DNA from: Phycicoccus sp. Soil802
GTDB taxonomy: Bacteria > Actinomycetota > Actinomycetes > Actinomycetales > Dermatophilaceae
DNA length: 64,000 nucleotides
Direction: 5' to 3'
Assembly (NCBI RefSeq): GCF_001429605.1
Contig: NZ_LMSS01000007.1
Coordinates: 186,001 to 250,000, forward strand
The position numbers and the translations under genes are program-made. Below the pieces are notes generated by a model. It had not been told where the DNA came from and ran no database searches. It saw only the letters and a program-made list of their open reading frames with translations. This document shows, piece by piece, positions 1-64,000 of this stretch. The number at the start of each line of letters is the position of its first letter. Within the stretch, counting starts at the first letter, position 1.

Positions 1-223
1 CACCGTCCTTGTCATGGCGACGGAAGTCGATGACGCGGTAGGCGCGCTTGTGTCCACCACCGATGTGACGGGTGGTGATGCGGCCGTTGCTGTTGCGGCC
101 ACCGGACTTCGTGAGGGGGCGCACCAGCGACTTCTCAGGCGTGGAGCGCGTGACCTCGACGAAGTCGGCGACGCTGGAGCCTCGGCGGCCGGGCGTGGTC
201 GGCTTGTACTTGCGGATACCCAT
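1..223 (-). CDS. rplB: 50S ribosomal protein L2 (uL2), N-terminal part only
   Basis: The first 74 residues of uL2 are visible, starting [14 protein letters not shown] and including the conserved GGGHKR segment that begins the RNA-binding fold. The rest of the gene runs off the left edge. uL2 binds 23S rRNA near the peptidyl-transferase centre and is needed for subunit joining. It is the fifth gene of an S10-type operon, 35 bp after rplW. Start is ATG. Identity is certain; only the truncation limits the call. Confidence 0.97.
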
Positions 224-258
224 TGTTCGTAATCCCTTACGTCTCTTCAGCGATTCCG

Positions 259-564
259 TCAGGCGCCGGCACCGAAGATGTCGATCGAGCCCTCGCGGAG
301 GGTGACGATCGCACGCTTGGTGTCCTTGCGCTTGCCGATGCCGAACCGGGTGCGGCGGGTCTTGCCGACACGGTTGAGGGTGTGGACGGAGTCAACCTTG
401 ACGTTGAAGACGCGCTCGACGGCGATCTTGATCTCCGTCTTGTTCGCCCGCGGGTCGACGATGAAGGTGTACTTGCCCTGGTCGAGCAGCGAGTACGACT
501 TCTCGGAAACGACCGGTGCGATCAGGATGTCGCGCGGGTCCTTGCCTGCAGCGAGGGTGCTCAC
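259..564 (-). CDS. rplW: 50S ribosomal protein L23 (uL23)
   Basis: 101 residues, the usual length. The protein shows the PVVSEKSY segment near residue 18 and the basic [16 protein letters not shown] loop that contacts 23S rRNA. L23 sits at the polypeptide exit tunnel and is the docking site for trigger factor and SRP. The start is GTG and it overlaps the rplD stop in a GTGA arrangement, so translation is probably coupled. It sits in the usual S10-operon order between rplD and rplB. Confidence 0.98.
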
Positions 565-1388
565 TTGGTCTCCTCCTCGTCCGCGCTGGCCTTGGCGGCC
601 TTGGCCGTCTTCGCGGCCTTCGCGGGCTTGTCGGCCTTCTCAGCCTTCTCGGCCTTCTCGGCCTTGGCGGGCTTTTCGGCCTTCGCGGCGGTCTTGGTGG
701 CCTTGGCGGGCTTGTCTGCCTTCGCAGCCTTCTCGGCCGTGGCGGTCTCGTCCGTCTCGTCGACGATCGTGACCTCGACGCCACCCACGGGCTGTGCCTT
801 GGTGACGAAAGCCTCCAGGGCGGCCTTGGTGAAGACGACGTCGTCCGAGCACAGCACGTCGTACGTGTTGAGCTGGTCGGCGGCGAGCACGTGCACGCCC
901 TCGAGGTTGCGCACCGACTTCAGCGACACCAGGTCGCTGCGGTCGAGCACCACGAGCAGGTTGGGACGGTCGGTCAGGCCGGCGAGCAGGGCGAGCGCGT
1001 CCTTGGTGGACGGGGCGGAGCCCGTCACCAGCGACTCGACGACGTGCACGCGGTCGTGGCGGGCCCGGTCGGAGAGGGCGCCACGCAGGGCGGCGGCCTT
1101 CATCTTCTTGGGGGTCCGCTGGGCGTAGTCACGCGGCTGCGGGCCGTGGACGACGCCACCACCGGCGAACTGCGGGGCGCGGGTCGAGCCCTGACGGGCG
1201 CGGCCGGTGCCCTTCTGGCGGTAGGGCTTGCGGCCACCACCGCGGACTTCGCCGCGGGTCTTGGTGGAGTGCGTGCCCTGACGCGCAGCGGCCAGCTGGG
1301 CCACGACGACCTGGTGGATCAGCGGGACGTTGACCTGGACGTCGAAGATCTCGGCGGGCAGGTCGGCGACGACAGTCTTGGTAGCCAT
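561..1388 (-). CDS. rplD: 50S ribosomal protein L4 (uL4) with Lys/Ala-rich C-terminal tail
   Basis: 275 residues. Residues 1 to about 215 are a normal uL4, with the tunnel loop around [20 protein letters not shown] and the HGPQPRDY segment. The last roughly 55 residues are a low-complexity run of [13 protein letters not shown]-type repeats ending in DEEETK, which E. coli L4 lacks. L4 lines the exit tunnel and in some bacteria represses its own operon; whether it does so here is unknown. It starts with ATG 5 bp after rplC. Confidence 0.97.
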
Positions 1389-1393
1389 GTGGG

Positions 1394-2050
1394 TCAGGCT
1401 CCCTTCGCGGCCGTGCGGACGAGGACCGTGCCGTTGCGGGGGCCGGGAACGGCACCCTTCACGAGCAACAGGCCTCGCTCAGCGTCCACGGCGTGGATCG
1501 TGAGGTTCTGGGTGGTCTGGCGCTCGCCGCCCATCCGGCCGGCCATCCGCATGCCCTTGAAGACGCGGCCCGGGGTGGCGCAGCCACCGATCGAGCCCGG
1601 CTTGCGGTGGTTCTTGTGGGAGCCGTGGGAGGAGCTGACGCCGTGGAAGCCGTGCCGCTTCATGACGCCGGCAAAGCCCTTGCCCTTGGTGGTGCCGGTG
1701 ACGTCGACGTCCTGGCCGGCCTCGAAGGTCTCGACCGTGACTTCCTGGCCGAGCGTGTACTCGGCGGCGTCAGCGGTACGGAGCTCCACGAGGTGGCGAC
1801 GCGGGGTCACGCCGGCCTTCTCGAAGTGCCCGGTCAGGGGCTTGGTCACCTTGCGGGGGTCGATGGCGCCGAACGCGATCTGGACGGCGTCGTAGCCATC
1901 CGTCGCGGCGTCGCGCACCTGCGTCACGACGCAGGGGCCCGCCTCGATGACGGTGACGGGGATGAGCCGGTTCTCGGCATCCCACACCTGGGTCATGCCG
2001 AGCTTCTTGCCCAGCACACCCTTCACGGTCTTGGTAGCAGTGGTGGTCAT
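1394..2050 (-). CDS. rplC: 50S ribosomal protein L3 (uL3)
   Basis: 218 residues. Recognised from [14 protein letters not shown] near the N-terminus and the central [17 protein letters not shown] and [17 protein letters not shown] segments that reach the peptidyl-transferase centre. L3 is an early 50S assembly protein. ATG start; the rpsJ stop lies 10 bp upstream, so the two are co-transcribed. Nothing unusual in length or composition. Confidence 0.98.
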
Positions 2051-2060
2051 TTCGCCAGCC

Positions 2061-2369
2061 TCAGAGCTTGATCTCGATGTTGACGTCAGCCGGCAGGTCG
2101 AGACGCATCAGCGAGTCGACGGCCTTCGGCGTCGGGTCGATGATGTCGATCAAGCGCTTGTGGGTGCGCATCTCGAAGTGCTCGCGGCTGTCCTTGTACT
2201 TGTGGGGCGAACGGATGACCACGAAGACGTTCTTCTCCGTGGGCAGCGGCACAGGGCCGACCACCGTCGCGCCAGCACGGGTCACCGTGTCGACAATCTT
2301 GCGCGCCGAGTTGTCGATGACCTCGTGGTCATACGACTTCAAGCGGATGCGGATCTTCTGTCCCGCCAT
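2061..2369 (-). CDS. rpsJ: 30S ribosomal protein S10 / NusE (uS10)
   Basis: 102 residues beginning [16 protein letters not shown], the canonical start and length; the open frame continues 35 codons upstream but that part does not resemble S10. S10 is in the 30S head and, as NusE, binds NusB in antitermination and NusG in transcription-translation coupling. It is the first gene of the S10 operon here, preceded by a long leader that carries an element shared with rpsL. Confidence 0.98.
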
Positions 2370-2866
2370 CTCCGTTACGTCTCTCTCTCGCCGAACATCT
2401 AGCTTGGCCGGCTCTTGGCCATCTCCGACCCCCGCGGTCGGGTGTGTCGCACCCGCTTCGCGGCCGGACGACACGCGTTTTCACGCAGTCGTGCGGTTCG
2501 GATTGACCGGCAGAGCCGGGGCTTGCGCTTCCCTGGAGTGTCGCCCCGTGCTGAACGCACGGTTCGAGGTGTGTCACCGGGGGTGGCGGCGTCGACATGG
2601 GTCAACGGCGCGCGTCAAGCAACCGGTCCAGTGTGCCAGAGCGGGCGGCGACCTACCAAATCGAGGCGGTGGCACCCGGCATACCCGCACCGGTGGCGCG
2701 CCGCGCGCCGTCCGCGACGTCCCCACGGGGCCGGCCCCAGTATCCCGCGGGCCCACCTGCGCGGCCGACGCACCCACCGGCCGACCGGGCAGGCCGAACA
2801 CCCGGCCGGGCCCACCGGGGGTGGACACGGCCGGGGCGGCCGGGGGGGTGCAGTTCGGCCGGTCGG
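2370..2866. other. 497-bp gap: S10 operon leader and upstream region
   Basis: No convincing gene is seen. Next to rpsJ lies a leader of at least 80 nt carrying the element at 2425-2449. Further out are short GC-rich repeats and one copy of the octamer GGCATACC at 2678-2685. I could not identify a clear -10/-35 pair for the S10 operon, though one must lie here or read-through from elsewhere must serve it. Confidence 0.5.
2425..2449 (-). promoter_or_regulatory. Leader element of the S10 operon, shared with rpsL
   Basis: On the minus strand the 25-nt element starts CGACACACCCGA and ends GCGGGGGTCGG. It can fold CCGACC against GGTCGG over a GCGGG loop. It ends 55 nt before the rpsJ start. The copy in the rpsL leader (12318-12342) differs at only two adjacent positions. 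A conserved, foldable element in two ribosomal-protein leaders suggests an autogenous or growth-rate control site; the ligand is unknown. Confidence 0.55.
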
Positions 2867-3433
2867 TCAGGGGCGACCGCCGCCGAGGACGCCGGCGTCG
2901 ACGGCCTTGAGGACCGCGGCCCGGTCCGCGGCGGACAGCGTGCCGGCCTTCACCGCCGCGTCGAGCCGGGTGGTCAGCTCCGTCCTGCGGCTCGCCTCCC
3001 GGTCGGCCTTGATCGCGTCGAGGGCGGCCTGGACCTTGACCTGGCTCACCCCGAGCTCCTTGGCCAGCGCGGTGACGCGGGCCTTCTCGCGGGCCTGGCG
3101 CTCGGCGTCGGTCGCCTGGCTGCCCTGCGCCGGCGGGCTGCTCGGCTGCTGCGCCGCCCGCAGCTTCTCCAACGCGGCGGTCACCTTGGCCTCGGTGAGG
3201 CCGAGCTTGGTGGCCAGCGCTGCGGCGTCCAGCCCGCCGGGGCCGCCGTGGTGGCCACCACCGCCGGGTCCGCCGCGGCCGGGCGACGCCTGGGAGGGGG
3301 CCGACGTGGACGTGCCACTGGGCGTCGGCCTGGCGGTGCTGTCGGCCATCGCGGCGCTGGCGCCGATCCCGGCGGCGACCGCAGCCACGCCTCCGGCGGC
3401 GGCGAGCTTCATGGACTTGCTGACGGTGGGCAT
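2867..3433 (-). CDS. Small secreted protein with two LxxxLGxxxxKVxxAL helical repeats
   Basis: 188 residues. Residues 1-31 are a signal peptide (hydrophobic core AAAGGVAAVAAGIGASAA, likely cleavage after AMA). A Gly/His/Pro-rich linker follows (about 35-66), then two similar helical segments: LATKLGLTEAKVTAAL (about 74) and LAKELGVSQVKVQAAL (about 122). The tail is charged and predicted helical. Such modules occur in exported actinobacterial proteins without a defined function. It stands alone between the S10 leader and a divergent oxidase gene. Function unknown. Confidence 0.75.
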   Translation of the reverse strand: MPTVSKSMKLAAAGGVAAVAAGIGASAAMADSTARPTPSGTSTSAPSQASPGRGGPGGGGHHGGPGGLDAAALATKLGLTEAKVTAALEKLRAAQQPSSPPAQGSQATDAERQAREKARVTALAKELGVSQVKVQAALDAIKADREASRRTELTTRLDAAVKAGTLSAADRAAVLKAVDAGVLGGGRP

Positions 3434-3596
3434 CGGGGGCGCACTTCCTCTCGTTGACGGGGCGCCGCGGTGCGCCCCTCTCCCGCCGAGGCTGCGCCGC
3501 CGGGCTGGTAGGAGGCCGTGGCGAACCTGTCACGACGCTGTCAGGTCGGCCCCGCCTTCACAGCCACAGCAGTCGACCGACTGGCAGGATCGAGCC

Positions 3597-4907
3597 ATGT
3601 CGGACCCATCAGCAGTGCCGCCCCCGGAAGGGCCCGGCCGCACCCGCCAGGGGCTGGTCTACCGCGCCGGCGTCCTCGGACACCGGCCCACCGTCCCCAC
3701 TGACGCCGCCGAGCTGGAGCGGCGTGCGCAGGCGGCCATGTCGCCCCGCGCCTGGGCCTACGTCGCGGGCTCGGCCGGCGAGGGCGCGACGGCCCGGGCC
3801 AACCGGGCGGCGTTCGACCGGCACCGGATCGTCCCCCGCATGCTGCCCGGCCGGGCCACCCGCGACCTGTCCACCGAGCTGCTGGGCCGCCGGCTCCCGG
3901 CGCCGGTGCTGCTCGCACCGGTGGGCGCGGCCGGGCTGGTCCATCGCGACAGCGACATCGAGATCGGCGCGGCCGCGGCCCAGCTGGGGCTGCCGTACAT
4001 CATCTCGAACCAGGGGTGCTCTCCCATGGAGGACGTCGCCGCGGCCATGGGCTCGGGCCCGCGGTGGTTCCAGCTCTACTGGTCGAAGGACGAGCTGCTG
4101 GTCGACAGCCTGCTGGCCCGGGCCGAGGCCAGCGGGGCCGAGGCGGTCGTCGTCACGCTGGACACCACGATGCTCGGCTGGCGACCGCAGGACCTCAACC
4201 TCGGGTCGCTGCCGTTCTCGCAGGGGATCGGGATCGCGCAGTACACCTCGGACCCGCGCTTCCAGCAGGTCGTCGCCGAGCGGGTGGCGGCCAAGCAGGA
4301 GCAGAAGGGCGCCTCGGACGACGTCAAGGTCACCCTCGGTGCGCTGCGGTCGCTGCTGTCCATCAGCCGGGAGCACCCCGGCGACCTGCGGTCCAACCTG
4401 CGCTCCCCCACCCCGCGCGCGGCCGTCGAGACGTTCCTCGACATCTACTCCAACCCCGGCCTCACCTGGGAGCAGCTCGCGACGCTGCGCGACCGCACGT
4501 CACTGCCGTTCCTCGTCAAGGGCGTGCTCCACCCGGACGACGCGCGGCGCGCGGTCGAGGTCGGCGCGAGCGGCATCGTCGTGAGCAACCACGGCGGCCG
4601 CCAGGTGGACGGCGCCATCGCCTCCCTCGACGCCCTGCCCGCCGTGCGGGCCGCGGTGGGTCCCGAGCTCCCCCTCGTGCTCGACAGCGGGGTGCGCACC
4701 GGCAGCGACGTCGTCAAGGCGATCGCTCTCGGCGCCGACGCCGTTGCGATCGGGCGCCCCTACGTCTACGGGCTGGCGCTGGCCGGGCGCGACGGGGTGC
4801 GGGACGTCCTGTCCAACATCGTGGCCGAGCTCGACCTGACGATGGGCCTGTCCGGGGTGGGTTCGGTGTCCGAGCTCGGACCGGAGCTGCTGGCGGCGGC
4901 GCCCTGA
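3597..4907 (+). CDS. FMN-dependent alpha-hydroxy-acid oxidase, lactate 2-monooxygenase-like
   Basis: 436 residues, one TIM-barrel flavoenzyme domain. Visible are the FMN-site LAPVGAAGL, the QLYWSKD segment with the active-site Tyr, LTLDT-type strand (VVTLDTTMLGWRP), the barrel Lys in FLVKGV, and the catalytic His/Arg motif SNHGGRQVDG. LGWRPQDLNLG and GIGIAQYTSDP resemble lactate 2-monooxygenases more than glycolate oxidases. The reaction would oxidise an L-2-hydroxy acid, possibly L-lactate; the exact substrate is not settled by sequence. ATG start; the stop overlaps the next ATG (TGATG). Confidence 0.88.
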   Translation: MSDPSAVPPPEGPGRTRQGLVYRAGVLGHRPTVPTDAAELERRAQAAMSPRAWAYVAGSAGEGATARANRAAFDRHRIVPRMLPGRATRDLSTELLGRRLPAPVLLAPVGAAGLVHRDSDIEIGAAAAQLGLPYIISNQGCSPMEDVAAAMGSGPRWFQLYWSKDELLVDSLLARAEASGAEAVVVTLDTTMLGWRPQDLNLGSLPFSQGIGIAQYTSDPRFQQVVAERVAAKQEQKGASDDVKVTLGALRSLLSISREHPGDLRSNLRSPTPRAAVETFLDIYSNPGLTWEQLATLRDRTSLPFLVKGVLHPDDARRAVEVGASGIVVSNHGGRQVDGAIASLDALPAVRAAVGPELPLVLDSGVRTGSDVVKAIALGADAVAIGRPYVYGLALAGRDGVRDVLSNIVAELDLTMGLSGVGSVSELGPELLAAAP

Positions 4908-5506
4908 TGGCCAGGCCGCTCCTCAGCACGGCCCGACTGGAGCTGCGACCCCTGACTGCCGATGACAGCGACCTGCTCGTCGAGCTCGACGGCGACCGGG
5001 CAGTCATGGAGTTCCTCAGCGGTCGCGAGACCCCGCCGGACGAGGTCATCGAGGTGTGGATGCCGCAACGCACCGACCCGGCGCACGACGCACTCGGGCT
5101 CGGCTACTGGTCGGGCTTCGAGGACGGTGAGTTCGTCGGGTGGTTCTGCCTGACGCCCACCGGCGACGGCGAGGCCGAGCTGGGGTACCGACTCCGCCAG
5201 CGGGCCTGGGGTCGTGGCCTGGCCAGCGAGGGAGCCCTGCGCCTGCTCGAGCACGGGTTCGTGACCGCGCGGCTGCGGCGCATCTGGGCCGAGACGATGG
5301 CGGTGAACGTGCGCTCGCGAGCCGTCCTCGAGCGGCTCGGCCTGCGGCACGTCAGCACCGACGTGCGGCAGTGGGACGACCCCCTGCCCGGGGCCGAGCT
5401 GGGTGAGGTCGTCTACGAGCTGACTGCCCAGGAGTTCGCCAGCCGACGCGCGGCGACGTCCGGAAGGAGCGTCAGGCGGGACGTCAGGGGAACGGAACGG
5501 CCTTGA
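4907..5506 (+). CDS. GNAT family N-acetyltransferase (RimJ/RimL type)
   Basis: 199 residues. The N-terminus LSTARLELRPLTADDSD and the acetyl-CoA loop RQRAWGRGLASEGA (the family R/Q-x-x-G-x-G/A motif, about residue 98) mark the RimJ/RimL subgroup; AVNVRSRAVLERLGLRHV is the usual C-terminal strand-helix. Members acetylate ribosomal-protein N-termini, antibiotics or small amines; the substrate here is unknown. It is translationally coupled to the upstream oxidase by a 1-base overlap and its 3' end overlaps the convergent phosphoesterase gene by 23 bp. Confidence 0.88.
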   Translation: MARPLLSTARLELRPLTADDSDLLVELDGDRAVMEFLSGRETPPDEVIEVWMPQRTDPAHDALGLGYWSGFEDGEFVGWFCLTPTGDGEAELGYRLRQRAWGRGLASEGALRLLEHGFVTARLRRIWAETMAVNVRSRAVLERLGLRHVSTDVRQWDDPLPGAELGEVVYELTAQEFASRRAATSGRSVRRDVRGTERP

Positions 5507-7661
5507 GGTCGTCGAACGACATCGTGATGGGGGCGTTGGTCGCGCTGCCCGACAGGTAGAGGTAGAGGCCGACGCCACCGGCCACCTGGAACCCTGCCGT
5601 CGAGTCCGTCGCGGTCTTCTGCCACGTCGTGGGCTCGGTCGTCCCGGACTTCCAGACCCGCGCCCGAATCGTCGTGGGTGAGGTGCCGGTGACCTGGACC
5701 CGGGCGAGCAGCTTCTCGCCCGCCGCCATCGTGATCCCCGGGATCTGGGTCTCGGCGGCCAGGACGGTCTCCGCGTTCGCCGCGGTGGCCCGCTGCAGAG
5801 ACAACCAGACGCCACCGTTCGACGTGTAGTGCACCTTCGCCCGGTAGTCGCCCACGCCGGCCACCCGCCGGCCGTTGAGCGAGGCGTAGGCCCCGCTGCC
5901 GCTGGCGACCTTGTCGAGGGCGATGGTGGCGCTGAGGTCGGTGCCCGAGGAGGAGACACCGGCCAGCGCAAGCCACGGACCGGATCCCGCAGCGAGCCGC
6001 ACCTGGCCGACCCCCGAGCCGACGGACAGGTTCGTGGCGGACCCGCTGAAGGTCCATGCCCCGCCCGTGTCGGCGCTCCCCCAGCCGCTGGCCAGGGTGC
6101 GGCCGAACGCATCGGCCGCGAGGACGGTCGGCGGGGGCGGCGCGGTGACCGTGACCGAGGTCGTCGTGGTCCCGGTGGCCCCGTTGTTGTCGGTGACGGT
6201 GAGCCGCACCGGGTAGGTGCCGGCCGCGGAGAACGTGTGGCTGGGGGTTGCACCACTGCCGTCGGCGGTCGCGTCACCCCAGTTCCACGCGTACGACGCG
6301 ATGCTGCCGTCGGGGTCGTTCGAGCCGGTGCCGTTGAAGGTGCAGCCCAGGTCGGTGCAGCTGTTCGTGAAGCTCGCCGTGGGCGGCTGGTTGGGCGTCG
6401 GGGCGACCGTCACCGACCGGGTGGTGCTGCCGGTGGCACCGTCGTCGTCGGTCACGGTGAGGGTGATCGTGTAGGTGCCGGCCGCGGCATACGTCCGGCT
6501 CGACGTGACGCCGGTGCCGGTGCCACCGTCGCCGAACTGCCAGGCGTAGGAGCTGATCGTGCCGTCGGGGTCGCTGCTGGCCGCGGCGTTCACGGTGCAG
6601 GCGAGCTGGGTGCAGCTCGGCGTGAAGTCGGCCACCGGCGGCTGGTTGGGCGGCGCCGCACCACGGGTGATGGTGAACGCGTCGGTGAAGGTGAGGCCCG
6701 CAGCCCGGCGGAAGTTCGCGGTGAGGACGTCGGCCGTGACCGAGAAGTCGAGCACGCCGAAGGTGGGGTTGATGTTGAGCCCGGCGTAGGCGGCGAAGTA
6801 GCCGGCCTCGGGGTCGGTGGTGTTGACGTCGCGCTGGTTGATGCCGCCGGTGCCGACCGTCGCGAAGACGGTCCCCGCGCCCGCGGCGAGGTCGTTGTCG
6901 GAGTCGACGACGCAGGACGCGTTGAACGTGCCGGGCACGAGCTGGGTGCACCCCGCTCGGGTGGTGAGCTGTTTGGTGCGCTGGTAGAGGTGCTCGTGAC
7001 CACCGAGGACGAGGTCGACCTTCTTGGTGAGCAGCAGGTTGGCCAGGTCGGAGCCCATCTCGCAGGCGTACTGCCCCAGGCTCAGGCACGGTGTGTGGTT
7101 GCCGACGACGACCCACGGGATGCCCGCCGCCCGAGCGGAGTCGATCGCCGCGGCGGTCCAGGTGTACTGCGGGGTGCCGACCGCGTAGCTCAGTGTGCCG
7201 GCGGTGAACGGGATCCCGGCCGCCACGGCGATGTAGCGCACCAGAGGAGCGTTGGCGGGCACGTCGACGTAGTACTGGCGGCCGTAGGTGCCCTTGAGGC
7301 CGGGCAGCTGGTTGGGCAGGCAGGCCGAGAAGTCGTTGATGTTGCCGTTCTGTCCGTTGCTCTCGTGGTTGCCGGAGACCAGCTCGAAGGGATAGCCCTC
7401 GCCCACCCCGGCCTTGACCGCGTTGCACCACGCGTCCTCGGCGCCGGTGGTGCCGTAGGACATGTCACCGAGCGCGGCGTGGAAGTCGTTGTCGAGCGAT
7501 CCGATCAGGTTGAAGACGCTGGTCGCGTTTCCGCCCGCGGAGAAGTCGCCCGCGGCGCTGAACCGCACGGTCGGGTCACCGGGTGCCGACGCCACCGGAG
7601 CCGCGAGCACGGTGAGGAGCACCGCAGTCGCCAGCGCCACGCGGCGGAACCGTCCGGTCAT
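5484..7661 (-). CDS. Secreted metallophosphoesterase with two PKD domains and a C-terminal sandwich domain
   Basis: 725 residues. Signal peptide 1-26. Calcineurin-like phosphoesterase at about 30-300 with GDFS, LGDMSYG, SGNHE, VGNHTPC and GGHEHLYQR metal-site motifs. Two PKD domains follow (about 335-420 and 425-505), each with SDPDG/NDPDG, W-x-FGD/WNWGD and TYTITLTV/TYPVRLTV signatures and a Cys pair. The last 200 residues look like a concanavalin-type beta-sandwich (DAFGRTLASGWGSADTGGAW). It probably acts outside the cell on phosphate esters or nucleotides; the substrate is unknown. ATG start; monocistronic and convergent with the acetyltransferase. Confidence 0.88.
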   Translation of the reverse strand: MTGRFRRVALATAVLLTVLAAPVASAPGDPTVRFSAAGDFSAGGNATSVFNLIGSLDNDFHAALGDMSYGTTGAEDAWCNAVKAGVGEGYPFELVSGNHESNGQNGNINDFSACLPNQLPGLKGTYGRQYYVDVPANAPLVRYIAVAAGIPFTAGTLSYAVGTPQYTWTAAAIDSARAAGIPWVVVGNHTPCLSLGQYACEMGSDLANLLLTKKVDLVLGGHEHLYQRTKQLTTRAGCTQLVPGTFNASCVVDSDNDLAAGAGTVFATVGTGGINQRDVNTTDPEAGYFAAYAGLNINPTFGVLDFSVTADVLTANFRRAAGLTFTDAFTITRGAAPPNQPPVADFTPSCTQLACTVNAAASSDPDGTISSYAWQFGDGGTGTGVTSSRTYAAAGTYTITLTVTDDDGATGSTTRSVTVAPTPNQPPTASFTNSCTDLGCTFNGTGSNDPDGSIASYAWNWGDATADGSGATPSHTFSAAGTYPVRLTVTDNNGATGTTTTSVTVTAPPPPTVLAADAFGRTLASGWGSADTGGAWTFSGSATNLSVGSGVGQVRLAAGSGPWLALAGVSSSGTDLSATIALDKVASGSGAYASLNGRRVAGVGDYRAKVHYTSNGGVWLSLQRATAANAETVLAAETQIPGITMAAGEKLLARVQVTGTSPTTIRARVWKSGTTEPTTWQKTATDSTAGFQVAGGVGLYLYLSGSATNAPITMSFDDLKAVPFP

Positions 7662-7753
7662 GGCCCGAAACTAACCCCGGACCGGCCCGGCCACCTCCCC
7701 CACGAGCCGTACCCGGGAACGGGCACACCCGGCATACCGGGCAAAAGCAACAA

Positions 7754-7779
7754 GGCCCCGCAGCCGTAGCTGCGGGGCC
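7754..7779 (-). terminator. Rho-independent terminator after tuf
   Basis: A perfect 11-bp stem (GGCCCCGCAGC) with a 4-nt loop, followed on the minus strand by the T-rich run TTGTTGCTTTTG. It lies 60 bp past the tuf stop and is the most textbook terminator in the window. A GGCATACC octamer lies just beyond it at 7731-7738. Confidence 0.92.
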
Positions 7780-7838
7780 CTGTCGGTGGAGCTGGGTGCG
7801 TCAGACCACTGTGGTGCTGGACCGCGGTGTTCCTGTGA

Positions 7839-9035
7839 CTACTTGGTGATCTTGGTGACGCGGCCGGCGCCGACGGTACGGCCGCCCTCGCGGATGGCGA
7901 AGCGCAGGCCCTCCTCCATGGCGATCGGCTGGATGAGCTCGACGTTCATCTCCGTGTTGTCACCGGGCATGACCATCTCGGTGCCCTCGGGGAGGTGCAC
8001 GACGCCGGTCACGTCGGTGGTACGGAAGTAGAACTGCGGGCGGTAGTTGTCGTAGAACGGCGTGTGACGGCCGCCCTCGTCCTTCGAGAGGATGTAGACG
8101 TTCGCCTCGAAGTCCGTGTGCGGGGTGATCGAGCCCGGCTTGCAGATGACCTGCCCGCGCTCGACGTCCTCGCGCTTGGTGCCACGCAGCAGCAGGCCGA
8201 CGTTCTCGCCCGCACGACCCTCGTCGAGCAGCTTGCGGAACATCTCGATGCCGGTGACGGTGGTCTTGGCGGGCGGACCCTCGTGGATGCCGACGATCTC
8301 GATCTCCTCGTTGACGTTGAGGATGCCGCGCTCGATACGACCGGTGACGACGGTGCCACGACCGGTGATCGTGAAGACGTCCTCGACGGGCATGAGGAAC
8401 GGCTTGTCGACCTCGCGCTCCGGCTCCGGGATGGCGCTGTCGACAGCGTCCATCAGCTCCAGGACCGACTTGCCCCACTCGGCGTCGCCCTCGAGCGCCT
8501 TCAGCGCCGAGACCTTGACGACCGGCAGGTCGTCGCCCGGGAACTCGTAGTCGGACAGCAGCTCACGGACCTCCATCTCGACGAGCTCGAGGATCTCCTC
8601 GTCGTCGACCATGTCGGCCTTGTTGAGCGCCACGACGATGTAGGGGACGCCGACCTGGCGGGCCAGGAGGACGTGCTCCTTCGTCTGCGGCATCGGACCG
8701 TCGGTGGCCGCGACAACGAGGATCGCACCGTCCATCTGCGCCGCACCCGTGATCATGTTCTTCACGTAGTCAGCGTGTCCGGGGCAGTCGACGTGGGCGT
8801 AGTGACGGCTCTCCGTCTGGTACTCGATGTGCGCGATCGAGATCGTGATACCGCGCTGCTTCTCTTCGGGTGCCTTGTCGATGTCGTCGAACGCGAACTG
8901 CGGGTTCAGGTCCGGGTACTTGTCGTGCAGGACCTTGGAAATCGCAGCCGTCAGCGTCGTCTTACCGTGGTCGATGTGACCAATGGTGCCGATGTTGACG
9001 TGCGGCTTAGTCCGCTCGAACTTTGCCTTCGCCAC
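7839..9035 (-). CDS. tuf: Elongation factor Tu
   Basis: 398 residues. GTPase motifs [10 protein letters not shown] (P-loop), DCPGHADY (G3) and NKAD (G4) are present, as is the RGITI switch I segment. EF-Tu delivers aminoacyl-tRNA to the ribosomal A site. Start is GTG (encoding [14 protein letters not shown]), chosen because an AGGAGG ribosome site sits 7 nt upstream. Last gene of the str operon, 116 bp after fusA, followed by a strong terminator. Confidence 0.99.
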
Positions 9036-9151
9036 TTGATGTCCTCCTCAGGACTCTTCTTTGGTTGAACGCCGTGTTCCCAGGCGGGACGTGGCGCGGA
9101 TTGGGGGTTGTGGAGCTCTGCAGTCCGTGGTGCGACCGGTAATGCTACCGG

Positions 9152-11269
<2,118 letters not shown>

Positions 11270-11343
11270 TGTGATCGTCTCATCTCGCTCGTTAGAAAAA
11301 GTTCGTGGTGGTGCGTGGGGGGCGGGGCCTCGACCACGCACCT

Positions 11344-11383
11344 CCGGTATGCCGCGTGCGCGCGGTGGCACGCGGCATACCGG
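11344..11383. repeat. Inverted repeat built from GGTATGCCGCG, inside the str operon
   Basis: Perfect 16-bp arms (CCGGTATGCCGCGTGC and its complement) around an 8-nt loop. It sits between the rpsG stop and fusA. There is no T-run after it on the minus strand, and strong termination here would silence fusA and tuf, so it may be an attenuator, an mRNA 3'-end stabiliser or a processing site. Confidence 0.8.
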
Positions 11384-11389
11384 TCGCTG

Positions 11390-11860
11390 TTACCAGCGGT
11401 AGTGCGCGAAGGCCTTGTTGGACTCGGCCATCTTGTGGGTGTCCTCGCGACGCTTCACTGCGGCGCCGAGGCCGTTGGACGCGTCGAGGATCTCGTTCAT
11501 GAGCCGCTCGGTCATGGTCTTCTCACGGCGCTGCCGCGAGTAGCCGACCATCCAGCGCAGGGCCAGCGTGGTCGCGCGGTTGGGCTTGACCTCGATCGGC
11601 ACCTGGTAGGTGGCGCCACCGACCCGACGCGACTTGACCTCGAGCGTCGGACGGATGTTGTCCAGGGCGCGCTTGAGGGTCACGACGGGGTCGGAGCCGG
11701 TCTTCTCCTTGACGCCCTCGAGGGCGCCGTAGACGATCGTCTCGGCGATGGACTTCTTGCCATCGAGGAGGATCTTGTTGACCAGCTGGGTCACCAACGG
11801 GGAGTTGTGGACCGGGTCGACGACGAGGGGGCGCTTGGGCGCGGGTCCCTTGCGAGGCAT
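11390..11860 (-). CDS. rpsG: 30S ribosomal protein S7 (uS7)
   Basis: 156 residues starting [16 protein letters not shown], the standard length. [15 protein letters not shown] and the [14 protein letters not shown] beta-hairpin are diagnostic; S7 nucleates the 30S head and contacts E-site tRNA. The start ATG shares a base with the rpsL stop (TAATG), so the two genes are coupled. Second gene of the str operon. Confidence 0.98.
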
Positions 11861-12234
11861 TACTTCTTCTCCATCTTCGCGCCGTAACGGGAGCGGGCCT
11901 GCTTGCGGTTCTTGACACCCTGGGTGTCGAGCGAGCCGCGGACGATCTTGTAACGGACACCCGGGAGGTCCTTCACTCGACCGCCACGCACGAGCACGAT
12001 CGAGTGCTCCTGCAGGTTGTGGCCGACGCCCGGGATGTAGGCCGTGACCTCGATGCCGCTGGTGAGGCGCACACGGGCGACCTTGCGCAGGGCAGAGTTC
12101 GGCTTCTTCGGGGTGGTGGTGTACACACGCGTGCACACGCCACGGCGCTGGGGCGAGCCCTTGAGGGCAGGAGTCTTGGTCTTGGTGACCTTGTCCTGAC
12201 GCCCCTTGCGCACAAGCTGGTTGATCGTAGGCAA
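11860..12234 (-). CDS. rpsL: 30S ribosomal protein S12 (uS12)
   Basis: 124 residues from a TTG start giving [13 protein letters not shown], with GGAG 6 nt upstream; the open frame extends further but only this start gives the conserved N-terminus and length. S12 is in the decoding centre. The two streptomycin-resistance hot spots are wild type: [12 protein letters not shown] (Lys43 region) and [10 protein letters not shown] (Lys88 region). First gene of the str operon. Confidence 0.98.
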
Positions 12235-12317
12235 CCTGTTCTCCGTACGTAGTTGATGTTCTGTGCCGCCGGGCCGCGGCTGCGGTCCTGCTGGCACTCC
12301 TTGGTGTGGTGCCTTGC

Positions 12318-12342
12318 CCGACCCCCGCACTCGGGTGTGTCG
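12318..12342 (-). promoter_or_regulatory. Leader element of the str operon, shared with rpsJ
   Basis: Minus-strand element CGACACACCCGA-GT-GCGGGGGTCGG, identical to the rpsJ leader copy except for two adjacent bases. CCCGA can pair with TCGGG across a 9-nt loop. It ends 83 nt before the rpsL TTG start, inside the leader expected from the promoter at 12514-12542. See the rpsJ copy at 2425-2449. Confidence 0.55.
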
Positions 12343-12513
12343 TGCTCGGCGCTCTCCCCTGCACCCTCCACGCACGAACCATGGCGGTTCGGTTGCGGAG
12401 TGCCCGGCGAGAGGGGTGCTGGTCCAGCGGCCGACATGCTCACGGTGTTGGTCGTGATGTGGTCGGCTCCGACTCCAGCGCATGACTGAGGCAGACCTCA
12501 GACACAGTGTTCA

Positions 12514-12542
12514 AAGATACCGCCTGCGTGGTACCCGACCAA
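12514..12542 (-). promoter_or_regulatory. Probable promoter of the str operon
   Basis: Minus strand: -35 TTGGTC (12537-12542), 17-bp spacer, -10 TATCTT (12514-12519). The predicted start near 12507 would give a leader of about 270 nt. The surrounding bases are less GC-rich than the rest of the window. Called by inspection only; the -35 deviates from TTGACA at two positions. Confidence 0.5.
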
Positions 12543-12615
12543 ATCGGTTACCCCCGGCCCCACGCGGCACCGGACGGTACAACGCCGCAGGTCGTTCCCG
12601 TATGCCGGGCCACCC

Positions 12616-12700
12616 TCCCCCGCACTTCTGGCCACGGGTGTGGCACGGGTGCCACCCCAGCGGGGTCCGGTGCGGCATCAGTGGCCAGAAGTCGAGGGGG
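12616..12700. repeat. Long imperfect inverted repeat between rpoC and rpsL
   Basis: Arms contain a perfect 12-bp match (ACTTCTGGCCAC, 12624-12635, against 12681-12692) extended by CCCCC/GGGGG after a small mismatch. The 45-nt interior has its own hairpin potential (GGGTG-GGCAC against GTGCC-CACCC). It resembles other large intergenic hairpins in this window. Function unknown; it may insulate the rpoBC and str transcripts. Confidence 0.6.
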
Positions 12701-12711
12701 ACACACGAGCG

Positions 12712-12756
12712 GAGGGCGGGTATGCCGCGTGGTGACCACGCGGCATACCCGCCCTC
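12712..12756. terminator. 45-bp GGTATGCC palindrome after rpoC, probable terminator
   Basis: Perfect 22-bp arms beginning GAGGGCGGGTATGCCGCG around a single central base, starting 20 bp after the rpoC stop. It contains two of the GGTATGCC/GGCATACC octamers. A stem this long and stable downstream of the last gene of an operon is most simply a terminator, although a T-run is lacking on the minus strand. Confidence 0.65.
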
Positions 12757-12775
12757 AGCGGGTGGTGCCGGTCGC

Positions 12776-16654
<3,879 letters not shown>

Positions 16655-16709
16655 GTGGTTCCTTCTTCCGTGTCTCTTGCTTGAAACTAAGGGGTTGGTC
16701 ATGAGGGGA

Positions 16710-16752
16710 GGTGTGCCGCGTGGTCACCGTGGCGGTGACCACGCGGCACACC
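16710..16752. repeat. Perfect hairpin between rpoB and rpoC (GGTGTGCC variant)
   Basis: 20-bp perfect arms starting GGTGTGCCGCGTGG around a 3-nt loop, immediately after the rpoB stop. The arm is the GGTATGCCGCG sequence with one A-to-G change, compensated in the other arm, so the stem is kept. As in the str operon, it lies between genes that must be co-expressed, so full termination is unlikely. Confidence 0.75.
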
Positions 16753-16753
16753 G

Positions 16754-20230
<3,477 letters not shown>

Positions 20231-20397
20231 GGAGGGGTCCTTCCACGGGCCTTGTCTTAAAACTGATGGTTCGAAACCGGTGCAGCGCCAGCCGCCAGCC
20301 GGACCACGCAGGAGACTGGGCCACGAATCCGTGCCGCAGGGCACGACGAAGGGCTGAGGTCTGAGGTGAGGTCAGGAAGAGGGCAGCGCAAAGGGTT

Positions 20398-20428
20398 ACC
20401 ATACACGAAAGAGGGCAGCCTCGTCCAA
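20398..20428 (-). promoter_or_regulatory. Possible rpoB promoter
   Basis: Minus strand: -10 TATGGT (20398-20403) with TTGGAC (20423-20428) 19 bp upstream, a longer spacer than ideal; shifting the -35 to GGACGA gives 17 bp. The leader to the TTG start would be about 160 nt. Called by eye, low confidence. Confidence 0.35.
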
Positions 20429-20572
20429 CCGTGTCCAGCGGGCTCGCGCCACGAACTGTCGACGGGGGTCAGGCCCGGGCCACAAGCCGCGGGCTGATCC
20501 GACGCAGATGAGGATGACGCGCCAAACCCCCCACGTCAAGACAATCTCCGCGCGCGTCGCCGAACGGACGAC

Positions 20573-20601
20573 GGCGATGCACCCGAGTGGGGTGCATCGC
20601 C
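20573..20601 (-). terminator. Terminator-like hairpin after the mce operon
   Basis: Perfect 12-bp arms (GGCGATGCACCC and complement) with a 5-nt loop, starting 16 bp beyond the stop of the last mce-associated gene. The following minus-strand bases are only moderately T-rich (GTCGTCCGTTCGG). It is placed correctly to end the mce transcript before rpoB. Confidence 0.65.
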
Positions 20602-20617
20602 GCAGGTCAGAGGGGCT

Positions 20618-21256
20618 CTAGAAGGCCTCGACCTTGCTGATCAGCCAGCGGTCGCCGACCTTCGACATCGTCGCGATGACGCGGTTCTGGTCGATGACAG
20701 GCTGCTTCTGGTCGGTGCCGACGCGGGCCTGGTTGACGAAGGCGAGCACCTTGACCGTGGTGTCGGAGGAGCTCATCACGCCGATGTCGGAGACCTTGGC
20801 CTGCACGACGGTCTGGTTCTTGACCGCGAGCGGCTTGATGTCCTTGGCCATGGCGGCGCTGAACTCGCCCTTGAACGACCCGGTCAGGAGGCCCTCGATC
20901 TGGGCCGCCTGGGCGTCGATGGTCTTGTAGTTGTAGCTGAGCATCTGCTCGATCGAGGTGCGGGCCTGGCTGGCCGCGGCCCGGTCGGTGCGGGCCTGGG
21001 CGGCGGGGTCGTGCAGGCTGATGCCGGCGACCGTGCCGAGCAGCGCCAGCACCGCGACGAGCGCGACGACCGGTGCCAGCCAGCGACGGCGGTCGTGGGC
21101 CGGCTCGGTGGCCGCCCGCCTCGCCCCCTGGGTGCGCCGCGTGGGCAGCTTGGGCAGTCGTGGCCGGGTCCGCTCGGTGGCCGTGACGGCGACGGGTTCA
21201 GGGGCGCGCAGCGGGGCTTGCTGCGGGGCCCGGACGCGGGACCGCTCCCCCGCCAC
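20618..21256 (-). CDS. Mce-associated membrane protein (second)
   Basis: 212 residues from a GTG start; a TTG at 21295 overlapping the previous gene is an alternative. The first 70 residues are Arg/Pro-rich and cytoplasmic, then one membrane segment (WLAPVVALVAVLALLGTVAG). The external domain, with LSYNYKTIDAQAAQIEGLLTGSF and VGDRWLISKVEAF, is the cystatin/NTF2-like fold of mycobacterial Mam proteins. Those stabilise Mce complexes; the same role is inferred here. It is the last gene of the mce operon. Confidence 0.8.
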   Translation of the reverse strand: MAGERSRVRAPQQAPLRAPEPVAVTATERTRPRLPKLPTRRTQGARRAATEPAHDRRRWLAPVVALVAVLALLGTVAGISLHDPAAQARTDRAAASQARTSIEQMLSYNYKTIDAQAAQIEGLLTGSFKGEFSAAMAKDIKPLAVKNQTVVQAKVSDIGVMSSSDTTVKVLAFVNQARVGTDQKQPVIDQNRVIATMSKVGDRWLISKVEAF

Positions 21257-21281
21257 CTTGGGACGGGTCCTGGGCCTGGTC

Positions 21282-21836
21282 TCAACCGACGAACTCAAGG
21301 TTCTCCACCTTCCACTCGTCGCCAACCATCCGCAGGTCGAGCCGCATCCGGTAGGTCTTGGTCTCGCCGTTGGGGACGGCGGTGTTCCTGGTCGGCGCGA
21401 CGACCCCGACGAGCGCGACCGCCGAGTCCTGGTCACCGGAGACCAGGGCGGCCTCGGTGCGCGCGACGGACGACACGGTCTTGTTGGCGACCAGGACCTT
21501 GCTCAGGTCGGCCGCCGAGGTCGAGTAGCTCTTGAGGAACTCCCCCGTCGCCCCCGCCTTGACCCGTGCCACGTCGGCGTCGACCTTGGTGTAGTCGACC
21601 GTGACGAAGTTGATGGCCAGCTGCTTCGCGGCGGCCACGGCGGCGGCGTTGGCCGCCTCGGTCTGCCGCGCGGCATACCAGTCGCGACCGCGGGTCGCCC
21701 CGAGCGCGAGGCTCGCCACGAGCGCCACGGCCACCACGACCCACAGCATGCGGGGGGTGAGGCGCAGCGCCCGGGCGCGGTCGCCGGGGGTCAGGCGCGC
21801 CGGCATCGGGTCGGCGACGGTGGTGATGGTGCTCAT
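21282..21836 (-). CDS. Mce-associated membrane protein (first)
   Basis: 184 residues. The ATG is chosen because AAGGAGG lies 7 nt upstream and it overlaps the MceF stop as ATGA. One membrane segment (MLWVVVAVALVASLALGA, about 30-48) is followed by an external Mam-type domain with VTVDYTKVDADVARVKAGATGEF and ends in VGDEWKVENLEFVG. It parallels the gene after it and probably arose with it by duplication. Likely a periplasm-side accessory factor of the Mce complex. Confidence 0.82.
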   Translation of the reverse strand: MSTITTVADPMPARLTPGDRARALRLTPRMLWVVVAVALVASLALGATRGRDWYAARQTEAANAAAVAAAKQLAINFVTVDYTKVDADVARVKAGATGEFLKSYSTSAADLSKVLVANKTVSSVARTEAALVSGDQDSAVALVGVVAPTRNTAVPNGETKTYRMRLDLRMVGDEWKVENLEFVG

Positions 21837-23104
21837 CGAGCAGCCTCCTTCATGATCCACAACCACGAGGACTCGCTGCTCTCACCTCCGGACGGAGGCA
21901 GGGGCACCGACACCTGTGGTGTTGCCATGCCCAACGAGGCAGCCAGGCCCGGGGATACGGGTTGGTCGCCGAAAGCGAAGGGAACCGTCGAGTTCGTGCT
22001 CGACGACGGGCCGGGGGCGTTCTGCGCGCCGCGCACGCTGGTGCCCGACCCGCGGGCCGCGGTGCACCGGGCGGCGGTGTTCGCCTTGGCGTCGGTGGTG
22101 ACGCTCGGGCTGCGCCGCTTGGTGCCCTGGTAGCCCTGGGTGCAGACCGGCGGGTCGTGCGCGAGGGCCAGCCCGAAGTGGGCCGAACCGTCGCCCGGCA
22201 CCACCGTGTAGCCACCGGCCACGACGTCGGGGTAGGTGACCAGCAGCTGCTGGATCCCGTCGACCCGCGAGGTGGTCACCTGGCCGATGGTGATCAGGTT
22301 GGCGAGCAGGGCCGCGAGGTTGCCCCGGTTGTCCCTGACCAGGGTGTCGAGCTCCTTGGAGGCCACCGCGCCGCGGTCGAGGATCAGCCTCAGGTCGCCG
22401 TCAGAGGACTTGAGGGTCTCGGACAGGTCGGCGAAGTTGCTCGCGAACACCTTGACGTCGCCGGCGGTGTCGCGCTGGGTGTCGAGCACGATCCGGCCGT
22501 CGTCGATCAGCTTGATCGTCTCGGGGAGCGCCTCGGTGGCCGACTTGGTCAGGGCGTCGCCGCTGTCGATCAGGCGCTGGAGGTCCTCCCCACCATCGGC
22601 GAAGCCCTTGCCCAGCTCGTCGACCACGGTGGACAGGTCCTGCTTGTCCACCGAGTTCACCGTCTGGTCCAGGTCCAGGAGGAGCGTGTCCACCCGCAAC
22701 GGGTATGCCGTGTCCTTGCGCGGGATCGCGTCGCCGTCGGCGAGGTCGGGCCCCGTGTCGCTGCGCGGCTGGAAGTCGAGGTACTGCTCCCCCACGGCGG
22801 ACCGGTTCTCGACGACGACCTTGGTGTCCTTCGGGATCTTCACCCCGCGCTGGATCTTCGCATCGACGATGACCCCGTCCTTCGACAGCCGCAGGTCGTC
22901 GACCCGTCCCACGGTGACCCCGCGGTAGGAGACCTCGGACCCGACGAAGATGCCGCCGGACTGCTCGAAGTCAGCCGTCACGTGGATCTGCCCACCGGCG
23001 ACCCGGTCGTAGAGGCCGACGTAGCGTGCGGACAGCAGCGAGACCGTGAACAGGGTGATCAGCAGGAACGCGGCCAGCTGCACCTTGACGGACCGGCGGA
23101 TCAT
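21833..23104 (-). CDS. MceF-type substrate-binding protein
   Basis: 423 residues. One N-terminal membrane anchor (VQLAAFLLITLFTVSLLSARYVG), then the MlaD/Mce domain (about 38-115: VTADFEQSGGIFVGSEVSYRGVTVGRV) and a long alpha-helical MCE-repeat region (about 120-300) that in Mce complexes forms the lipid tunnel. The C-terminal 100 residues are Pro/Ser-rich and disordered. Its ATG overlaps the MceE stop. Last of six MCE proteins in the operon, the position of MceF. Confidence 0.9.
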   Translation of the reverse strand: MIRRSVKVQLAAFLLITLFTVSLLSARYVGLYDRVAGGQIHVTADFEQSGGIFVGSEVSYRGVTVGRVDDLRLSKDGVIVDAKIQRGVKIPKDTKVVVENRSAVGEQYLDFQPRSDTGPDLADGDAIPRKDTAYPLRVDTLLLDLDQTVNSVDKQDLSTVVDELGKGFADGGEDLQRLIDSGDALTKSATEALPETIKLIDDGRIVLDTQRDTAGDVKVFASNFADLSETLKSSDGDLRLILDRGAVASKELDTLVRDNRGNLAALLANLITIGQVTTSRVDGIQQLLVTYPDVVAGGYTVVPGDGSAHFGLALAHDPPVCTQGYQGTKRRSPSVTTDAKANTAARCTAARGSGTSVRGAQNAPGPSSSTNSTVPFAFGDQPVSPGLAASLGMATPQVSVPLPPSGGESSESSWLWIMKEAAR

Positions 23105-24396
23105 GCCGCACCCCCGTCGTAGAGCGAGCGCCACGACTGGTCGTCGCCCGAGGACCCGGACTGCTGGGCCGGGGCGCCCAGCGGGCAGCCGACGATCGGC
23201 GGGCAGCTGGTGCTCGTGGGTGTGGGCCCGCCCGGCAGCACCGGGGGGATGGTCACGCTCGGCACCGGCGGCAGGGTGGGCAGGGGCAGGGTGGGGGTGC
23301 CGGTCGGCAGGCCGCCGCCACCGGGCGGCGTGGTCGGGACGCCGAGGTTGCCGGCAAGGTTCTTCAGGTTCAGGTCCATGTCGACCGACATGTTGGTGAA
23401 GTCGCCCTTCATCGCGCCGGTCGTCGCATCGGAGAACGGGTAGGTCAGCAGCAGCTGCAGCGACTTCGGCAGGTCGTCGCCGGCCTTGGTCAACTGGGCC
23501 AGGATCGGGGCGAGGGCCTTGAGGTTCGCCGCGGTGTCGGCCTTGCTCTGCTGGATGACCTGGGTGCCGATGGCGCCGAGCCGGCTGAGCGCCTGGAGCA
23601 TCTGGACGAGCTGGGTGCGCTGGTCGGCCAGGACCTTCAGGCCGCCCGGCAGTGCCTCGAGCGCGGCCGCGATGTCGTCCTTCTGGGCGGCCAGCTTGCC
23701 GGCGAGCTTGTCGATGTTGTCGATGGCGCGGACGATCTCGGCCTTCTGGTCGTCCAGCCCCCCGACGAAGATGTCGAGCTGCTTGATGACGTCCTTGATC
23801 TGGGCCTGGTTGCCCCGCATGGCGTTGTTGAGCTCGCTCTCGATCACCTTGAGCTGGGCCACGCCACCACCGTTGAGCAGCAGCGACAGGGCGCTCAGGA
23901 CCTCCTCGACCTCGGGGTTGCGACCGGTCCGCGCGAGGGGGATGTTGTCGCCGTCGCCGAGGTGGCCCTCGGGCGCCGCCGAGGAGGGCGCCGAGAGCTG
24001 GACGTACTTCTCGCCGAGCAGCGAGGTCTGCTTGAGCTCCGCGACCGCGTTGTCCGGCAGGTCGATGTTCTTGGGCAGTCGCAGCGTCACCCGGGCCGTC
24101 CAGCCGTTCAGCTCGATCTTCTCGACCGAGCCGACGGTGACCTGGTCGACCTTGACCGACGACTGGGGCACGAGGTCGAGCACGTCGGCGAACTCCGCGG
24201 TGACGCGGAAGATGTCGCCGCGGTTCGCGGCCCCGCCGGGAAGCGGGAGGTCGAACGCGCCCTGGCACCCCGAGACCCCGAGGAGGGTGGCGACGACGAC
24301 GACGCCGGAGAGCAGGCGCCGGGCCCGCGGCATACCGGTGGTCTCTGGTCCGTGGTTCATCGGGCTGTTCATCGGGCTGTTCATCAGGTTGTTCAT
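23101..24396 (-). CDS. MceE-type lipoprotein
   Basis: 431 residues. The signal peptide ends in a lipobox (GVSGC, Cys near residue 43), so it is a lipoprotein, as MceE is in mycobacteria. The MCE domain (VTAEFADVLDLVPQSSVKVDQVTVGSV) and helical region follow; the C-terminus is Pro/Thr-rich (PTGTPTLPLPTLPPVPS). ATG start with GGAGG 7 nt upstream, overlapping the previous stop. The first 15 codons contain a repeated MNSP unit with four in-frame ATG codons, so start choice has some leeway. Confidence 0.9.
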   Translation of the reverse strand: MNNLMNSPMNSPMNHGPETTGMPRARRLLSGVVVVATLLGVSGCQGAFDLPLPGGAANRGDIFRVTAEFADVLDLVPQSSVKVDQVTVGSVEKIELNGWTARVTLRLPKNIDLPDNAVAELKQTSLLGEKYVQLSAPSSAAPEGHLGDGDNIPLARTGRNPEVEEVLSALSLLLNGGGVAQLKVIESELNNAMRGNQAQIKDVIKQLDIFVGGLDDQKAEIVRAIDNIDKLAGKLAAQKDDIAAALEALPGGLKVLADQRTQLVQMLQALSRLGAIGTQVIQQSKADTAANLKALAPILAQLTKAGDDLPKSLQLLLTYPFSDATTGAMKGDFTNMSVDMDLNLKNLAGNLGVPTTPPGGGGLPTGTPTLPLPTLPPVPSVTIPPVLPGGPTPTSTSCPPIVGCPLGAPAQQSGSSGDDQSWRSLYDGGAA

Positions 24397-25670
24397 CGGG
24401 ATCCCTCCAGCAGGCCGCCGAGGGTGGGGTCGGCGCCGCGCATCTGCACCGTGTCGGCCCCGGCGTCCGTGGTCGGTCCAGCGGCGCCGGTGGTCTGGGA
24501 CTGCGGCAGCGCCGACAGCAGGTCGAGCGGCAGCTTCACGCCGAGCTTGTCGGCCTGGTCGAGCAGGTCCTCGATCGGCTTGAGCGCCCCGTTGACCGTC
24601 GTGCACAGGGACGCTGGCTGACCGCCCTCGGTGATGAAGCTGCAGAGCAGGTTCTGGAGCTTGAGGTTCTCGTTGACGTTGGCACGGGTGTCGAGGGTGC
24701 CGGTGTCGGGGTTGTAGGCGTTCTGCAGGTTGCTGATGGCCACGGGGGCGTTGGTCAGCGTCTCGGCGAGTGCGTCGCGCTGCTCGGCGATCGTGCCGGT
24801 GACCGAGGCGAGCTGCTTGAGGTTGGTCGTCAGGCCGGCGCGGTTGTCGTGCACGAACGAGCTGACCTCGCTCAGTGCGACCGCGAGGTTCTTCAAGGCG
24901 GCCGCGAGGTCGTCGCGCTCGCCGTCGAGCTGCTCGGAGACGTTGGCGAGGTCGCTGTTGAGTCGGCGCACCTGGTCGTCGTTGGTGGCCAGCATCGTCG
25001 TGAAGGCCTGCAGGTTCTTCACCGTGCCGAACAGGTCGTTGCGGCCACCGGAGAGGGTCTCCAGCGCCTTGGACAGGTCGCGGTTGGTGTCGTGCAGCTT
25101 CTGGCCCTGGCCGCCGAGGTTCTTGGCACCGGTGTCGAGCACGTCGGCGAAGGCACCGTTCTTGTTGGCGCCGGTCGGGCCGAGCGCGACCAGCAGGTCG
25201 TCGAGGCTCGAGGAGATGCGGTCCAGCTCCACCGGGACCGCGGTGCGGTCCAGGCCGATCTGGGCGTTGTCCCGCAGCACCGGACCGGCCGTGTAGGCCG
25301 GGAGCAGCTGGACGTAGCGGTCGCTCACCAACGAGGGGGCCACGACGGCGGCCTTGGCGTCCGCGGGCACCTTGTACTTGCGGTCGAACTCGAACTTCAC
25401 CTCGACCTTGTCACCCATCGGCGTCACCTCGGTGACCTTGCCCACGGCGACGCCGAGGATGCGGACGTCGGAGCCCGGGAAGAGGCCGACGGCGCGGGTG
25501 AACTCACCGGTGACGTGGACCTTGTCCTGGCGCGGCCAGAAGGCGTAGGCGCCGGCGACGAGGGCGACCACCACGAGCGCGCCGACGATCCTGGGGATGA
25601 GCCCGAGCCGGGGCAGCGCGGGCAGGACGGAACGGCCTTCCCCGGCGGACCGACGGTCGGAGCGCTTCAT
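24393..25670 (-). CDS. MceD-type substrate-binding protein
   Basis: 425 residues. Membrane anchor at about 25-45 (IPRIVGALVVVALVAGAYAF), MCE domain (VTGEFTRAVGLFPGSDVRILGVAVGKV), then roughly 200 residues of helical coiled-coil-like sequence and a two-Cys loop (LLCSFITEGGQPASLC). Starts on the ATG that shares a base with the MceC stop (TGATG). Fourth MCE protein in the operon, hence MceD by position. Confidence 0.9.
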   Translation of the reverse strand: MKRSDRRSAGEGRSVLPALPRLGLIPRIVGALVVVALVAGAYAFWPRQDKVHVTGEFTRAVGLFPGSDVRILGVAVGKVTEVTPMGDKVEVKFEFDRKYKVPADAKAAVVAPSLVSDRYVQLLPAYTAGPVLRDNAQIGLDRTAVPVELDRISSSLDDLLVALGPTGANKNGAFADVLDTGAKNLGGQGQKLHDTNRDLSKALETLSGGRNDLFGTVKNLQAFTTMLATNDDQVRRLNSDLANVSEQLDGERDDLAAALKNLAVALSEVSSFVHDNRAGLTTNLKQLASVTGTIAEQRDALAETLTNAPVAISNLQNAYNPDTGTLDTRANVNENLKLQNLLCSFITEGGQPASLCTTVNGALKPIEDLLDQADKLGVKLPLDLLSALPQSQTTGAAGPTTDAGADTVQMRGADPTLGGLLEGSR

Positions 25671-26641
25671 CAGTTGCCTCCCGGGGAGACGGGGGTGGTG
25701 AGGTTCGCGATGTAGGTGTCGAACCAGCGGCCGTTGCCCAGCACGTTGGAGAACAGCCGGGTGAACGGCCCCATCGCGGCGATCGTGGCGCTGAGGTCCT
25801 GGTCGTGCTTCTGGAGCACGGCGAGGACCTTGGTGAGCTGGTCGAGCGCCGGCTTGAGCTCGGTGCGGTTGTCGCGCACCAGGCCGGTGATCTGCTGGGC
25901 CATCGCCGAGGTGTTCGTGAACAACGTGTGGATGGCGTCGCGACGGGCGTTCAGCTCGACCATCAGCAGGTCCGCGTTCTTGATGATCGACTCGACCGCC
26001 TGGTTGCGCTGCGCGATCGTGCCGCTGACGCTGTTGGCCGACGCCAGCAGGTGGCGCAGCTCGTCGTCCCGGGAGGCGATCGTGTTCGAGAGCCGGCTCA
26101 GTCCGTCGAGCGCGGCCTTCACGTCGGGCGGGCTGTCCTTGAACTCGGTGGCGAGGACGGTCAGCGACTTCGCGAGCTGGTCGGTGTCGATCCGCTCGGA
26201 GGTGGTCGCAAGGTCGGTGAAGGCGTTGACGATGTCGTAGGACGAGACGGTGCGCTCGAGGGGGATCTCGCTGTCCTCCTTGAGCTGCCCGGCGCCGCCC
26301 GGCTCGAGCGCCAGGTACTTCGCACCCAGCAGGGTCTTCATCCGCACGCTGGCGCCGGTGCGGGTGCCGAACGCCACGGGCTCGGTGACCCTGAAGTCGA
26401 CCAGGACGTGGTCGCCGGCGAGGTCGACCTTCTCGACCTTGCCGACCTTGACCCCGGCGATCCGGACGTCGTCACCCTTGATCAGGCCACCGGCCTCGCT
26501 GAAGGCCGCGCGGTAGTGGTCGCCGCCGCCCACGAACGGGATGCTCTGGATGTTGAAGGCGAGGAAGAGCACCAGACCGATGGCCAGCAGGCCGGCGGCC
26601 CCGATCGGGACCGGGTTGCGCTCGCGGAAGGGGATGCTCAT
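25670..26641 (-). CDS. MceC-type substrate-binding protein
   Basis: 323 residues. Membrane anchor about 13-30 (IGAAGLLAIGLVLFLAFNI), MCE domain (YRAAFSEAGGLIKGDDVRIAGVKVGKV), then the helical tunnel region. It ends GRWFDTYIANLTTPVSPGGN, the aromatic C-terminal motif seen in several Mce proteins. ATG start overlapping the MceB stop. Shortest of the six MCE proteins here, with no Pro-rich tail. Confidence 0.9.
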   Translation of the reverse strand: MSIPFRERNPVPIGAAGLLAIGLVLFLAFNIQSIPFVGGGDHYRAAFSEAGGLIKGDDVRIAGVKVGKVEKVDLAGDHVLVDFRVTEPVAFGTRTGASVRMKTLLGAKYLALEPGGAGQLKEDSEIPLERTVSSYDIVNAFTDLATTSERIDTDQLAKSLTVLATEFKDSPPDVKAALDGLSRLSNTIASRDDELRHLLASANSVSGTIAQRNQAVESIIKNADLLMVELNARRDAIHTLFTNTSAMAQQITGLVRDNRTELKPALDQLTKVLAVLQKHDQDLSATIAAMGPFTRLFSNVLGNGRWFDTYIANLTTPVSPGGN

Positions 26642-27687
26642 GACGAGCACCTCGCTCCGGACAGGCCCGCGGGCTTGTCGACCGGGATCTTCACGGCCGG
26701 CGCACCCTGCACCGGCGACGGGACGACGATGGTGCCGCTGAAGTCGCAGAGGTAGAAGTTGAACCACGAGCCGTAGGTGGCGGTCCGGGTGATCGTGTTG
26801 ATCTTGCCCGGCGAGTTCGACAGGAACTTCTCGAAGGTCGCGGTGTTCGACGGCTTGTTCAGGTTGGCGCTGAGGTCGTGGAGGTGCGCGATGTCCGCCT
26901 TGATCGAGGGCCGGGTGACCTTGAGCAGGTCAGCGGTCTCGGCGGTCAGCGAGTTGATGTTGGTCAGGGAGGCACCGATCGTCGTCCGGTCGGCCGCCAG
27001 CCCCGAGATGAACCGCTGGAGCTGGTCGATCAGCTCCTTGAGGGCGGCGTCGTGGGCGTCCACGGTGCCGAGCACGGTGTTGAGGTTGGCGATCGTGCGA
27101 CCGATGACCTCGTCGCGGTCGGCCAGGGTCGAGGTCAGCGACGCGGTCTTGGACAGCAGCGAGTTGATGTTGCCGCCCTCCCCCTGCAGGACGCTGATGA
27201 TGTTGGTCGACAGCTCGTTCACGTCCTTGGGCGAGAGCGCCGCGAAGAGCGGCTTGAACCCGTTGAACAGCACCGTCAGGTCGAGGGCCGACTGGGTGTG
27301 GTCGAGCCCGAGGGTGGCACCGTCCTTGAGCGGGGTCGCGCCACCGACGTCCTGGGTGAGGGCGATGTAGCGCTCCCCCACGAGGTTCCGGTACTTGATC
27401 GTGGCCTTGGTGCCCTGGGTGAGGACGCTGGTCTTCAGCACGTTGAAGTCGACCGTGGCGTGCACCCGGTCGGAGGCCACCGCGATCGACTTCACCTCAC
27501 CGACCCGCACACCTGCGATCCGGACCTCCTGTCCGGGGGCGAGACCGGTGACGTCCTCGAAGACGGCGCGGTAGGTAGCCTTGTCGCCGAACTGGGTGTT
27601 GGCGATGGTGGCCGCCAGGGTGCCCGTGGCGAGGAGGGTCGCCACGACGAAGACGATGAACTTCACGAGGCTGGATCGGGTGCTCAT
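26638..27687 (-). CDS. MceB-type substrate-binding protein
   Basis: 349 residues. Membrane anchor about 7-28 (LVKFIVFVVATLLATGTLAAT), MCE domain (YRAVFEDVTGLAPGQEVRIAGVRVGEV), a helical region, and the C-terminal YGSWFNFYLCDFSG motif typical of MceB proteins. The first ATG (MSTRSSLVK) overlaps the MceA stop and is used; upstream frame is unrelated. Probably exports through the envelope as part of the hexameric MCE tube. Confidence 0.91.
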   Translation of the reverse strand: MSTRSSLVKFIVFVVATLLATGTLAATIANTQFGDKATYRAVFEDVTGLAPGQEVRIAGVRVGEVKSIAVASDRVHATVDFNVLKTSVLTQGTKATIKYRNLVGERYIALTQDVGGATPLKDGATLGLDHTQSALDLTVLFNGFKPLFAALSPKDVNELSTNIISVLQGEGGNINSLLSKTASLTSTLADRDEVIGRTIANLNTVLGTVDAHDAALKELIDQLQRFISGLAADRTTIGASLTNINSLTAETADLLKVTRPSIKADIAHLHDLSANLNKPSNTATFEKFLSNSPGKINTITRTATYGSWFNFYLCDFSGTIVVPSPVQGAPAVKIPVDKPAGLSGARCSS

Positions 27688-28994
27688 CGTTGGTTCACCA
27701 CCGTTCCGCGCAGCATGGGGCCGGCCAGGAGCGTGGTGATGGCCGAGCGCTTCCCGTCCGGGGAGAGCAGCGCCGCCACGACGTCCTGCTCGGCCTCCGT
27801 GCCGGCCAGGCCGGAGTCGGCGCCGACGATGGCCTGACCCGAGGTGCCCGAGAACATCGACGGCAGGGCACTGCCGGCCGAGCTCGAGTGGTTGGTGCCG
27901 TCGTCGAAGTGGTTGCCCCGCCACGGGTGCGCCTGGGTGCCGAAGCGACCCGGCAGTCCCTGGCAGCTGGGGGCGCGGCGCTCGCCCCAGCGCGGCTCCT
28001 CACCCGGGTGGTAGCCCTGGCGCTGCTGGGTGACCTCGAGGGTGATGTGGAAGGTCTTGTCGCGCCAGGCCTCGTCGATCCGCGGGATCCAGTTGGTCAT
28101 GGCGGTCGCGATGCACGGGTACTGCGGTGAGTACTTCGCGAACACCTCGACGGTGGGGCGCTGCACGGCGCCGACGCGGATGATCCGCTGGCCGTTCGCG
28201 TCGAGGAAGTCGGCGGTGGTGTTGGCGAAGCCCGCGGTCCCCGCGAGGAAGCCCGACAGGGCGTCCTTCTTCTCCACGATCGTCGTCGAGGTGGTGATCA
28301 GCGCCTTGGCCGCGCGCACGAGATCCGGTGCCGCCACGGCATACGTGCTCGCGAGGTCGGCGAGACCACTGATGTCCGCCTTGATGACCGGCAGCTTGGG
28401 GTTGATCTGCTTGAAGTAGGAGTCGACGAGGACGAGGTTCTGGCCCAGCCGGGTGCCCCTGCCCTCCAGCGCGGTGGCCAGGGCGTTCAGCGTGGCGGAC
28501 AGCTTCTCCGGCTGGACGGTGCGCAGCAGCGGCAGGAGGTCCTCGAACACCCGCTCCAGCTCGATCGCCACCGAGGTCCGGTCCTGCCCGATCGTGTCGC
28601 CCTTGGCGATGTGGCGGCCACTCGCCTCGGCCGGGGCCACGAGGTCGACGAACCGCTCACCGAACAGCGTCTTGGGCAGCAACCGCGCCGACACGTTGGC
28701 CGGGATCAGGTCGACCATCTCCGGCTTCAGGGCCAGCTCCAGCCGTGCGCCGTTGCCAGTGGTCTCGATCGAGCGGACCTCTCCCACGATCAGGCCGCGG
28801 ATCTTCACGTCGGAGGAGGTCTGCAGCTGTGACCCGATGCGGTCGGTCAGCAGGTTGACCATGACGACGGGGGTGAACCGCTTCTGGAACGACGCCACCG
28901 ACAGGCCGACCAGCAGCCCGACGACGAGGATGAACCCGACCCCGTAGGCACGGTTGCCCAGGCGTGAGAGTGCTCCGGTGGATGAGTCAGCCAT
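27684..28994 (-). CDS. MceA-type substrate-binding protein
   Basis: 436 residues. Membrane anchor about 16-36 (AYGVGFILVVGLLVGLSVAS), MCE domain (LLTDRIGSQLQTSSDVKIRGLIVGEV) and helical region to about 270. The C-terminal third carries a conserved PQYPCIATAMTNWIPRIDEA segment and a less ordered tail. First MCE protein after the permeases, 3 bp past the second permease stop. Known complexes bind lipids or sterols; the substrate here is unknown. Confidence 0.91.
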   Translation of the reverse strand: MADSSTGALSRLGNRAYGVGFILVVGLLVGLSVASFQKRFTPVVMVNLLTDRIGSQLQTSSDVKIRGLIVGEVRSIETTGNGARLELALKPEMVDLIPANVSARLLPKTLFGERFVDLVAPAEASGRHIAKGDTIGQDRTSVAIELERVFEDLLPLLRTVQPEKLSATLNALATALEGRGTRLGQNLVLVDSYFKQINPKLPVIKADISGLADLASTYAVAAPDLVRAAKALITTSTTIVEKKDALSGFLAGTAGFANTTADFLDANGQRIIRVGAVQRPTVEVFAKYSPQYPCIATAMTNWIPRIDEAWRDKTFHITLEVTQQRQGYHPGEEPRWGERRAPSCQGLPGRFGTQAHPWRGNHFDDGTNHSSSAGSALPSMFSGTSGQAIVGADSGLAGTEAEQDVVAALLSPDGKRSAITTLLAGPMLRGTVVNQR

Positions 28995-28997
28995 GGT

Positions 28998-29825
28998 TCA
29001 ACCCGCGATCCGTACGGTCGTCGTGGCGCCCCACACTGCGAGCGAGAAGAAGAAGTCGACGATGTTGATGGCCACGATCGAGGTCCGCACGGCCTTGCCC
29101 ACGGCCACGCCCACGCCGGCCGGTCCGCCCGAGGCGTTGTAGCCGTAGTAGCAGTGGATCAGGATGATCACGACGGCGAACACCATCACCTTGAGGAAGG
29201 AGAACAGCACGTCGATCGGCGGCAGGAACAGGTGGAAGTAGTGGTCGTAGGTGCCGGCCGACTGCCCGAAGTAGTGCACGACGATGAACCGCGTGGCGCC
29301 GTAGGACGACAACAGCCCTAGCACGTAGAGCGGCACGACGGCCACGAAGCCGGCGATCATGCGGGTGGTCACGAGGAACGGCAGCGACGGGACCCCCATC
29401 ACCTCGAGGGCGTCGACCTCCTCGGAGATCCGCATCGCCCCGAGCTGGGCGGTGAACCCGCAGCCGACGGTGGCCGCGAGGGCCAGACCCGCGACCAGGG
29501 GCGCGATCTCACGGGTGTTCAGGTAGGCCGAGACGAAGCCGGTGAACGCGCCGGTGCCGAGCTGGTTGAGCGAGGAGTAGCCCTGCAGGCCGACCTGGCT
29601 GCCGGTGAAGAAGGCGAGGAAGGCGATGACGCCGACGGTGCCGCCGATCACCGAGAGGGCGCCGGAGCCGAGGGAGACCTCGGCGAGGAGGCGCAGCACC
29701 TCCTTCTTGTAGCGGCGCAGGGTGCGCGGGCTCCAGGCGAGCGAGCGGACGTAGAACCGCAGCTGCTCGCCGAGGCTGTCGAGCGCCTCCACGGGACGAC
29801 CGGCGAGATCGAGGACCTTGCTCAC
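28998..29825 (-). CDS. Mce transporter permease, YrbEB/MlaE type
   Basis: 275 residues with five or six membrane segments. The EQ-loop region reads EEVDALEVMGVPSLPFLVTTR, the MlaE-family motif that contacts the ATPase. GTG start; a 16-bp gap follows the first permease. With its partner it forms the membrane core of the Mce importer. The C-terminus (SLAVWGATTTVRIAG) ends near the membrane. Confidence 0.92.
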   Translation of the reverse strand: MSKVLDLAGRPVEALDSLGEQLRFYVRSLAWSPRTLRRYKKEVLRLLAEVSLGSGALSVIGGTVGVIAFLAFFTGSQVGLQGYSSLNQLGTGAFTGFVSAYLNTREIAPLVAGLALAATVGCGFTAQLGAMRISEEVDALEVMGVPSLPFLVTTRMIAGFVAVVPLYVLGLLSSYGATRFIVVHYFGQSAGTYDHYFHLFLPPIDVLFSFLKVMVFAVVIILIHCYYGYNASGGPAGVGVAVGKAVRTSIVAINIVDFFFSLAVWGATTTVRIAG

Positions 29826-29841
29826 GGCTTCTGCACCTCCT

Positions 29842-30612
29842 TCAGATCTTCTGGGGGACGACTTGGAAGTAGACGGCGCTCGCGACGAAGTTCACGACGA
29901 ACAGGAACATGAAGGTGATGACGACGCTCTGGTTGACCGCGTCGCCAACCCCCTTGGGACCGCCGCCGGCCGTGAGGCCCTTGTAGGACGCGACCACGGC
30001 GGCGATGAAGCCGAAGATGACCGCCTTGATCTCGCTGGTCCACAGGTCGGCCAGCTGGGCGAGCGCGGTGAACGAGGCGATGTACGCACCCGGCGTGCCG
30101 CCCTGGATGATCACGTTGAAGAAGTAGCCACCCGCGACACCGACGACCGACACCAGCCCGTTGAGGAGCAGCGCGACGAGCATCGCCGCGAGCACCCGGG
30201 GCACGACGAGGCGCTGGATCGGGCTGATGCCGAGCACCTCCATCGCGTCGATCTCCTCGCGGATCTTGCGCGAGCCGAGGTCGGCGCAGATCGCCGAGCC
30301 ACCGGCCCCGGCGATGAGCAGCGCGGTGACGATCGGGGAGGCCTCACGGATGACAGCGAGGACCGAGGCCGCACCCGTGAAGGACTGCGCGCCGAGCTGA
30401 CGGGTCAGGGTGCCGAGCTGGAGGGCGATGACGGCCCCGAACGGGATCGAGACCAGCGCGGTCGGGACGATCGTGACCGAGGCGATGAACCAGCACTGCT
30501 GGATGAACTCCTTGGTCTGGAACGGCCGCTTCGGCAGCGAACGGATGACGTCGAGCACCAGCGCGAAGAGCGACCCGCTCTGGCGCAGCGCACCGATGGC
30601 TGGGTTGCTCAT
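29842..30612 (-). CDS. Mce transporter permease, YrbEA/MlaE type
   Basis: 256 residues starting MSNPAIGALRQSG; the longer open frame upstream is Pro/Arg-rich and overlaps repeat DNA, so it was rejected. Membrane segments follow from about residue 48. The coupling motif EEIDAMEVLGISPIQRLVVPR is clear, as is GAGGSAICADLGSRKI. Pairs with the next permease. It lies 76 bp after the ATPase gene, with AGGA 9 nt before the ATG. Confidence 0.92.
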   Translation of the reverse strand: MSNPAIGALRQSGSLFALVLDVIRSLPKRPFQTKEFIQQCWFIASVTIVPTALVSIPFGAVIALQLGTLTRQLGAQSFTGAASVLAVIREASPIVTALLIAGAGGSAICADLGSRKIREEIDAMEVLGISPIQRLVVPRVLAAMLVALLLNGLVSVVGVAGGYFFNVIIQGGTPGAYIASFTALAQLADLWTSEIKAVIFGFIAAVVASYKGLTAGGGPKGVGDAVNQSVVITFMFLFVVNFVASAVYFQVVPQKI

Positions 30613-30688
30613 GCGACGACATCCTGAGGACACGAGCGACGAAGGAGCGAGGCCCGGAAGGTCGAGGAGCGTGAGCAGAGATTCAGTC

Positions 30689-31756
30689 TCACGACGATCG
30701 CACCGCCTCGGCGGTCGGCGCGGGCTCGGTGGGCGCGGGCTCGGTGGGCGCGGGCTCGGTGGGCGCGGGCTCGGTGGGCGCGGTGGGCTCGGTGTGGCGC
30801 ACGCCGGGGACGCCGGCGTTGTGCGAGTGGAACGAGCCGGGCGGCGGGGTGATGCCGTTGTCGCGGCACCACTGGCCGGCGGGACGCTCACCGCGGCGGG
30901 GCGCACCGTCACTGGTCCCCAGCTGCAGCGGGATCGGCGGCAGGGGCGGCAGCTCCTGGCCGGACCGCGCCTCGGCTGCGAGCTCGTCGGCGTCCTTCTC
31001 CTCGGACATGCCGATCGGGCCGATGGTCTGGGCGTTGAGGAACTGGCGCACGACCGGCTCCTCCGAGCTGAGCAGCATCTCGCGCGGCCCGAACATGGCC
31101 AGGTGCTTGTGGTAGAGCAGCCCGATGTTGTCCGGCACGGTGCGGGTCGAGTTGATGTCGTGCGTGACGATGAGGAAGGTCGCGTCGATCTGGGCGTTCA
31201 GGTCGATGAAGAGCTGGTTGATGTAGGACGTGCGCACCGGGTCGAGGCCGGAGTCCGGCTCGTCGATCAGCAGGATCTCGGGGTCGAGCACCAGGGCGCG
31301 GGCGAGCCCGGCGCGCTTGCGCATCCCACCGGAGATCTCGCCGGGCAGCTTCGACTCGGCGCCGGTGAGGCCGACCAGGTCCATCTTCTCCATCACGATG
31401 GTGCGGACCTCGGACTCGGACTTCCGGGTGTGCTCGCGCAGCGGGAAGGCGACGTTGTCGTAGAGGTTCATCGAGCCGAAGAGCGCGCCGTCCTGGAACA
31501 GCACCCCGAACAGCTTGCGGATCTCGTAGAGGTCGTGCTCGCGCAGCCGGGTCAGGTCGCGGCCCTCGATCATGATCGAGCCGGCATCCGGCTTGAGCAG
31601 CCCGACCAGGGTCTTGAGGAAGACCGACTTGCCGGTGCCCGAGGGGCCCAGCATCACCGAGATCTCACCTGCAGGGAGGGTGAGGGAGACGTCGTTCCAG
31701 ATGACCTGCGACCCAAATCGCTTGGTCAGGCCTTCGACCTTGATCTCAACGCCCAC
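30689..31756 (-). CDS. mkl: Mce transporter ATPase, Mkl/MlaF family, with C-terminal APTEP repeats
   Basis: 355 residues. Residues 1-250 are an ABC ATPase: Walker A GPSGTGKS (about 38), Q-loop FQDGALF, signature EISGGM, Walker B ILLIDEPDSGLD, switch His in VTHD. The Mkl/MceG-type C-terminal extension follows, ending in an APTEP repeat coded by perfect 15-bp units. GTG start with GAGGTG upstream. It energises the YrbE/Mce complex. In M. tuberculosis, mkl is unlinked to the mce operons yet lies near rplL and rpoB; here it heads the whole operon. Confidence 0.93.
   Translation of the reverse strand: MGVEIKVEGLTKRFGSQVIWNDVSLTLPAGEISVMLGPSGTGKSVFLKTLVGLLKPDAGSIMIEGRDLTRLREHDLYEIRKLFGVLFQDGALFGSMNLYDNVAFPLREHTRKSESEVRTIVMEKMDLVGLTGAESKLPGEISGGMRKRAGLARALVLDPEILLIDEPDSGLDPVRTSYINQLFIDLNAQIDATFLIVTHDINSTRTVPDNIGLLYHKHLAMFGPREMLLSSEEPVVRQFLNAQTIGPIGMSEEKDADELAAEARSGQELPPLPPIPLQLGTSDGAPRRGERPAGQWCRDNGITPPPGSFHSHNAGVPGVRHTEPTAPTEPAPTEPAPTEPAPTEPAPTAEAVRSS
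30721..30780 (-). repeat. Four perfect 15-bp tandem repeats in mkl
   Basis: Unit CGGGCTCGGTGGGCG repeated four times without change, followed by a degenerate partial copy. In the coding strand it encodes APTEP-type units at the C-terminus of the ATPase. Perfect identity at third codon positions points to recent slippage expansion, so copy number may vary between strains. Confidence 0.95.
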
Positions 31757-31873
31757 AGCTCACCTCGTCGTGAAGTCCACGCCCGTCACTGCTGACAGGC
31801 CCCGGTTCGCATGGCTCAACGAGGCAGGGGGGACGAAGTTACGGCTGGGTACGCCACGGCACCGGGCCCGCCC

Positions 31874-31936
31874 CGCCGAGATCCCAGCTTTCGGGCTTCC
31901 CGACCTGGATGAAGCCCGAAAGCTGGGATTTCGGCG
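31874..31936. repeat. Long inverted repeat between mkl and rplL
   Basis: Perfect 19-bp arms (ATCCCAGCTTTCGGGCTTC, 31881-31899, and 31911-31929) with an 11-nt loop, extended outward by CGCCGA/TCGGCG with one mismatch. It lies between the rplL terminator and the mce operon. Likely an extra terminator or a member of an intergenic hairpin family. The rest of this 285-bp gap shows nothing else. Confidence 0.8.
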
Positions 31937-31974
31937 TGGGTGGTCAGCATCAACCTCGTCGGTCAGGGGACGCG

Positions 31975-32008
31975 GAAGCGGGCCCGACCGTGAGGTCGGG
32001 CCCGCTTC
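31975..32008 (-). terminator. Terminator after rplL
   Basis: Perfect 15-bp stem (arms GAAGCGGGCCCGACC and complement) with a GTGA loop, 34 bp past the rplL stop. T-run is weak, which is common in high-GC actinobacteria. It ends the rplJL transcript and separates it from the mce operon. Confidence 0.8.
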
Positions 32009-32041
32009 GCAGCAGTGCTGGTGCTCCCGAGGGAGCTCAGA

Positions 32042-32428
32042 TCACTTGAGGGTGACGGTGGCCCCGGCGCCCTCGAGGGCCTCCTTGGCCTTGTCGGCCG
32101 CAGCCTTGTCAACCTTCTCGAGGACGGGCTTGGGGGCGCCGTCGACGAGGTCCTTGGCCTCCTTGAGGCCGAGGGAGGTCAGCGCGCGGACCTCCTTGAT
32201 GACCTGGATCTTCTTGTCACCAGCGGACTCGAGGACGACGTCGAACTCGTCCTGCTCCTCGACCTCGGCGGCGCCGCCGCCAGCCGGGGCGCCGGCCGCA
32301 GCAACGGCCACGGGGGCAGCAGCGGTGACGTTGAAGGTGTCCTCGAACTGCTTCACGAACTCAGAGAGCTCGATGAGGGTCATTTCCTTGAAAGCCTCAA
32401 GGAGCTCGTCGGTGGAGAGCTTCGCCAT
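32042..32428 (-). CDS. rplL: 50S ribosomal protein L7/L12 (bL12)
   Basis: 128 residues. N-terminal dimerisation helices ([16 protein letters not shown]), an Ala/Gly-rich hinge (about 38-55) and the C-terminal factor-binding domain with [24 protein letters not shown]. It forms the stalk that recruits EF-Tu and EF-G. ATG start, 72 bp after rplJ. Followed by a terminator rather than directly by rpoB. Confidence 0.98.
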
Positions 32429-32500
32429 GATGGGCGTCCTTTCTATTTCTTCGTATGCCGTGAGTGGCGGTTTGGTGTGCGAGCTGGGGTCCCGGAGGAC

Positions 32501-33160
32501 TCAGCTCTCGTCGCCACCCTCGGCGACGTCTGCGGTTGCCTCGGCCGCGGGGGCCTCGGCGGGGGTCTCCTCAGCAGCTACCTCGGCCGGAGCCTCGGCA
32601 ACCTCGGCCTCGGCGGCGGGAGCGGCGGCAGCTGCCACCGGGCGCTCGGCCTCGACCTTGGCGCGCAGTGCGTCGACGACCCGAGCGGTCTGCGACAGCG
32701 GTGCGGCGAAGAGGTAGACAGCCTGGCTGAGCGACGCCTGAAGGGCACCGGCCAGCTTGGCCAGGAGAACCTCGCGGGACTCGAGGTCCGCGAGCTTCGT
32801 GATCTCCGCGGGAGTCAGGGCCTTGCCGTCGAGGACGCCGCCCTTGATCACGAGGAGGGGGTTCGCCTTGGCGAAGTCACGCAGGCCCTTTGCGGCCTCG
32901 ACCGGGTCACCATCGACGAACGCGATGGCGGACGGTCCGACGAGCTGGCCGTCGAACGCCGTGACTCCGGCGTCCTTGGCAGCAAGCTCGGTGAGCGTGT
33001 TCTTCACGACGGCGAAGGTGGCGTTTCCGCGCAGCGAGTTGCGGAGATCGGTGATCTGCTTCACCGACAGCCCGCGGTACTCGGTCAGCACGGCCGCGCC
33101 GGAGTTGCGGAACTTGTCCGACAGCTCGGCGATGGCGGCAGCCTTGTCAGCCTTGGCCAT
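32501..33160 (-). CDS. rplJ: 50S ribosomal protein L10 (uL10) with acidic C-terminal tail
   Basis: 219 residues. [20 protein letters not shown] is the rRNA-binding N-terminal domain; the helix that binds L12 lies at about 150-175. The final 45 residues are an acidic Ala/Glu/Pro-rich tail ([22 protein letters not shown]) absent from E. coli L10. Start [12 protein letters not shown] was chosen by homology; frame continues upstream into the leader. L10 classically represses its own operon by binding the leader RNA. Confidence 0.96.
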
Positions 33161-33372
33161 GGGGCCTCCCTTCCGTGTGTTCGACCGGCCGGAGGTGAGG
33201 GCCCCACATGGAAGAAGCCCCGTGCACAGGGCACGGGGCTCGCACGCGGGCAGGCTCTGGGAGCCGGCACTGCGGGTGAATCGTGGCCTGCGCTGGACGT
33301 CCACCACAGTGGAACCTTCGGTCACGTGCTGCCTCTTGCGGTGGCACGTGACAACCGAGCGGTCTTTGGTCA
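33161..33372 (-). promoter_or_regulatory. L10-type ribosomal protein leader of rplJL
   Basis: About 210 nt of untranslated leader from the predicted start near 33372 to rplJ. It contains a 9-bp stem GTCACGTGC/GCACGTGAC (33321-33352) and a strong hairpin AGCCCCGTGC/GCACGGGGCT (about 33214-33240) followed by TTCTTCC. Position and stem layout fit the known L10-leader class bound by L10-L12, but I could not check it against a covariance model. Confidence 0.6.
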
Positions 33373-33378
33373 GGGTCC

Positions 33379-33407
33379 AGCGTACGGGTCCGCGGCGTCC
33401 CCACCAA
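33379..33407 (-). promoter_or_regulatory. Probable rplJ promoter
   Basis: Minus strand: -35 TTGGTG (33402-33407), 17-bp spacer, -10 TACGCT (33379-33384). The -35 begins TTGGT like the candidate rpsL promoter. Placed correctly for the leader downstream. Called by eye. Confidence 0.45.
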
Positions 33408-33443
33408 ATCGGTGCGGAAGCCGCGGGGAGCCGGCGGTGCCGC

Positions 33444-34208
33444 TCAGCCGGTGGGGAGCTGGAAGGTGCCGACCTGGTCAGCCGGCGGGGCCGTGATGGT
33501 GACCGGCTTGCCCCAGTCGCCGAAGGTGATCGTGATGCTCTGCCCCTGGACCTCGACCGTCATCACGGTGGGCCGGTCCTCGGCGTCGAGGGTGTACCGG
33601 GCCTTGACCGGCTCGGTCGACGGCACCGACGACGCTGCTCCCCCGAGGAGCGCCTTGGGGTCGATCGTCACGTCGTAGGTGCTGGAGTCGGCGGTCGAGC
33701 TCACCACGGTGGCCTTCGAGCCCTCGAGCGCCTTGGCGAGCTGGCGCGGGTCGCCCATGTCACCGGCCATCCCGGCGAGCATCTGGCTCACCGGGTCGTC
33801 GGCCCTGGGGTCGATCTTGACCCACGGCTTCTTCGACCCCGGCAGGCCCTTCAGGTAGATCACCCCGCCGGTCGAGACGATCTCCATGCTCTGTCCCTCG
33901 ATCGGCATGGTCATCTGCTGCTCCATGACCCCGCCCTTCATCGAGAACGAGCCGGTGGCCTTGCCCTCGGTGCCAAGGTCCAGCGCGATGGTGCCCGAGC
34001 CGGCCTTGACCATCGCCGCGGTCATCTTCGTGGCGAGCTCACCACCGTCGACGGTGGCGCCGGGCTGGAGACCGGAGGGAGTGGAGCTGGACGAGCTCGA
34101 GGGGCTGGCGGGGGTCTTGCCGGTGGAGTCGCCGCCGGCGTCGCCGCAGGCACTCAGGCCGAGAGCGGCGGCCAGCGCCAACGCGGCGAACGACTTGGTG
34201 GTCTTCAC
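33444..34208 (-). CDS. Secreted lipoprotein, LppX/LprG-like
   Basis: 254 residues from a GTG start with GGGGGAG 5 nt upstream. Signal peptide ends in lipobox LSAC (Cys near 20), then a Ser-rich linker (about 30-46). The remaining fold, with [17 protein letters not shown] and [25 protein letters not shown], matches the lipid-carrier LppX/LprAFG-type beta-sheet proteins of actinobacteria. It may bind or transport lipids or act in envelope maintenance. It sits alone between rplA and rplJ. Confidence 0.75.
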
Positions 34209-34295
34209 GAGAACTCCCCCATCGACGGCACACCGCGCGCGTGCTGCGCCATGCGGTCCTGCGATCGTAACCCGGCGACCTGAGGGCAACGGCGA

Positions 34296-34325
34296 GAGCC
34301 CGCCACCCCGAGGGGTGACGGGCTC
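34296..34325 (-). terminator. Terminator after rplA
   Basis: 14-bp arms (GAGCCCGTCACCCC on the minus strand against GGGGTGGCGGGCTC) with a 2-nt loop and one G-U pair, 30 bp past rplA. It ends the tRNA-Trp/secE-nusG-rplKA transcription unit. Confidence 0.75.
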
Positions 34326-34354
34326 CACGCGAATGCGTACCGGTTGGTCCGGAC

Positions 34355-35074
34355 TCAGGCGGTGGCCTCGTCCTCGACCAGCAGGTTGCGGGTGCGGGTG
34401 TAGTCCAGCGGGATGCCGGGGCCCATCGACGTCGACAGGGTGGCCTTCTCGATGTAGCGGCCCTTGGACGAGGACGGCTTCAGGCGAAGGATCTCGTCGA
34501 GCGCGGTGGCGTAGTTCTCGACGAGCGACTTCTCGTCGAAGGATGCCTTGCCGATGATGAAGTGGAGGTTCGCGTGCTTGTCGACGCGGAACTCGATCTT
34601 GCCGCCCTTGATGTCGGTCACGGCCTTGGCCGTGTCCATCGTGACCGTGCCGGTCTTCGGGTTGGGCATGAGACCACGCGGGCCCAGGACCTTGCCGAGC
34701 CGACCGACCTTGCCCATCATGTCCGGCGTCGCGACGACGGCGTCGAAGTCGAGCCAGCCGCCGGCCACCTTCTCGAGCAGCTCGTCGGACCCGACGTGGT
34801 CGGCGCCGGCCTCACGGGCGGCCTCGGCCTTGTCGCCGTTGGCGAACACCAGGACGCGGGACACCTTGCCCGTGCCGTGCGGGAGGTTGACGGTGCCACG
34901 GACCATCTGGTCGGCCTTGCGGGGGTCGACGCCGAGTCGCATGGCGACCTCGACGGTCTCGTCGTACTTGGCCTTCGCCGACGCCTTCGCGAGGCGGACG
35001 GCCTCGAGGGGGGCGTAGCTCTTGGTCACATCGATCTTGTCCGCGGCCTCGCGGTAAGCCTTGCTGCGCTTCAT
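34355..35074 (-). CDS. rplA: 50S ribosomal protein L1 (uL1)
   Basis: 239 residues starting [15 protein letters not shown] with AGGAG 5 nt upstream. [18 protein letters not shown] is the L1 signature. L1 forms the mobile stalk that moves E-site tRNA and in many bacteria represses the rplKA operon by binding its mRNA. A GGTATGCC hairpin lies between it and rplK. Confidence 0.98.
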
Positions 35075-35143
35075 TTCTGCTCCTGTGCTGGGTGTTTCGG
35101 TGGAGTTGTGGTCGGTACGGACCAGCGCGGTCCTGCCACGTGC

Positions 35144-35173
35144 CCCGGTATGCCGCGTGGGCGGCATACCGGG
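35144..35173. repeat. GGTATGCC inverted repeat between rplK and rplA
   Basis: Perfect 13-bp arms (CCCGGTATGCCGC and complement) with a GTGG loop, 9 bp after the rplK stop. Two octamer copies. As with the hairpins inside the str and rpo operons, it sits between co-expressed ribosomal genes. Confidence 0.8.
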
Positions 35174-35181
35174 AACCCTCG

Positions 35182-35616
35182 TCAGAGGGTGGTGTCGATG
35201 CCCATCGAGCGGGCGGTGCCGGCGATGATCTTCATCGCCTGGTCGATGTCGTTGGCGTTCAGGTCTTCCATCTTCTGCTCGGCGATGGCGCGGACCTGGT
35301 CGGCCGACAGCTTGGCGACCTTGGTCTTGTGCGGCTCACCGGAGCCCTTGGGCACCCCGGCGGCCTTCTTGATCAGCTCGGCGGCCGGCGGCGTCTTGGT
35401 GATGAAGGTGAAGGACCGGTCTTCGTAGACCGTGATCTCCACGGGGATGACGTTGCCGCGCTGGGACTCGGTCGCAGCGTTGTACGCCTTGACGAACTCC
35501 ATGATGTTGACGCCGTGCTGACCGAGGGCGGGGCCCACGGGCGGGGCGGGCGTGGCCGCACCGGCCTGGATCTGCAGCTTGATGAAGCCGGAGATCTTCT
35601 TGCTCTTGGGAGGCAT
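35182..35616 (-). CDS. rplK: 50S ribosomal protein L11 (uL11)
   Basis: 144 residues starting [21 protein letters not shown]. Contains [20 protein letters not shown] and the C-terminal rRNA-binding domain; the Pro-rich N-terminal domain is the thiopeptide-binding and stringent-response (RelA) site. ATG start preceded by AAGGA. First of the rplKA pair, 91 bp after nusG. Confidence 0.98.
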
Positions 35617-35707
35617 TGCTGTGTTCCTTTGGTTGTGTGGGCCTACGCCGTGGGCGATGACCCGGTTGCATGCTCCCGGGGTGCCGGGAACAGGTGCTGC
35701 CGTGCCC

Positions 35708-36688
35708 TCAGATCTTGGCGACCTGGTTGAACGACAGCTCGACCGGGGTCTCCCGGCCGAAGATGGAGACGAGCACCTTGAGCTTCTGGGTGTCGGGGTT
35801 GATCTCGGAGATCGTGGCGGGCAGGGTCTCGAAGGGCCCTTCCATGACGGTGACGGACTCGCCCACCTCGAAGTCGACGACCGCGACCTCCTTGGGCTTG
35901 CCCGAGGAGCCACCGGCGGCGCCGGACGTGGCCGGGCTCTCGAGGTCGGCGGGGGCCAGCATCGTGAAGACCTCGTCGAGGCTCAGCGGCACCGGCTGGT
36001 GGGCGTTGCCGACGAAGCCGGTGACCCCCGGCGTGTGGCGCACGGCGCCCCACGACTCGTCGGTGAGGTCCATCCGGACGAGCACGTATCCGGGCATCCG
36101 GACGCGGCGCACGAGCTTCTTCTGGCCGTTCTTGATCTCGGTGACCTCTTCCATGGGCACCTCGGCCTCGAAGATGAAGTCCTCCATGTTGAGCGAGGTC
36201 GTGCGGTTCTCGAGGTTGGCCTTCACGCGGTTCTCGTAGCCGGCGTAGGAGTGCACGACGTACCAGTCGCCGTACTTGGCGGCCAGCGCGTCCTTGAACT
36301 CCTGGACCGGGTCACCGGGAGCGGCGTCGACGTCGGCGGCCGCGTCAGCGTCCTCGTCGTCGGACTCGACCACGGGGGTCTCGTCGTCGGAGAAGGTCAG
36401 CGTCGAGACCTGCGGCTGGTGGACCTGCTCGTCGTCGAGGTCCTCGCTGTCATCCCGCTCGACCTCGTCGACGATGACCTCCTCCGCGGCGGCCTCGTCG
36501 GTGTCGGCGTCGGTGTCGGTGACATCGGCGTCGGTGTCATCGGCGTCGGTGTCATCGGCGTCGTCAGCGACGGCCTCGACGTCCGTGTCGGCCTGGATGT
36601 CGCTGGTCTCGAGCTCGGCGGCAGCACCGTCGACCGTGACCTCTTCGGTCCCGGGCTCGGCGTTGTCGGTGGTCCTCTGGTCGGACAC
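35708..36688 (-). CDS. nusG: Transcription termination/antitermination factor NusG with acidic N-terminal extension
   Basis: 326 residues from a GTG start. The first 135 residues are an acidic low-complexity extension with DADDTDAD repeats, known in shorter or similar form in other actinobacterial NusG proteins. The NGN domain follows (about 142-240, [19 protein letters not shown]) and the KOW domain (about 275-326, [13 protein letters not shown]). It binds RNA polymerase, Rho and S10. Co-transcribed with secE upstream, 65 bp apart. Confidence 0.96.
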
Positions 36689-36753
36689 GCTGATGACCTA
36701 CTTCCTTCTGGTATTCGCCGGGTGACCCCGGGATGACTGCGGCAGGGCGGCGG

Positions 36754-37044
36754 TCAGCCGCCGAAGACCCACAGGACGAGCTTGGTGAAGCCGAAGTCCA
36801 CGGTCGAGACGAGAGCCATCACGAAGGTCACGAACACGATCACGACGATCGTGTAGTTGACCAGCTCGGAGCGAGTCGGCCGCACGACCTTGCGCAGCTC
36901 GTCGAGGATCTGGCTGACGAAGAGGGACATCGAGCGGAACATCCGCGAGATGGGGTTGCCGCCCTTGTCACTCTTGCGGCCGGTACGACCAGAGCCGCGG
37001 GTGTCCGCGCTCACGTCCGTCACGATGCCTCTGCTTTCACTCAT
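36754..37044 (-). CDS. secE: Preprotein translocase subunit SecE
   Basis: 96 residues with a single membrane segment (IVVIVFVTFVMALVSTVDFGF) after the conserved amphipathic helix DELRKVVRPTRSELVNYT. It stabilises SecY in the translocon. The N-terminal 35 residues are a basic, Gly-rich cytoplasmic arm. Lies between tRNA-Trp and nusG, the usual actinobacterial order. Confidence 0.95.
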   Translation of the reverse strand: MSESRGIVTDVSADTRGSGRTGRKSDKGGNPISRMFRSMSLFVSQILDELRKVVRPTRSELVNYTIVVIVFVTFVMALVSTVDFGFTKLVLWVFGG

Positions 37045-37082
37045 CTGTGCCGCGACCGGGTCCGGTCACAGGTCCTGCTACG

Positions 37083-37155
37083 CAGGGCAGGAGGGACTCG
37101 AACCCCCAACCGCCGGTTTTGGAGACCGGAGCTCTACCAATTGAGCCACTGCCCT
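37083..37155 (-). tRNA. tRNA-Trp (CCA)
   Basis: 73 nt. Acceptor stem AGGGCAG/CTGCCCT, D-arm, anticodon loop CTCCAAA (anticodon CCA) and T-arm GTTCGAGTC are all intact; no encoded 3' CCA. It precedes secE, a common arrangement in actinobacteria. Confidence 0.97.
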
Positions 37156-37295
37156 ACGGAACTCACCGCGGGGGCGGAGGGTTCCGGGAGGCTGAGCCGA
37201 CCTGCGCCCGGGCACGCCGAAAGCATGGTCAAGTCAACCGAGGAAGAAGCATACGTGAGGCACCGGGCCGAACGCGAACTCGCTGGTGCCACCGT

Positions 37296-39959
37296 CTAGA
37301 CGAGTCCGAGCTCGGATGCTCGACGCACCACCTCGCGCCGCGTCCCGAGGCCCAGCTTGGTGAGCACGGCGGACACGTGGTGGTCGGCGGTGCGCGGCGA
37401 GATGTACAGCTTCTGGGCCAGCTCGGCGTTGGTCAGCCCCAGGGCCACCAGGCGGGCCACGTCGAGCTGCCGGGAGGTGAGGCCGGACGGGTTGGCGACC
37501 GTGGTCGTGCGGCGCCGAGCGGGCACCCGCGACAGGCCGCGCTCACGCAGCACCCCCCGCGCGCGGTCGGCAGCCGCCCAGGCGCCCATCGCCTCGAGGT
37601 CGGCGAGCGCGGCGACGGCCACCTGCTCGTCCGACGACCCGACCCGTGCCAGCGCCGCCTCGTAGGGCGCCCCCAGGGCACGCCAGCGCTGCGCCGCCTC
37701 GTCGGACCGACCTTCGAGCTCGAGCGCACTGGGTTCGGCGACCGTCAGCGACGGCCCGTCGTGCGCGGACGTGCCGTTGAGGTGTCCCACCCCGTCCACG
37801 TGGTCGGTCTCCAGCCTCCGCAACCAGACCGCGAGCCGCCCCGTGGACCACTGCACCCCGGGCAGCCCACCCACCTCGCGAAGCAAGGCCGCTGCCCCGG
37901 CCAGCCGCGGGTCGCGGAGGTCGAGCAACCAGGCTCGCTCGGCGAACGCCGCCATGACCGCCAGCCGCGCCAAGGGCTCCCCCATCTGCTCGGCGAGCCG
38001 CCACGCGTGCTCGAGGTGGTCGTCGGCACCCCCGGGCGCGGGCTCGCCCCGTCGCAGGGCCACGAGTCCCGCCACCAGGTGCGGCCACAGGCTGGCGATC
38101 GGCGCCCCGCCGTCGAGGACGGTCTGGGCGTCCTCGAGTCCCGCCTCCCACCGACCCCGCTCGAACTGGAGCCGCGAGCGCACCCCGGTCTGCCACTGCT
38201 CGCAGATCGGGATGTCCCGGTCGACGGTGAAGGGCAGTGACTGCTCCAGCAGGCTCTCGGCGTCACGGAACCGGCGCTGCTCCACGTCGATGGCGGCCAG
38301 CTGGGACCACCCGGTCGAGGCCGTCTCGTCGAACAGCCGGGCCGCCGCGTCGTGCACCAGGATGAGCAGCCGGTCGCGCGCGGCGAGGTCGTCGCCCATC
38401 AGCACGTCGCCGGCCGTGCCGAGGATCTCCGAGCGCACGAGGAGCTCGTCGTCCGACCGCTCCTGGGCCAGCGAACGAGTCACCTTCCGCGCCTCCGACG
38501 TGGCGTCGGCGTCGTTGCGGCGGAAGGCCAGCAGCATCTCCAGGGACTTCGCCGCGCCATAGGCAGGGGCGTCGCGGTGAGCCAGGGCCAGCGCGATGTG
38601 CCGCTCGGACGCCGCTCGCCGGGCCGAGTAGTACTCGATCAGGGCCCGCCTGCTGTGCGCCGCCGCCAGGCCGTCGTCGTCCCGGGCCTCGGCCCAGAGC
38701 CGAGTCGCCTCCGAGATCGACTCCACCGCCTCGGGCAGTCGGCTCACCATGTACTGCTGGAAGCTCAGCCGCTCGAGCAGCGCGGCCCGGTGGACCGGCT
38801 CACCCCCGGGGGCGGCCAGCGCCAGCTCGAGGAAGGCGACCGCCTCGCGGTGCGACCCGGCTTGGGTGGCCTCCGCGGCGGCCCGGTCGGCGTACGCCCG
38901 CGTGCGCGCGTCGTCGCCGGCCGCGTGGGCGTGGTGGGCCAGGACCGCCGGGTCTGCGCCAACCCCCTCGAGGGCCAGAAGGATCCGGGCGTGCAGGCGG
39001 GGAGTCACACCCGGAGGGATGGAGTCCTCGACCGCCCTGCGGGCCAGCTCGTGGCGGTAGCCGACCCCGCGACGCGAGCGTCGGAGCAGACCGGTGGCCT
39101 CGAGCCTGCGCAGCTGCGGCACGTCGATGGCCAGCGCCGGCAGCAGGCGGTCGTCGAGGGAGTCGGGCGCCGTGGCGATGACCTGCAGCACCTCGAGGTC
39201 GGCGGCGCCGACGGCACTCGTGCTGGCCAGGACGGCGTCGCGGACCGAGGCCGGCAGTGCCTCGGCGGGGTGCCGGGCGATCTCGGTGACGAAGAAGGGG
39301 TTCCCGCCGGTCAGCGCGAGCACCGAGGGCGCGTCGATGCCGGTGCCGGCGAGGACCGTCCGGATGGCACCGATCGACAGACCCTTGAGCCCGATGCTGG
39401 TGCCTGCGTCGAGCCGGGCGATGTCGCCGAGCAGCGGGCGGAGCACGTGGTCGGGACCGATCTCACCGTCGCGGTAGGTGAGCAGGACGACGAGCGGCAG
39501 GGCCTCGACCCGACGGGCGACGAAGCGCAGCACCTCCACCGACGCCTCGTCGACCCACTGGGCGTCCTCGATGACGAGGGTGGTCGGCTCGCTCCCGACC
39601 GCGTCGAGCAGGCGTTCGGCCAAGGGCACGGGCGCGCCAGGGTCGGCCCCCACCTTCACGCCGAGGTCGGCCAGCACGTCGCGGACCGGCCCGAGCGGAC
39701 GCGGGGTCTCCAGTGGGTCGCACAGCCCGCGGGCCACCCGGGTCCACTGCTGCCCGGTGGTGGCGACCCGCACGAGGGCGGACTTGCCGGCGCCGGCCTC
39801 TCCGGACACGGCGACGAAGCACCCCTGGGTGCGGCTGCGCTCCAGGGCCGTGCGGAGGTGTTCCAGCTGCGGCTCCCGCTCCACGAGCTCCACCCCGACA
39901 GGGTACGAGCCGCCGACCGCGGTCCGGAAGGTCTCGCGGTCGGCGGCCGTGGAGGTCAC
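37296..39959 (-). CDS. LuxR-family regulator with AAA ATPase module (LAL type)
   Basis: 887 residues. The N-terminal NTPase has Walker A SGEAGAGKSALV (about 53) and Walker B LVIEDAQWVDEAS (about 133). A long helical repeat region (TPR-like) fills the middle. The C-terminal LuxR helix-turn-helix (about 825-887) reads GLTSRQLDVARLVALGLTNAELAQKLYISPRTADHH in consecutive parts. It is probably a ligand- or partner-gated transcription activator. GTG start overlaps the stop of a 46-codon gene (GTGA). Targets unknown. Confidence 0.9.
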   Translation of the reverse strand: MTSTAADRETFRTAVGGSYPVGVELVEREPQLEHLRTALERSRTQGCFVAVSGEAGAGKSALVRVATTGQQWTRVARGLCDPLETPRPLGPVRDVLADLGVKVGADPGAPVPLAERLLDAVGSEPTTLVIEDAQWVDEASVEVLRFVARRVEALPLVVLLTYRDGEIGPDHVLRPLLGDIARLDAGTSIGLKGLSIGAIRTVLAGTGIDAPSVLALTGGNPFFVTEIARHPAEALPASVRDAVLASTSAVGAADLEVLQVIATAPDSLDDRLLPALAIDVPQLRRLEATGLLRRSRRGVGYRHELARRAVEDSIPPGVTPRLHARILLALEGVGADPAVLAHHAHAAGDDARTRAYADRAAAEATQAGSHREAVAFLELALAAPGGEPVHRAALLERLSFQQYMVSRLPEAVESISEATRLWAEARDDDGLAAAHSRRALIEYYSARRAASERHIALALAHRDAPAYGAAKSLEMLLAFRRNDADATSEARKVTRSLAQERSDDELLVRSEILGTAGDVLMGDDLAARDRLLILVHDAAARLFDETASTGWSQLAAIDVEQRRFRDAESLLEQSLPFTVDRDIPICEQWQTGVRSRLQFERGRWEAGLEDAQTVLDGGAPIASLWPHLVAGLVALRRGEPAPGGADDHLEHAWRLAEQMGEPLARLAVMAAFAERAWLLDLRDPRLAGAAALLREVGGLPGVQWSTGRLAVWLRRLETDHVDGVGHLNGTSAHDGPSLTVAEPSALELEGRSDEAAQRWRALGAPYEAALARVGSSDEQVAVAALADLEAMGAWAAADRARGVLRERGLSRVPARRRTTTVANPSGLTSRQLDVARLVALGLTNAELAQKLYISPRTADHHVSAVLTKLGLGTRREVVRRASELGLV

Positions 39960-40096
39960 CGGGATTCGGCCCGGCGACGGCGGCGGACGTCGAGGACGAT
40001 CCGGCGCGCGCTGCGCGGCCCGACCGGCCGCTGGGCTCCCAGCCGGCCCCCTGCGACCGTCTCGTTGAGGAAGACATGCATCTGGGCGTCGATCAT
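39956..40096 (-). CDS. Tiny coupled protein, 46 residues, unknown
   Basis: Sequence begins MIDAQMHVFLNETVAGG and ends in an Arg-rich tail. Its ATG overlaps the DUF4242 stop (ATGA) and its stop overlaps the regulator's GTG (GTGA), so both junctions are coupled. No known domain is recognised. The coupling suggests a real gene, or at least a coupling ORF that lets ribosomes reach the regulator. The Arg-rich end also fits a frame read through GC-rich DNA, hence moderate confidence. Confidence 0.5.
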   Translation of the reverse strand: MIDAQMHVFLNETVAGGRLGAQRPVGPRSARRIVLDVRRRRRAESR

Positions 40097-40398
40097 GCCG
40101 TCGCCCCCGCCCGTTCGCTCTCGAGCTCGGTCGCGGTGTGCGGACCGAACTCGGCGACGACCTCGGCCACGACCTCGCACGAGAACCCGCCCCGGCGGGC
40201 GTGCTCGCGGATGGTCTCGGCGTCGGACGCCTCGTGGAGGCAGTAGATCTTGTCGCCGGCGACGTAGCTGCGGACCCAGTTGTACTGGACCCCGAGCGAC
40301 TCGACGGCGGCGTTGGAGGTCCGGGAGATCTCGGCGAGCTGCTCGTGGGTGAGCTCGCTGGCGCCCTGGACTTCGCGTTCGATCAGGAAGAGCTTCAT
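40093..40398 (-). CDS. DUF4242 / SCO4226-family small protein
   Basis: 101 residues. Starts MKLFLIEREVQGASELT and carries NWVRSYVAGDKIYCLHEASDAETIREHARRGG, typical of the DUF4242 family, one member of which (SCO4226) is described as nickel-binding. It is a ferredoxin-like dimer fold in relatives. First gene of a three-gene run with the 46-residue protein and the LuxR/AAA regulator, so it may be a sensor partner or target of the regulator. Confidence 0.82.
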   Translation of the reverse strand: MKLFLIEREVQGASELTHEQLAEISRTSNAAVESLGVQYNWVRSYVAGDKIYCLHEASDAETIREHARRGGFSCEVVAEVVAEFGPHTATELESERAGATA

Positions 40399-40604
40399 CG
40401 GATTTCCTTCTGTGGTGGTGTTGGTGATGGTGTGCGACGACCGCGTGCCGCCGCCCTCCAAGAGTCCGGTCGACCGTGGGTCCCGGGCATCGGTAGGCAC
40501 TGCCCATCTGTCTGCCCGCTGGCTGCCCATCGACCTGCCCACACCGCTGCCCGGGTGACCGGGCTGCGGACGGCGACTTCGCGGCATACCGGGGCTCTGG
40601 GAGC

Positions 40605-41912
40605 ATGGAGCCCGTGACCGAGCAGACCGCCACCGCCAGCACCCCCCTCGCCGAGCGCTCCGCCCAGGAGCTCCAGGCCTTCGCCCAGGAGCAGCAGGAG
40701 GCGTATGCCGCGCTGAAGGCGCGCGGCCTGTCGCTCGACCTCACGCGAGGCAAGCCCGCCGCGGCCCAGCTCGACCTGTCCGCGGACCTGCTGTCCCTGC
40801 CCCACGGCGTCAAGGACGCCGCCGGGGTCGACACCCGCAACTACGGGGGTCTCGAGGGCATCAAGGAGCTGCGCGAGATGTTCGCCGAGCTGCTGTGGGT
40901 CGAGCCCGAGCAGGTCGTCGCCGGCGGCAACTCCAGCCTCGTGATGATGCGCGAGGTGCTGGTCGACCTCTGGCTGCACGGCGGGGTCGACAGCGAGCGC
41001 CCGTGGAGCCAGGAGGAGAAGGTCACCTTCATCTGCCCGGTGCCCGGGTACGACCGGCACTTCACCCTGCTCGAGTGGTTCGGCATCGACATGGTGACGG
41101 TGCCCATGCACGACGACGGCCCGGACATGGACGAGGTCGAGCGGCTGGCCGCCAGCGACCCGAGCATCAAGGGCATGTGGCTGGTGCCGACCTACGCCAA
41201 CCCCACCGGCTCGGTCGTGACGCAGGAGATCGCCGCGCGACTGGCCTCGATGCCGACCGCCGCCCCCGACTTCAAGATCTTCTGGGACAACGCCTACGCC
41301 TTCCACCACCTCACCGACGAGGAGGCCAAGAGCGCCGACATCCTCACGCTGGCGGCGGCGTCGGGACACCCGCACCGGCCGATCCTGTTCGCCTCGACCT
41401 CGAAGATCACCCTGGCCGGCGCCGGCGTCGCGTTCCTGGCCGGGTCGGTCGAGACGGTGAAGTGGTACACCACCCACCTCGGCAAGGGCGCCATCGGACC
41501 CGACAAGGTCAACCAGCTGCGCCACGCGCAGTTCTTCGGCTCCCCGCAGGGCGTGCGCGACCACATGGTCAAGCACCGGGCGATCATCGCCCCGAAGTTC
41601 GCCGAGGTCGAGCGGGTCCTGAGCGAGCGCCTCGGTGGCCTCGGGGTCGCCACCTGGACGAAGCCGACGGGCGGCTACTTCGTGAGCCTCGACGTCCTCG
41701 ACGGCACGGCGTCCCGTGTCGTCCAGCTGGCCAAGGAGGCCGGCATCGCCCTCACGCCGGCTGGCGCCTCGTTCCCCCACGGCGACGACCCGCGCGACCG
41801 CAACATCCGCCTCGCCCCCACCTTCCCGCCGCTCGACCAGGTCAGCGAGGCGATGGAAGCCGTCGCGACGTGCGTCCTGCTGGCGGCGGCGGAGAAGCTC
41901 AGCGCCGCCTGA
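40605..41912 (+). CDS. PLP-dependent aminotransferase, aspartate aminotransferase type (Ic-like)
   Basis: 435 residues. PLP Lys in SFASTSKITLAGAGV-type motif (FASTSKITLAG), substrate-binding segment NPTGSVV, and YDRHFTLLEWFGID. The fold and RNYGG/GLEGIKELR features match the actinobacterial class of aspartate aminotransferases known from Corynebacterium. Likely interconverts aspartate and oxaloacetate. Alternative GTG start three codons on. Divergent from the DUF4242 operon; a GGCATACC octamer lies in the gap. Confidence 0.87.
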   Translation: MEPVTEQTATASTPLAERSAQELQAFAQEQQEAYAALKARGLSLDLTRGKPAAAQLDLSADLLSLPHGVKDAAGVDTRNYGGLEGIKELREMFAELLWVEPEQVVAGGNSSLVMMREVLVDLWLHGGVDSERPWSQEEKVTFICPVPGYDRHFTLLEWFGIDMVTVPMHDDGPDMDEVERLAASDPSIKGMWLVPTYANPTGSVVTQEIAARLASMPTAAPDFKIFWDNAYAFHHLTDEEAKSADILTLAAASGHPHRPILFASTSKITLAGAGVAFLAGSVETVKWYTTHLGKGAIGPDKVNQLRHAQFFGSPQGVRDHMVKHRAIIAPKFAEVERVLSERLGGLGVATWTKPTGGYFVSLDVLDGTASRVVQLAKEAGIALTPAGASFPHGDDPRDRNIRLAPTFPPLDQVSEAMEAVATCVLLAAAEKLSAA

Positions 41913-41923
41913 CCCGCTCCTCA

Positions 41924-42014
41924 CAGCTTTATCGGGTCTGGCAAGAACCTTGACCTTCACCCCGCTTCCGAAGTCGTGCGCAGGTCATCCTTCCCCCTTG
42001 ACCCGATAAAGCTG
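41924..42014. repeat. Long inverted repeat after the aminotransferase gene
   Basis: Perfect 15-bp arms (CAGCTTTATCGGGTC and complement, 41924-41938 and 42000-42014) separated by 61 nt. Arm sequence is AT-richer than its surroundings and resembles the arm at 31881-31899 (shared CCCAGCTTT and CGGG). The interior has no ORF or obvious fold. Could be a terminator, a small non-autonomous element or an RNA gene. Confidence 0.65.
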
Positions 42015-42079
42015 GGTCCGGGCGGGGTATGCCGCGGGCTCCCCTTGCGGGGGCATCGCGGGTCCCGCAAGGTGGACGC

Positions 42080-42514
42080 ATGAGCGACCAACCCGGCACG
42101 GAGAGCTTCGACGACGACCTCGGCAGCATCAGCCTCGACGACGCGACCGACTCGGGCAGCGGGCAGGACGACCTGCTCGACGCCAGCGAGGGTGACAACG
42201 AGCCCTGGTCGCCGCCGGACAGCCAGCCGCGCAACACCGAGTGGGGCACCACCGCCTGGGAGCAGGGCCAGGAGGAGACCATCGAGCAGCGGATCCGCCA
42301 GGAGGAGGCCGACCCGGACTCCGCCTACGGCGCGCCCGACGACGAGGGCGGGCTGGACTCCGGTGCCGTGGACGGCGACGACTTCGAGTCCGGCGCGTCC
42401 GACGACGACGAGCCGGACCCCTCCACCGAGTTCGTCGACGACGGTGAGGTCGGCGGCGCCGAGGCCGGGGCGGGCAGTCCCGAGTCGGCAGCCATCCACG
42501 TCGTCGACGACTGA
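42080..42514 (+). CDS. Acidic actinobacterial protein, DUF5709-like
   Basis: 144 residues, about 30% Asp/Glu, with no hydrophobic segment. Contains PWSPPDSQPRNTEWGTTAWEQGQEETIEQRIRQEEAD in consecutive parts, which matches the DUF5709 family found in actinobacteria. It is likely a disordered cytoplasmic protein. ATG 10-12 nt after a purine-rich GTGGA segment. Function unknown. Confidence 0.72.
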   Translation: MSDQPGTESFDDDLGSISLDDATDSGSGQDDLLDASEGDNEPWSPPDSQPRNTEWGTTAWEQGQEETIEQRIRQEEADPDSAYGAPDDEGGLDSGAVDGDDFESGASDDDEPDPSTEFVDDGEVGGAEAGAGSPESAAIHVVDD

Positions 42515-42598
42515 CCCAGCGGGCCAGCCGCAGGCGGGTGCTCACCGGCGCTGCTGACCCCAGCGGCCGGCGGCGCCGGCGGGTGCTCACCGGCGCTG
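42511..42598. repeat. Imperfect 45-bp tandem duplication
   Basis: Two copies of a unit that begins CTGACC(C)CAGCGG and ends in an identical 21-bp block at 42533-42553 and 42578-42598. It spans the DUF5709-like stop codon and the gap before the transporter. Likely a local duplication; no coding role seen. Confidence 0.75.
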
Positions 42599-42685
42599 AT
42601 CTGCCTGAACGCCCGCCCGCGGGAAGGCCCGCTTCGTAGACTGGCCGCACCGCGCACGGACCCGCGCGGGCACCAGGGGGCGCTC

Positions 42686-43969
42686 GTGTACCTCGCCGAC
42701 CGGCACCGCCCGGCTCCACCGGGTGCGCCCGCCACCCGTGGGGGCAGGGCGGCACGTGCACCGGTCGCGCGGACGGTCATCCTGCTCGGGCTGGTCAGCC
42801 TCGCCACCGACATCTCGTCCGAGTCCGCCGCGGCCGTGCTGCCGCTCTACCTCACCGCCGGTCTCGGGTTGTCGCCGCTGGCCTACGGTTTGGTCGACGG
42901 GCTGTACTCGGCCGCCTCCGTGGTGGTGCGCTACCTCGGCGGGTGGCTGGCCGACCGGCTGGACCGACCCAAGCAGGTGGCGCTGACCGGCTACACCGTG
43001 TCAGCGCTGGCCCGCACCGTGCTGCTGTGGCTGCCGGGGGCCGCGGTGGTCGCAGGGGTCCTGGGTGTCGACCGCCTCGGCAAGGGGCTGCGCACCGCCC
43101 CCCGTGACGTCCTCATCGCCGCCTCCAGCGACCCGGGGTCGCTCGGTCGCTCGTTCGGCGTGCACCGTGCCCTGGACACCACGGGGGCCATGCTCGGGCC
43201 GCTCCTCGCCTTCCTCGCCCTCTGGGCGGTGCCCGAGGACTACCGGCTGGTCTTCGTGATCTCGCTGGCGGCGGCGGTGATCGGGGTCGCCCTGCTCGCC
43301 CTGCTCGTGCCCGACCTGCGACCGGCCCGCGCGGCCAGGACGGCGGACCAGCACACCGGAGCAGCCGTGGACGTGGCCCGTCCCACCGTGCGGATGCTCG
43401 CCGAGCCCGGGTTCGCCCGGCTCGTGGGGGCGGCTGGCCTGCTGGGCCTGCTGACCCTCAGCGACGCCTTCATCTACCTCGTCCTGCAGGACCGCAACGA
43501 CCTCGCCGCGCTCTGGTTCCCGTTGCTGTTCGTCGGGACCAACCTGGCCTACCTCGCGCTCGCCGTCCCGTTCGGGCGGGTGGCGGACCGGTTCGGGCGG
43601 GCCCGCGTGATGGTCGTGGGGCACCTGTTCCTCGTCGGCGCCTACGTCTGCGCCTCCGGCCCGGTCGGCTCCCTGGTCCTCGGCGCGGGCTGCCTGCTCC
43701 TGCTCGGCGCCTTCTACGCCTCCACCGACGGGGTCCTGGCCGCCGCGGCGGCATCGGTGGTCCGCCCGGAGGTGCGGGGCAGCGCGATCGCCACCGCGCA
43801 GTCCGCGGTGGCCCTCACCCGGCTCGCGGCGGCGGTCGTCTTCGGCTGGACCTGGACGCTCGTGGGGCCGGGTCGCGCGGCCCTGCTGATGGCCGCCCTG
43901 CTGGCCGTCGTCGTCCCGGTGGCGTGGCTGCTCCTGCGGTCCGCGCCCGGGCCCGGAGCCCGGCGATGA
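42686..43969 (+). CDS. Major facilitator superfamily transporter
   Basis: 427 residues with about twelve hydrophobic segments. The MFS motif between segments 2 and 3 reads GGWLADRLDRPKQV, and a related GRVADRFGRARV lies in the second half. GKGLRTAPRDVLIA and DTTGAMLGPL resemble the subfamily that includes putative drug or sugar efflux pumps of soil actinobacteria. GTG start, chosen because it gives a short basic leader before the first segment. Its stop overlaps the next ATG. Confidence 0.85.
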   Translation: MYLADRHRPAPPGAPATRGGRAARAPVARTVILLGLVSLATDISSESAAAVLPLYLTAGLGLSPLAYGLVDGLYSAASVVVRYLGGWLADRLDRPKQVALTGYTVSALARTVLLWLPGAAVVAGVLGVDRLGKGLRTAPRDVLIAASSDPGSLGRSFGVHRALDTTGAMLGPLLAFLALWAVPEDYRLVFVISLAAAVIGVALLALLVPDLRPARAARTADQHTGAAVDVARPTVRMLAEPGFARLVGAAGLLGLLTLSDAFIYLVLQDRNDLAALWFPLLFVGTNLAYLALAVPFGRVADRFGRARVMVVGHLFLVGAYVCASGPVGSLVLGAGCLLLLGAFYASTDGVLAAAAASVVRPEVRGSAIATAQSAVALTRLAAAVVFGWTWTLVGPGRAALLMAALLAVVVPVAWLLLRSAPGPGARR

Positions 43970-44967
43970 GCCAGCGCTCCCGGGTGGTGGCCCTCGCGGT
44001 GGTCGTGGTGCTGTGCGTCGGCGGCGTCGTCGCGTATGCCGTGTCGAGCCGGCCGGCGCCCGCCGCACGCACGCCGACGAGCGTCCCGAGCGCCTCGCTG
44101 GCCGAGGTGGAGGCCGTGCCGCACCTCGTCTACCGGTCGACGGCCCTGGGTCCCGACTTCGGCAAGGTGGCGATGTCCACGCTGGCCGACCCTGCCGGCC
44201 CGCGCGCCGTCACCGCGGACGCCTGCGAGCGCGTCGACCAGCGAGGAGGGACCACGCTCTGCCTCCGCTCGCGACCGGGGGTGGTGCTGGGCAGCTCGGT
44301 CACGGCCTGGGACCGCACCGGCCACGTGACCTACCGGCGCAACCTGCCCGGCATACCCAGTCGCGCGCGACTCTCCCCCGACGGCAGGTTGGCTGCCACC
44401 ACGGCCTTCGTGGCCGGCGACTCGTACCTCAGCGCCGGCTTCGCCACCCGCACCTACGTGCACGACCTGGCGGCGGGCACCGCGGTCCACCTCGAGGACT
44501 TCGCGCTCACCCACGAAGGCCGCCGGATCACCCCGGTCGACCGCAACTACTGGGGGGTGACCTTCCTCGACGACAACACCTTCTACCTCACCGTCGCGTT
44601 CGACGGACGGCCGTGGCTGGCCCGGGGAAGCGTGTCGAAGCGGTCGGTCACCACGGTGCGCTCGGGCGCGGAGTGCCCCTCGCTGTCACCGGACGGGCGA
44701 CGGGTGGCCTACAAGAAGCTGCAGCCGTCCTCGCGGGGGTGGCGGATCGCCGTGCTCGACCTGGCCACGGGAAGCGAGCGGCTGCTGGCCGAGACCCGCA
44801 GCGTCGACGACCAGGTGCAGTGGCTCGACGACTCCACCGTCCTCTACGGGCTCCCCCTGACCGGCGAGCGAGGCGGTGAGACCGACCTCTGGGCGGTCCC
44901 CGCCGACGGGGCCGGTGCGCCGCGCCTCCTCGTGCCGCAGGCCTGGTCGGCGTCGGTCGTCCGCTAG
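43966..44967 (+). CDS. Membrane-anchored beta-propeller (TolB-like) protein
   Basis: 333 residues. One N-terminal membrane anchor (VVALAVVVVLCVGGVVAYAV, about 6-27), then WD/TolB-type blades with ARLSPDGRLAATT and CPSLSPDGRRVAYKK motifs. It is probably tethered outside the membrane. Start ATG overlaps the transporter stop, so the two are co-expressed and may act together, but no substrate is suggested by sequence. Confidence 0.78.
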   Translation: MSQRSRVVALAVVVVLCVGGVVAYAVSSRPAPAARTPTSVPSASLAEVEAVPHLVYRSTALGPDFGKVAMSTLADPAGPRAVTADACERVDQRGGTTLCLRSRPGVVLGSSVTAWDRTGHVTYRRNLPGIPSRARLSPDGRLAATTAFVAGDSYLSAGFATRTYVHDLAAGTAVHLEDFALTHEGRRITPVDRNYWGVTFLDDNTFYLTVAFDGRPWLARGSVSKRSVTTVRSGAECPSLSPDGRRVAYKKLQPSSRGWRIAVLDLATGSERLLAETRSVDDQVQWLDDSTVLYGLPLTGERGGETDLWAVPADGAGAPRLLVPQAWSASVVR

Positions 44968-45016
44968 CGGCGGGCCCCGGACCGGTCCGACCACAGCGGA
45001 TGCAAGACTGCCTCGC

Positions 45017-46072
45017 ATGCCGCGCCCGGTGACCGACCTGCCCAAGGCGCACCTGCACCTGCACTTCACCGGCTCGATGCGCGTGGAGACCGTGCGTGAG
45101 CTGGCCGAGAAGCACCACCTCCACCTCCCCGACGCCCTCACGACGGGGTACCCGCCGCAGCTGAGTGCGCGCGACGAGCGCGGGTGGTTCCGGTTCCAAC
45201 GGTTGTATGACGCGGCCCGCGCCTGTGTGCGCGACGAGGCCGACCTGAGGCGCATCGTCCGGGAGGCCGCGCTGGACGACGCGAGCGAAGGGTCTCGGTG
45301 GCTCGAGATCCAGGTGGACCCGACCTCCTACGCGCCCTTCGTCGGTGGCATCACCCCCGCCCTCGAGATTGTGCTCGACGAGGCCGCCGCCGCGTCCCGC
45401 GAGGGGTCGACGCAGGTCGCCGTGGTCGTGGCGGCGAGCCGCATCCGCCACCCCCTCGACGCCCGCACCCTCGCCCGGCTGGCGGCCCAGCATGCCGGCG
45501 AAGGTGCCGGGACCGTCGTCGGGTTCGGGCTCAGCAACGACGAGCGACGCGGGCAGACCGCCGACTTCGCCCCGGCCTTCGCCATCGCCCGGCGGGCCGG
45601 CCTGGCCTTGGTGCCCCACGCCGGTGAGCTGCTCGGCCCCACCGCGGTCGAGTCCACGCTGGAGGCGATCCGGCCGGACCGGATCGGCCACGGCGTGCGC
45701 AGCGTGGAGGACCCCCGCGTGCTCGAGCTCGTCGCTGAGTCGGGCGTCGCCCTCGAGGTGTGCCCTCGGAGCAACGTCGCCCTCGGGGTCTACGGCAGCA
45801 ACGCCGAGGTGCCCCTGCGCACGATCGTCGAGCACGGCATACCGGTGGCACTGGGCGCCGACGACCCGTTGCTGTTCGGGTCCCGGTTGGCCGCCCAGTA
45901 CCAGCTGGCCCGCGACGCCCTCGGCTTCACGGACGAGGAGCTGGCCACCCTCGCACGGGGCTCGGTGACGGCCTCGCGCGCGCCCGCCGAGGTGCGGGAC
46001 GCGGTCCTGGCCGACATCGACACCTGGCTGGCGACCCCACCTGACGCGGCCGGACCCGACCCGAGTCTTTGA
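45017..46072 (+). CDS. add: Adenosine deaminase family protein
   Basis: 351 residues. Zinc-binding HxH in KAHLHLHFTG, His of VPHAGE with the proton-donor Glu, RIGHGV, and the GADDP motif match the adenosine/adenine deaminase family. Likely salvages adenosine to inosine, though adenine or aminodeoxyfutalosine as substrate is possible. ATG start (MPRPVTDLPKAHLH). The stop codon lies inside a bidirectional hairpin shared with convergent murB. Confidence 0.88.
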   Translation: MPRPVTDLPKAHLHLHFTGSMRVETVRELAEKHHLHLPDALTTGYPPQLSARDERGWFRFQRLYDAARACVRDEADLRRIVREAALDDASEGSRWLEIQVDPTSYAPFVGGITPALEIVLDEAAAASREGSTQVAVVVAASRIRHPLDARTLARLAAQHAGEGAGTVVGFGLSNDERRGQTADFAPAFAIARRAGLALVPHAGELLGPTAVESTLEAIRPDRIGHGVRSVEDPRVLELVAESGVALEVCPRSNVALGVYGSNAEVPLRTIVEHGIPVALGADDPLLFGSRLAAQYQLARDALGFTDEELATLARGSVTASRAPAEVRDAVLADIDTWLATPPDAAGPDPSL

Positions 46073-46115
46073 TGGGTCCCCCACGCTCTGGTGGGGTCAA
46101 CCCATCAAAGACTCG
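46062..46115. terminator. Bidirectional terminator between add and murB
   Basis: Perfect 16-bp arms (CGAGTCTTTGATGGGT and complement) enclosing an inner stem CCCCCAC/GTGGGG. It starts in the last codons of add and ends 20 bp from the murB stop. Both genes converge on it, so it can serve both. Confidence 0.8.
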
Positions 46116-46135
46116 CTGGAGCTCGGGGCTGAGCG

Positions 46136-47212
46136 TCAGAGCTCGTGGCCGACGAACACCGGCTCGTTCACCAGGGTGACACCGAACGCGTCGTGCACCC
46201 CGGCCTGCAGGTGACGAGCCAGCTCGGCGACCTCGGCGGCCGTGGCGGCACCGCGGTTGGTGATCGCCAGGGTGTGCTTGCTCGACAGGGCCGCGCCGCT
46301 GCCGGGCAGGGCGAAGCCCTTCTCGAACCCGGCCCTGTCGATCAGCCACGCGGCACTGGTCTTGACGTTGCCGTCAGCGTCGGCGAACCGCGGCGGCGTC
46401 GACCCCTCGGCCCCCAGCCGGGTGGCCGCCCGCGACTCCAGCGCGGCGAACCGCCGGGCCGACAGGATCGGGTTGGTGAAGAAGGAGCCGCACGACCACG
46501 TGTCGTGGTCGGCCTCGTCGAGCACCATGCCTCGGTTGCGCCGCTGGTGCAGGACCGCCTCGCGGGCAGCGGCCAGCGGCACCCGGTCGCCCACCTCGAC
46601 CCCGAGCTGGCGGGCCAGGTCGGCATAGCCCACCGGCTGGCTCAGCTCGCTGGGGATGAGCTGGAAGAGCACGTCCAGCACCACGTGGCGCGAGGACGCC
46701 TTGAAGATCGAGTGCCGGTAGGTGAAGGCACAGTCGAGCGAGCTGATCGTGCGCACCTGCTGCTGGGCGCGGTCCCACACCCGGACCGACGCGATGGTCT
46801 GCGCCACCTCCTGGCCGTAGGCCCCGACGTTCTGCACCGGCGTCGCACCGGTCGAGCCGGGGATGCCGGACAGCGCCTCCACGCCGGACCAGCCCTCGGC
46901 GACGGCCCGGGCCACGAACTCGTCCCAGACGACGCCGGCGGCGACGCGGACCATGACCCCGCCGCAGAGGTCGGCCGACTCGACGGTGACCCCGTCGGTC
47001 GCCAGGCGCACCACGCTGCCCGCGAACCCGGCATCGGCGATGACCAGGTTGGAGCCGCCGCCGAGGACCAGCAGTGGCTCGTCGGCGTCGTCGACCTCGC
47101 GCACGGCGTCGACCACGTCGTCGATCGTCTCGGCCGTGACCAGCCGCGCGGCCGGTCCACCGACGCGCATCGTCGTGAGCGACGCCAGGGCGACGTCGTG
47201 CTCGTCATGCAT
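46136..47212 (-). CDS. murB: UDP-N-acetylenolpyruvoylglucosamine reductase
   Basis: 358 residues. FAD site GGGSNLVIAD, IPGSTGATPVQNVGAYGQEV and active-site Ser in SCGSFFTNP identify MurB. It reduces UDP-GlcNAc-enolpyruvate to UDP-MurNAc for peptidoglycan. ATG start MHDEHDVALASLTTMR; 11 bp after the MaoC gene. It shares the murB/rpmG neighbourhood seen in other actinobacteria. Confidence 0.93.
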   Translation of the reverse strand: MHDEHDVALASLTTMRVGGPAARLVTAETIDDVVDAVREVDDADEPLLVLGGGSNLVIADAGFAGSVVRLATDGVTVESADLCGGVMVRVAAGVVWDEFVARAVAEGWSGVEALSGIPGSTGATPVQNVGAYGQEVAQTIASVRVWDRAQQQVRTISSLDCAFTYRHSIFKASSRHVVLDVLFQLIPSELSQPVGYADLARQLGVEVGDRVPLAAAREAVLHQRRNRGMVLDEADHDTWSCGSFFTNPILSARRFAALESRAATRLGAEGSTPPRFADADGNVKTSAAWLIDRAGFEKGFALPGSGAALSSKHTLAITNRGAATAAEVAELARHLQAGVHDAFGVTLVNEPVFVGHEL

Positions 47213-47223
47213 GGGCGCCCCGG

Positions 47224-47652
47224 TCAGTCGAGCTGGACGACGGCGATGCAGCGCCCGAGCACCTTGGCGCCCTCGCTGGTGGCGGTCAGCTCGACCGTGG
47301 CCCGGCGGGTGTCCTCGTCGACGCTCTTGACGACTCCGGAGACCTCGACCTCGCCGCCGCCCTGCGGGACGACCACGGGCTTGGTGAAGCGGGTGCCGAA
47401 CTCGACGACCCGGCCACCGTCGCCGGCCCACTCCTCGACCACCGAACCGGCCGCACCCAGGGTCCACATGCCGTGGGCGATGACGTCGGGCAGTCCGACG
47501 GACTTCGCGAAGTCCTCGTCCTGGTGGATCGGGTTCTGGTCACCGGAGGCGTTCGCGTAGGCGACCAGGGTCTCGCGGGCCACGGCGATGGTGACCGGTC
47601 CGATGGTGTCGCCCGCGGCGGTCTGGGCCAGGCTCCGTGCAGCCACGGTCAC
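47224..47652 (-). CDS. MaoC-type (R)-hydroxyacyl dehydratase, HadB-like
   Basis: 142 residues, single hot-dog domain. Catalytic Asp/His motif ASGDQNPIHQDEDFAKSVGLPDVIAHGM is intact. GTG start overlapping the previous stop as GTGA. In mycobacteria, the rpmG-hadA-hadB block encodes the FAS-II dehydratase; here the same layout suggests a heterodimeric hydroxyacyl-thioester dehydratase, but the substrate chain is unknown. Confidence 0.88.
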   Translation of the reverse strand: MTVAARSLAQTAAGDTIGPVTIAVARETLVAYANASGDQNPIHQDEDFAKSVGLPDVIAHGMWTLGAAGSVVEEWAGDGGRVVEFGTRFTKPVVVPQGGGEVEVSGVVKSVDEDTRRATVELTATSEGAKVLGRCIAVVQLD

Positions 47653-48095
47653 TCCCCTCCTCGGATGACGATGGTGGAGGTCGAGGTGCACAGCGCCTCG
47701 CCCTCCTCGGTGGTGAGCTCGGTGCGGGTGGTGACCATCGCGTGGCCGCCCGCCTCGCGGACGGTGTCGACCGTGAGGGTGCCCAGCACGGAGTCGCCGG
47801 CCGTGATCGGGCGGTGGTGGACGAAGCGCTGCTCGCCGTGGACCACCCGGCTGTAGTCGATACCGGCCTCGGGGTCCTGGACGAACACCGCGTCGCACTG
47901 CTGCGCGATCGTCACGGCGAAGGTCGGCGGCGCGATCACGTCGCGGTAGCCGGCGGCCTGCGCGGCCTCGGTCGAGGTGTGCACGGGGTCCTGCGAACCC
48001 ACCGCGGAGGCGAACGCCGCGAGCATCGCCGCGTCCACGGCATACGGGCCACTGGGCGGGTAGCTGCGCCCTGCGAAGTCTGCGTTGACGGCCAT
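47649..48095 (-). CDS. MaoC-type dehydratase N-terminal-domain protein, HadA-like
   Basis: 148 residues, FAS1-type N-terminal MaoC fold without the catalytic Asp-His pair, with VIAPPTFAVTIAQQCDAV and GEQRFVHHRPITAGDSV. In HadAB this subunit binds the acyl chain while its partner catalyses. ATG start MAVNADFAGR. Forms a coupled pair with the following gene. Confidence 0.87.
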   Translation of the reverse strand: MAVNADFAGRSYPPSGPYAVDAAMLAAFASAVGSQDPVHTSTEAAQAAGYRDVIAPPTFAVTIAQQCDAVFVQDPEAGIDYSRVVHGEQRFVHHRPITAGDSVLGTLTVDTVREAGGHAMVTTRTELTTEEGEALCTSTSTIVIRGGE

Positions 48096-48133
48096 GCTCC
48101 CCACCCTATGGGGCACCGGCCCGGGCATGACAA

Positions 48134-48163
48134 AGCCGCCCTGGACCGTGGTCCGGGGCGGCT
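48134..48163 (-). terminator. Terminator/attenuator between rpmG and the dehydratase genes
   Basis: Minus-strand AGCCGCCC/GGGCGGCT stem with an inner GGACC/GGTCC stem and one mismatch, followed by TTTGTC. It starts 17 bp after rpmG, so rpmG can be transcribed separately from the dehydratases and murB. Confidence 0.78.
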
Positions 48164-48179
48164 GTCGGGACGCGTCAGG

Positions 48180-48350
48180 TCAGCGGGTCTCGCGGTGGAC
48201 CGTGTGCTTGCCGTCGCGGGGGCAGAACTTCTTCATCTCCAGGCGGTCGGGGTTGTTCCGACGGTTCTTCTTGGTGATGTAGTTGCGCTCCTTGCAATCC
48301 ACGCACGCCAAGGTGATCTTGGGGCGGACGTCTGCGCTCTTGCTAGCCAC
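48180..48350 (-). CDS. rpmG: 50S ribosomal protein L33 (bL33), three-cysteine form
   Basis: 56 residues from a GTG start giving [19 protein letters not shown]. The zinc-ribbon first pair CVDC is present, but the second pair reads CPRDG instead of the usual CPxC, so only three Cys remain. It is located after tRNA-Met as usual. bL33 sits near the E site; zinc-free forms substitute under zinc limitation. Identity is certain, metal binding doubtful. Confidence 0.95.
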
Positions 48351-48462
48351 GGGGCAACCTGCTCTCGGAACTGACTGGGTGTGAAATCGAGTGGGCCCGC
48401 TATACACGGGCAACGACGCATCAGAATACGCGAATCCAGGGTGAATCCTGAAATCGCGGCTG

Positions 48463-48536
48463 TAGCGGGAGCGGGGCTCGATCCCGCGACCTCACGATTA
48501 TGAGTCGTGCGCTCTAACCAGCTGAGCTACCCCGCC
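48463..48536 (-). tRNA. tRNA-Met (CAT), elongator
   Basis: 74 nt. Anticodon loop CTCATAA with CAT; D-arm and T-arm ATCGAGC intact; acceptor stem GGCGGGG pairs with one or two wobbles. No encoded CCA (3' end ACA). Upstream of rpmG, downstream of tRNA-Thr. The acceptor and T-loop lack the initiator features, so elongator is inferred. Confidence 0.93.
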
Positions 48537-48568
48537 ATGGGGCGTGCGCCTCGCGGCGCCCTTCCCAG

Positions 48569-48641
48569 AGCCCCCTGTCGGAATCGAACCGACGACCTTT
48601 TCCTTACCATGGAAACGCTCTGCCGACTGAGCTAAGGGGGC
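48569..48641 (-). tRNA. tRNA-Thr (GGT)
   Basis: 73 nt. Acceptor GCCCCCT/AGGGGGC, anticodon loop ATGGTAA (GGT, reads ACC/ACT), T-arm GTTCGATTC. No encoded CCA. It begins the tRNA-Thr, tRNA-Met, rpmG cluster common in actinobacteria. Confidence 0.96.
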
Positions 48642-48722
48642 GGGCACGAACCTCGCGGGCAGGACCCGCGCGGAAGTGCGACGGTGAGACTACACGGTCA
48701 GATGCCTCCACCGAAAATCGAG

Positions 48723-48759
48723 GGTATGCCGCGCGGCCGGGCCCGCGCGACGGCATTCC
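48723..48759 (-). terminator. Imperfect GGTATGCC hairpin after the acyl-CoA dehydrogenase
   Basis: Arms CCGCGCGGCATACC and GGAATGC-CGT-CGCGCGG with a 3-nt bulge and one mismatch. It starts 32 bp past the stop codon. One arm keeps the exact octamer; the other has diverged, unlike the perfect hairpins elsewhere. Confidence 0.5.
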
Positions 48760-48791
48760 GCGTCGCCCTCAGATGACCCCGGAGCGGGGCC

Positions 48792-49982
48792 TTAGCGGAA
48801 GGCCTGCTGGCCCGTCATCGCCTGCCCGATCACGAGGGTGTGCATCTCGACGGTGCCCTCGTAGGTGAGCACCGACTCGAGGTTGTTCATGTGCCGGATG
48901 ATCGGGTACTCGAGGCTGATTCCGTTGGCCCCCAAGATGGTTCGGGACATCCGGCAGATGTCGATCGCCTCACGGATGTTGTTGAGCTTGCCCAGGCTGA
49001 CCTGCTCCGGCCGCAGTGTCCCGGCGTCCTTGCGACGGCCCAGGTGCAGGGCCAGGAGCTGGCCCTTGACGAGCTCCAGCGCCATGTCGGCGAGCTTCTG
49101 CTGGGTCAGCTGGAAGCCGGCCAGCGGGCGGCCGAACTGCTCGCGCTCGATGGAGTAGCGACGGGCGGTGTCGAGGCTGGACCGGGCGGCCCCGAGCGAG
49201 CCCCACACGATGCCGTAGCGGGCCTCGGACAGACACGAGAGGGGACCCTTGAGACCCCGGACCTCGGGGAACACCGCGTCGCCCGGGAGCCGGACGCCGT
49301 CGAGCACCAGCTCGCTGGTCACCGAGGCCCGCAGCGACAGCTTGTGCTTGATCTCGGGAGCCGAGAACCCCGGGCTGTCGGTGGGGACCACGAAGCCACG
49401 GATCCCGCCGTGCTCCTCCCCCGCGTTGGCCCAGACGACCGCGACGTCGGCGATCGAGCCGTTCGTGATCCACATCTTCGCGCCGTCGAGCACCCAGTCG
49501 TCGCCGACTCGGCGGGCCCTCGTGCGCATCGACGCGGGGTCGGAGCCGTGGTCGGGCTCGGTCAGGCCGAAGCAGCCGATCGCCTCACCGGTCGCCATCG
49601 AGGGCAGCCAGCGCCCCCGGTGCTCCTCGGTGCCCCAGCGGTGGATCGCGAACATCGCCAGCGACCCCTGCACCGAGACCAGGCTCCGCACGCCGGAGTC
49701 AGTGGCCTCGAGCTCGAGGCAGGCCAGGCCGTAGTCGACCGCGCTCATCCCGGCGCAGCCGTAGCCCTCCAGGTGCATCCCGAGCAGCCCAAGCGCCCCG
49801 AGCTCCTTGGTCAGGCCGCGGATGTCGTCGATCTCGCCCCGCTCGAACCAGTCGGCGACGAACGGCTCCACCCGCTTGTCGAGGAAGGCGCGGACGGTGC
49901 CGCGGATCGCCTTCTCCTCGTCGGAGAGCAGGTCGTCGATCCCTGCGAGGTCCATCGGGTCGAGTGGTGACTGCGGGGTCAT
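48792..49982 (-). CDS. Acyl-CoA dehydrogenase, glutaryl-CoA dehydrogenase-like
   Basis: 396 residues. FAD/substrate motifs CFGLTEPDHGSDP and the C-terminal YEGT with the catalytic Glu (LTYEGTVEMHTLVIGQAMTG) follow the GcdH pattern, as does YGCAGMSAVDYG. It would oxidise and decarboxylate glutaryl-CoA to crotonyl-CoA in lysine or tryptophan catabolism, with ETF as acceptor. ATG start MTPQSPLDPMDL. Flanked by strong hairpins on both sides, so it is probably monocistronic. No gcdR-type regulator adjacent. Confidence 0.87.
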   Translation of the reverse strand: MTPQSPLDPMDLAGIDDLLSDEEKAIRGTVRAFLDKRVEPFVADWFERGEIDDIRGLTKELGALGLLGMHLEGYGCAGMSAVDYGLACLELEATDSGVRSLVSVQGSLAMFAIHRWGTEEHRGRWLPSMATGEAIGCFGLTEPDHGSDPASMRTRARRVGDDWVLDGAKMWITNGSIADVAVVWANAGEEHGGIRGFVVPTDSPGFSAPEIKHKLSLRASVTSELVLDGVRLPGDAVFPEVRGLKGPLSCLSEARYGIVWGSLGAARSSLDTARRYSIEREQFGRPLAGFQLTQQKLADMALELVKGQLLALHLGRRKDAGTLRPEQVSLGKLNNIREAIDICRMSRTILGANGISLEYPIIRHMNNLESVLTYEGTVEMHTLVIGQAMTGQQAFR

Positions 49983-49999
49983 GCCCGCAGTCTTGCAGC

Positions 50000-50074
50000 C
50001 CGGCTCTCCCCTTCTGTTGGAAGTGGAACTACCGGATATCCGGTAGTTCCACTTCCAACAGGGGGGAGAGCCGG
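50000..50074. terminator. Very large perfect palindrome between aroQ and the dehydrogenase gene
   Basis: A 46-bp perfect palindrome (50015-50060, arm TGTTGGAAGTGGAACTACCG...) with no loop, extended after a TTC/GG mismatch by a further 12 bp (CCGGCTCTCCCC/GGGGAGAGCCGG). It starts 4 bp after aroQ and ends at the dehydrogenase gene's 5' side. Terminator of aroQ is the simplest call; the lack of loop bases means real folding would open the centre. Confidence 0.65.
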
Positions 50075-50078
50075 AAGG

Positions 50079-50528
50079 TCAGTGCCGGTGGTCGACCAGC
50101 TCGGAGATGCGGGCGATCGCGTAGGCGTAGCCGCTGGGGCCGCACCCGGTGATGACGCCGTTCGAGACGGCGGACAGGTAGGAGTGGTGCCGGAACTCCT
50201 CGCGCTGGTGCACGTTGCTGAGGTGCACCTCGAACACGGGGAAGCTCACCGCCGCGAGCGCGTCGCGCAGCGCGATCGAGGTGTGCGTGTAGGCGCCGGC
50301 GTTGATGACCAGGCCCACGGCCGACTTGCGGACCTCGTGGATGGCATCGATGAGGACGCCCTCGTGGTTGCTCTGGCGGAAGTCGATCTCGAGCCCGGCC
50401 AGGCCGGCGGCCTTGCGGCACAGGGCCTCGATCTCCGCGAGGGTGTCGGACCCGTAGATCTCGGGCTCGCGCTCGCCGAGCAGGTTGAGGTTCGGTCCGT
50501 TGAGGACGACGACGGTCTGCTGGCTCAT
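50079..50528 (-). CDS. aroQ: 3-dehydroquinate dehydratase, type II
   Basis: 149 residues. [17 protein letters not shown] (catalytic Tyr region), NAGAYTHTS and [14 protein letters not shown] are the type II signature; the active-site Arg and His are present. It converts 3-dehydroquinate to 3-dehydroshikimate. ATG start [12 protein letters not shown]. It is not adjacent to other shikimate genes in this window. Confidence 0.95.
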
Positions 50529-50717
50529 CGTGGCGTGCTCCTGTGCTGGCAGGGTGCCGCGTGGCCCGCGGCGGTGTGGGGTTGCGGCCACCCTTCCACG
50601 CGACCGACCACTTTCAGGGTAGGTCACCGCAGGTCCACATGTCCGGACGACCTCGTCATCGTCCGTTTGGGCGGGTCGGCGGCCATGGGCCGTGCGGTGG
50701 GTATGCCGTGGGGCGGG

Positions 50718-51515
50718 CTAGCCGCTCATCGCCCGCCAGATGACGATGACGGCGACCACGACGACGACGCCGATGGCGACCTGCTTGCCGTAGGACCTGA
50801 GCAGGATCGGCAGCACGGTGGAGCCCAGGTCGAGCGCGTCGTCCTGCTCCTTCGGCGGGGTCGGTTGCGGGGCGACCGGGGCCAGCGTGACCGGGGCGGG
50901 GACCTCAGCGGCCGGGGTGGGGACCTCGGCAGCCGGCGCGGGGACCTCGGCAGCCGGGGCGGGGACCTCGGGAGCCGGCGTGGGGACCTCGGGCCCTGCG
51001 GCAGATGCAGGTTTCGTTCCAATGGGGTGAGATCCCTGCAGCCCGGGGTCTGCAGCATCGTGGGGGTTGGCATCGCCTACCTTGCCCTCGATGCAGGCGA
51101 TGAACTGGCCGAGCAGCTTGTCGGACACGTCCTGCATGACCCCCCGTCCGAACTGCGCCGGCTTGCCGGTCACGGCCAGGTCGGTCTGCACGTCGGCGCG
51201 GGTCGACCCGTTGCCGGCCTCGGCGAGCTGGATCGTCACGGTGGCGCCCGCCGTGCCGTTGCCCCGCTTGTCCTTGCCCTTGGCCTCGATCACGGCCCGG
51301 TGGGTGGCGTCGTCCCGCTCGACGAAGGCGCCCGTGCCGGAGTACACCAGCGCAATCGGGCCGAGCTTGACCTTCACCGTGCCGGCGAAACCCTCGTCCG
51401 TCAGCTCGGTGACGGTGGCCCCGGGGAAGCAGCCGCCGACCAGGGGCAGGTCCATGAAGGTGGCCCAGGTCTGCTCGACGGTGGCGGGCACGGTGAACGA
51501 GTGGCTCAGCTCCAC
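50718..51515 (-). CDS. coxG: CoxG-like SRPBCC protein with Pro-rich linker and membrane anchor
   Basis: 265 residues from GTG. An SRPBCC domain (about 1-155, SHSFTVPATVEQTWATFMDLP... typical of CoxG) is followed by a Pro/Ala/Glu linker with seven-residue EVPAPAA repeats (about 170-215) and a C-terminal membrane segment (VAIGVVVVVAVIVIW). In carboxydotrophs CoxG anchors CO dehydrogenase to the membrane. Last gene of the cox-like operon. Confidence 0.86.
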   Translation of the reverse strand: MELSHSFTVPATVEQTWATFMDLPLVGGCFPGATVTELTDEGFAGTVKVKLGPIALVYSGTGAFVERDDATHRAVIEAKGKDKRGNGTAGATVTIQLAEAGNGSTRADVQTDLAVTGKPAQFGRGVMQDVSDKLLGQFIACIEGKVGDANPHDAADPGLQGSHPIGTKPASAAGPEVPTPAPEVPAPAAEVPAPAAEVPTPAAEVPAPVTLAPVAPQPTPPKEQDDALDLGSTVLPILLRSYGKQVAIGVVVVVAVIVIWRAMSG

Positions 51516-51519
51516 GGGC

Positions 51520-52374
51520 TCACGCCCCTGCCGCGGCCAGGACGGCCCGTCGGGCGAGGACCGTGGCGAGGTGCCTGCGGTAGTCGCTGTCGCCGTTGAG
51601 GTCGGACGGCGGGTTGGTGCCCTCCGCGGCCGCAGCACAGGCCTCCCGCACCGCCTCGTCGGTGGCTGCCTTGCCCACCAGCGCCTGCTCCACGGCGGTG
51701 GCCCGCAGCGGGGTGGACCCCATGTTGGTCAGCCCGATCCTCGCCTCGGCGATCGTGCCGCCGTCGACCCGGACCGTCGCGGCGACCGCGACGATCGACC
51801 ACTGGTGGGAGACCCGGACGAACTTCTCGTAGCGGTGGCCCCAGCCGGTGTGCTTCGGGACGCGGATGGCGGTGAGCAGCTCGCCCTCCCCCACCGCCGT
51901 CTCGAACAGGTCCTGGAAGAAGTCGGCTGCCGCGACGGTGCGCTCACCACCGCTGCCGGTGATGACGAACTCCGTCTCGAGCGCGAGCGCCGGAGCCCCC
52001 ACGTCGCCGGCCGGGTCGGCGTGCACGAGCGCGCCACCGACCGTCCCGCGGTGCCTGATCTGCGGGTCGGCCACCTCGGCGATCGCGTCGGTGAGCAGCC
52101 CCGCGTGCTGACGGACGAGGTCGCTCGCCAGCACATCGGCATACGTGGTCATCGCACCGATGACGACGTGGTCGCCGTCCTCGGACACGCCCTTGAGCTC
52201 CTCGATCCGGCCGAGGTCGATGACCTTCTCCGGGGCGTTGAGCCGCATCCGGAGGATGGGCAGCAGGCTCTGGCCGCCGGCCAGCACCTTGGCGTCGTCG
52301 CCGGCCTCGGCCAGCGCCGCGAGGGCGTCGGCGACCGAGGTGGGGGCGACGTAGTCGAACGATGCGGGGATCAC
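51520..52374 (-). CDS. coxM: Molybdenum hydroxylase FAD-binding medium subunit
   Basis: 284 residues. FAD motif VLAGGQSLLPILRMRL and TVGGALVHADPAGD mark the CoxM/CutM family. It passes electrons from the iron-sulfur subunit to an acceptor. GTG start overlapping the CoxL stop as GTGA. The operon order S-L-M matches form II clusters rather than the M-S-L order of form I CO dehydrogenases. Confidence 0.91.
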   Translation of the reverse strand: MIPASFDYVAPTSVADALAALAEAGDDAKVLAGGQSLLPILRMRLNAPEKVIDLGRIEELKGVSEDGDHVVIGAMTTYADVLASDLVRQHAGLLTDAIAEVADPQIRHRGTVGGALVHADPAGDVGAPALALETEFVITGSGGERTVAAADFFQDLFETAVGEGELLTAIRVPKHTGWGHRYEKFVRVSHQWSIVAVAATVRVDGGTIAEARIGLTNMGSTPLRATAVEQALVGKAATDEAVREACAAAAEGTNPPSDLNGDSDYRRHLATVLARRAVLAAAGA

Positions 52375-54863
52375 TGGCCTGCTCCGTCCGTCGAGGCGCC
52401 GGCATCGTCACCGGGGGTGTCCTGGTTGGGCGCGCCGGCGTCGAAGTGCGGCTGGGCGTCACCGGTGGTGGCCTCGGCCTGGTTCGAGCCGGCCGACTGG
52501 ATGGCCTTCCAGACCCGCTCGGGGGTGCACGGCATCTGGAGGTCGTTGATGCCCAGCGGTCGCAGGGCGTCGACCAGGGCGTTGACGACGGCTGGCGTGG
52601 AGGCGATCGCGCCGGCCTCGCCGACGCCCTTGGTGCCCAAGGTGTTGGTCGTCGACGGTGAGGTGGTGTTCTCGGTGACCAGGCTGATCGTGTCGGCGGC
52701 GGTCGGCAGGGTGTAGTCGACGAACGAGCCGGACACGAGGGTGCCCTGGTCGTCGAAGACGGCTTCCTCCCACAGGGCCTGCGCGATGCCCTGGACGACG
52801 CCTCCGTGCACCTGCCCCTCGACGATGAGGGGGTTGATGATCTGACCGACGTCGTCGACGGAGACGTACTTGCGCATCGTCACCTGACCGGTCTCGGTGT
52901 CGACCTCCATGGCACACAGGTGCGTGCCGTGGGGGAAGGAGAAGTTGTCGGGGTCGAAGGTCGCATCGGCGTCGATGCCGGACTCGACGCCGTCGGGGAG
53001 GTTGTGCGAAGTGAACTGCGCCGTGGCGATCTCGGTGATGCCGATCCCGTTGTCCGTGCCCCGCACGGTGAACCGGCCCTGCGAGAACTCCACGTCGTCG
53101 ATGCTGGCCTCGAGGAGGTGGGCCGCGACGACCTTGGCCTTCTCGACGACCTTGTCGGCGGCTCGCACAACGGCTTCGCCGCCCACGACCAGCGAGCGCG
53201 AGCCGTAGGTGTCGAGGCCACGCGGCGAGATCTGGGTGTCGCCGTGGAGGACCTCGATGTCCTCGAAGGGCACACCCAGCCGGTCGGCGGCGATCTGGCT
53301 CCAGGCCGTCTCGTGGCCCTGCCCGTGGGGTGAGGTCCCCGTGATCACCTCGACCTTGCCGGTGGCCAGCATCCGGATGGAGGCGTGCTCCCATCCACCG
53401 GCGCCGTAGTTGAGGCTGCCCAGGACGCGCGATGGCGCCAGGCCGCACATCTCCGTGAAGGTGGAGACGCCGATCCCCAGCTGGACCGGGTCCTTGCTGG
53501 CGCGGCGCTCCTGCTGCTCCCGCCGCAGCCCGTCGTAGTCGAAGAGCTCCTTGGCGCGCGCGGTGGCCGCCTCGTAGTTCCCCGAGTCGTAGGTCATGCC
53601 CGCGACGGACGTGAACGGGAACTCCTCGTGCTTGATCCAGTTCTTCTCGCGGATCTCCAACGGGTCGACCCCCACCTCGACCGCGAGCTCGTCCATGAGC
53701 CGCTCGACCGCGTAGGTCGCCTCCGGACGGCCCGCACCGCGGTAGGCGTCCACCCAGGTGGTGTTGGTCAGGACGGTCTGGACCGTGAAGCGGTAGGCGC
53801 GGAACTTGTAGATGGCGTTGAACATCCAGGCCCCGAGGACGGGAACGCCTCCCCCGACCAGGCCGACGTAGGCGCCGAGGTTGGCGATGAGGTCGACCTT
53901 GAGCGCGGTGACGGTGCCGTCCTTGGTCGCGGCCAGGGTCAGCGTCTGGTACTGGTCTCGACCGTGGTGCCCGGAGACGAGCGACTCCGACCGCGTCTCG
54001 GTGTACTTCACCGGCTTGCCGACGTGCCGCGCGGCGGCCAGGGTCGCGAACTCCTCAGCGGTCGTCTGCAGCTTGCCGCCGAAGCCACCGCCCACGTCCG
54101 GGGCGATGACCCTGACCTTGGACTCCGGCAGGCCGGTCGTGGCGGCGATGAGGAACCGCAGGATGTGGGGGACCTGGGTGGACGTCCACACGGTGATCTG
54201 CTCACCTGTGGGGTCGACGACGGTCGAGCGCGGCTCCATGAAGGCCGGGATGAGGCGCTGCTGGCGGTACTCGCGCTCGATCACGATGCCGTCGGCACGA
54301 GCCTTGGCGATCTCCTCGTCGACATCGCCGCCGCTGCCCTGCTCACCGGAGTCGAGCCGCCAGAGGGCCGACTTGTTGGTCCCCAGGTCGGGATGGGCCA
54401 GGACGGCGTCCTCGACCGCTTCCTTGGCGTCCAGCACGGCCGGCAGCTCGTCGTAGTCGACCTCCACCAGCTCCGCGGCATCGCGCGCCAGCGCGGCGGT
54501 CCGGGCCACCACCAGGGCGACGATCTCCCCGGCGCAGGCGACGTGGTCGACGGCGACGGGCAGGTGGGCGGGCGCCTTCTGGTCCGTGGTGATCGGCCAG
54601 GCGTTGGCGATCGCGCCCTGGGTGTCCTTGATGTCAGCCCCCGTCAGGACGGCGACCACGCCCGGGGCCTTCTTCGCGGCCGCGGTGTCGATGCCCGTGA
54701 TCCGGGCGTGGGCGAACGGGCTGCGGACCATGGCCAGGTGCTGCATGCCCGTGAGCTGGATGTTGTCGGTCCACTTGGTCCGGCCGGTGATGAGCCGCTG
54801 GTCCTCCTTGCGCTTGCGCGCTGCGCCCACCTCGGTCTTCGGGCGGTCCTCGACGGCGGTCAT
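52371..54863 (-). CDS. coxL: Molybdenum hydroxylase large subunit, form II CoxL
   Basis: 830 residues. DVGGGFGGK and the C-terminal [12 protein letters not shown] (catalytic Glu) identify the Mo-binding subunit. The active-site loop reads AYRGAGR, the form II signature; form I CO dehydrogenases have AYXCSFR with Cys. CO activity is therefore uncertain; related form II enzymes may use other substrates. The last 35 residues are an acidic/polar tail ([20 protein letters not shown]). ATG start overlapping coxS. Confidence 0.92.
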
Positions 54864-55381
54864 ACCGGCTCACCGCCCAGGGTCGAACCGCTGGTCGTCC
54901 CGGCTGACGAACCCGTGGTCGCGCCGGCGCCAGCCGCCTGCTGCACTGCCTTGACGATGTTGTGGTAGCCGGTGCAGCGACACAGGTTGCCCTCGAGCCC
55001 GACCCGGATCTGCTCCTCGGACGGGTCCGGTGTGTCGTTGAGGACGTCGATGGCCTGCATGATCATCCCGGGCGTGCAGTAACCGCACTGGAGCGCGTGG
55101 CAGTCGTGGAAGGCCTGCTGCATGGGGTGCAGCTCGCCGTCCTTGGCCAGGCCCTCGATCGTGGTCACGTCGTGTCCGTCCGCCTGGACCGCCAGCACGT
55201 TGCAGGACTTCACGCTGCGGCCGTCGAGGTGCACGGTGCACGCACCGCAGTTGCTCGTGTCGCACCCGACGACGGTGCCCGTCTTGCCCAGCTGCTCCCT
55301 CAGGTAGTGGACGAGGAGCGTTCTCGGCTCCACCTCGTCGGAGTAGTCGACGCCGTCGACCGTGACGCTGATGCGGGTCAT
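54860..55381 (-). CDS. coxS: Molybdenum hydroxylase iron-sulfur small subunit
   Basis: 173 residues. Plant-type [2Fe-2S] site [16 protein letters not shown] and the second cluster site QCGYCTPGM...CRCTGY are complete. ATG start with GAGAGGTG upstream. The last 20 residues are Gly/Ser/Thr-rich. 98 bp after xdhC, so the three catalytic subunits may be joined to the maturation genes by read-through. Confidence 0.93.
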
Positions 55382-55479
55382 TCGATCACCTCTCTGTGAC
55401 GAACACGAGTGCTTCAGGTACTGGCTGGGCAGGCCCGGCTCCTTCGGATACTTCTCCGTCCGGAGGGCTGGGACAACGG

Positions 55480-56676
55480 TCAATCCGGGTGGTTTCCGGT
55501 GGCCTCCTCGGATCGCGACGTCGCGGCCACCAGACCGGGTGCGTGGTGGTGGATCGGGCCCTCGCGGTGGCCCAGGCGCTCGCCCCGGCCGCCCCACTGG
55601 AGGGCGATGATCTCCGCCGCGATGCTCACCGCGGTCTCCTCCGGCGTGCGGGCGCCGAGGTCCAGACCGACCGGGCTCGACAGGCGCGCCAGCTCGACCT
55701 CGGTGAGGCCGGCCTCGCGCAGCCGCGCCAGCCGGTCGTCGTGGGTGCGGCGCGAGCCCATCGCCCCGACGTAGGCCACCTCGGGGAGGCGGAGGGCGAC
55801 CTCGAGGACCGGCACGTCGAACTTGGGGTCGTGGGTCAGCACGCAGATGACGGTGCGCGCGTCGATCCGGCCGGCGTCGCGCTCGGCCTCGAGGTAGCGG
55901 TGTGGCCAGGTGACGACGACCTCGTCGGCCGACGGGAAGCGGGAGGTGGTGGCGAAGACGGGCCGGGCGTCGCAGACCGTCACGTGGAAGCCGAGGAAGT
56001 GCCCCTGGTGGGCCACCGCAGCGGCGAAGTCGATGGCGCCGAAGACCAGCATCCGCGGCTTGGGCGCGAACGACGAGACGAAGACCCGCATGCCCTCACC
56101 GCGGCGCTCGCCGTCCGGGCCGTAGGTCAGCGTCTCGGTGCGTCCGGAGGCCAGCATGCCGCGGGCGTCGTCGGTGACGGCGTCGTCGGCCCGGGGTGAG
56201 CCCAGTGACCCGGTCGACGCGCCGGCGCTGCTGTCCTGCTCGGGCCGCACGATGAGCCGGCGCCCGAGCCAGGCCGGGTCGGGGTGCTCGATGACGGTGG
56301 CCACGGCGACCGGTCGCCCGGCCTCGATGTCCCGGGCCACTTCGTCGAGCTCCGGGAAGCTCTCCCGGCTCACCCGCTCGACGAACACGTCGAGGATGCC
56401 CCCACAGGTGAGGCCGACGGCATACGCGTCGTCGTCACTCACGCCGTAGCGCTGCAGCACCGGTGTCCCGTCGGCGACGACTGACTGGGCGAGCTCGTAG
56501 ACGGCTCCCTCGACGCAGCCGCCGCTGACCGAGCCGACCGCCTCCCCGCCCGGCCCCACGAGCATCGCTGCCCCGGCCGGTCGCGGCGCCGACCGCCAGG
56601 TGCCCACGACCGTCCCGACGCCGACGGTCGCACCCGCCCGCCACCAGCGGAGCAGCTCGGGAAGCACCTCACGCAC
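55480..56676 (-). CDS. XdhC/CoxI-family molybdenum cofactor protein
   Basis: 398 residues. N-terminal XdhC-CoxI domain ([15 protein letters not shown], Cys conserved) and C-terminal Rossmann XdhC_C domain ([18 protein letters not shown]). XdhC binds and sulfurates Mo cofactor before insertion. GTG start overlaps the VWA gene by 8 bases. Probably matures the downstream CoxSLM enzyme. Confidence 0.9.
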
Positions 56677-57781
56677 GGCCGACCACCTCCACCAGCTCCT
56701 CGAAGGCGGCCATCGAGTGGCCTGCCACGAAGTCGTCAACGTGCGGCAGCGCAGCCACGATCCCCTGCTGCACCGGTTGGTAGCCGGGCTTGCCACGGTG
56801 CGGGTTCACCCAGACGACCCGGTGCGCCAGTGCCTGCAGACGACGCATCTGCTCGCCCAGCGCCTCGGGCTCGTCGCGCTCCCAGCCGTCACTGAAGAGG
56901 ACGACGACCGCACCTCGCGCCATCCCGCGCCGACCCCACCTGTCGAGGAAGGCGCGCACCCCCTCGGCCAGCCGGGTGCCGCCCGACCAGTCGGGGACGC
57001 TCGCCCCGCAGGCGACGAGGGCCCGCTCCGGATCGCGCTGTCGCAGGGGCCGGGTCACGTGGGTCAGCCGGGTGCCGAGCGTGAAGACCTCGACCGGCAG
57101 GCCGGTGGCCACGTAGGCGTGGGCCAGTCGCAGCAGGGCGTCGGCATATGCGCTCATCGACCCCGAGACGTCGACCAGCAGGACCACTCGGCGGGCCCGA
57201 GTCCCCCTGTGGCGCCAGGCGATCGGGCCCGGTTCGCCCATCCTGCGCAGCTGCTCCCTCAGGGTCTTCCGGGCGTCGACCGCTCCGCGGCGGGCCGGGG
57301 TCTGTCGGTGCGCCGGCCGGCGTGGCGCGCGTGGCCGCAGGGCTCCGAACATCGCGGCGAGCCTGGCCCGCTCGGCGCTGCTGAGCGAGGCGACGTCGCG
57401 GTGCCGGAGCACCTCGGCCGCACTCGCCTGGGCGCGGACCACGTCCTCGGGCGACTGCGGGTCCTCGGTCGAACCCCGCCCGAGGTCGAGCGGGGCCTGC
57501 GCCACGGTGTGGGTCGAGTCGCGGCGCCGCCGGGTGCCGGCGCGCTCGAGGCCGAACCACGCGGCATACACCTGGTCGTGCCGCTCGAGGTCGGCGGGCG
57601 AGGCGCACAACGTCGCCCGGCCGGCCCAGAAGGCTGCCGACTGGTCGTCGGCGCCCACGGCCTCGACCGCCTCGAGGTAGGTGCGCTCACGGTCGGCGGT
57701 GACGTTGACCCCGGCGGCCCGCAGGGCGCGCGCGAACCCGAGGAGGATCTCGTCCGCGGCGTGCGCCGGCGCGATGGTCAT
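56669..57781 (-). CDS. CoxE-type von Willebrand factor A protein
   Basis: 370 residues. The C-terminal VWA domain has the MIDAS motif DVSGSMS and SGGTRLAEGV; the N-terminal half is basic and Arg-rich. CoxE works with the MoxR ATPase CoxD in inserting or activating the Cu-Mo or Mo-S centre of CO dehydrogenases. ATG start overlaps the MoxR stop. Role here inferred from the pairing. Confidence 0.88.
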   Translation of the reverse strand: MTIAPAHAADEILLGFARALRAAGVNVTADRERTYLEAVEAVGADDQSAAFWAGRATLCASPADLERHDQVYAAWFGLERAGTRRRRDSTHTVAQAPLDLGRGSTEDPQSPEDVVRAQASAAEVLRHRDVASLSSAERARLAAMFGALRPRAPRRPAHRQTPARRGAVDARKTLREQLRRMGEPGPIAWRHRGTRARRVVLLVDVSGSMSAYADALLRLAHAYVATGLPVEVFTLGTRLTHVTRPLRQRDPERALVACGASVPDWSGGTRLAEGVRAFLDRWGRRGMARGAVVVLFSDGWERDEPEALGEQMRRLQALAHRVVWVNPHRGKPGYQPVQQGIVAALPHVDDFVAGHSMAAFEELVEVVGRA

Positions 57782-58686
57782 CGGGCCAGGATCCGGTCGA
57801 GGGCGGCCCTGACCCGCTCCGCGTCCTCGCGGTACTTCACGGCGACGCCCAGGCTGGCGGCTGCCGTGTCGAGGTCGAGGTCCGAGGCACCGAGCTCGTC
57901 GAGGGCGCGGGCCCAGTCGAGCGTCTCCGCGACCCCCGGCGGCTTGATCAGGTCGTGCTCGTTGCGCAGTCGCTGCACCGTCGAGACGACTTGTGCCGCA
58001 AGGGATTCTGAGACGTGCGGCGCCCGCGACCGGACGATCTGCAGCTCGCGTTCGAGGCTGGGGTGGTCGATCCAGTGGTAGAGACATCGACGCTTGAGCG
58101 CGTCGTGGAGCTCGCGGGTGCGGTTGGAGGTCAGCACGACGATCGGTGGCGTCGCCGCCGTGACGGTGCCCAGCTCGGGGATGGTCACCTGCCACGTCGA
58201 GAGCACCTCGAGCAGGAACGCCTCGAACTCGTCGTCGGCCCGGTCGATCTCGTCGACGAGCAGCACGACCGGCGACTCGCGCAGCGCCCGCAGCACGGGA
58301 CGGGCGAGCAGGAAGCGCTGGTCGAACAGCTGGTCCTCCACGGCAGCAAGGTCCTGGCCGTCGGACGCCACTGCCTCGACGGCGCGCAGGTGCAGGATCT
58401 GCCGGGGGAAGTCCCAGTCGTAGAGGGCCTGCGTCGCGTCGATGCCCTCGTAGCACTGGAGCCGGATGAGGGGCAGGTCGAGGGCCGCCGCGATGGCCTC
58501 GGCGAGCGCGGTCTTGCCGGTGCCGGGCTCCCCCTCGAGCAGCAGCGGCCGCTCCAGCCGGAGCGCGAGCCAGGCAACCGTCGCGAGGGCGTCGTCGGCG
58601 AGGTAACCCGTGTCGGCAAGCCCCTGCGTCAGTGCCCCCGCGGACGAGAACGCCTCGCGTGGCTCCATGTCCACAGCATCACTCAT
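57778..58686 (-). CDS. MoxR-family AAA ATPase, CoxD-like
   Basis: 302 residues. Walker A GEPGTGKTALAEA (about residue 52), Walker B VVLLVDEIDRAD, and sensor TSNRTRELHDALKRRC. MoxR/CoxD ATPases chaperone metal-centre assembly with a VWA partner. ATG start MSDAVDMEP is used; a later ATG (MEPREAF) is possible. First gene of the cox-like operon. Confidence 0.9.
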   Translation of the reverse strand: MSDAVDMEPREAFSSAGALTQGLADTGYLADDALATVAWLALRLERPLLLEGEPGTGKTALAEAIAAALDLPLIRLQCYEGIDATQALYDWDFPRQILHLRAVEAVASDGQDLAAVEDQLFDQRFLLARPVLRALRESPVVLLVDEIDRADDEFEAFLLEVLSTWQVTIPELGTVTAATPPIVVLTSNRTRELHDALKRRCLYHWIDHPSLERELQIVRSRAPHVSESLAAQVVSTVQRLRNEHDLIKPPGVAETLDWARALDELGASDLDLDTAAASLGVAVKYREDAERVRAALDRILAR

Positions 58687-58836
58687 CGCGACGCCTAATT
58701 GAAGGGGCAAGATCTCACTCCGGCGTCGGACGGCCGACGCAGGTCGATCCGGGGCGTCGAGGTCGCGGATGGTCGCGCTCGGGCGCGGCAGAGGGTGATC
58801 GGTGCCTTCAGGGGCGCAGATCGACCCCGCTGTCAG

Positions 58837-59409
58837 TCAGAGGTCGTCGGGGCTGTCGACGTCGCGTCCGGTGGCGAGGTCACCGCACTCGACGAGCGCG
58901 TGGTCGTGGGTGGCGAGGTAGTCGCGAGCGCCCCTGTCCCCGGCCGCGACGTCGAGGACGCCCTGCCAGTGGTCGCGTCCCATGACGACCGGGTGCCCCG
59001 GGACGCCGTGGTATGCCGCGCGCGCCAGCGCCGCGGCTCCGGCACCGACCGCGGCGGTCACCCGCTCCACGACGGCGGCGCCGACGTCGGGCAGGTCGAC
59101 GAGCAGGATGCACACGACCGCTGCGTCCGTCGACTGGAGCGCGGCAACGCCGGCGCGCAGTGAAGCGCTCTGTCCCCGGGCCCAGTCCGGGGCCTCGACC
59201 ACGAGGTCGGCCCCGGCCGCCGTCGCCAGCTCGGTGGCCCGTGCCGCCTCGGCGCCCACCACGACGACCACCGGCGAGCACCTGCCGGCCCGCAGCACGC
59301 GCACGCCCCGCTCGACGAACGAGCCACCGGCGGGGTCGTCGACCAGCGCCTTCGGGGTGCCCATGCGGCGACCTCCCCCGGCAGCGAGGAGCAGCCCGGC
59401 TGGTTTCAC
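58837..59409 (-). CDS. MocA/MobA-like nucleotidyltransferase
   Basis: 190 residues. LLLAAGGGRRMGTPKALVD (NTP-binding loop with K) and LLVDLPDVGAAVVERV with its metal-binding Asp match molybdopterin cytidylyltransferase-type enzymes. It would make the cytosine dinucleotide cofactor used by Cox-type hydroxylases. GTG start. Its place beside the Mo operon supports the role. Confidence 0.85.
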   Translation of the reverse strand: MKPAGLLLAAGGGRRMGTPKALVDDPAGGSFVERGVRVLRAGRCSPVVVVVGAEAARATELATAAGADLVVEAPDWARGQSASLRAGVAALQSTDAAVVCILLVDLPDVGAAVVERVTAAVGAGAAALARAAYHGVPGHPVVMGRDHWQGVLDVAAGDRGARDYLATHDHALVECGDLATGRDVDSPDDL

Positions 59410-59454
59410 CGGGCCACCTTCCCACGGGCGGGCCCGGTCAGACCGGCGGCTCGG

Positions 59455-59727
59455 TCAGACCGGCGGCTCGGCCTGGCGCGGGTCCTCGACGTAGCGGTGC
59501 CCGGTGGAGAGCGCCACGGAGACGGCCTCGAGCCAGCGCGGTGGCTGCTCGCCGATCCCCCGCGCGGCCAGGCCTGCCGCCAGGTCGGCCCGGAGGTCGG
59601 CGGGGTCACGGCCCTCCGCGTCGCGGCCGAGCCCGTCGATGACCTCCTGGATGACGGTCTGGACGACCCGGTGGCGGTCGACGTCACCTTCGTCCATCGA
59701 CGCCAGGTCACGGTCGTGCTCACTCAT
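59455..59727 (-). CDS. Small hypothetical protein
   Basis: 90 residues, predicted mostly helical, no signal or membrane segment. ATG start MSEHDRDLASMDEGD. Lies between the MocA-like gene and the carboxylase, 45 bp upstream of the former. I do not recognise a family. Short acyl-CoA carboxylase epsilon-like proteins are known beside such carboxylases, so a partner role is possible but unproven. Confidence 0.6.
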   Translation of the reverse strand: MSEHDRDLASMDEGDVDRHRVVQTVIQEVIDGLGRDAEGRDPADLRADLAAGLAARGIGEQPPRWLEAVSVALSTGHRYVEDPRQAEPPV

Positions 59728-59798
59728 GGTTCCTCCTGCGGTCGGGTATCCGTCGACCCTCCCGTACCCGCCCGGCGGGAAGCCATGCGTCCGGGTGG

Positions 59799-62700
59799 TC
59801 AGCTCCTGCGGGCCAGCCCGGCCTCGATGGCCGCGATGATCCTCGGCCGCAGCTCGTGCGGGTCGATGACGGCGTCGACCGAGCCGACACTGACCGCCCG
59901 GTGGATGCTGTGCACCGCGTCGAACTCCGACGCGACCTCACCGAGCTTCTCGCTGCGCACCGCGGTGCGCAGGTCGGCCAGCTCGGTCGCGATGAGCGCC
60001 CGCTCGGCGCCGGTGGCCTCGCCCAGGCGGGACTCGGCCTCCGTGACCCGGGGGTCGGCCGCGGTACGGGCATCGACGTCGCGGGAGAACACGACCGCGG
60101 CGGCCGGGGCGCCACCGATCACTGAGGCGAACGACCCCTCGACGGCGAGCACGGTCATCTCGGGGTTGAGGGCCTTGGAGAACACCACGAACGCGCCACC
60201 GTGGTAGCGGCTGACGACGCAGAAGACGATCGGGCCCTCGAAGTTGACGATGGCCCGGCCGATCTCGGCGCCGTACTCGAGCTGCAGGTTGCGCATCGAC
60301 TCGGGAGACCCGTCGAAGCCGGACAGGTTGGCCAGCACGACGAGGGGACGGTTGCCACTGGCGGCGTTGATCGCGCGGGCGGCCTTCTTCGACGACCGCG
60401 GGAAGAGCGTGCCGGCCGTGTAGGTGTCCGGGCCGTCGGTGGGCGGGAACCCGCGCCGCGCGACGGTCTTCGACTCGATCCCGAGGAGGCAGACCGGGAT
60501 GCCGCCGAGGTGGGCGTCCTGGACCACTGCGGTCTCGGCGTCGGCCATGCCGGCCCAGCGCTCGAGGGTGGGGTGGTCCTGGTCGGCGACCGCAGCCATC
60601 AGGATCCGGATGTCGAACGCCTTCTTGCGGTCGGGGTTCGTGGCCGGCGAGAAGATGTCGCCCACCGTGGTGAACCCCGAGTCCGGGATGACGTGCGGGT
60701 ATGCCGTGACGTCCCGGTCCGCGGGGTCCGTGGTCTTCGCGCGGCGCGGGCCGGGCTCACCCGGGTGGACGTAGGTGTGGTCGTAGTGCGCCATCAGCAC
60801 GTCACGCGCCCCGGCGAGGTCCGGCGCCCAGTACTGCGCCTGGCCGTTCGGGCCCATCACGCGGTCGTAGCCGCCGATCCCGAAGTTGTCCTCGGCGGAG
60901 ACGCCACCGGAGAAGTCCAGCGACTGCTTGCCGGTCAGCACCATCGCGCTGTCCGGGGTCATCACGAGGATGCCCTTGGTGTGCATCAGCATCGTCGCCT
61001 CGGCGTTCCAGTAGGGCTGGGCGCCGACGTTGATCCCCGCGACCACGATGTTGATCTCGCCGCCGGACTGGGTGAACTCGATGATCCGCTTGAGGGCCTT
61101 CGCGACCCAGTCCATGTTCTCGGTGCCCGAGTCCATCGAGATCCGGGCGCCGGCGGACAGCGCGAACCACTCGACCGGCACCTGCAGCTGCTCGGCCAGG
61201 TCGAGGGCGGCGATGACCCGGGTGCACTCGGCCTCGGACACGGCGCCGAGGGCCTTGAGCGGGTCGCCGCACAGCAGCACCCTGGTCATGCCTTCGGGGT
61301 AGCGCTCGGTGGGCGTCGTGATGAGCCCGGCGATGATCCCGGCCTTGTTGAGGCCGTATGGACGGTCGACGGGGGCGAGCGCGCCGGTGTCGTCGAGGTC
61401 GTACTCGGTGGCCGTCCCACCGGGACCGGCGATCATGGCCTGCAGCTCGTAGGGGTAGACGACGCCCCGACGCCGCGCCCGGACCACCTTCTGCGCGTAG
61501 TCGTCGAGCGGCTGCAGCCGCGTGGTCGGGGGCTCCTGCACCGAGGTGACGACACCGGAGCCGGGCTGGAAGTGGAACCGGGCGGCCAGTGGCGCGATGG
61601 CGCCTCCGGGCGCCGCGATCCGGCCCTGCACCAGGACCTCCTCGATGCCCGCACCCGCGGTGAGCGGGGCGATCTTGGCCTGGAGGGCCGTCAGCTGGTC
61701 GAGGTCGGCCTCGATCGGGGGCCAGATGTGCACCCAGACGTGGTTCATGTCGAGCTTGGCGCCCGCTGCTCCTCGCGCGGCGCGGGCGCGGCGGATGGCC
61801 TCGAGGCAGTTGGCGATGGCGCGCTCCGCGTGGGGCAGGGCGGTGACCCGACCCTGGTCGTCGCGAACGACGACGAGCTGGCGCACCTGGGCCAGCGCCA
61901 CGAGGCGCTGGTCGGCCTCGTTGCCGGGGGCGGTGCAGAGGTAGAGCAGCACGTCCTCGGGGGCGTCGAGGCGGGTGACGTCGAAGTCGCGCAGCCGCCA
62001 GAGGTTCAGCCGCCGCCCGACCATGGGGTGCACGCCGCGGACGAGGCGGTCCTCGACCATTCCTCCGGACCCGTCGGGACGGAAGGTGAAGTAGGCGACC
62101 GGGCGACCCGCGCCGGGGCAGACGGCGATCGCGACCCGGCGCAGGCCGTGCGCGAACGGCATGGCGGCGAGGAGCTCGCCCAGCCGCGCCGAGGCGTCCT
62201 CGGGTGACGCGGGCTCGTCCGGCCAGGACAGGTAGAGGTCGACGACGCCCTCCGAGCCCGCGGCCGTCTCGTCGAGCTGGGCCGCCACGGCCTGCTCGAG
62301 CTCACCGCCGGGGACGAGCTCGTCGACCCGGCCGACACTCGTGACCAGGTGGGTGCCGCGGCCGTCGAGCGTGTAGTCAGCCACCGCGAAGGGACGGCCG
62401 TCGACCGCGAGCTCGCGCAGGCCGGTGAGGTCGTGCTCGCGGTAGTGCCGCTTGATCAGGACCGCGAGCATCGGCTCGCGCTGCGGGACACCGCCTTCGA
62501 GGCGCTCGGCCAGGAACTGCACGATCTGCTCCGGGATGGCGGCCAGCGCGTCGATGCGGCGGGCGCGGTCCTCGCCACCCGGCATACCCTCCAGCGCGGT
62601 GAGCTCGTCGCTCACGCCACCGAGGACGCTCGCCCGGTCGGCGTCGACCAGCGGCTGGTCGAACCACCGGAACCGCACGCTCCGCGCGAGGTCGCCCACG

Positions 62701-64000
62701 ACGGGGAAGCGCAGCTGGGTCGCGACCACGAGGCGGTCGAGCACCTCGCGGGCGGCCGCGTCCAGCGGCGGCTCGGGGCACGGCTCGACCATCCAGCGCT
62801 GCAGCAGCGAGGTGGCCAGGGCGACGTCGGGGGCCGAGCGCTGCTGCGACAGGAAGACCCGGAAGACCGCCTGCTCGAGCTCGGGGGTGCGGTCGAGGCT
62901 GTCGAGGCCGTAGTGGCGCAGGACGTTGGCGAGCTTGCTCCGGAACTGCTCCGGCAGCGCGCCACGGTCGGGGTCGAGGCTCTGGAGGTAGGTGTGGAAG
63001 TGCTCGCGCGGGCTGTGCACCCGGTGCTCGACGTGCGCCTCCTCCCCTGCCGGCCGGTTGCGGCTGAGCTCGGCGAAGTCGGCGAACACCTCGAGGACGT
63101 CCACCTCGTCGCGGATCTGCGAGGCGCCCTGCGCGGTCAGCTCGTCGCGGGCGGACAGGTAGCTGGTCAGGGTGGCGCCCTCGTCGCGCTGGTCGAGGTC
63201 ATAGCCGAGGAGCATGGCCGCGAGCGCGTCGCGGGCGTGGTCGGCGGTGGCGGCGGCGCCGTCACCGGACCTGGCGCCCTCGGGGAGGTCGAGGTCGATC
63301 GGCTCGTCGTCGACACCCTCGGCTGCCGCCTCGTCACCGTCACCGACGGGCTCCAGCCGCACCAGGGGGGTGCCGGTCTCGACCTGGCTGCCCGCGGAGA
63401 CCAGCAGCTCCTTCACGCGACCGGCGAAGGGCGCGGGCAGGACGGTCTCCATCTTCATCGACTCGAGCACGAGGACCGGCGCACCTGCGGCGACCTCGGC
63501 GCCGACCGCGACGGGGGTCGCGACGACGAGCGCCGGTGCGGGAGAACGCAGCACGCCGCCCTCGTCACGGCTCACGCGGTGGGTCACCCCGTCGACCTCG
63601 ACGAGCTGGATCGGGCCGTGGGTGGCCGTGATGAGGCGGTGCGTGCGGCCGGCGATGGTGATCCGGCTGGTGTACTCGTCGAGGCGGTCGAGGTCGGCGT
63701 CGACGGTCTGCTCGGTCGCCCCGGCAGCGATCGCCACCCGGAACCGGTGCGGCCCGATCCGCCACACCGTGACCTTGTATGCCGTGCCGCGGAGCTTGAG
63801 GTCGATGGCGCGACCGGTGCGGTGCTGCACCTGGGGTCGGCCGCCTCGGGAGGTCTCGAGCAGGCGGGTGCGCTCGAGGGCCTCCTCGTCCTCGTAGCCC
63901 TCGATGCCAGCGGCGACCAGCGCGATGCCGGAGTGCCGGTGGGACACCAGTCGGCCCTCGGCGCGGACCCGGTCGATCCAGCCGGTGTCGGCGCTGCCGT
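59799..64000 (-). CDS. Large single-chain biotin-dependent carboxylase, C-terminal 1400 residues
   Basis: The visible part starts in a C-terminal biotin-carboxylase segment (GSADTGWIDRVRAEGRLV) and runs to the right edge, so the true start is outside. A biotinyl domain with LESMKMETVL (Lys is the biotin site) lies at about 160-220. A roughly 600-residue central helical region follows, then the carboxyltransferase halves (about 860-1390: GAGISMDS-type and GGAFVVFSKALNP). The layout is like fused acyl-CoA carboxylases. Substrate could be acetyl- or propionyl-CoA. Confidence 0.85.
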   Translation of the reverse strand, partial: GSADTGWIDRVRAEGRLVSHRHSGIALVAAGIEGYEDEEALERTRLLETSRGGRPQVQHRTGRAIDLKLRGTAYKVTVWRIGPHRFRVAIAAGATEQTVDADLDRLDEYTSRITIAGRTHRLITATHGPIQLVEVDGVTHRVSRDEGGVLRSPAPALVVATPVAVGAEVAAGAPVLVLESMKMETVLPAPFAGRVKELLVSAGSQVETGTPLVRLEPVGDGDEAAAEGVDDEPIDLDLPEGARSGDGAAATADHARDALAAMLLGYDLDQRDEGATLTSYLSARDELTAQGASQIRDEVDVLEVFADFAELSRNRPAGEEAHVEHRVHSPREHFHTYLQSLDPDRGALPEQFRSKLANVLRHYGLDSLDRTPELEQAVFRVFLSQQRSAPDVALATSLLQRWMVEPCPEPPLDAAAREVLDRLVVATQLRFPVVGDLARSVRFRWFDQPLVDADRASVLGGVSDELTALEGMPGGEDRARRIDALAAIPEQIVQFLAERLEGGVPQREPMLAVLIKRHYREHDLTGLRELAVDGRPFAVADYTLDGRGTHLVTSVGRVDELVPGGELEQAVAAQLDETAAGSEGVVDLYLSWPDEPASPEDASARLGELLAAMPFAHGLRRVAIAVCPGAGRPVAYFTFRPDGSGGMVEDRLVRGVHPMVGRRLNLWRLRDFDVTRLDAPEDVLLYLCTAPGNEADQRLVALAQVRQLVVVRDDQGRVTALPHAERAIANCLEAIRRARAARGAAGAKLDMNHVWVHIWPPIEADLDQLTALQAKIAPLTAGAGIEEVLVQGRIAAPGGAIAPLAARFHFQPGSGVVTSVQEPPTTRLQPLDDYAQKVVRARRRGVVYPYELQAMIAGPGGTATEYDLDDTGALAPVDRPYGLNKAGIIAGLITTPTERYPEGMTRVLLCGDPLKALGAVSEAECTRVIAALDLAEQLQVPVEWFALSAGARISMDSGTENMDWVAKALKRIIEFTQSGGEINIVVAGINVGAQPYWNAEATMLMHTKGILVMTPDSAMVLTGKQSLDFSGGVSAEDNFGIGGYDRVMGPNGQAQYWAPDLAGARDVLMAHYDHTYVHPGEPGPRRAKTTDPADRDVTAYPHVIPDSGFTTVGDIFSPATNPDRKKAFDIRILMAAVADQDHPTLERWAGMADAETAVVQDAHLGGIPVCLLGIESKTVARRGFPPTDGPDTYTAGTLFPRSSKKAARAINAASGNRPLVVLANLSGFDGSPESMRNLQLEYGAEIGRAIVNFEGPIVFCVVSRYHGGAFVVFSKALNPEMTVLAVEGSFASVIGGAPAAAVVFSRDVDARTAADPRVTEAESRLGEATGAERALIATELADLRTAVRSEKLGEVASEFDAVHSIHRAVSVGSVDAVIDPHELRPRIIAAIEAGLARRS

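What the first reader, a model, noticed from the sequence alone, without database searches (positions are those of the whole stretch)
2678..62588. Over-represented octamer GGTATGCC / GGCATACC spread through the window
I counted 20 exact copies by eye across 64 kb, against roughly 2 expected from base composition of a genome near 70-72% GC. Twelve lie between genes, though gaps are a small share of the window; eight lie in coding DNA, in different reading frames (Ala-Tyr, Gly-Met-Pro, Gly-Ile-Pro), so codon choice does not explain them. Both strands are used. This pattern, scattered copies plus paired copies as hairpins, is what DNA-uptake sequences look like in Neisseria and Haemophilus. Alternatives are a Chi-like or replication-orientation word, or a methylation site.
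Basis: partly seen in the sequence, partly recalled or inferred. Interest (0 to 1): 0.72.

Follow-up and report, generated by a model that had tools for sequence, protein, structure and literature searches.

The report
Lineage-specific genome-wide DNA signature words
This soil bacterium and its relatives carry one short DNA word thousands of times through their chromosomes, different lineages using different words, which looks like a self-recognition tag for taking up DNA from relatives, a thing so far known in only two other bacterial families.

Summary
In detail: 20 exact GGTATGCC in the window, 0.53 expected; 1229 in the genome, 8 for the word read backwards. The true core is GTATGCCG: 31 in the window, 2241 in the 4.29 Mb genome. 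Strands are equal, without replichore polarity. Gene gaps hold twice the coding density, with an excess just after stop codons and as inverted hairpin pairs. Inside genes it overrides codon choice: TAT for Tyr 79 of 88 times in context, 85 of 2106 elsewhere. It is common in 110 of 186 genomes of one actinobacterial family (Dermatophilaceae), 0 of 22 from other families. Seven genomes use or share a one-base dialect (GGATGCCG), 19 an unrelated word (CGAAGGGG), one a third (GGTCTACG). This best fits DNA uptake words. ComEC, ComEA and a Flp/Tad pilus, the Micrococcus transformation set, are present, but also in GTATGCCG-poor genomes. No receptor was found; uptake was not tested. RecBCD-Chi and deamination were tested and do not fit.

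The parts
2677..2684 (-). GTATGCCG core copy
   Evidence: part of GGTATGCC hit
6485..6492 (-). GTATGCCG core copy
7730..7737 (-). GTATGCCG core copy in the gap about 100 bases after the stop of the EF-Tu gene (named from its sequence start, recalled)
11346..11381 (.). inverted pair of the word, hairpin (copies at 11347+ and 11373-)
   Evidence: -23.5 kcal/mol, z -5.95
12600..12607 (+). GTATGCCG core copy, intergenic
12719..12749 (.). inverted pair of the word forming a perfect 18-bp hairpin about 27 bases after the stop of the ORF 12776-16702 (- strand, rpoC by its place next to rpoB; recalled naming)
   Evidence: -26.1 kcal/mol, z -8.67
21671..21678 (-). GTATGCCG core copy
22703..22710 (+). 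GTATGCCG core copy
24328..24335 (-). GTATGCCG core copy, intergenic
28337..28344 (-). GTATGCCG core copy, coding; same word at the orthologous site in P. bigeumensis, K. locipacati and Janibacter HTCC2649
32453..32460 (+). GTATGCCG core copy, about 40 bases after a stop codon
35147..35170 (.). inverted pair of the word, hairpin (copies at 35148+ and 35162-)
   Evidence: (-18.6 kcal/mol, z -7.10)
40582..40589 (-). GTATGCCG core copy
40703..40710 (+). GTATGCCG core copy, coding; identical in 5 of 5 Pedococcus/Phycicoccus loci aligned (L081-L084, L086)
42027..42034 (+). GTATGCCG core copy, intergenic
44034..44041 (+). GTATGCCG core copy, intergenic
44349..44356 (-). GTATGCCG core copy, intergenic
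45835..45842 (-). GTATGCCG core copy; the GGATGCCG-dialect species (Humibacillus DSM 29435) has GGATGCCG at this orthologous site
48038..48045 (-). GTATGCCG core copy
48724..48731 (+). GTATGCCG core copy, intergenic near tRNA genes
50701..50708 (+). GTATGCCG core copy, intergenic
52137..52144 (-). GTATGCCG core copy, coding
56418..56425 (-). GTATGCCG core copy
57562..57569 (-). GTATGCCG core copy, intergenic
59011..59018 (+). GTATGCCG core copy, coding
60699..60706 (+). GTATGCCG core copy, coding
62580..62587 (-). GTATGCCG core copy, coding
63777..63784 (+). GTATGCCG core copy, coding

Best explanation
GTATGCCG(C/T)G is most likely the self-recognition word of a sequence-biased DNA uptake (natural transformation) system in Dermatophilaceae. 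Inferred mechanism: a surface DNA receptor, perhaps on or beside a Flp/Tad pilus, binds fragments holding the word; ComEA/ComEC bring in one strand; recombination replaces homologous segments. Word-bearing alleles are taken up more often, so words accumulate by molecular drive at tolerated positions: synonymous codons, gene gaps and hairpin stems after genes. When receptor specificity shifts, the genome re-accumulates another word (the GGATGCCG dialect, or the unrelated CGAAGGGG and GGTCTACG). Shown here: the words, their copy number, placement, dialect, mutual exclusivity and the com/tad genes. Inferred: receptor, uptake bias and drive.
For: 2241 copies in the own genome with strands equal; no polarity along a one-contig chromosome, 90 forward and 98 reverse in 18 stretches. 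Gene-gap density twice the coding density; 37 of 73 distances from gap copies back to a neighbouring gene's stop are under 50 bases, 12.8 expected; of 21 pairs closer than 60 bases, 15 are + - and 5 - + inverted pairs. Codon override, TAT 79 of 88 in context against 85 of 2106 elsewhere. One-base dialect GGATGCCG high in 7 of 186 genomes, two of which (G085, G086) also hold over 1100 GTATGCCG, as Frye et al. report two DUS dialects in S. muelleri (PMC3630211, 'DUS dialects' section read). Unrelated words where GTATGCCG is at background: CGAAGGGG in 19 of 186, GGTCTACG in 1 of 186; CGAAGGGGG confirmed in independent stretches. In the RpoB tree the dialect sits at two separate places and the other two words are nested among GTATGCCG lineages. 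Own genome has ComEA, ComEC and a Flp/Tad locus, the set described in Micrococcus luteus, whose Flp pili are required for transformation (PMC6370729, passages). The one word-poor 20 kb stretch of 18 carries an IS110 transposase and a resolvase.
Against: No gene I tested tracks the word: ComEC is in 36 of 36 genomes, TadE in 35 of 36, a T2SSE ATPase scoring 140 bits or more in 40 of 40, ComEA by motif in 13 of 13 loci, ten of them from GTATGCCG-poor genomes. PilM, a marker of T4a pili as in the known uptake-word systems, is absent from the own genus. No receptor was identified. 52 of 186 genomes have none of the four words at my thresholds, and those of them that were tested have these genes nearly without exception. 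G005 is word-rich though its comEC reads in two frames, perhaps a sequencing error or recent loss. The same pattern could come from any fast-evolving sequence-specific DNA-binding protein under genome-wide selection. Depletion in mobile DNA rests on one stretch and one phage. I found no paper on natural transformation in this family.
Confidence: 0.6

Rival explanations
1. The word is the binding site of a chromosome-organising or DNA-repair protein whose specificity changed between lineages; copies are kept by selection on chromosome structure.
For: Even spread along the chromosome, 5 to 16 copies in 17 of 18 stretches of 20 kb; presence in genes and gaps; lineage-specific words.
Against: Totals vary about 6-fold within one genus (625 in G010 to 3986 in G002) and the word is at background in single members of word-rich genera (G065, G127, G151). 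Spacing is random, coefficient of variation about 1. Wholesale word replacement among congeners is hard for a structural role (inference).
Confidence: 0.17
2. The word is a self marker of a defence system (methylated site of a type I/III or BREX-like system, or a protective site read by a nuclease).
Against: Restriction normally selects against sites; a modification alone gives no reason for accumulation (general knowledge). The excess just after stop codons and in hairpins is not expected. Methylation was not testable here.
Confidence: 0.1
3. The word is a Chi-like recombination site.
For: 8-mer at high density; lineage-specific as Chi sites are (general knowledge). RecC is present in 6 of 6 CGAAGGGG genomes tested and in the GGTCTACG genome.
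Against: RecC is not found in the own genome (99.97% complete) nor in 16 of 22 tested GTATGCCG/GGATGCCG genomes. No strand polarity within stretches (8 + and 9 - copies of CGAAGGGGG). Inverted pairs are not expected of an oriented Chi. An AdnAB-read site remains possible (not searched).
Confidence: 0.06
4. Mutational origin: 5-methylcytosine deamination or short-patch repair turns GTACGCCG into GTATGCCG.
For: GTACGCCG is depleted (4.4 per 100 kb in the own genome, 19.6 in the GTATGCCG-poor set).
Against: The precursor pool (19.6) cannot yield 54.7 words per 100 kb; the word plus its 24 one-base neighbours total 112 against 75 per 100 kb. In Ala-Tyr contexts the gain of GCA (12.0) exceeds the loss of GCG (5.6 to 0.8), with GCC not lowered. 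Unrelated words in sister clades need separate causes.
Confidence: 0.02
5. A transcription terminator or REP-type repeat family copied through the genome.
For: Hairpins just after stop codons.
Against: 174 of 246 sampled copies are coding; conservation fades about 13 bases from the core start, too short for a REP unit (general knowledge).
Confidence: 0.05

Closest known systems
DNA uptake sequence (DUS) of Neisseriaceae, with its dialects (Frye et al. 2013, PMC3630211: abstract and the 'DUS dialects' section read)
   Same: 943 to 5918 copies of a 10-mer per genome; dialects differing by a base or few; one genome with two dialects at near-equal number (S. muelleri), here G085 and G086; five family genomes with no obvious word. 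Hairpin pairs at gene ends (recalled for Neisseria; measured here).
   Different: Family of high-GC actinobacteria, probably monoderm (general knowledge); no T4a pilus marker in the genus; unrelated words, not only dialects, replace each other within the family; uptake not shown.
Uptake signal sequence (USS) of Pasteurellaceae (PMC12616744: abstract and passages seen)
   Same: Enriched 9-mer with lineage variants; receptor predicted rather than shown. [quoted passage not shown]
   Different: Different word, phylum and pilus type.
Flp/Tad-pilus-dependent natural transformation of Micrococcus luteus (PMC6370729 passages; PMC4322843 start of abstract)
   Same: ComEA, ComEC and Flp/Tad genes as in the own genome.
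   Different: Two M. luteus papers searched by term hold no 'uptake sequence' in the main text (PMC4322843, PMC12849477); M. luteus belongs to another family (general knowledge).
Chi sites
   Same: High-copy lineage-specific octamers (recalled).
   Different: No strand polarity; no RecC match in the own genome.

Membership tests
DNA uptake sequences (DUS/USS) | Short word at thousands of copies per genome, far above chance | tested here: met
   2241 GTATGCCG against 51 reversed-word control in 4.29 Mb
DNA uptake sequences (DUS/USS) | Both strands, no replichore polarity | tested here: met
   90 forward and 98 reverse in 18 stretches of a one-contig chromosome; genome totals
DNA uptake sequences (DUS/USS) | Excess in gene gaps, inverted pairs at gene ends (recalled feature) | tested here: met
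DNA uptake sequences (DUS/USS) | Related dialects within a family | tested here: met
   GGATGCCG high in 7 of 186 genomes; G085 and G086 hold both words; same-site change at window 45835
DNA uptake sequences (DUS/USS) | Competence machinery (ComEA, ComEC, a type IV filament) | tested here: met
   own genome ComEA, ComEC, Flp pilin, RcpC, TadA-type ATPase, T2SSF; present in GTATGCCG-poor genomes too
DNA uptake sequences (DUS/USS) | T4a pilus (with the word-binding minor pilin ComP in Neisseria) | tested here: not met
   T4a marker PilM in 2 of 36 family genomes, 0 of 11 in the own genus; ComP itself was not searched
DNA uptake sequences (DUS/USS) | Depletion in foreign DNA | tested here: inconclusive
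   one word-poor stretch with transposase and resolvase; phage TJE1 2 copies in 49.0 kb equal to the reversed control, host word status not checked; GC against density rho 0.20, p 0.06
DNA uptake sequences (DUS/USS) | Word-bearing DNA is taken up preferentially | not testable with these tools
   needs an uptake assay
Chi recombination sites | Read by RecBCD (or AddAB) | tested here: not met
   no RecC match in the own genome; 6 of 22 GTATGCCG/GGATGCCG genomes have one; AddAB and AdnAB not searched
Chi recombination sites | Strand bias with replication | tested here: not met
HIP1-type iterated palindromes | Palindromic word | tested here: not met
   GTATGCCG, CGAAGGGG and GGTCTACG are not palindromes (sequence)
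REP/MITE repeats | Longer conserved repeat unit | tested here: not met
   conservation fades beyond about 13 bases from the core start

The most novel reading that the evidence does not exclude
A third, independent invention of sequence-specific DNA uptake, in Actinobacteria and working through a Flp/Tad rather than a T4a pilus, in which the recognised word has been edited (GTATGCCG to GGATGCCG, at two separate places in the tree) and wholly replaced (CGAAGGGG; GGTCTACG) within one family, so that related genera are split into mutually non-exchanging uptake groups.
Probability: 0.48. Interest if true: 0.92.

Novelty: new variant of a known kind. Interest (0 to 1): 0.82.

Why it matters
[quoted passage not shown] If these are uptake words, the phenomenon reaches Actinobacteria and Flp/Tad-based transformation. 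It would also give the first set, to my knowledge, in which unrelated words replace one another among close relatives: a natural experiment for finding the receptor by co-variation and for asking whether words arise by drive or by selection. Even if the function is different, a family-wide, mutually exclusive set of high-copy words with no known reader is unexplained.

Tried and rejected
Presence or absence of ComEC, TadE, T2SSE ATPases, PilM and RecC as the cause of word presence: none tracks it. Deamination of GTACGCCG: too few precursors. Local duplication: genome-wide instead. Further candidate words in GTATGCCG-poor genomes: CAGGAACA (G151), GATGAGGA (G024) and CCGGGAAGA (G034) failed in independent stretches; G127 (CGCCGTAC, CGTCGTAC) and G034 (CGTACGCC, CGTACGTC) stayed raised but are unproven. 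GCCAGCAC in G011 and the G011/G180 rise of GGATGCCG (674/662 and 662/548, controls 150/160 and 156/124) were left as weak. A search for the literal word in papers gave 643 papers; the 20 listed did not look relevant by title. Not tried: structure prediction, methylation data, full gene-content comparison, search for ComP, AddAB or AdnAB.

The reversed-word control is itself raised to 200-300 per strand in some word-rich genomes (for example G062, G066, G025). In stretches of G066 and in six Terrabacter loci 4 of 5 and 5 of 5 reversed words are part of GCCGTATGCCG, that is, they overlap the word, so this control is partly made of the word there.

The RpoB tree uses one gene and 70 of the 76 genomes searched; six were left out, five whose match was partial or in pieces (G015, G071, G085, G093, G178) and G091 to fit the fetch limit; support values were not shown. 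For its change count (15, Fitch), three weakly raised genomes were coded as GTATGCCG, two weak GGATGCCG genomes as none, and the genome with both as GGATGCCG. The class threshold (at least 150 copies of GTATGCCG on each strand; all such genomes are at least 2.5 times their control) was set by me after seeing the tables, and genomes were counted by hand. In one search, gapped alignments in gene gaps count as different, so shared words are undercounted.
Full report
WHAT IS THERE. GGTATGCC occurs 20 times in the window, 9 on + and 11 on -, against 0.53 expected. Ranking all k-mers shows that the core is GTATGCCG: 31 in the window, 246 in a 450 kb sample of the genome against 5.9 expected from a second-order Markov model, and 1143 + 1098 in the whole 4.29 Mb genome, against 25 + 26 for the word read backwards. 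The next bases are N (C over T over G) and G; in gene gaps the word tends to read (G)GTATGCCG(C)G(T/C)GG. The base before the core differs by lineage: mostly G in the own genome (131 of 246), mostly C in six Terrabacter loci (46 of 71).

WHERE IT SITS. In the 450 kb sample, with a crude gene caller, 174 copies are coding (0.46 per kb) and 72 are in gaps (0.96 per kb); spacing is close to random, coefficient of variation about 1. Of 73 distances from a gap copy back to a neighbouring gene's stop codon, 37 are under 50 bases, where random gap positions give 12.8. Of 21 pairs closer than 60 bases, 15 are in + - orientation, 5 in - + and 1 in - -. Three window hairpins fold at -26.1, -18.6 and -23.5 kcal/mol with z-scores of -8.7, -7.1 and -5.9. 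One of them lies about 27 bases after the stop of the ORF 12776-16702. In a relative with a one-contig genome (G004), 18 stretches of 20 kb hold 90 forward and 98 reverse copies with no polarity. The one poor stretch (1 copy) carries an IS110-type transposase and a resolvase domain, besides a DnaJ and a DUF4192 protein.

IT ACTS ON DNA, NOT PROTEIN. In the own genome Tyr is TAT in 85 of 2106 codons outside the word context but in 79 of 88 inside it; Ala before TAC is GCA in 1 of 193 codons outside the context and 45 of 75 inside it. A set of 17 stretches from GTATGCCG-poor relatives (342 kb, equal GC) holds 0.6 words per 100 kb against 54.7. The supposed deamination precursor GTACGCCG is 19.6 per 100 kb there, too few to supply the words, and the word plus its 24 one-base neighbours sums to 112 against 75 per 100 kb.

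WHO HAS IT. Named relatives found through nusG place the window near Pedococcus, Phycicoccus, Knoellia, Terrabacter and Tetrasphaera. I examined 43 of those 80 loci: GTATGCCG is the most over-represented 8-mer in 7 of 10 groups of loci ranked, and has 0 copies in the loci of Kytococcus, Allobranchiibius, Arthrobacter silviterrae, one Brevibacterium and two Jiangella. In 186 genomes of the family, 110 have at least 150 copies on each strand (counted by hand). Of 22 genomes of other families in the order, none reaches that (largest 79/88, with control 91/93). All 11 genomes of the own genus have it, 293 to 2003 per strand.

DIALECT AND REPLACEMENT. At the nusG locus Humibacillus DSM 29435 has 1 GTATGCCG but its top 8-mer is GGATGCCG, one base different, 22 copies against 1.6 expected. 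Genome-wide GGATGCCG is high (983 to 2258 per strand) in 7 of 186 genomes: G026, G071, G083, G084, G085, G086 and G202. G085 and G086 also hold 609/608 and 566/623 copies of GTATGCCG. At the site orthologous to window 45835 the dialect species has GGATGCCG. Other GTATGCCG-poor lineages use unrelated words. CGAAGGGG stands at 592 to 1615 per strand in all 16 genomes of g62 and all 3 of g66, and at no more than 209 in the other 167. GGTCTACG stands at 596/587 in G065 alone, no more than 245 elsewhere, while four congeners of G065 keep GTATGCCG. Stretches not used to find CGAAGGGGG confirm it at 43.3 and 40.0 per 100 kb in G098 and G132, with three + - inverted pairs. Together 134 of 186 genomes carry one of the four words at these levels; 52 have none that I found, some with weak rises. 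On an RpoB tree of 70 family genomes the words are nested and change 15 times by Fitch parsimony; the dialect appears at two separate places (one gene, no support shown).

TURNOVER. Of 11 own words in the stretch around nusG, 8 align to Pedococcus bigeumensis and 7 are identical; the share tends to fall with distance, and none of 15 aligned sites is kept in three GTATGCCG-poor species.

MECHANISM. The anatomy matches what is written of DUS: thousands of copies, dialects, a species with two dialects at once, and family members with none (PMC3630211, abstract and 'DUS dialects' section read). The own genome encodes ComEA and ComEC and a locus with Flp pilins, RcpC/CpaB, a TadA-type ATPase and T2SSF proteins, the set described in Micrococcus luteus, whose Flp pili are required for transformation (PMC6370729, passages). 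I therefore think that a receptor with sequence preference, working with the Flp/Com machinery, favours DNA with the word, and that drive plus recombination spreads it. The receptor, the bias and the drive are inferred.

RESULTS AGAINST. ComEC is in 36 of 36 genomes, TadE in 35 of 36, a T2SSE ATPase scoring 140 bits or more in 40 of 40 and ComEA, by motif, in 13 of 13 loci, whether or not the word is present. PilM of T4a pili is in 2 of 36 family genomes and not in the own genus. G005 has a comEC in two frames yet 2537 words. RecC is not found in the own genome nor in 16 of 22 GTATGCCG/GGATGCCG genomes, but is present in 6 of 6 CGAAGGGG genomes tested, in G065 and in 9 of 18 others; this speaks against a RecBCD-Chi role for GTATGCCG, and the uneven distribution is itself unexplained. 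Phage TJE1 holds 2 words in 49.0 kb, equal to the reversed control, but I did not check the word in its host. The reversed-word control is raised in some word-rich genomes, in part because it overlaps the word.

LITERATURE. Searches in the held PMC library: 'DNA uptake sequence' and 'uptake signal sequence' with Actinobacteria (7 and 2 papers, none by title on actinobacterial uptake words), a five-term search on uptake sequences (25 papers holding four of the terms, none by title on this), 'uptake sequence' with Dermatophilaceae and 'DNA uptake sequence' with Actinomycetota (0 papers each), Intrasporangiaceae with natural transformation (0 papers) and genus names with competence (11 papers, none by title on this) found no report of it. 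A 2025 paper says that only Neisseriaceae and Pasteurellaceae are known to do this (PMC12616744, passage). Preprints and most subscription papers were not searchable.

VERDICT. I file it as working like uptake sequences, not yet as a proven member: uptake bias is untested, and the T4a pilus feature of the known systems is not met.

Noticed in passing
window about 41895-42045; also other copies in C7:1-250000 and C1:300001-500000 of the own genome: A dispersed element around GACCCGATAAAG: 13 copies of CCCGATAAAG in 450 kb, all in gene gaps, 10 of them as 5 inverted pairs with a fixed 75-base offset. Not explained.
   Followed up: partly
G005:C1:1517076-1517881: comEC of a word-rich congener reads in two frames: recent loss or sequencing error.
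   Followed up: no
L215-L217, L235-L238 (G127); L209, L210, L239-L241 (G034): Possible further lineage words: CGCCGTAC and CGTCGTAC in G127, CGTACGCC and CGTACGTC in G034, raised also in stretches not used to find them.
   Followed up: partly
47 family genomes: RecC is patchy: 6 of 22 GTATGCCG/GGATGCCG genomes, 6 of 6 CGAAGGGG genomes, 1 of 1 GGTCTACG genome, 9 of 18 others.
   Followed up: no
L154 6340-6391: Tandem array of a 7-base unit (CTGAGCC) in a Nocardiopsis locus.
   Followed up: no
L116 7726-8000: Three copies of GCCAGGGAGTCTGCA within about 280 bases in Ornithinimicrobium sediminis.
   Followed up: no
L323, L324, L325 (own genome C2 and C5): Three separate Tad-type loci in the own genome; L325 has Flp pilins (one confirmed by Pfam), the other two were only partly examined.
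   Followed up: partly
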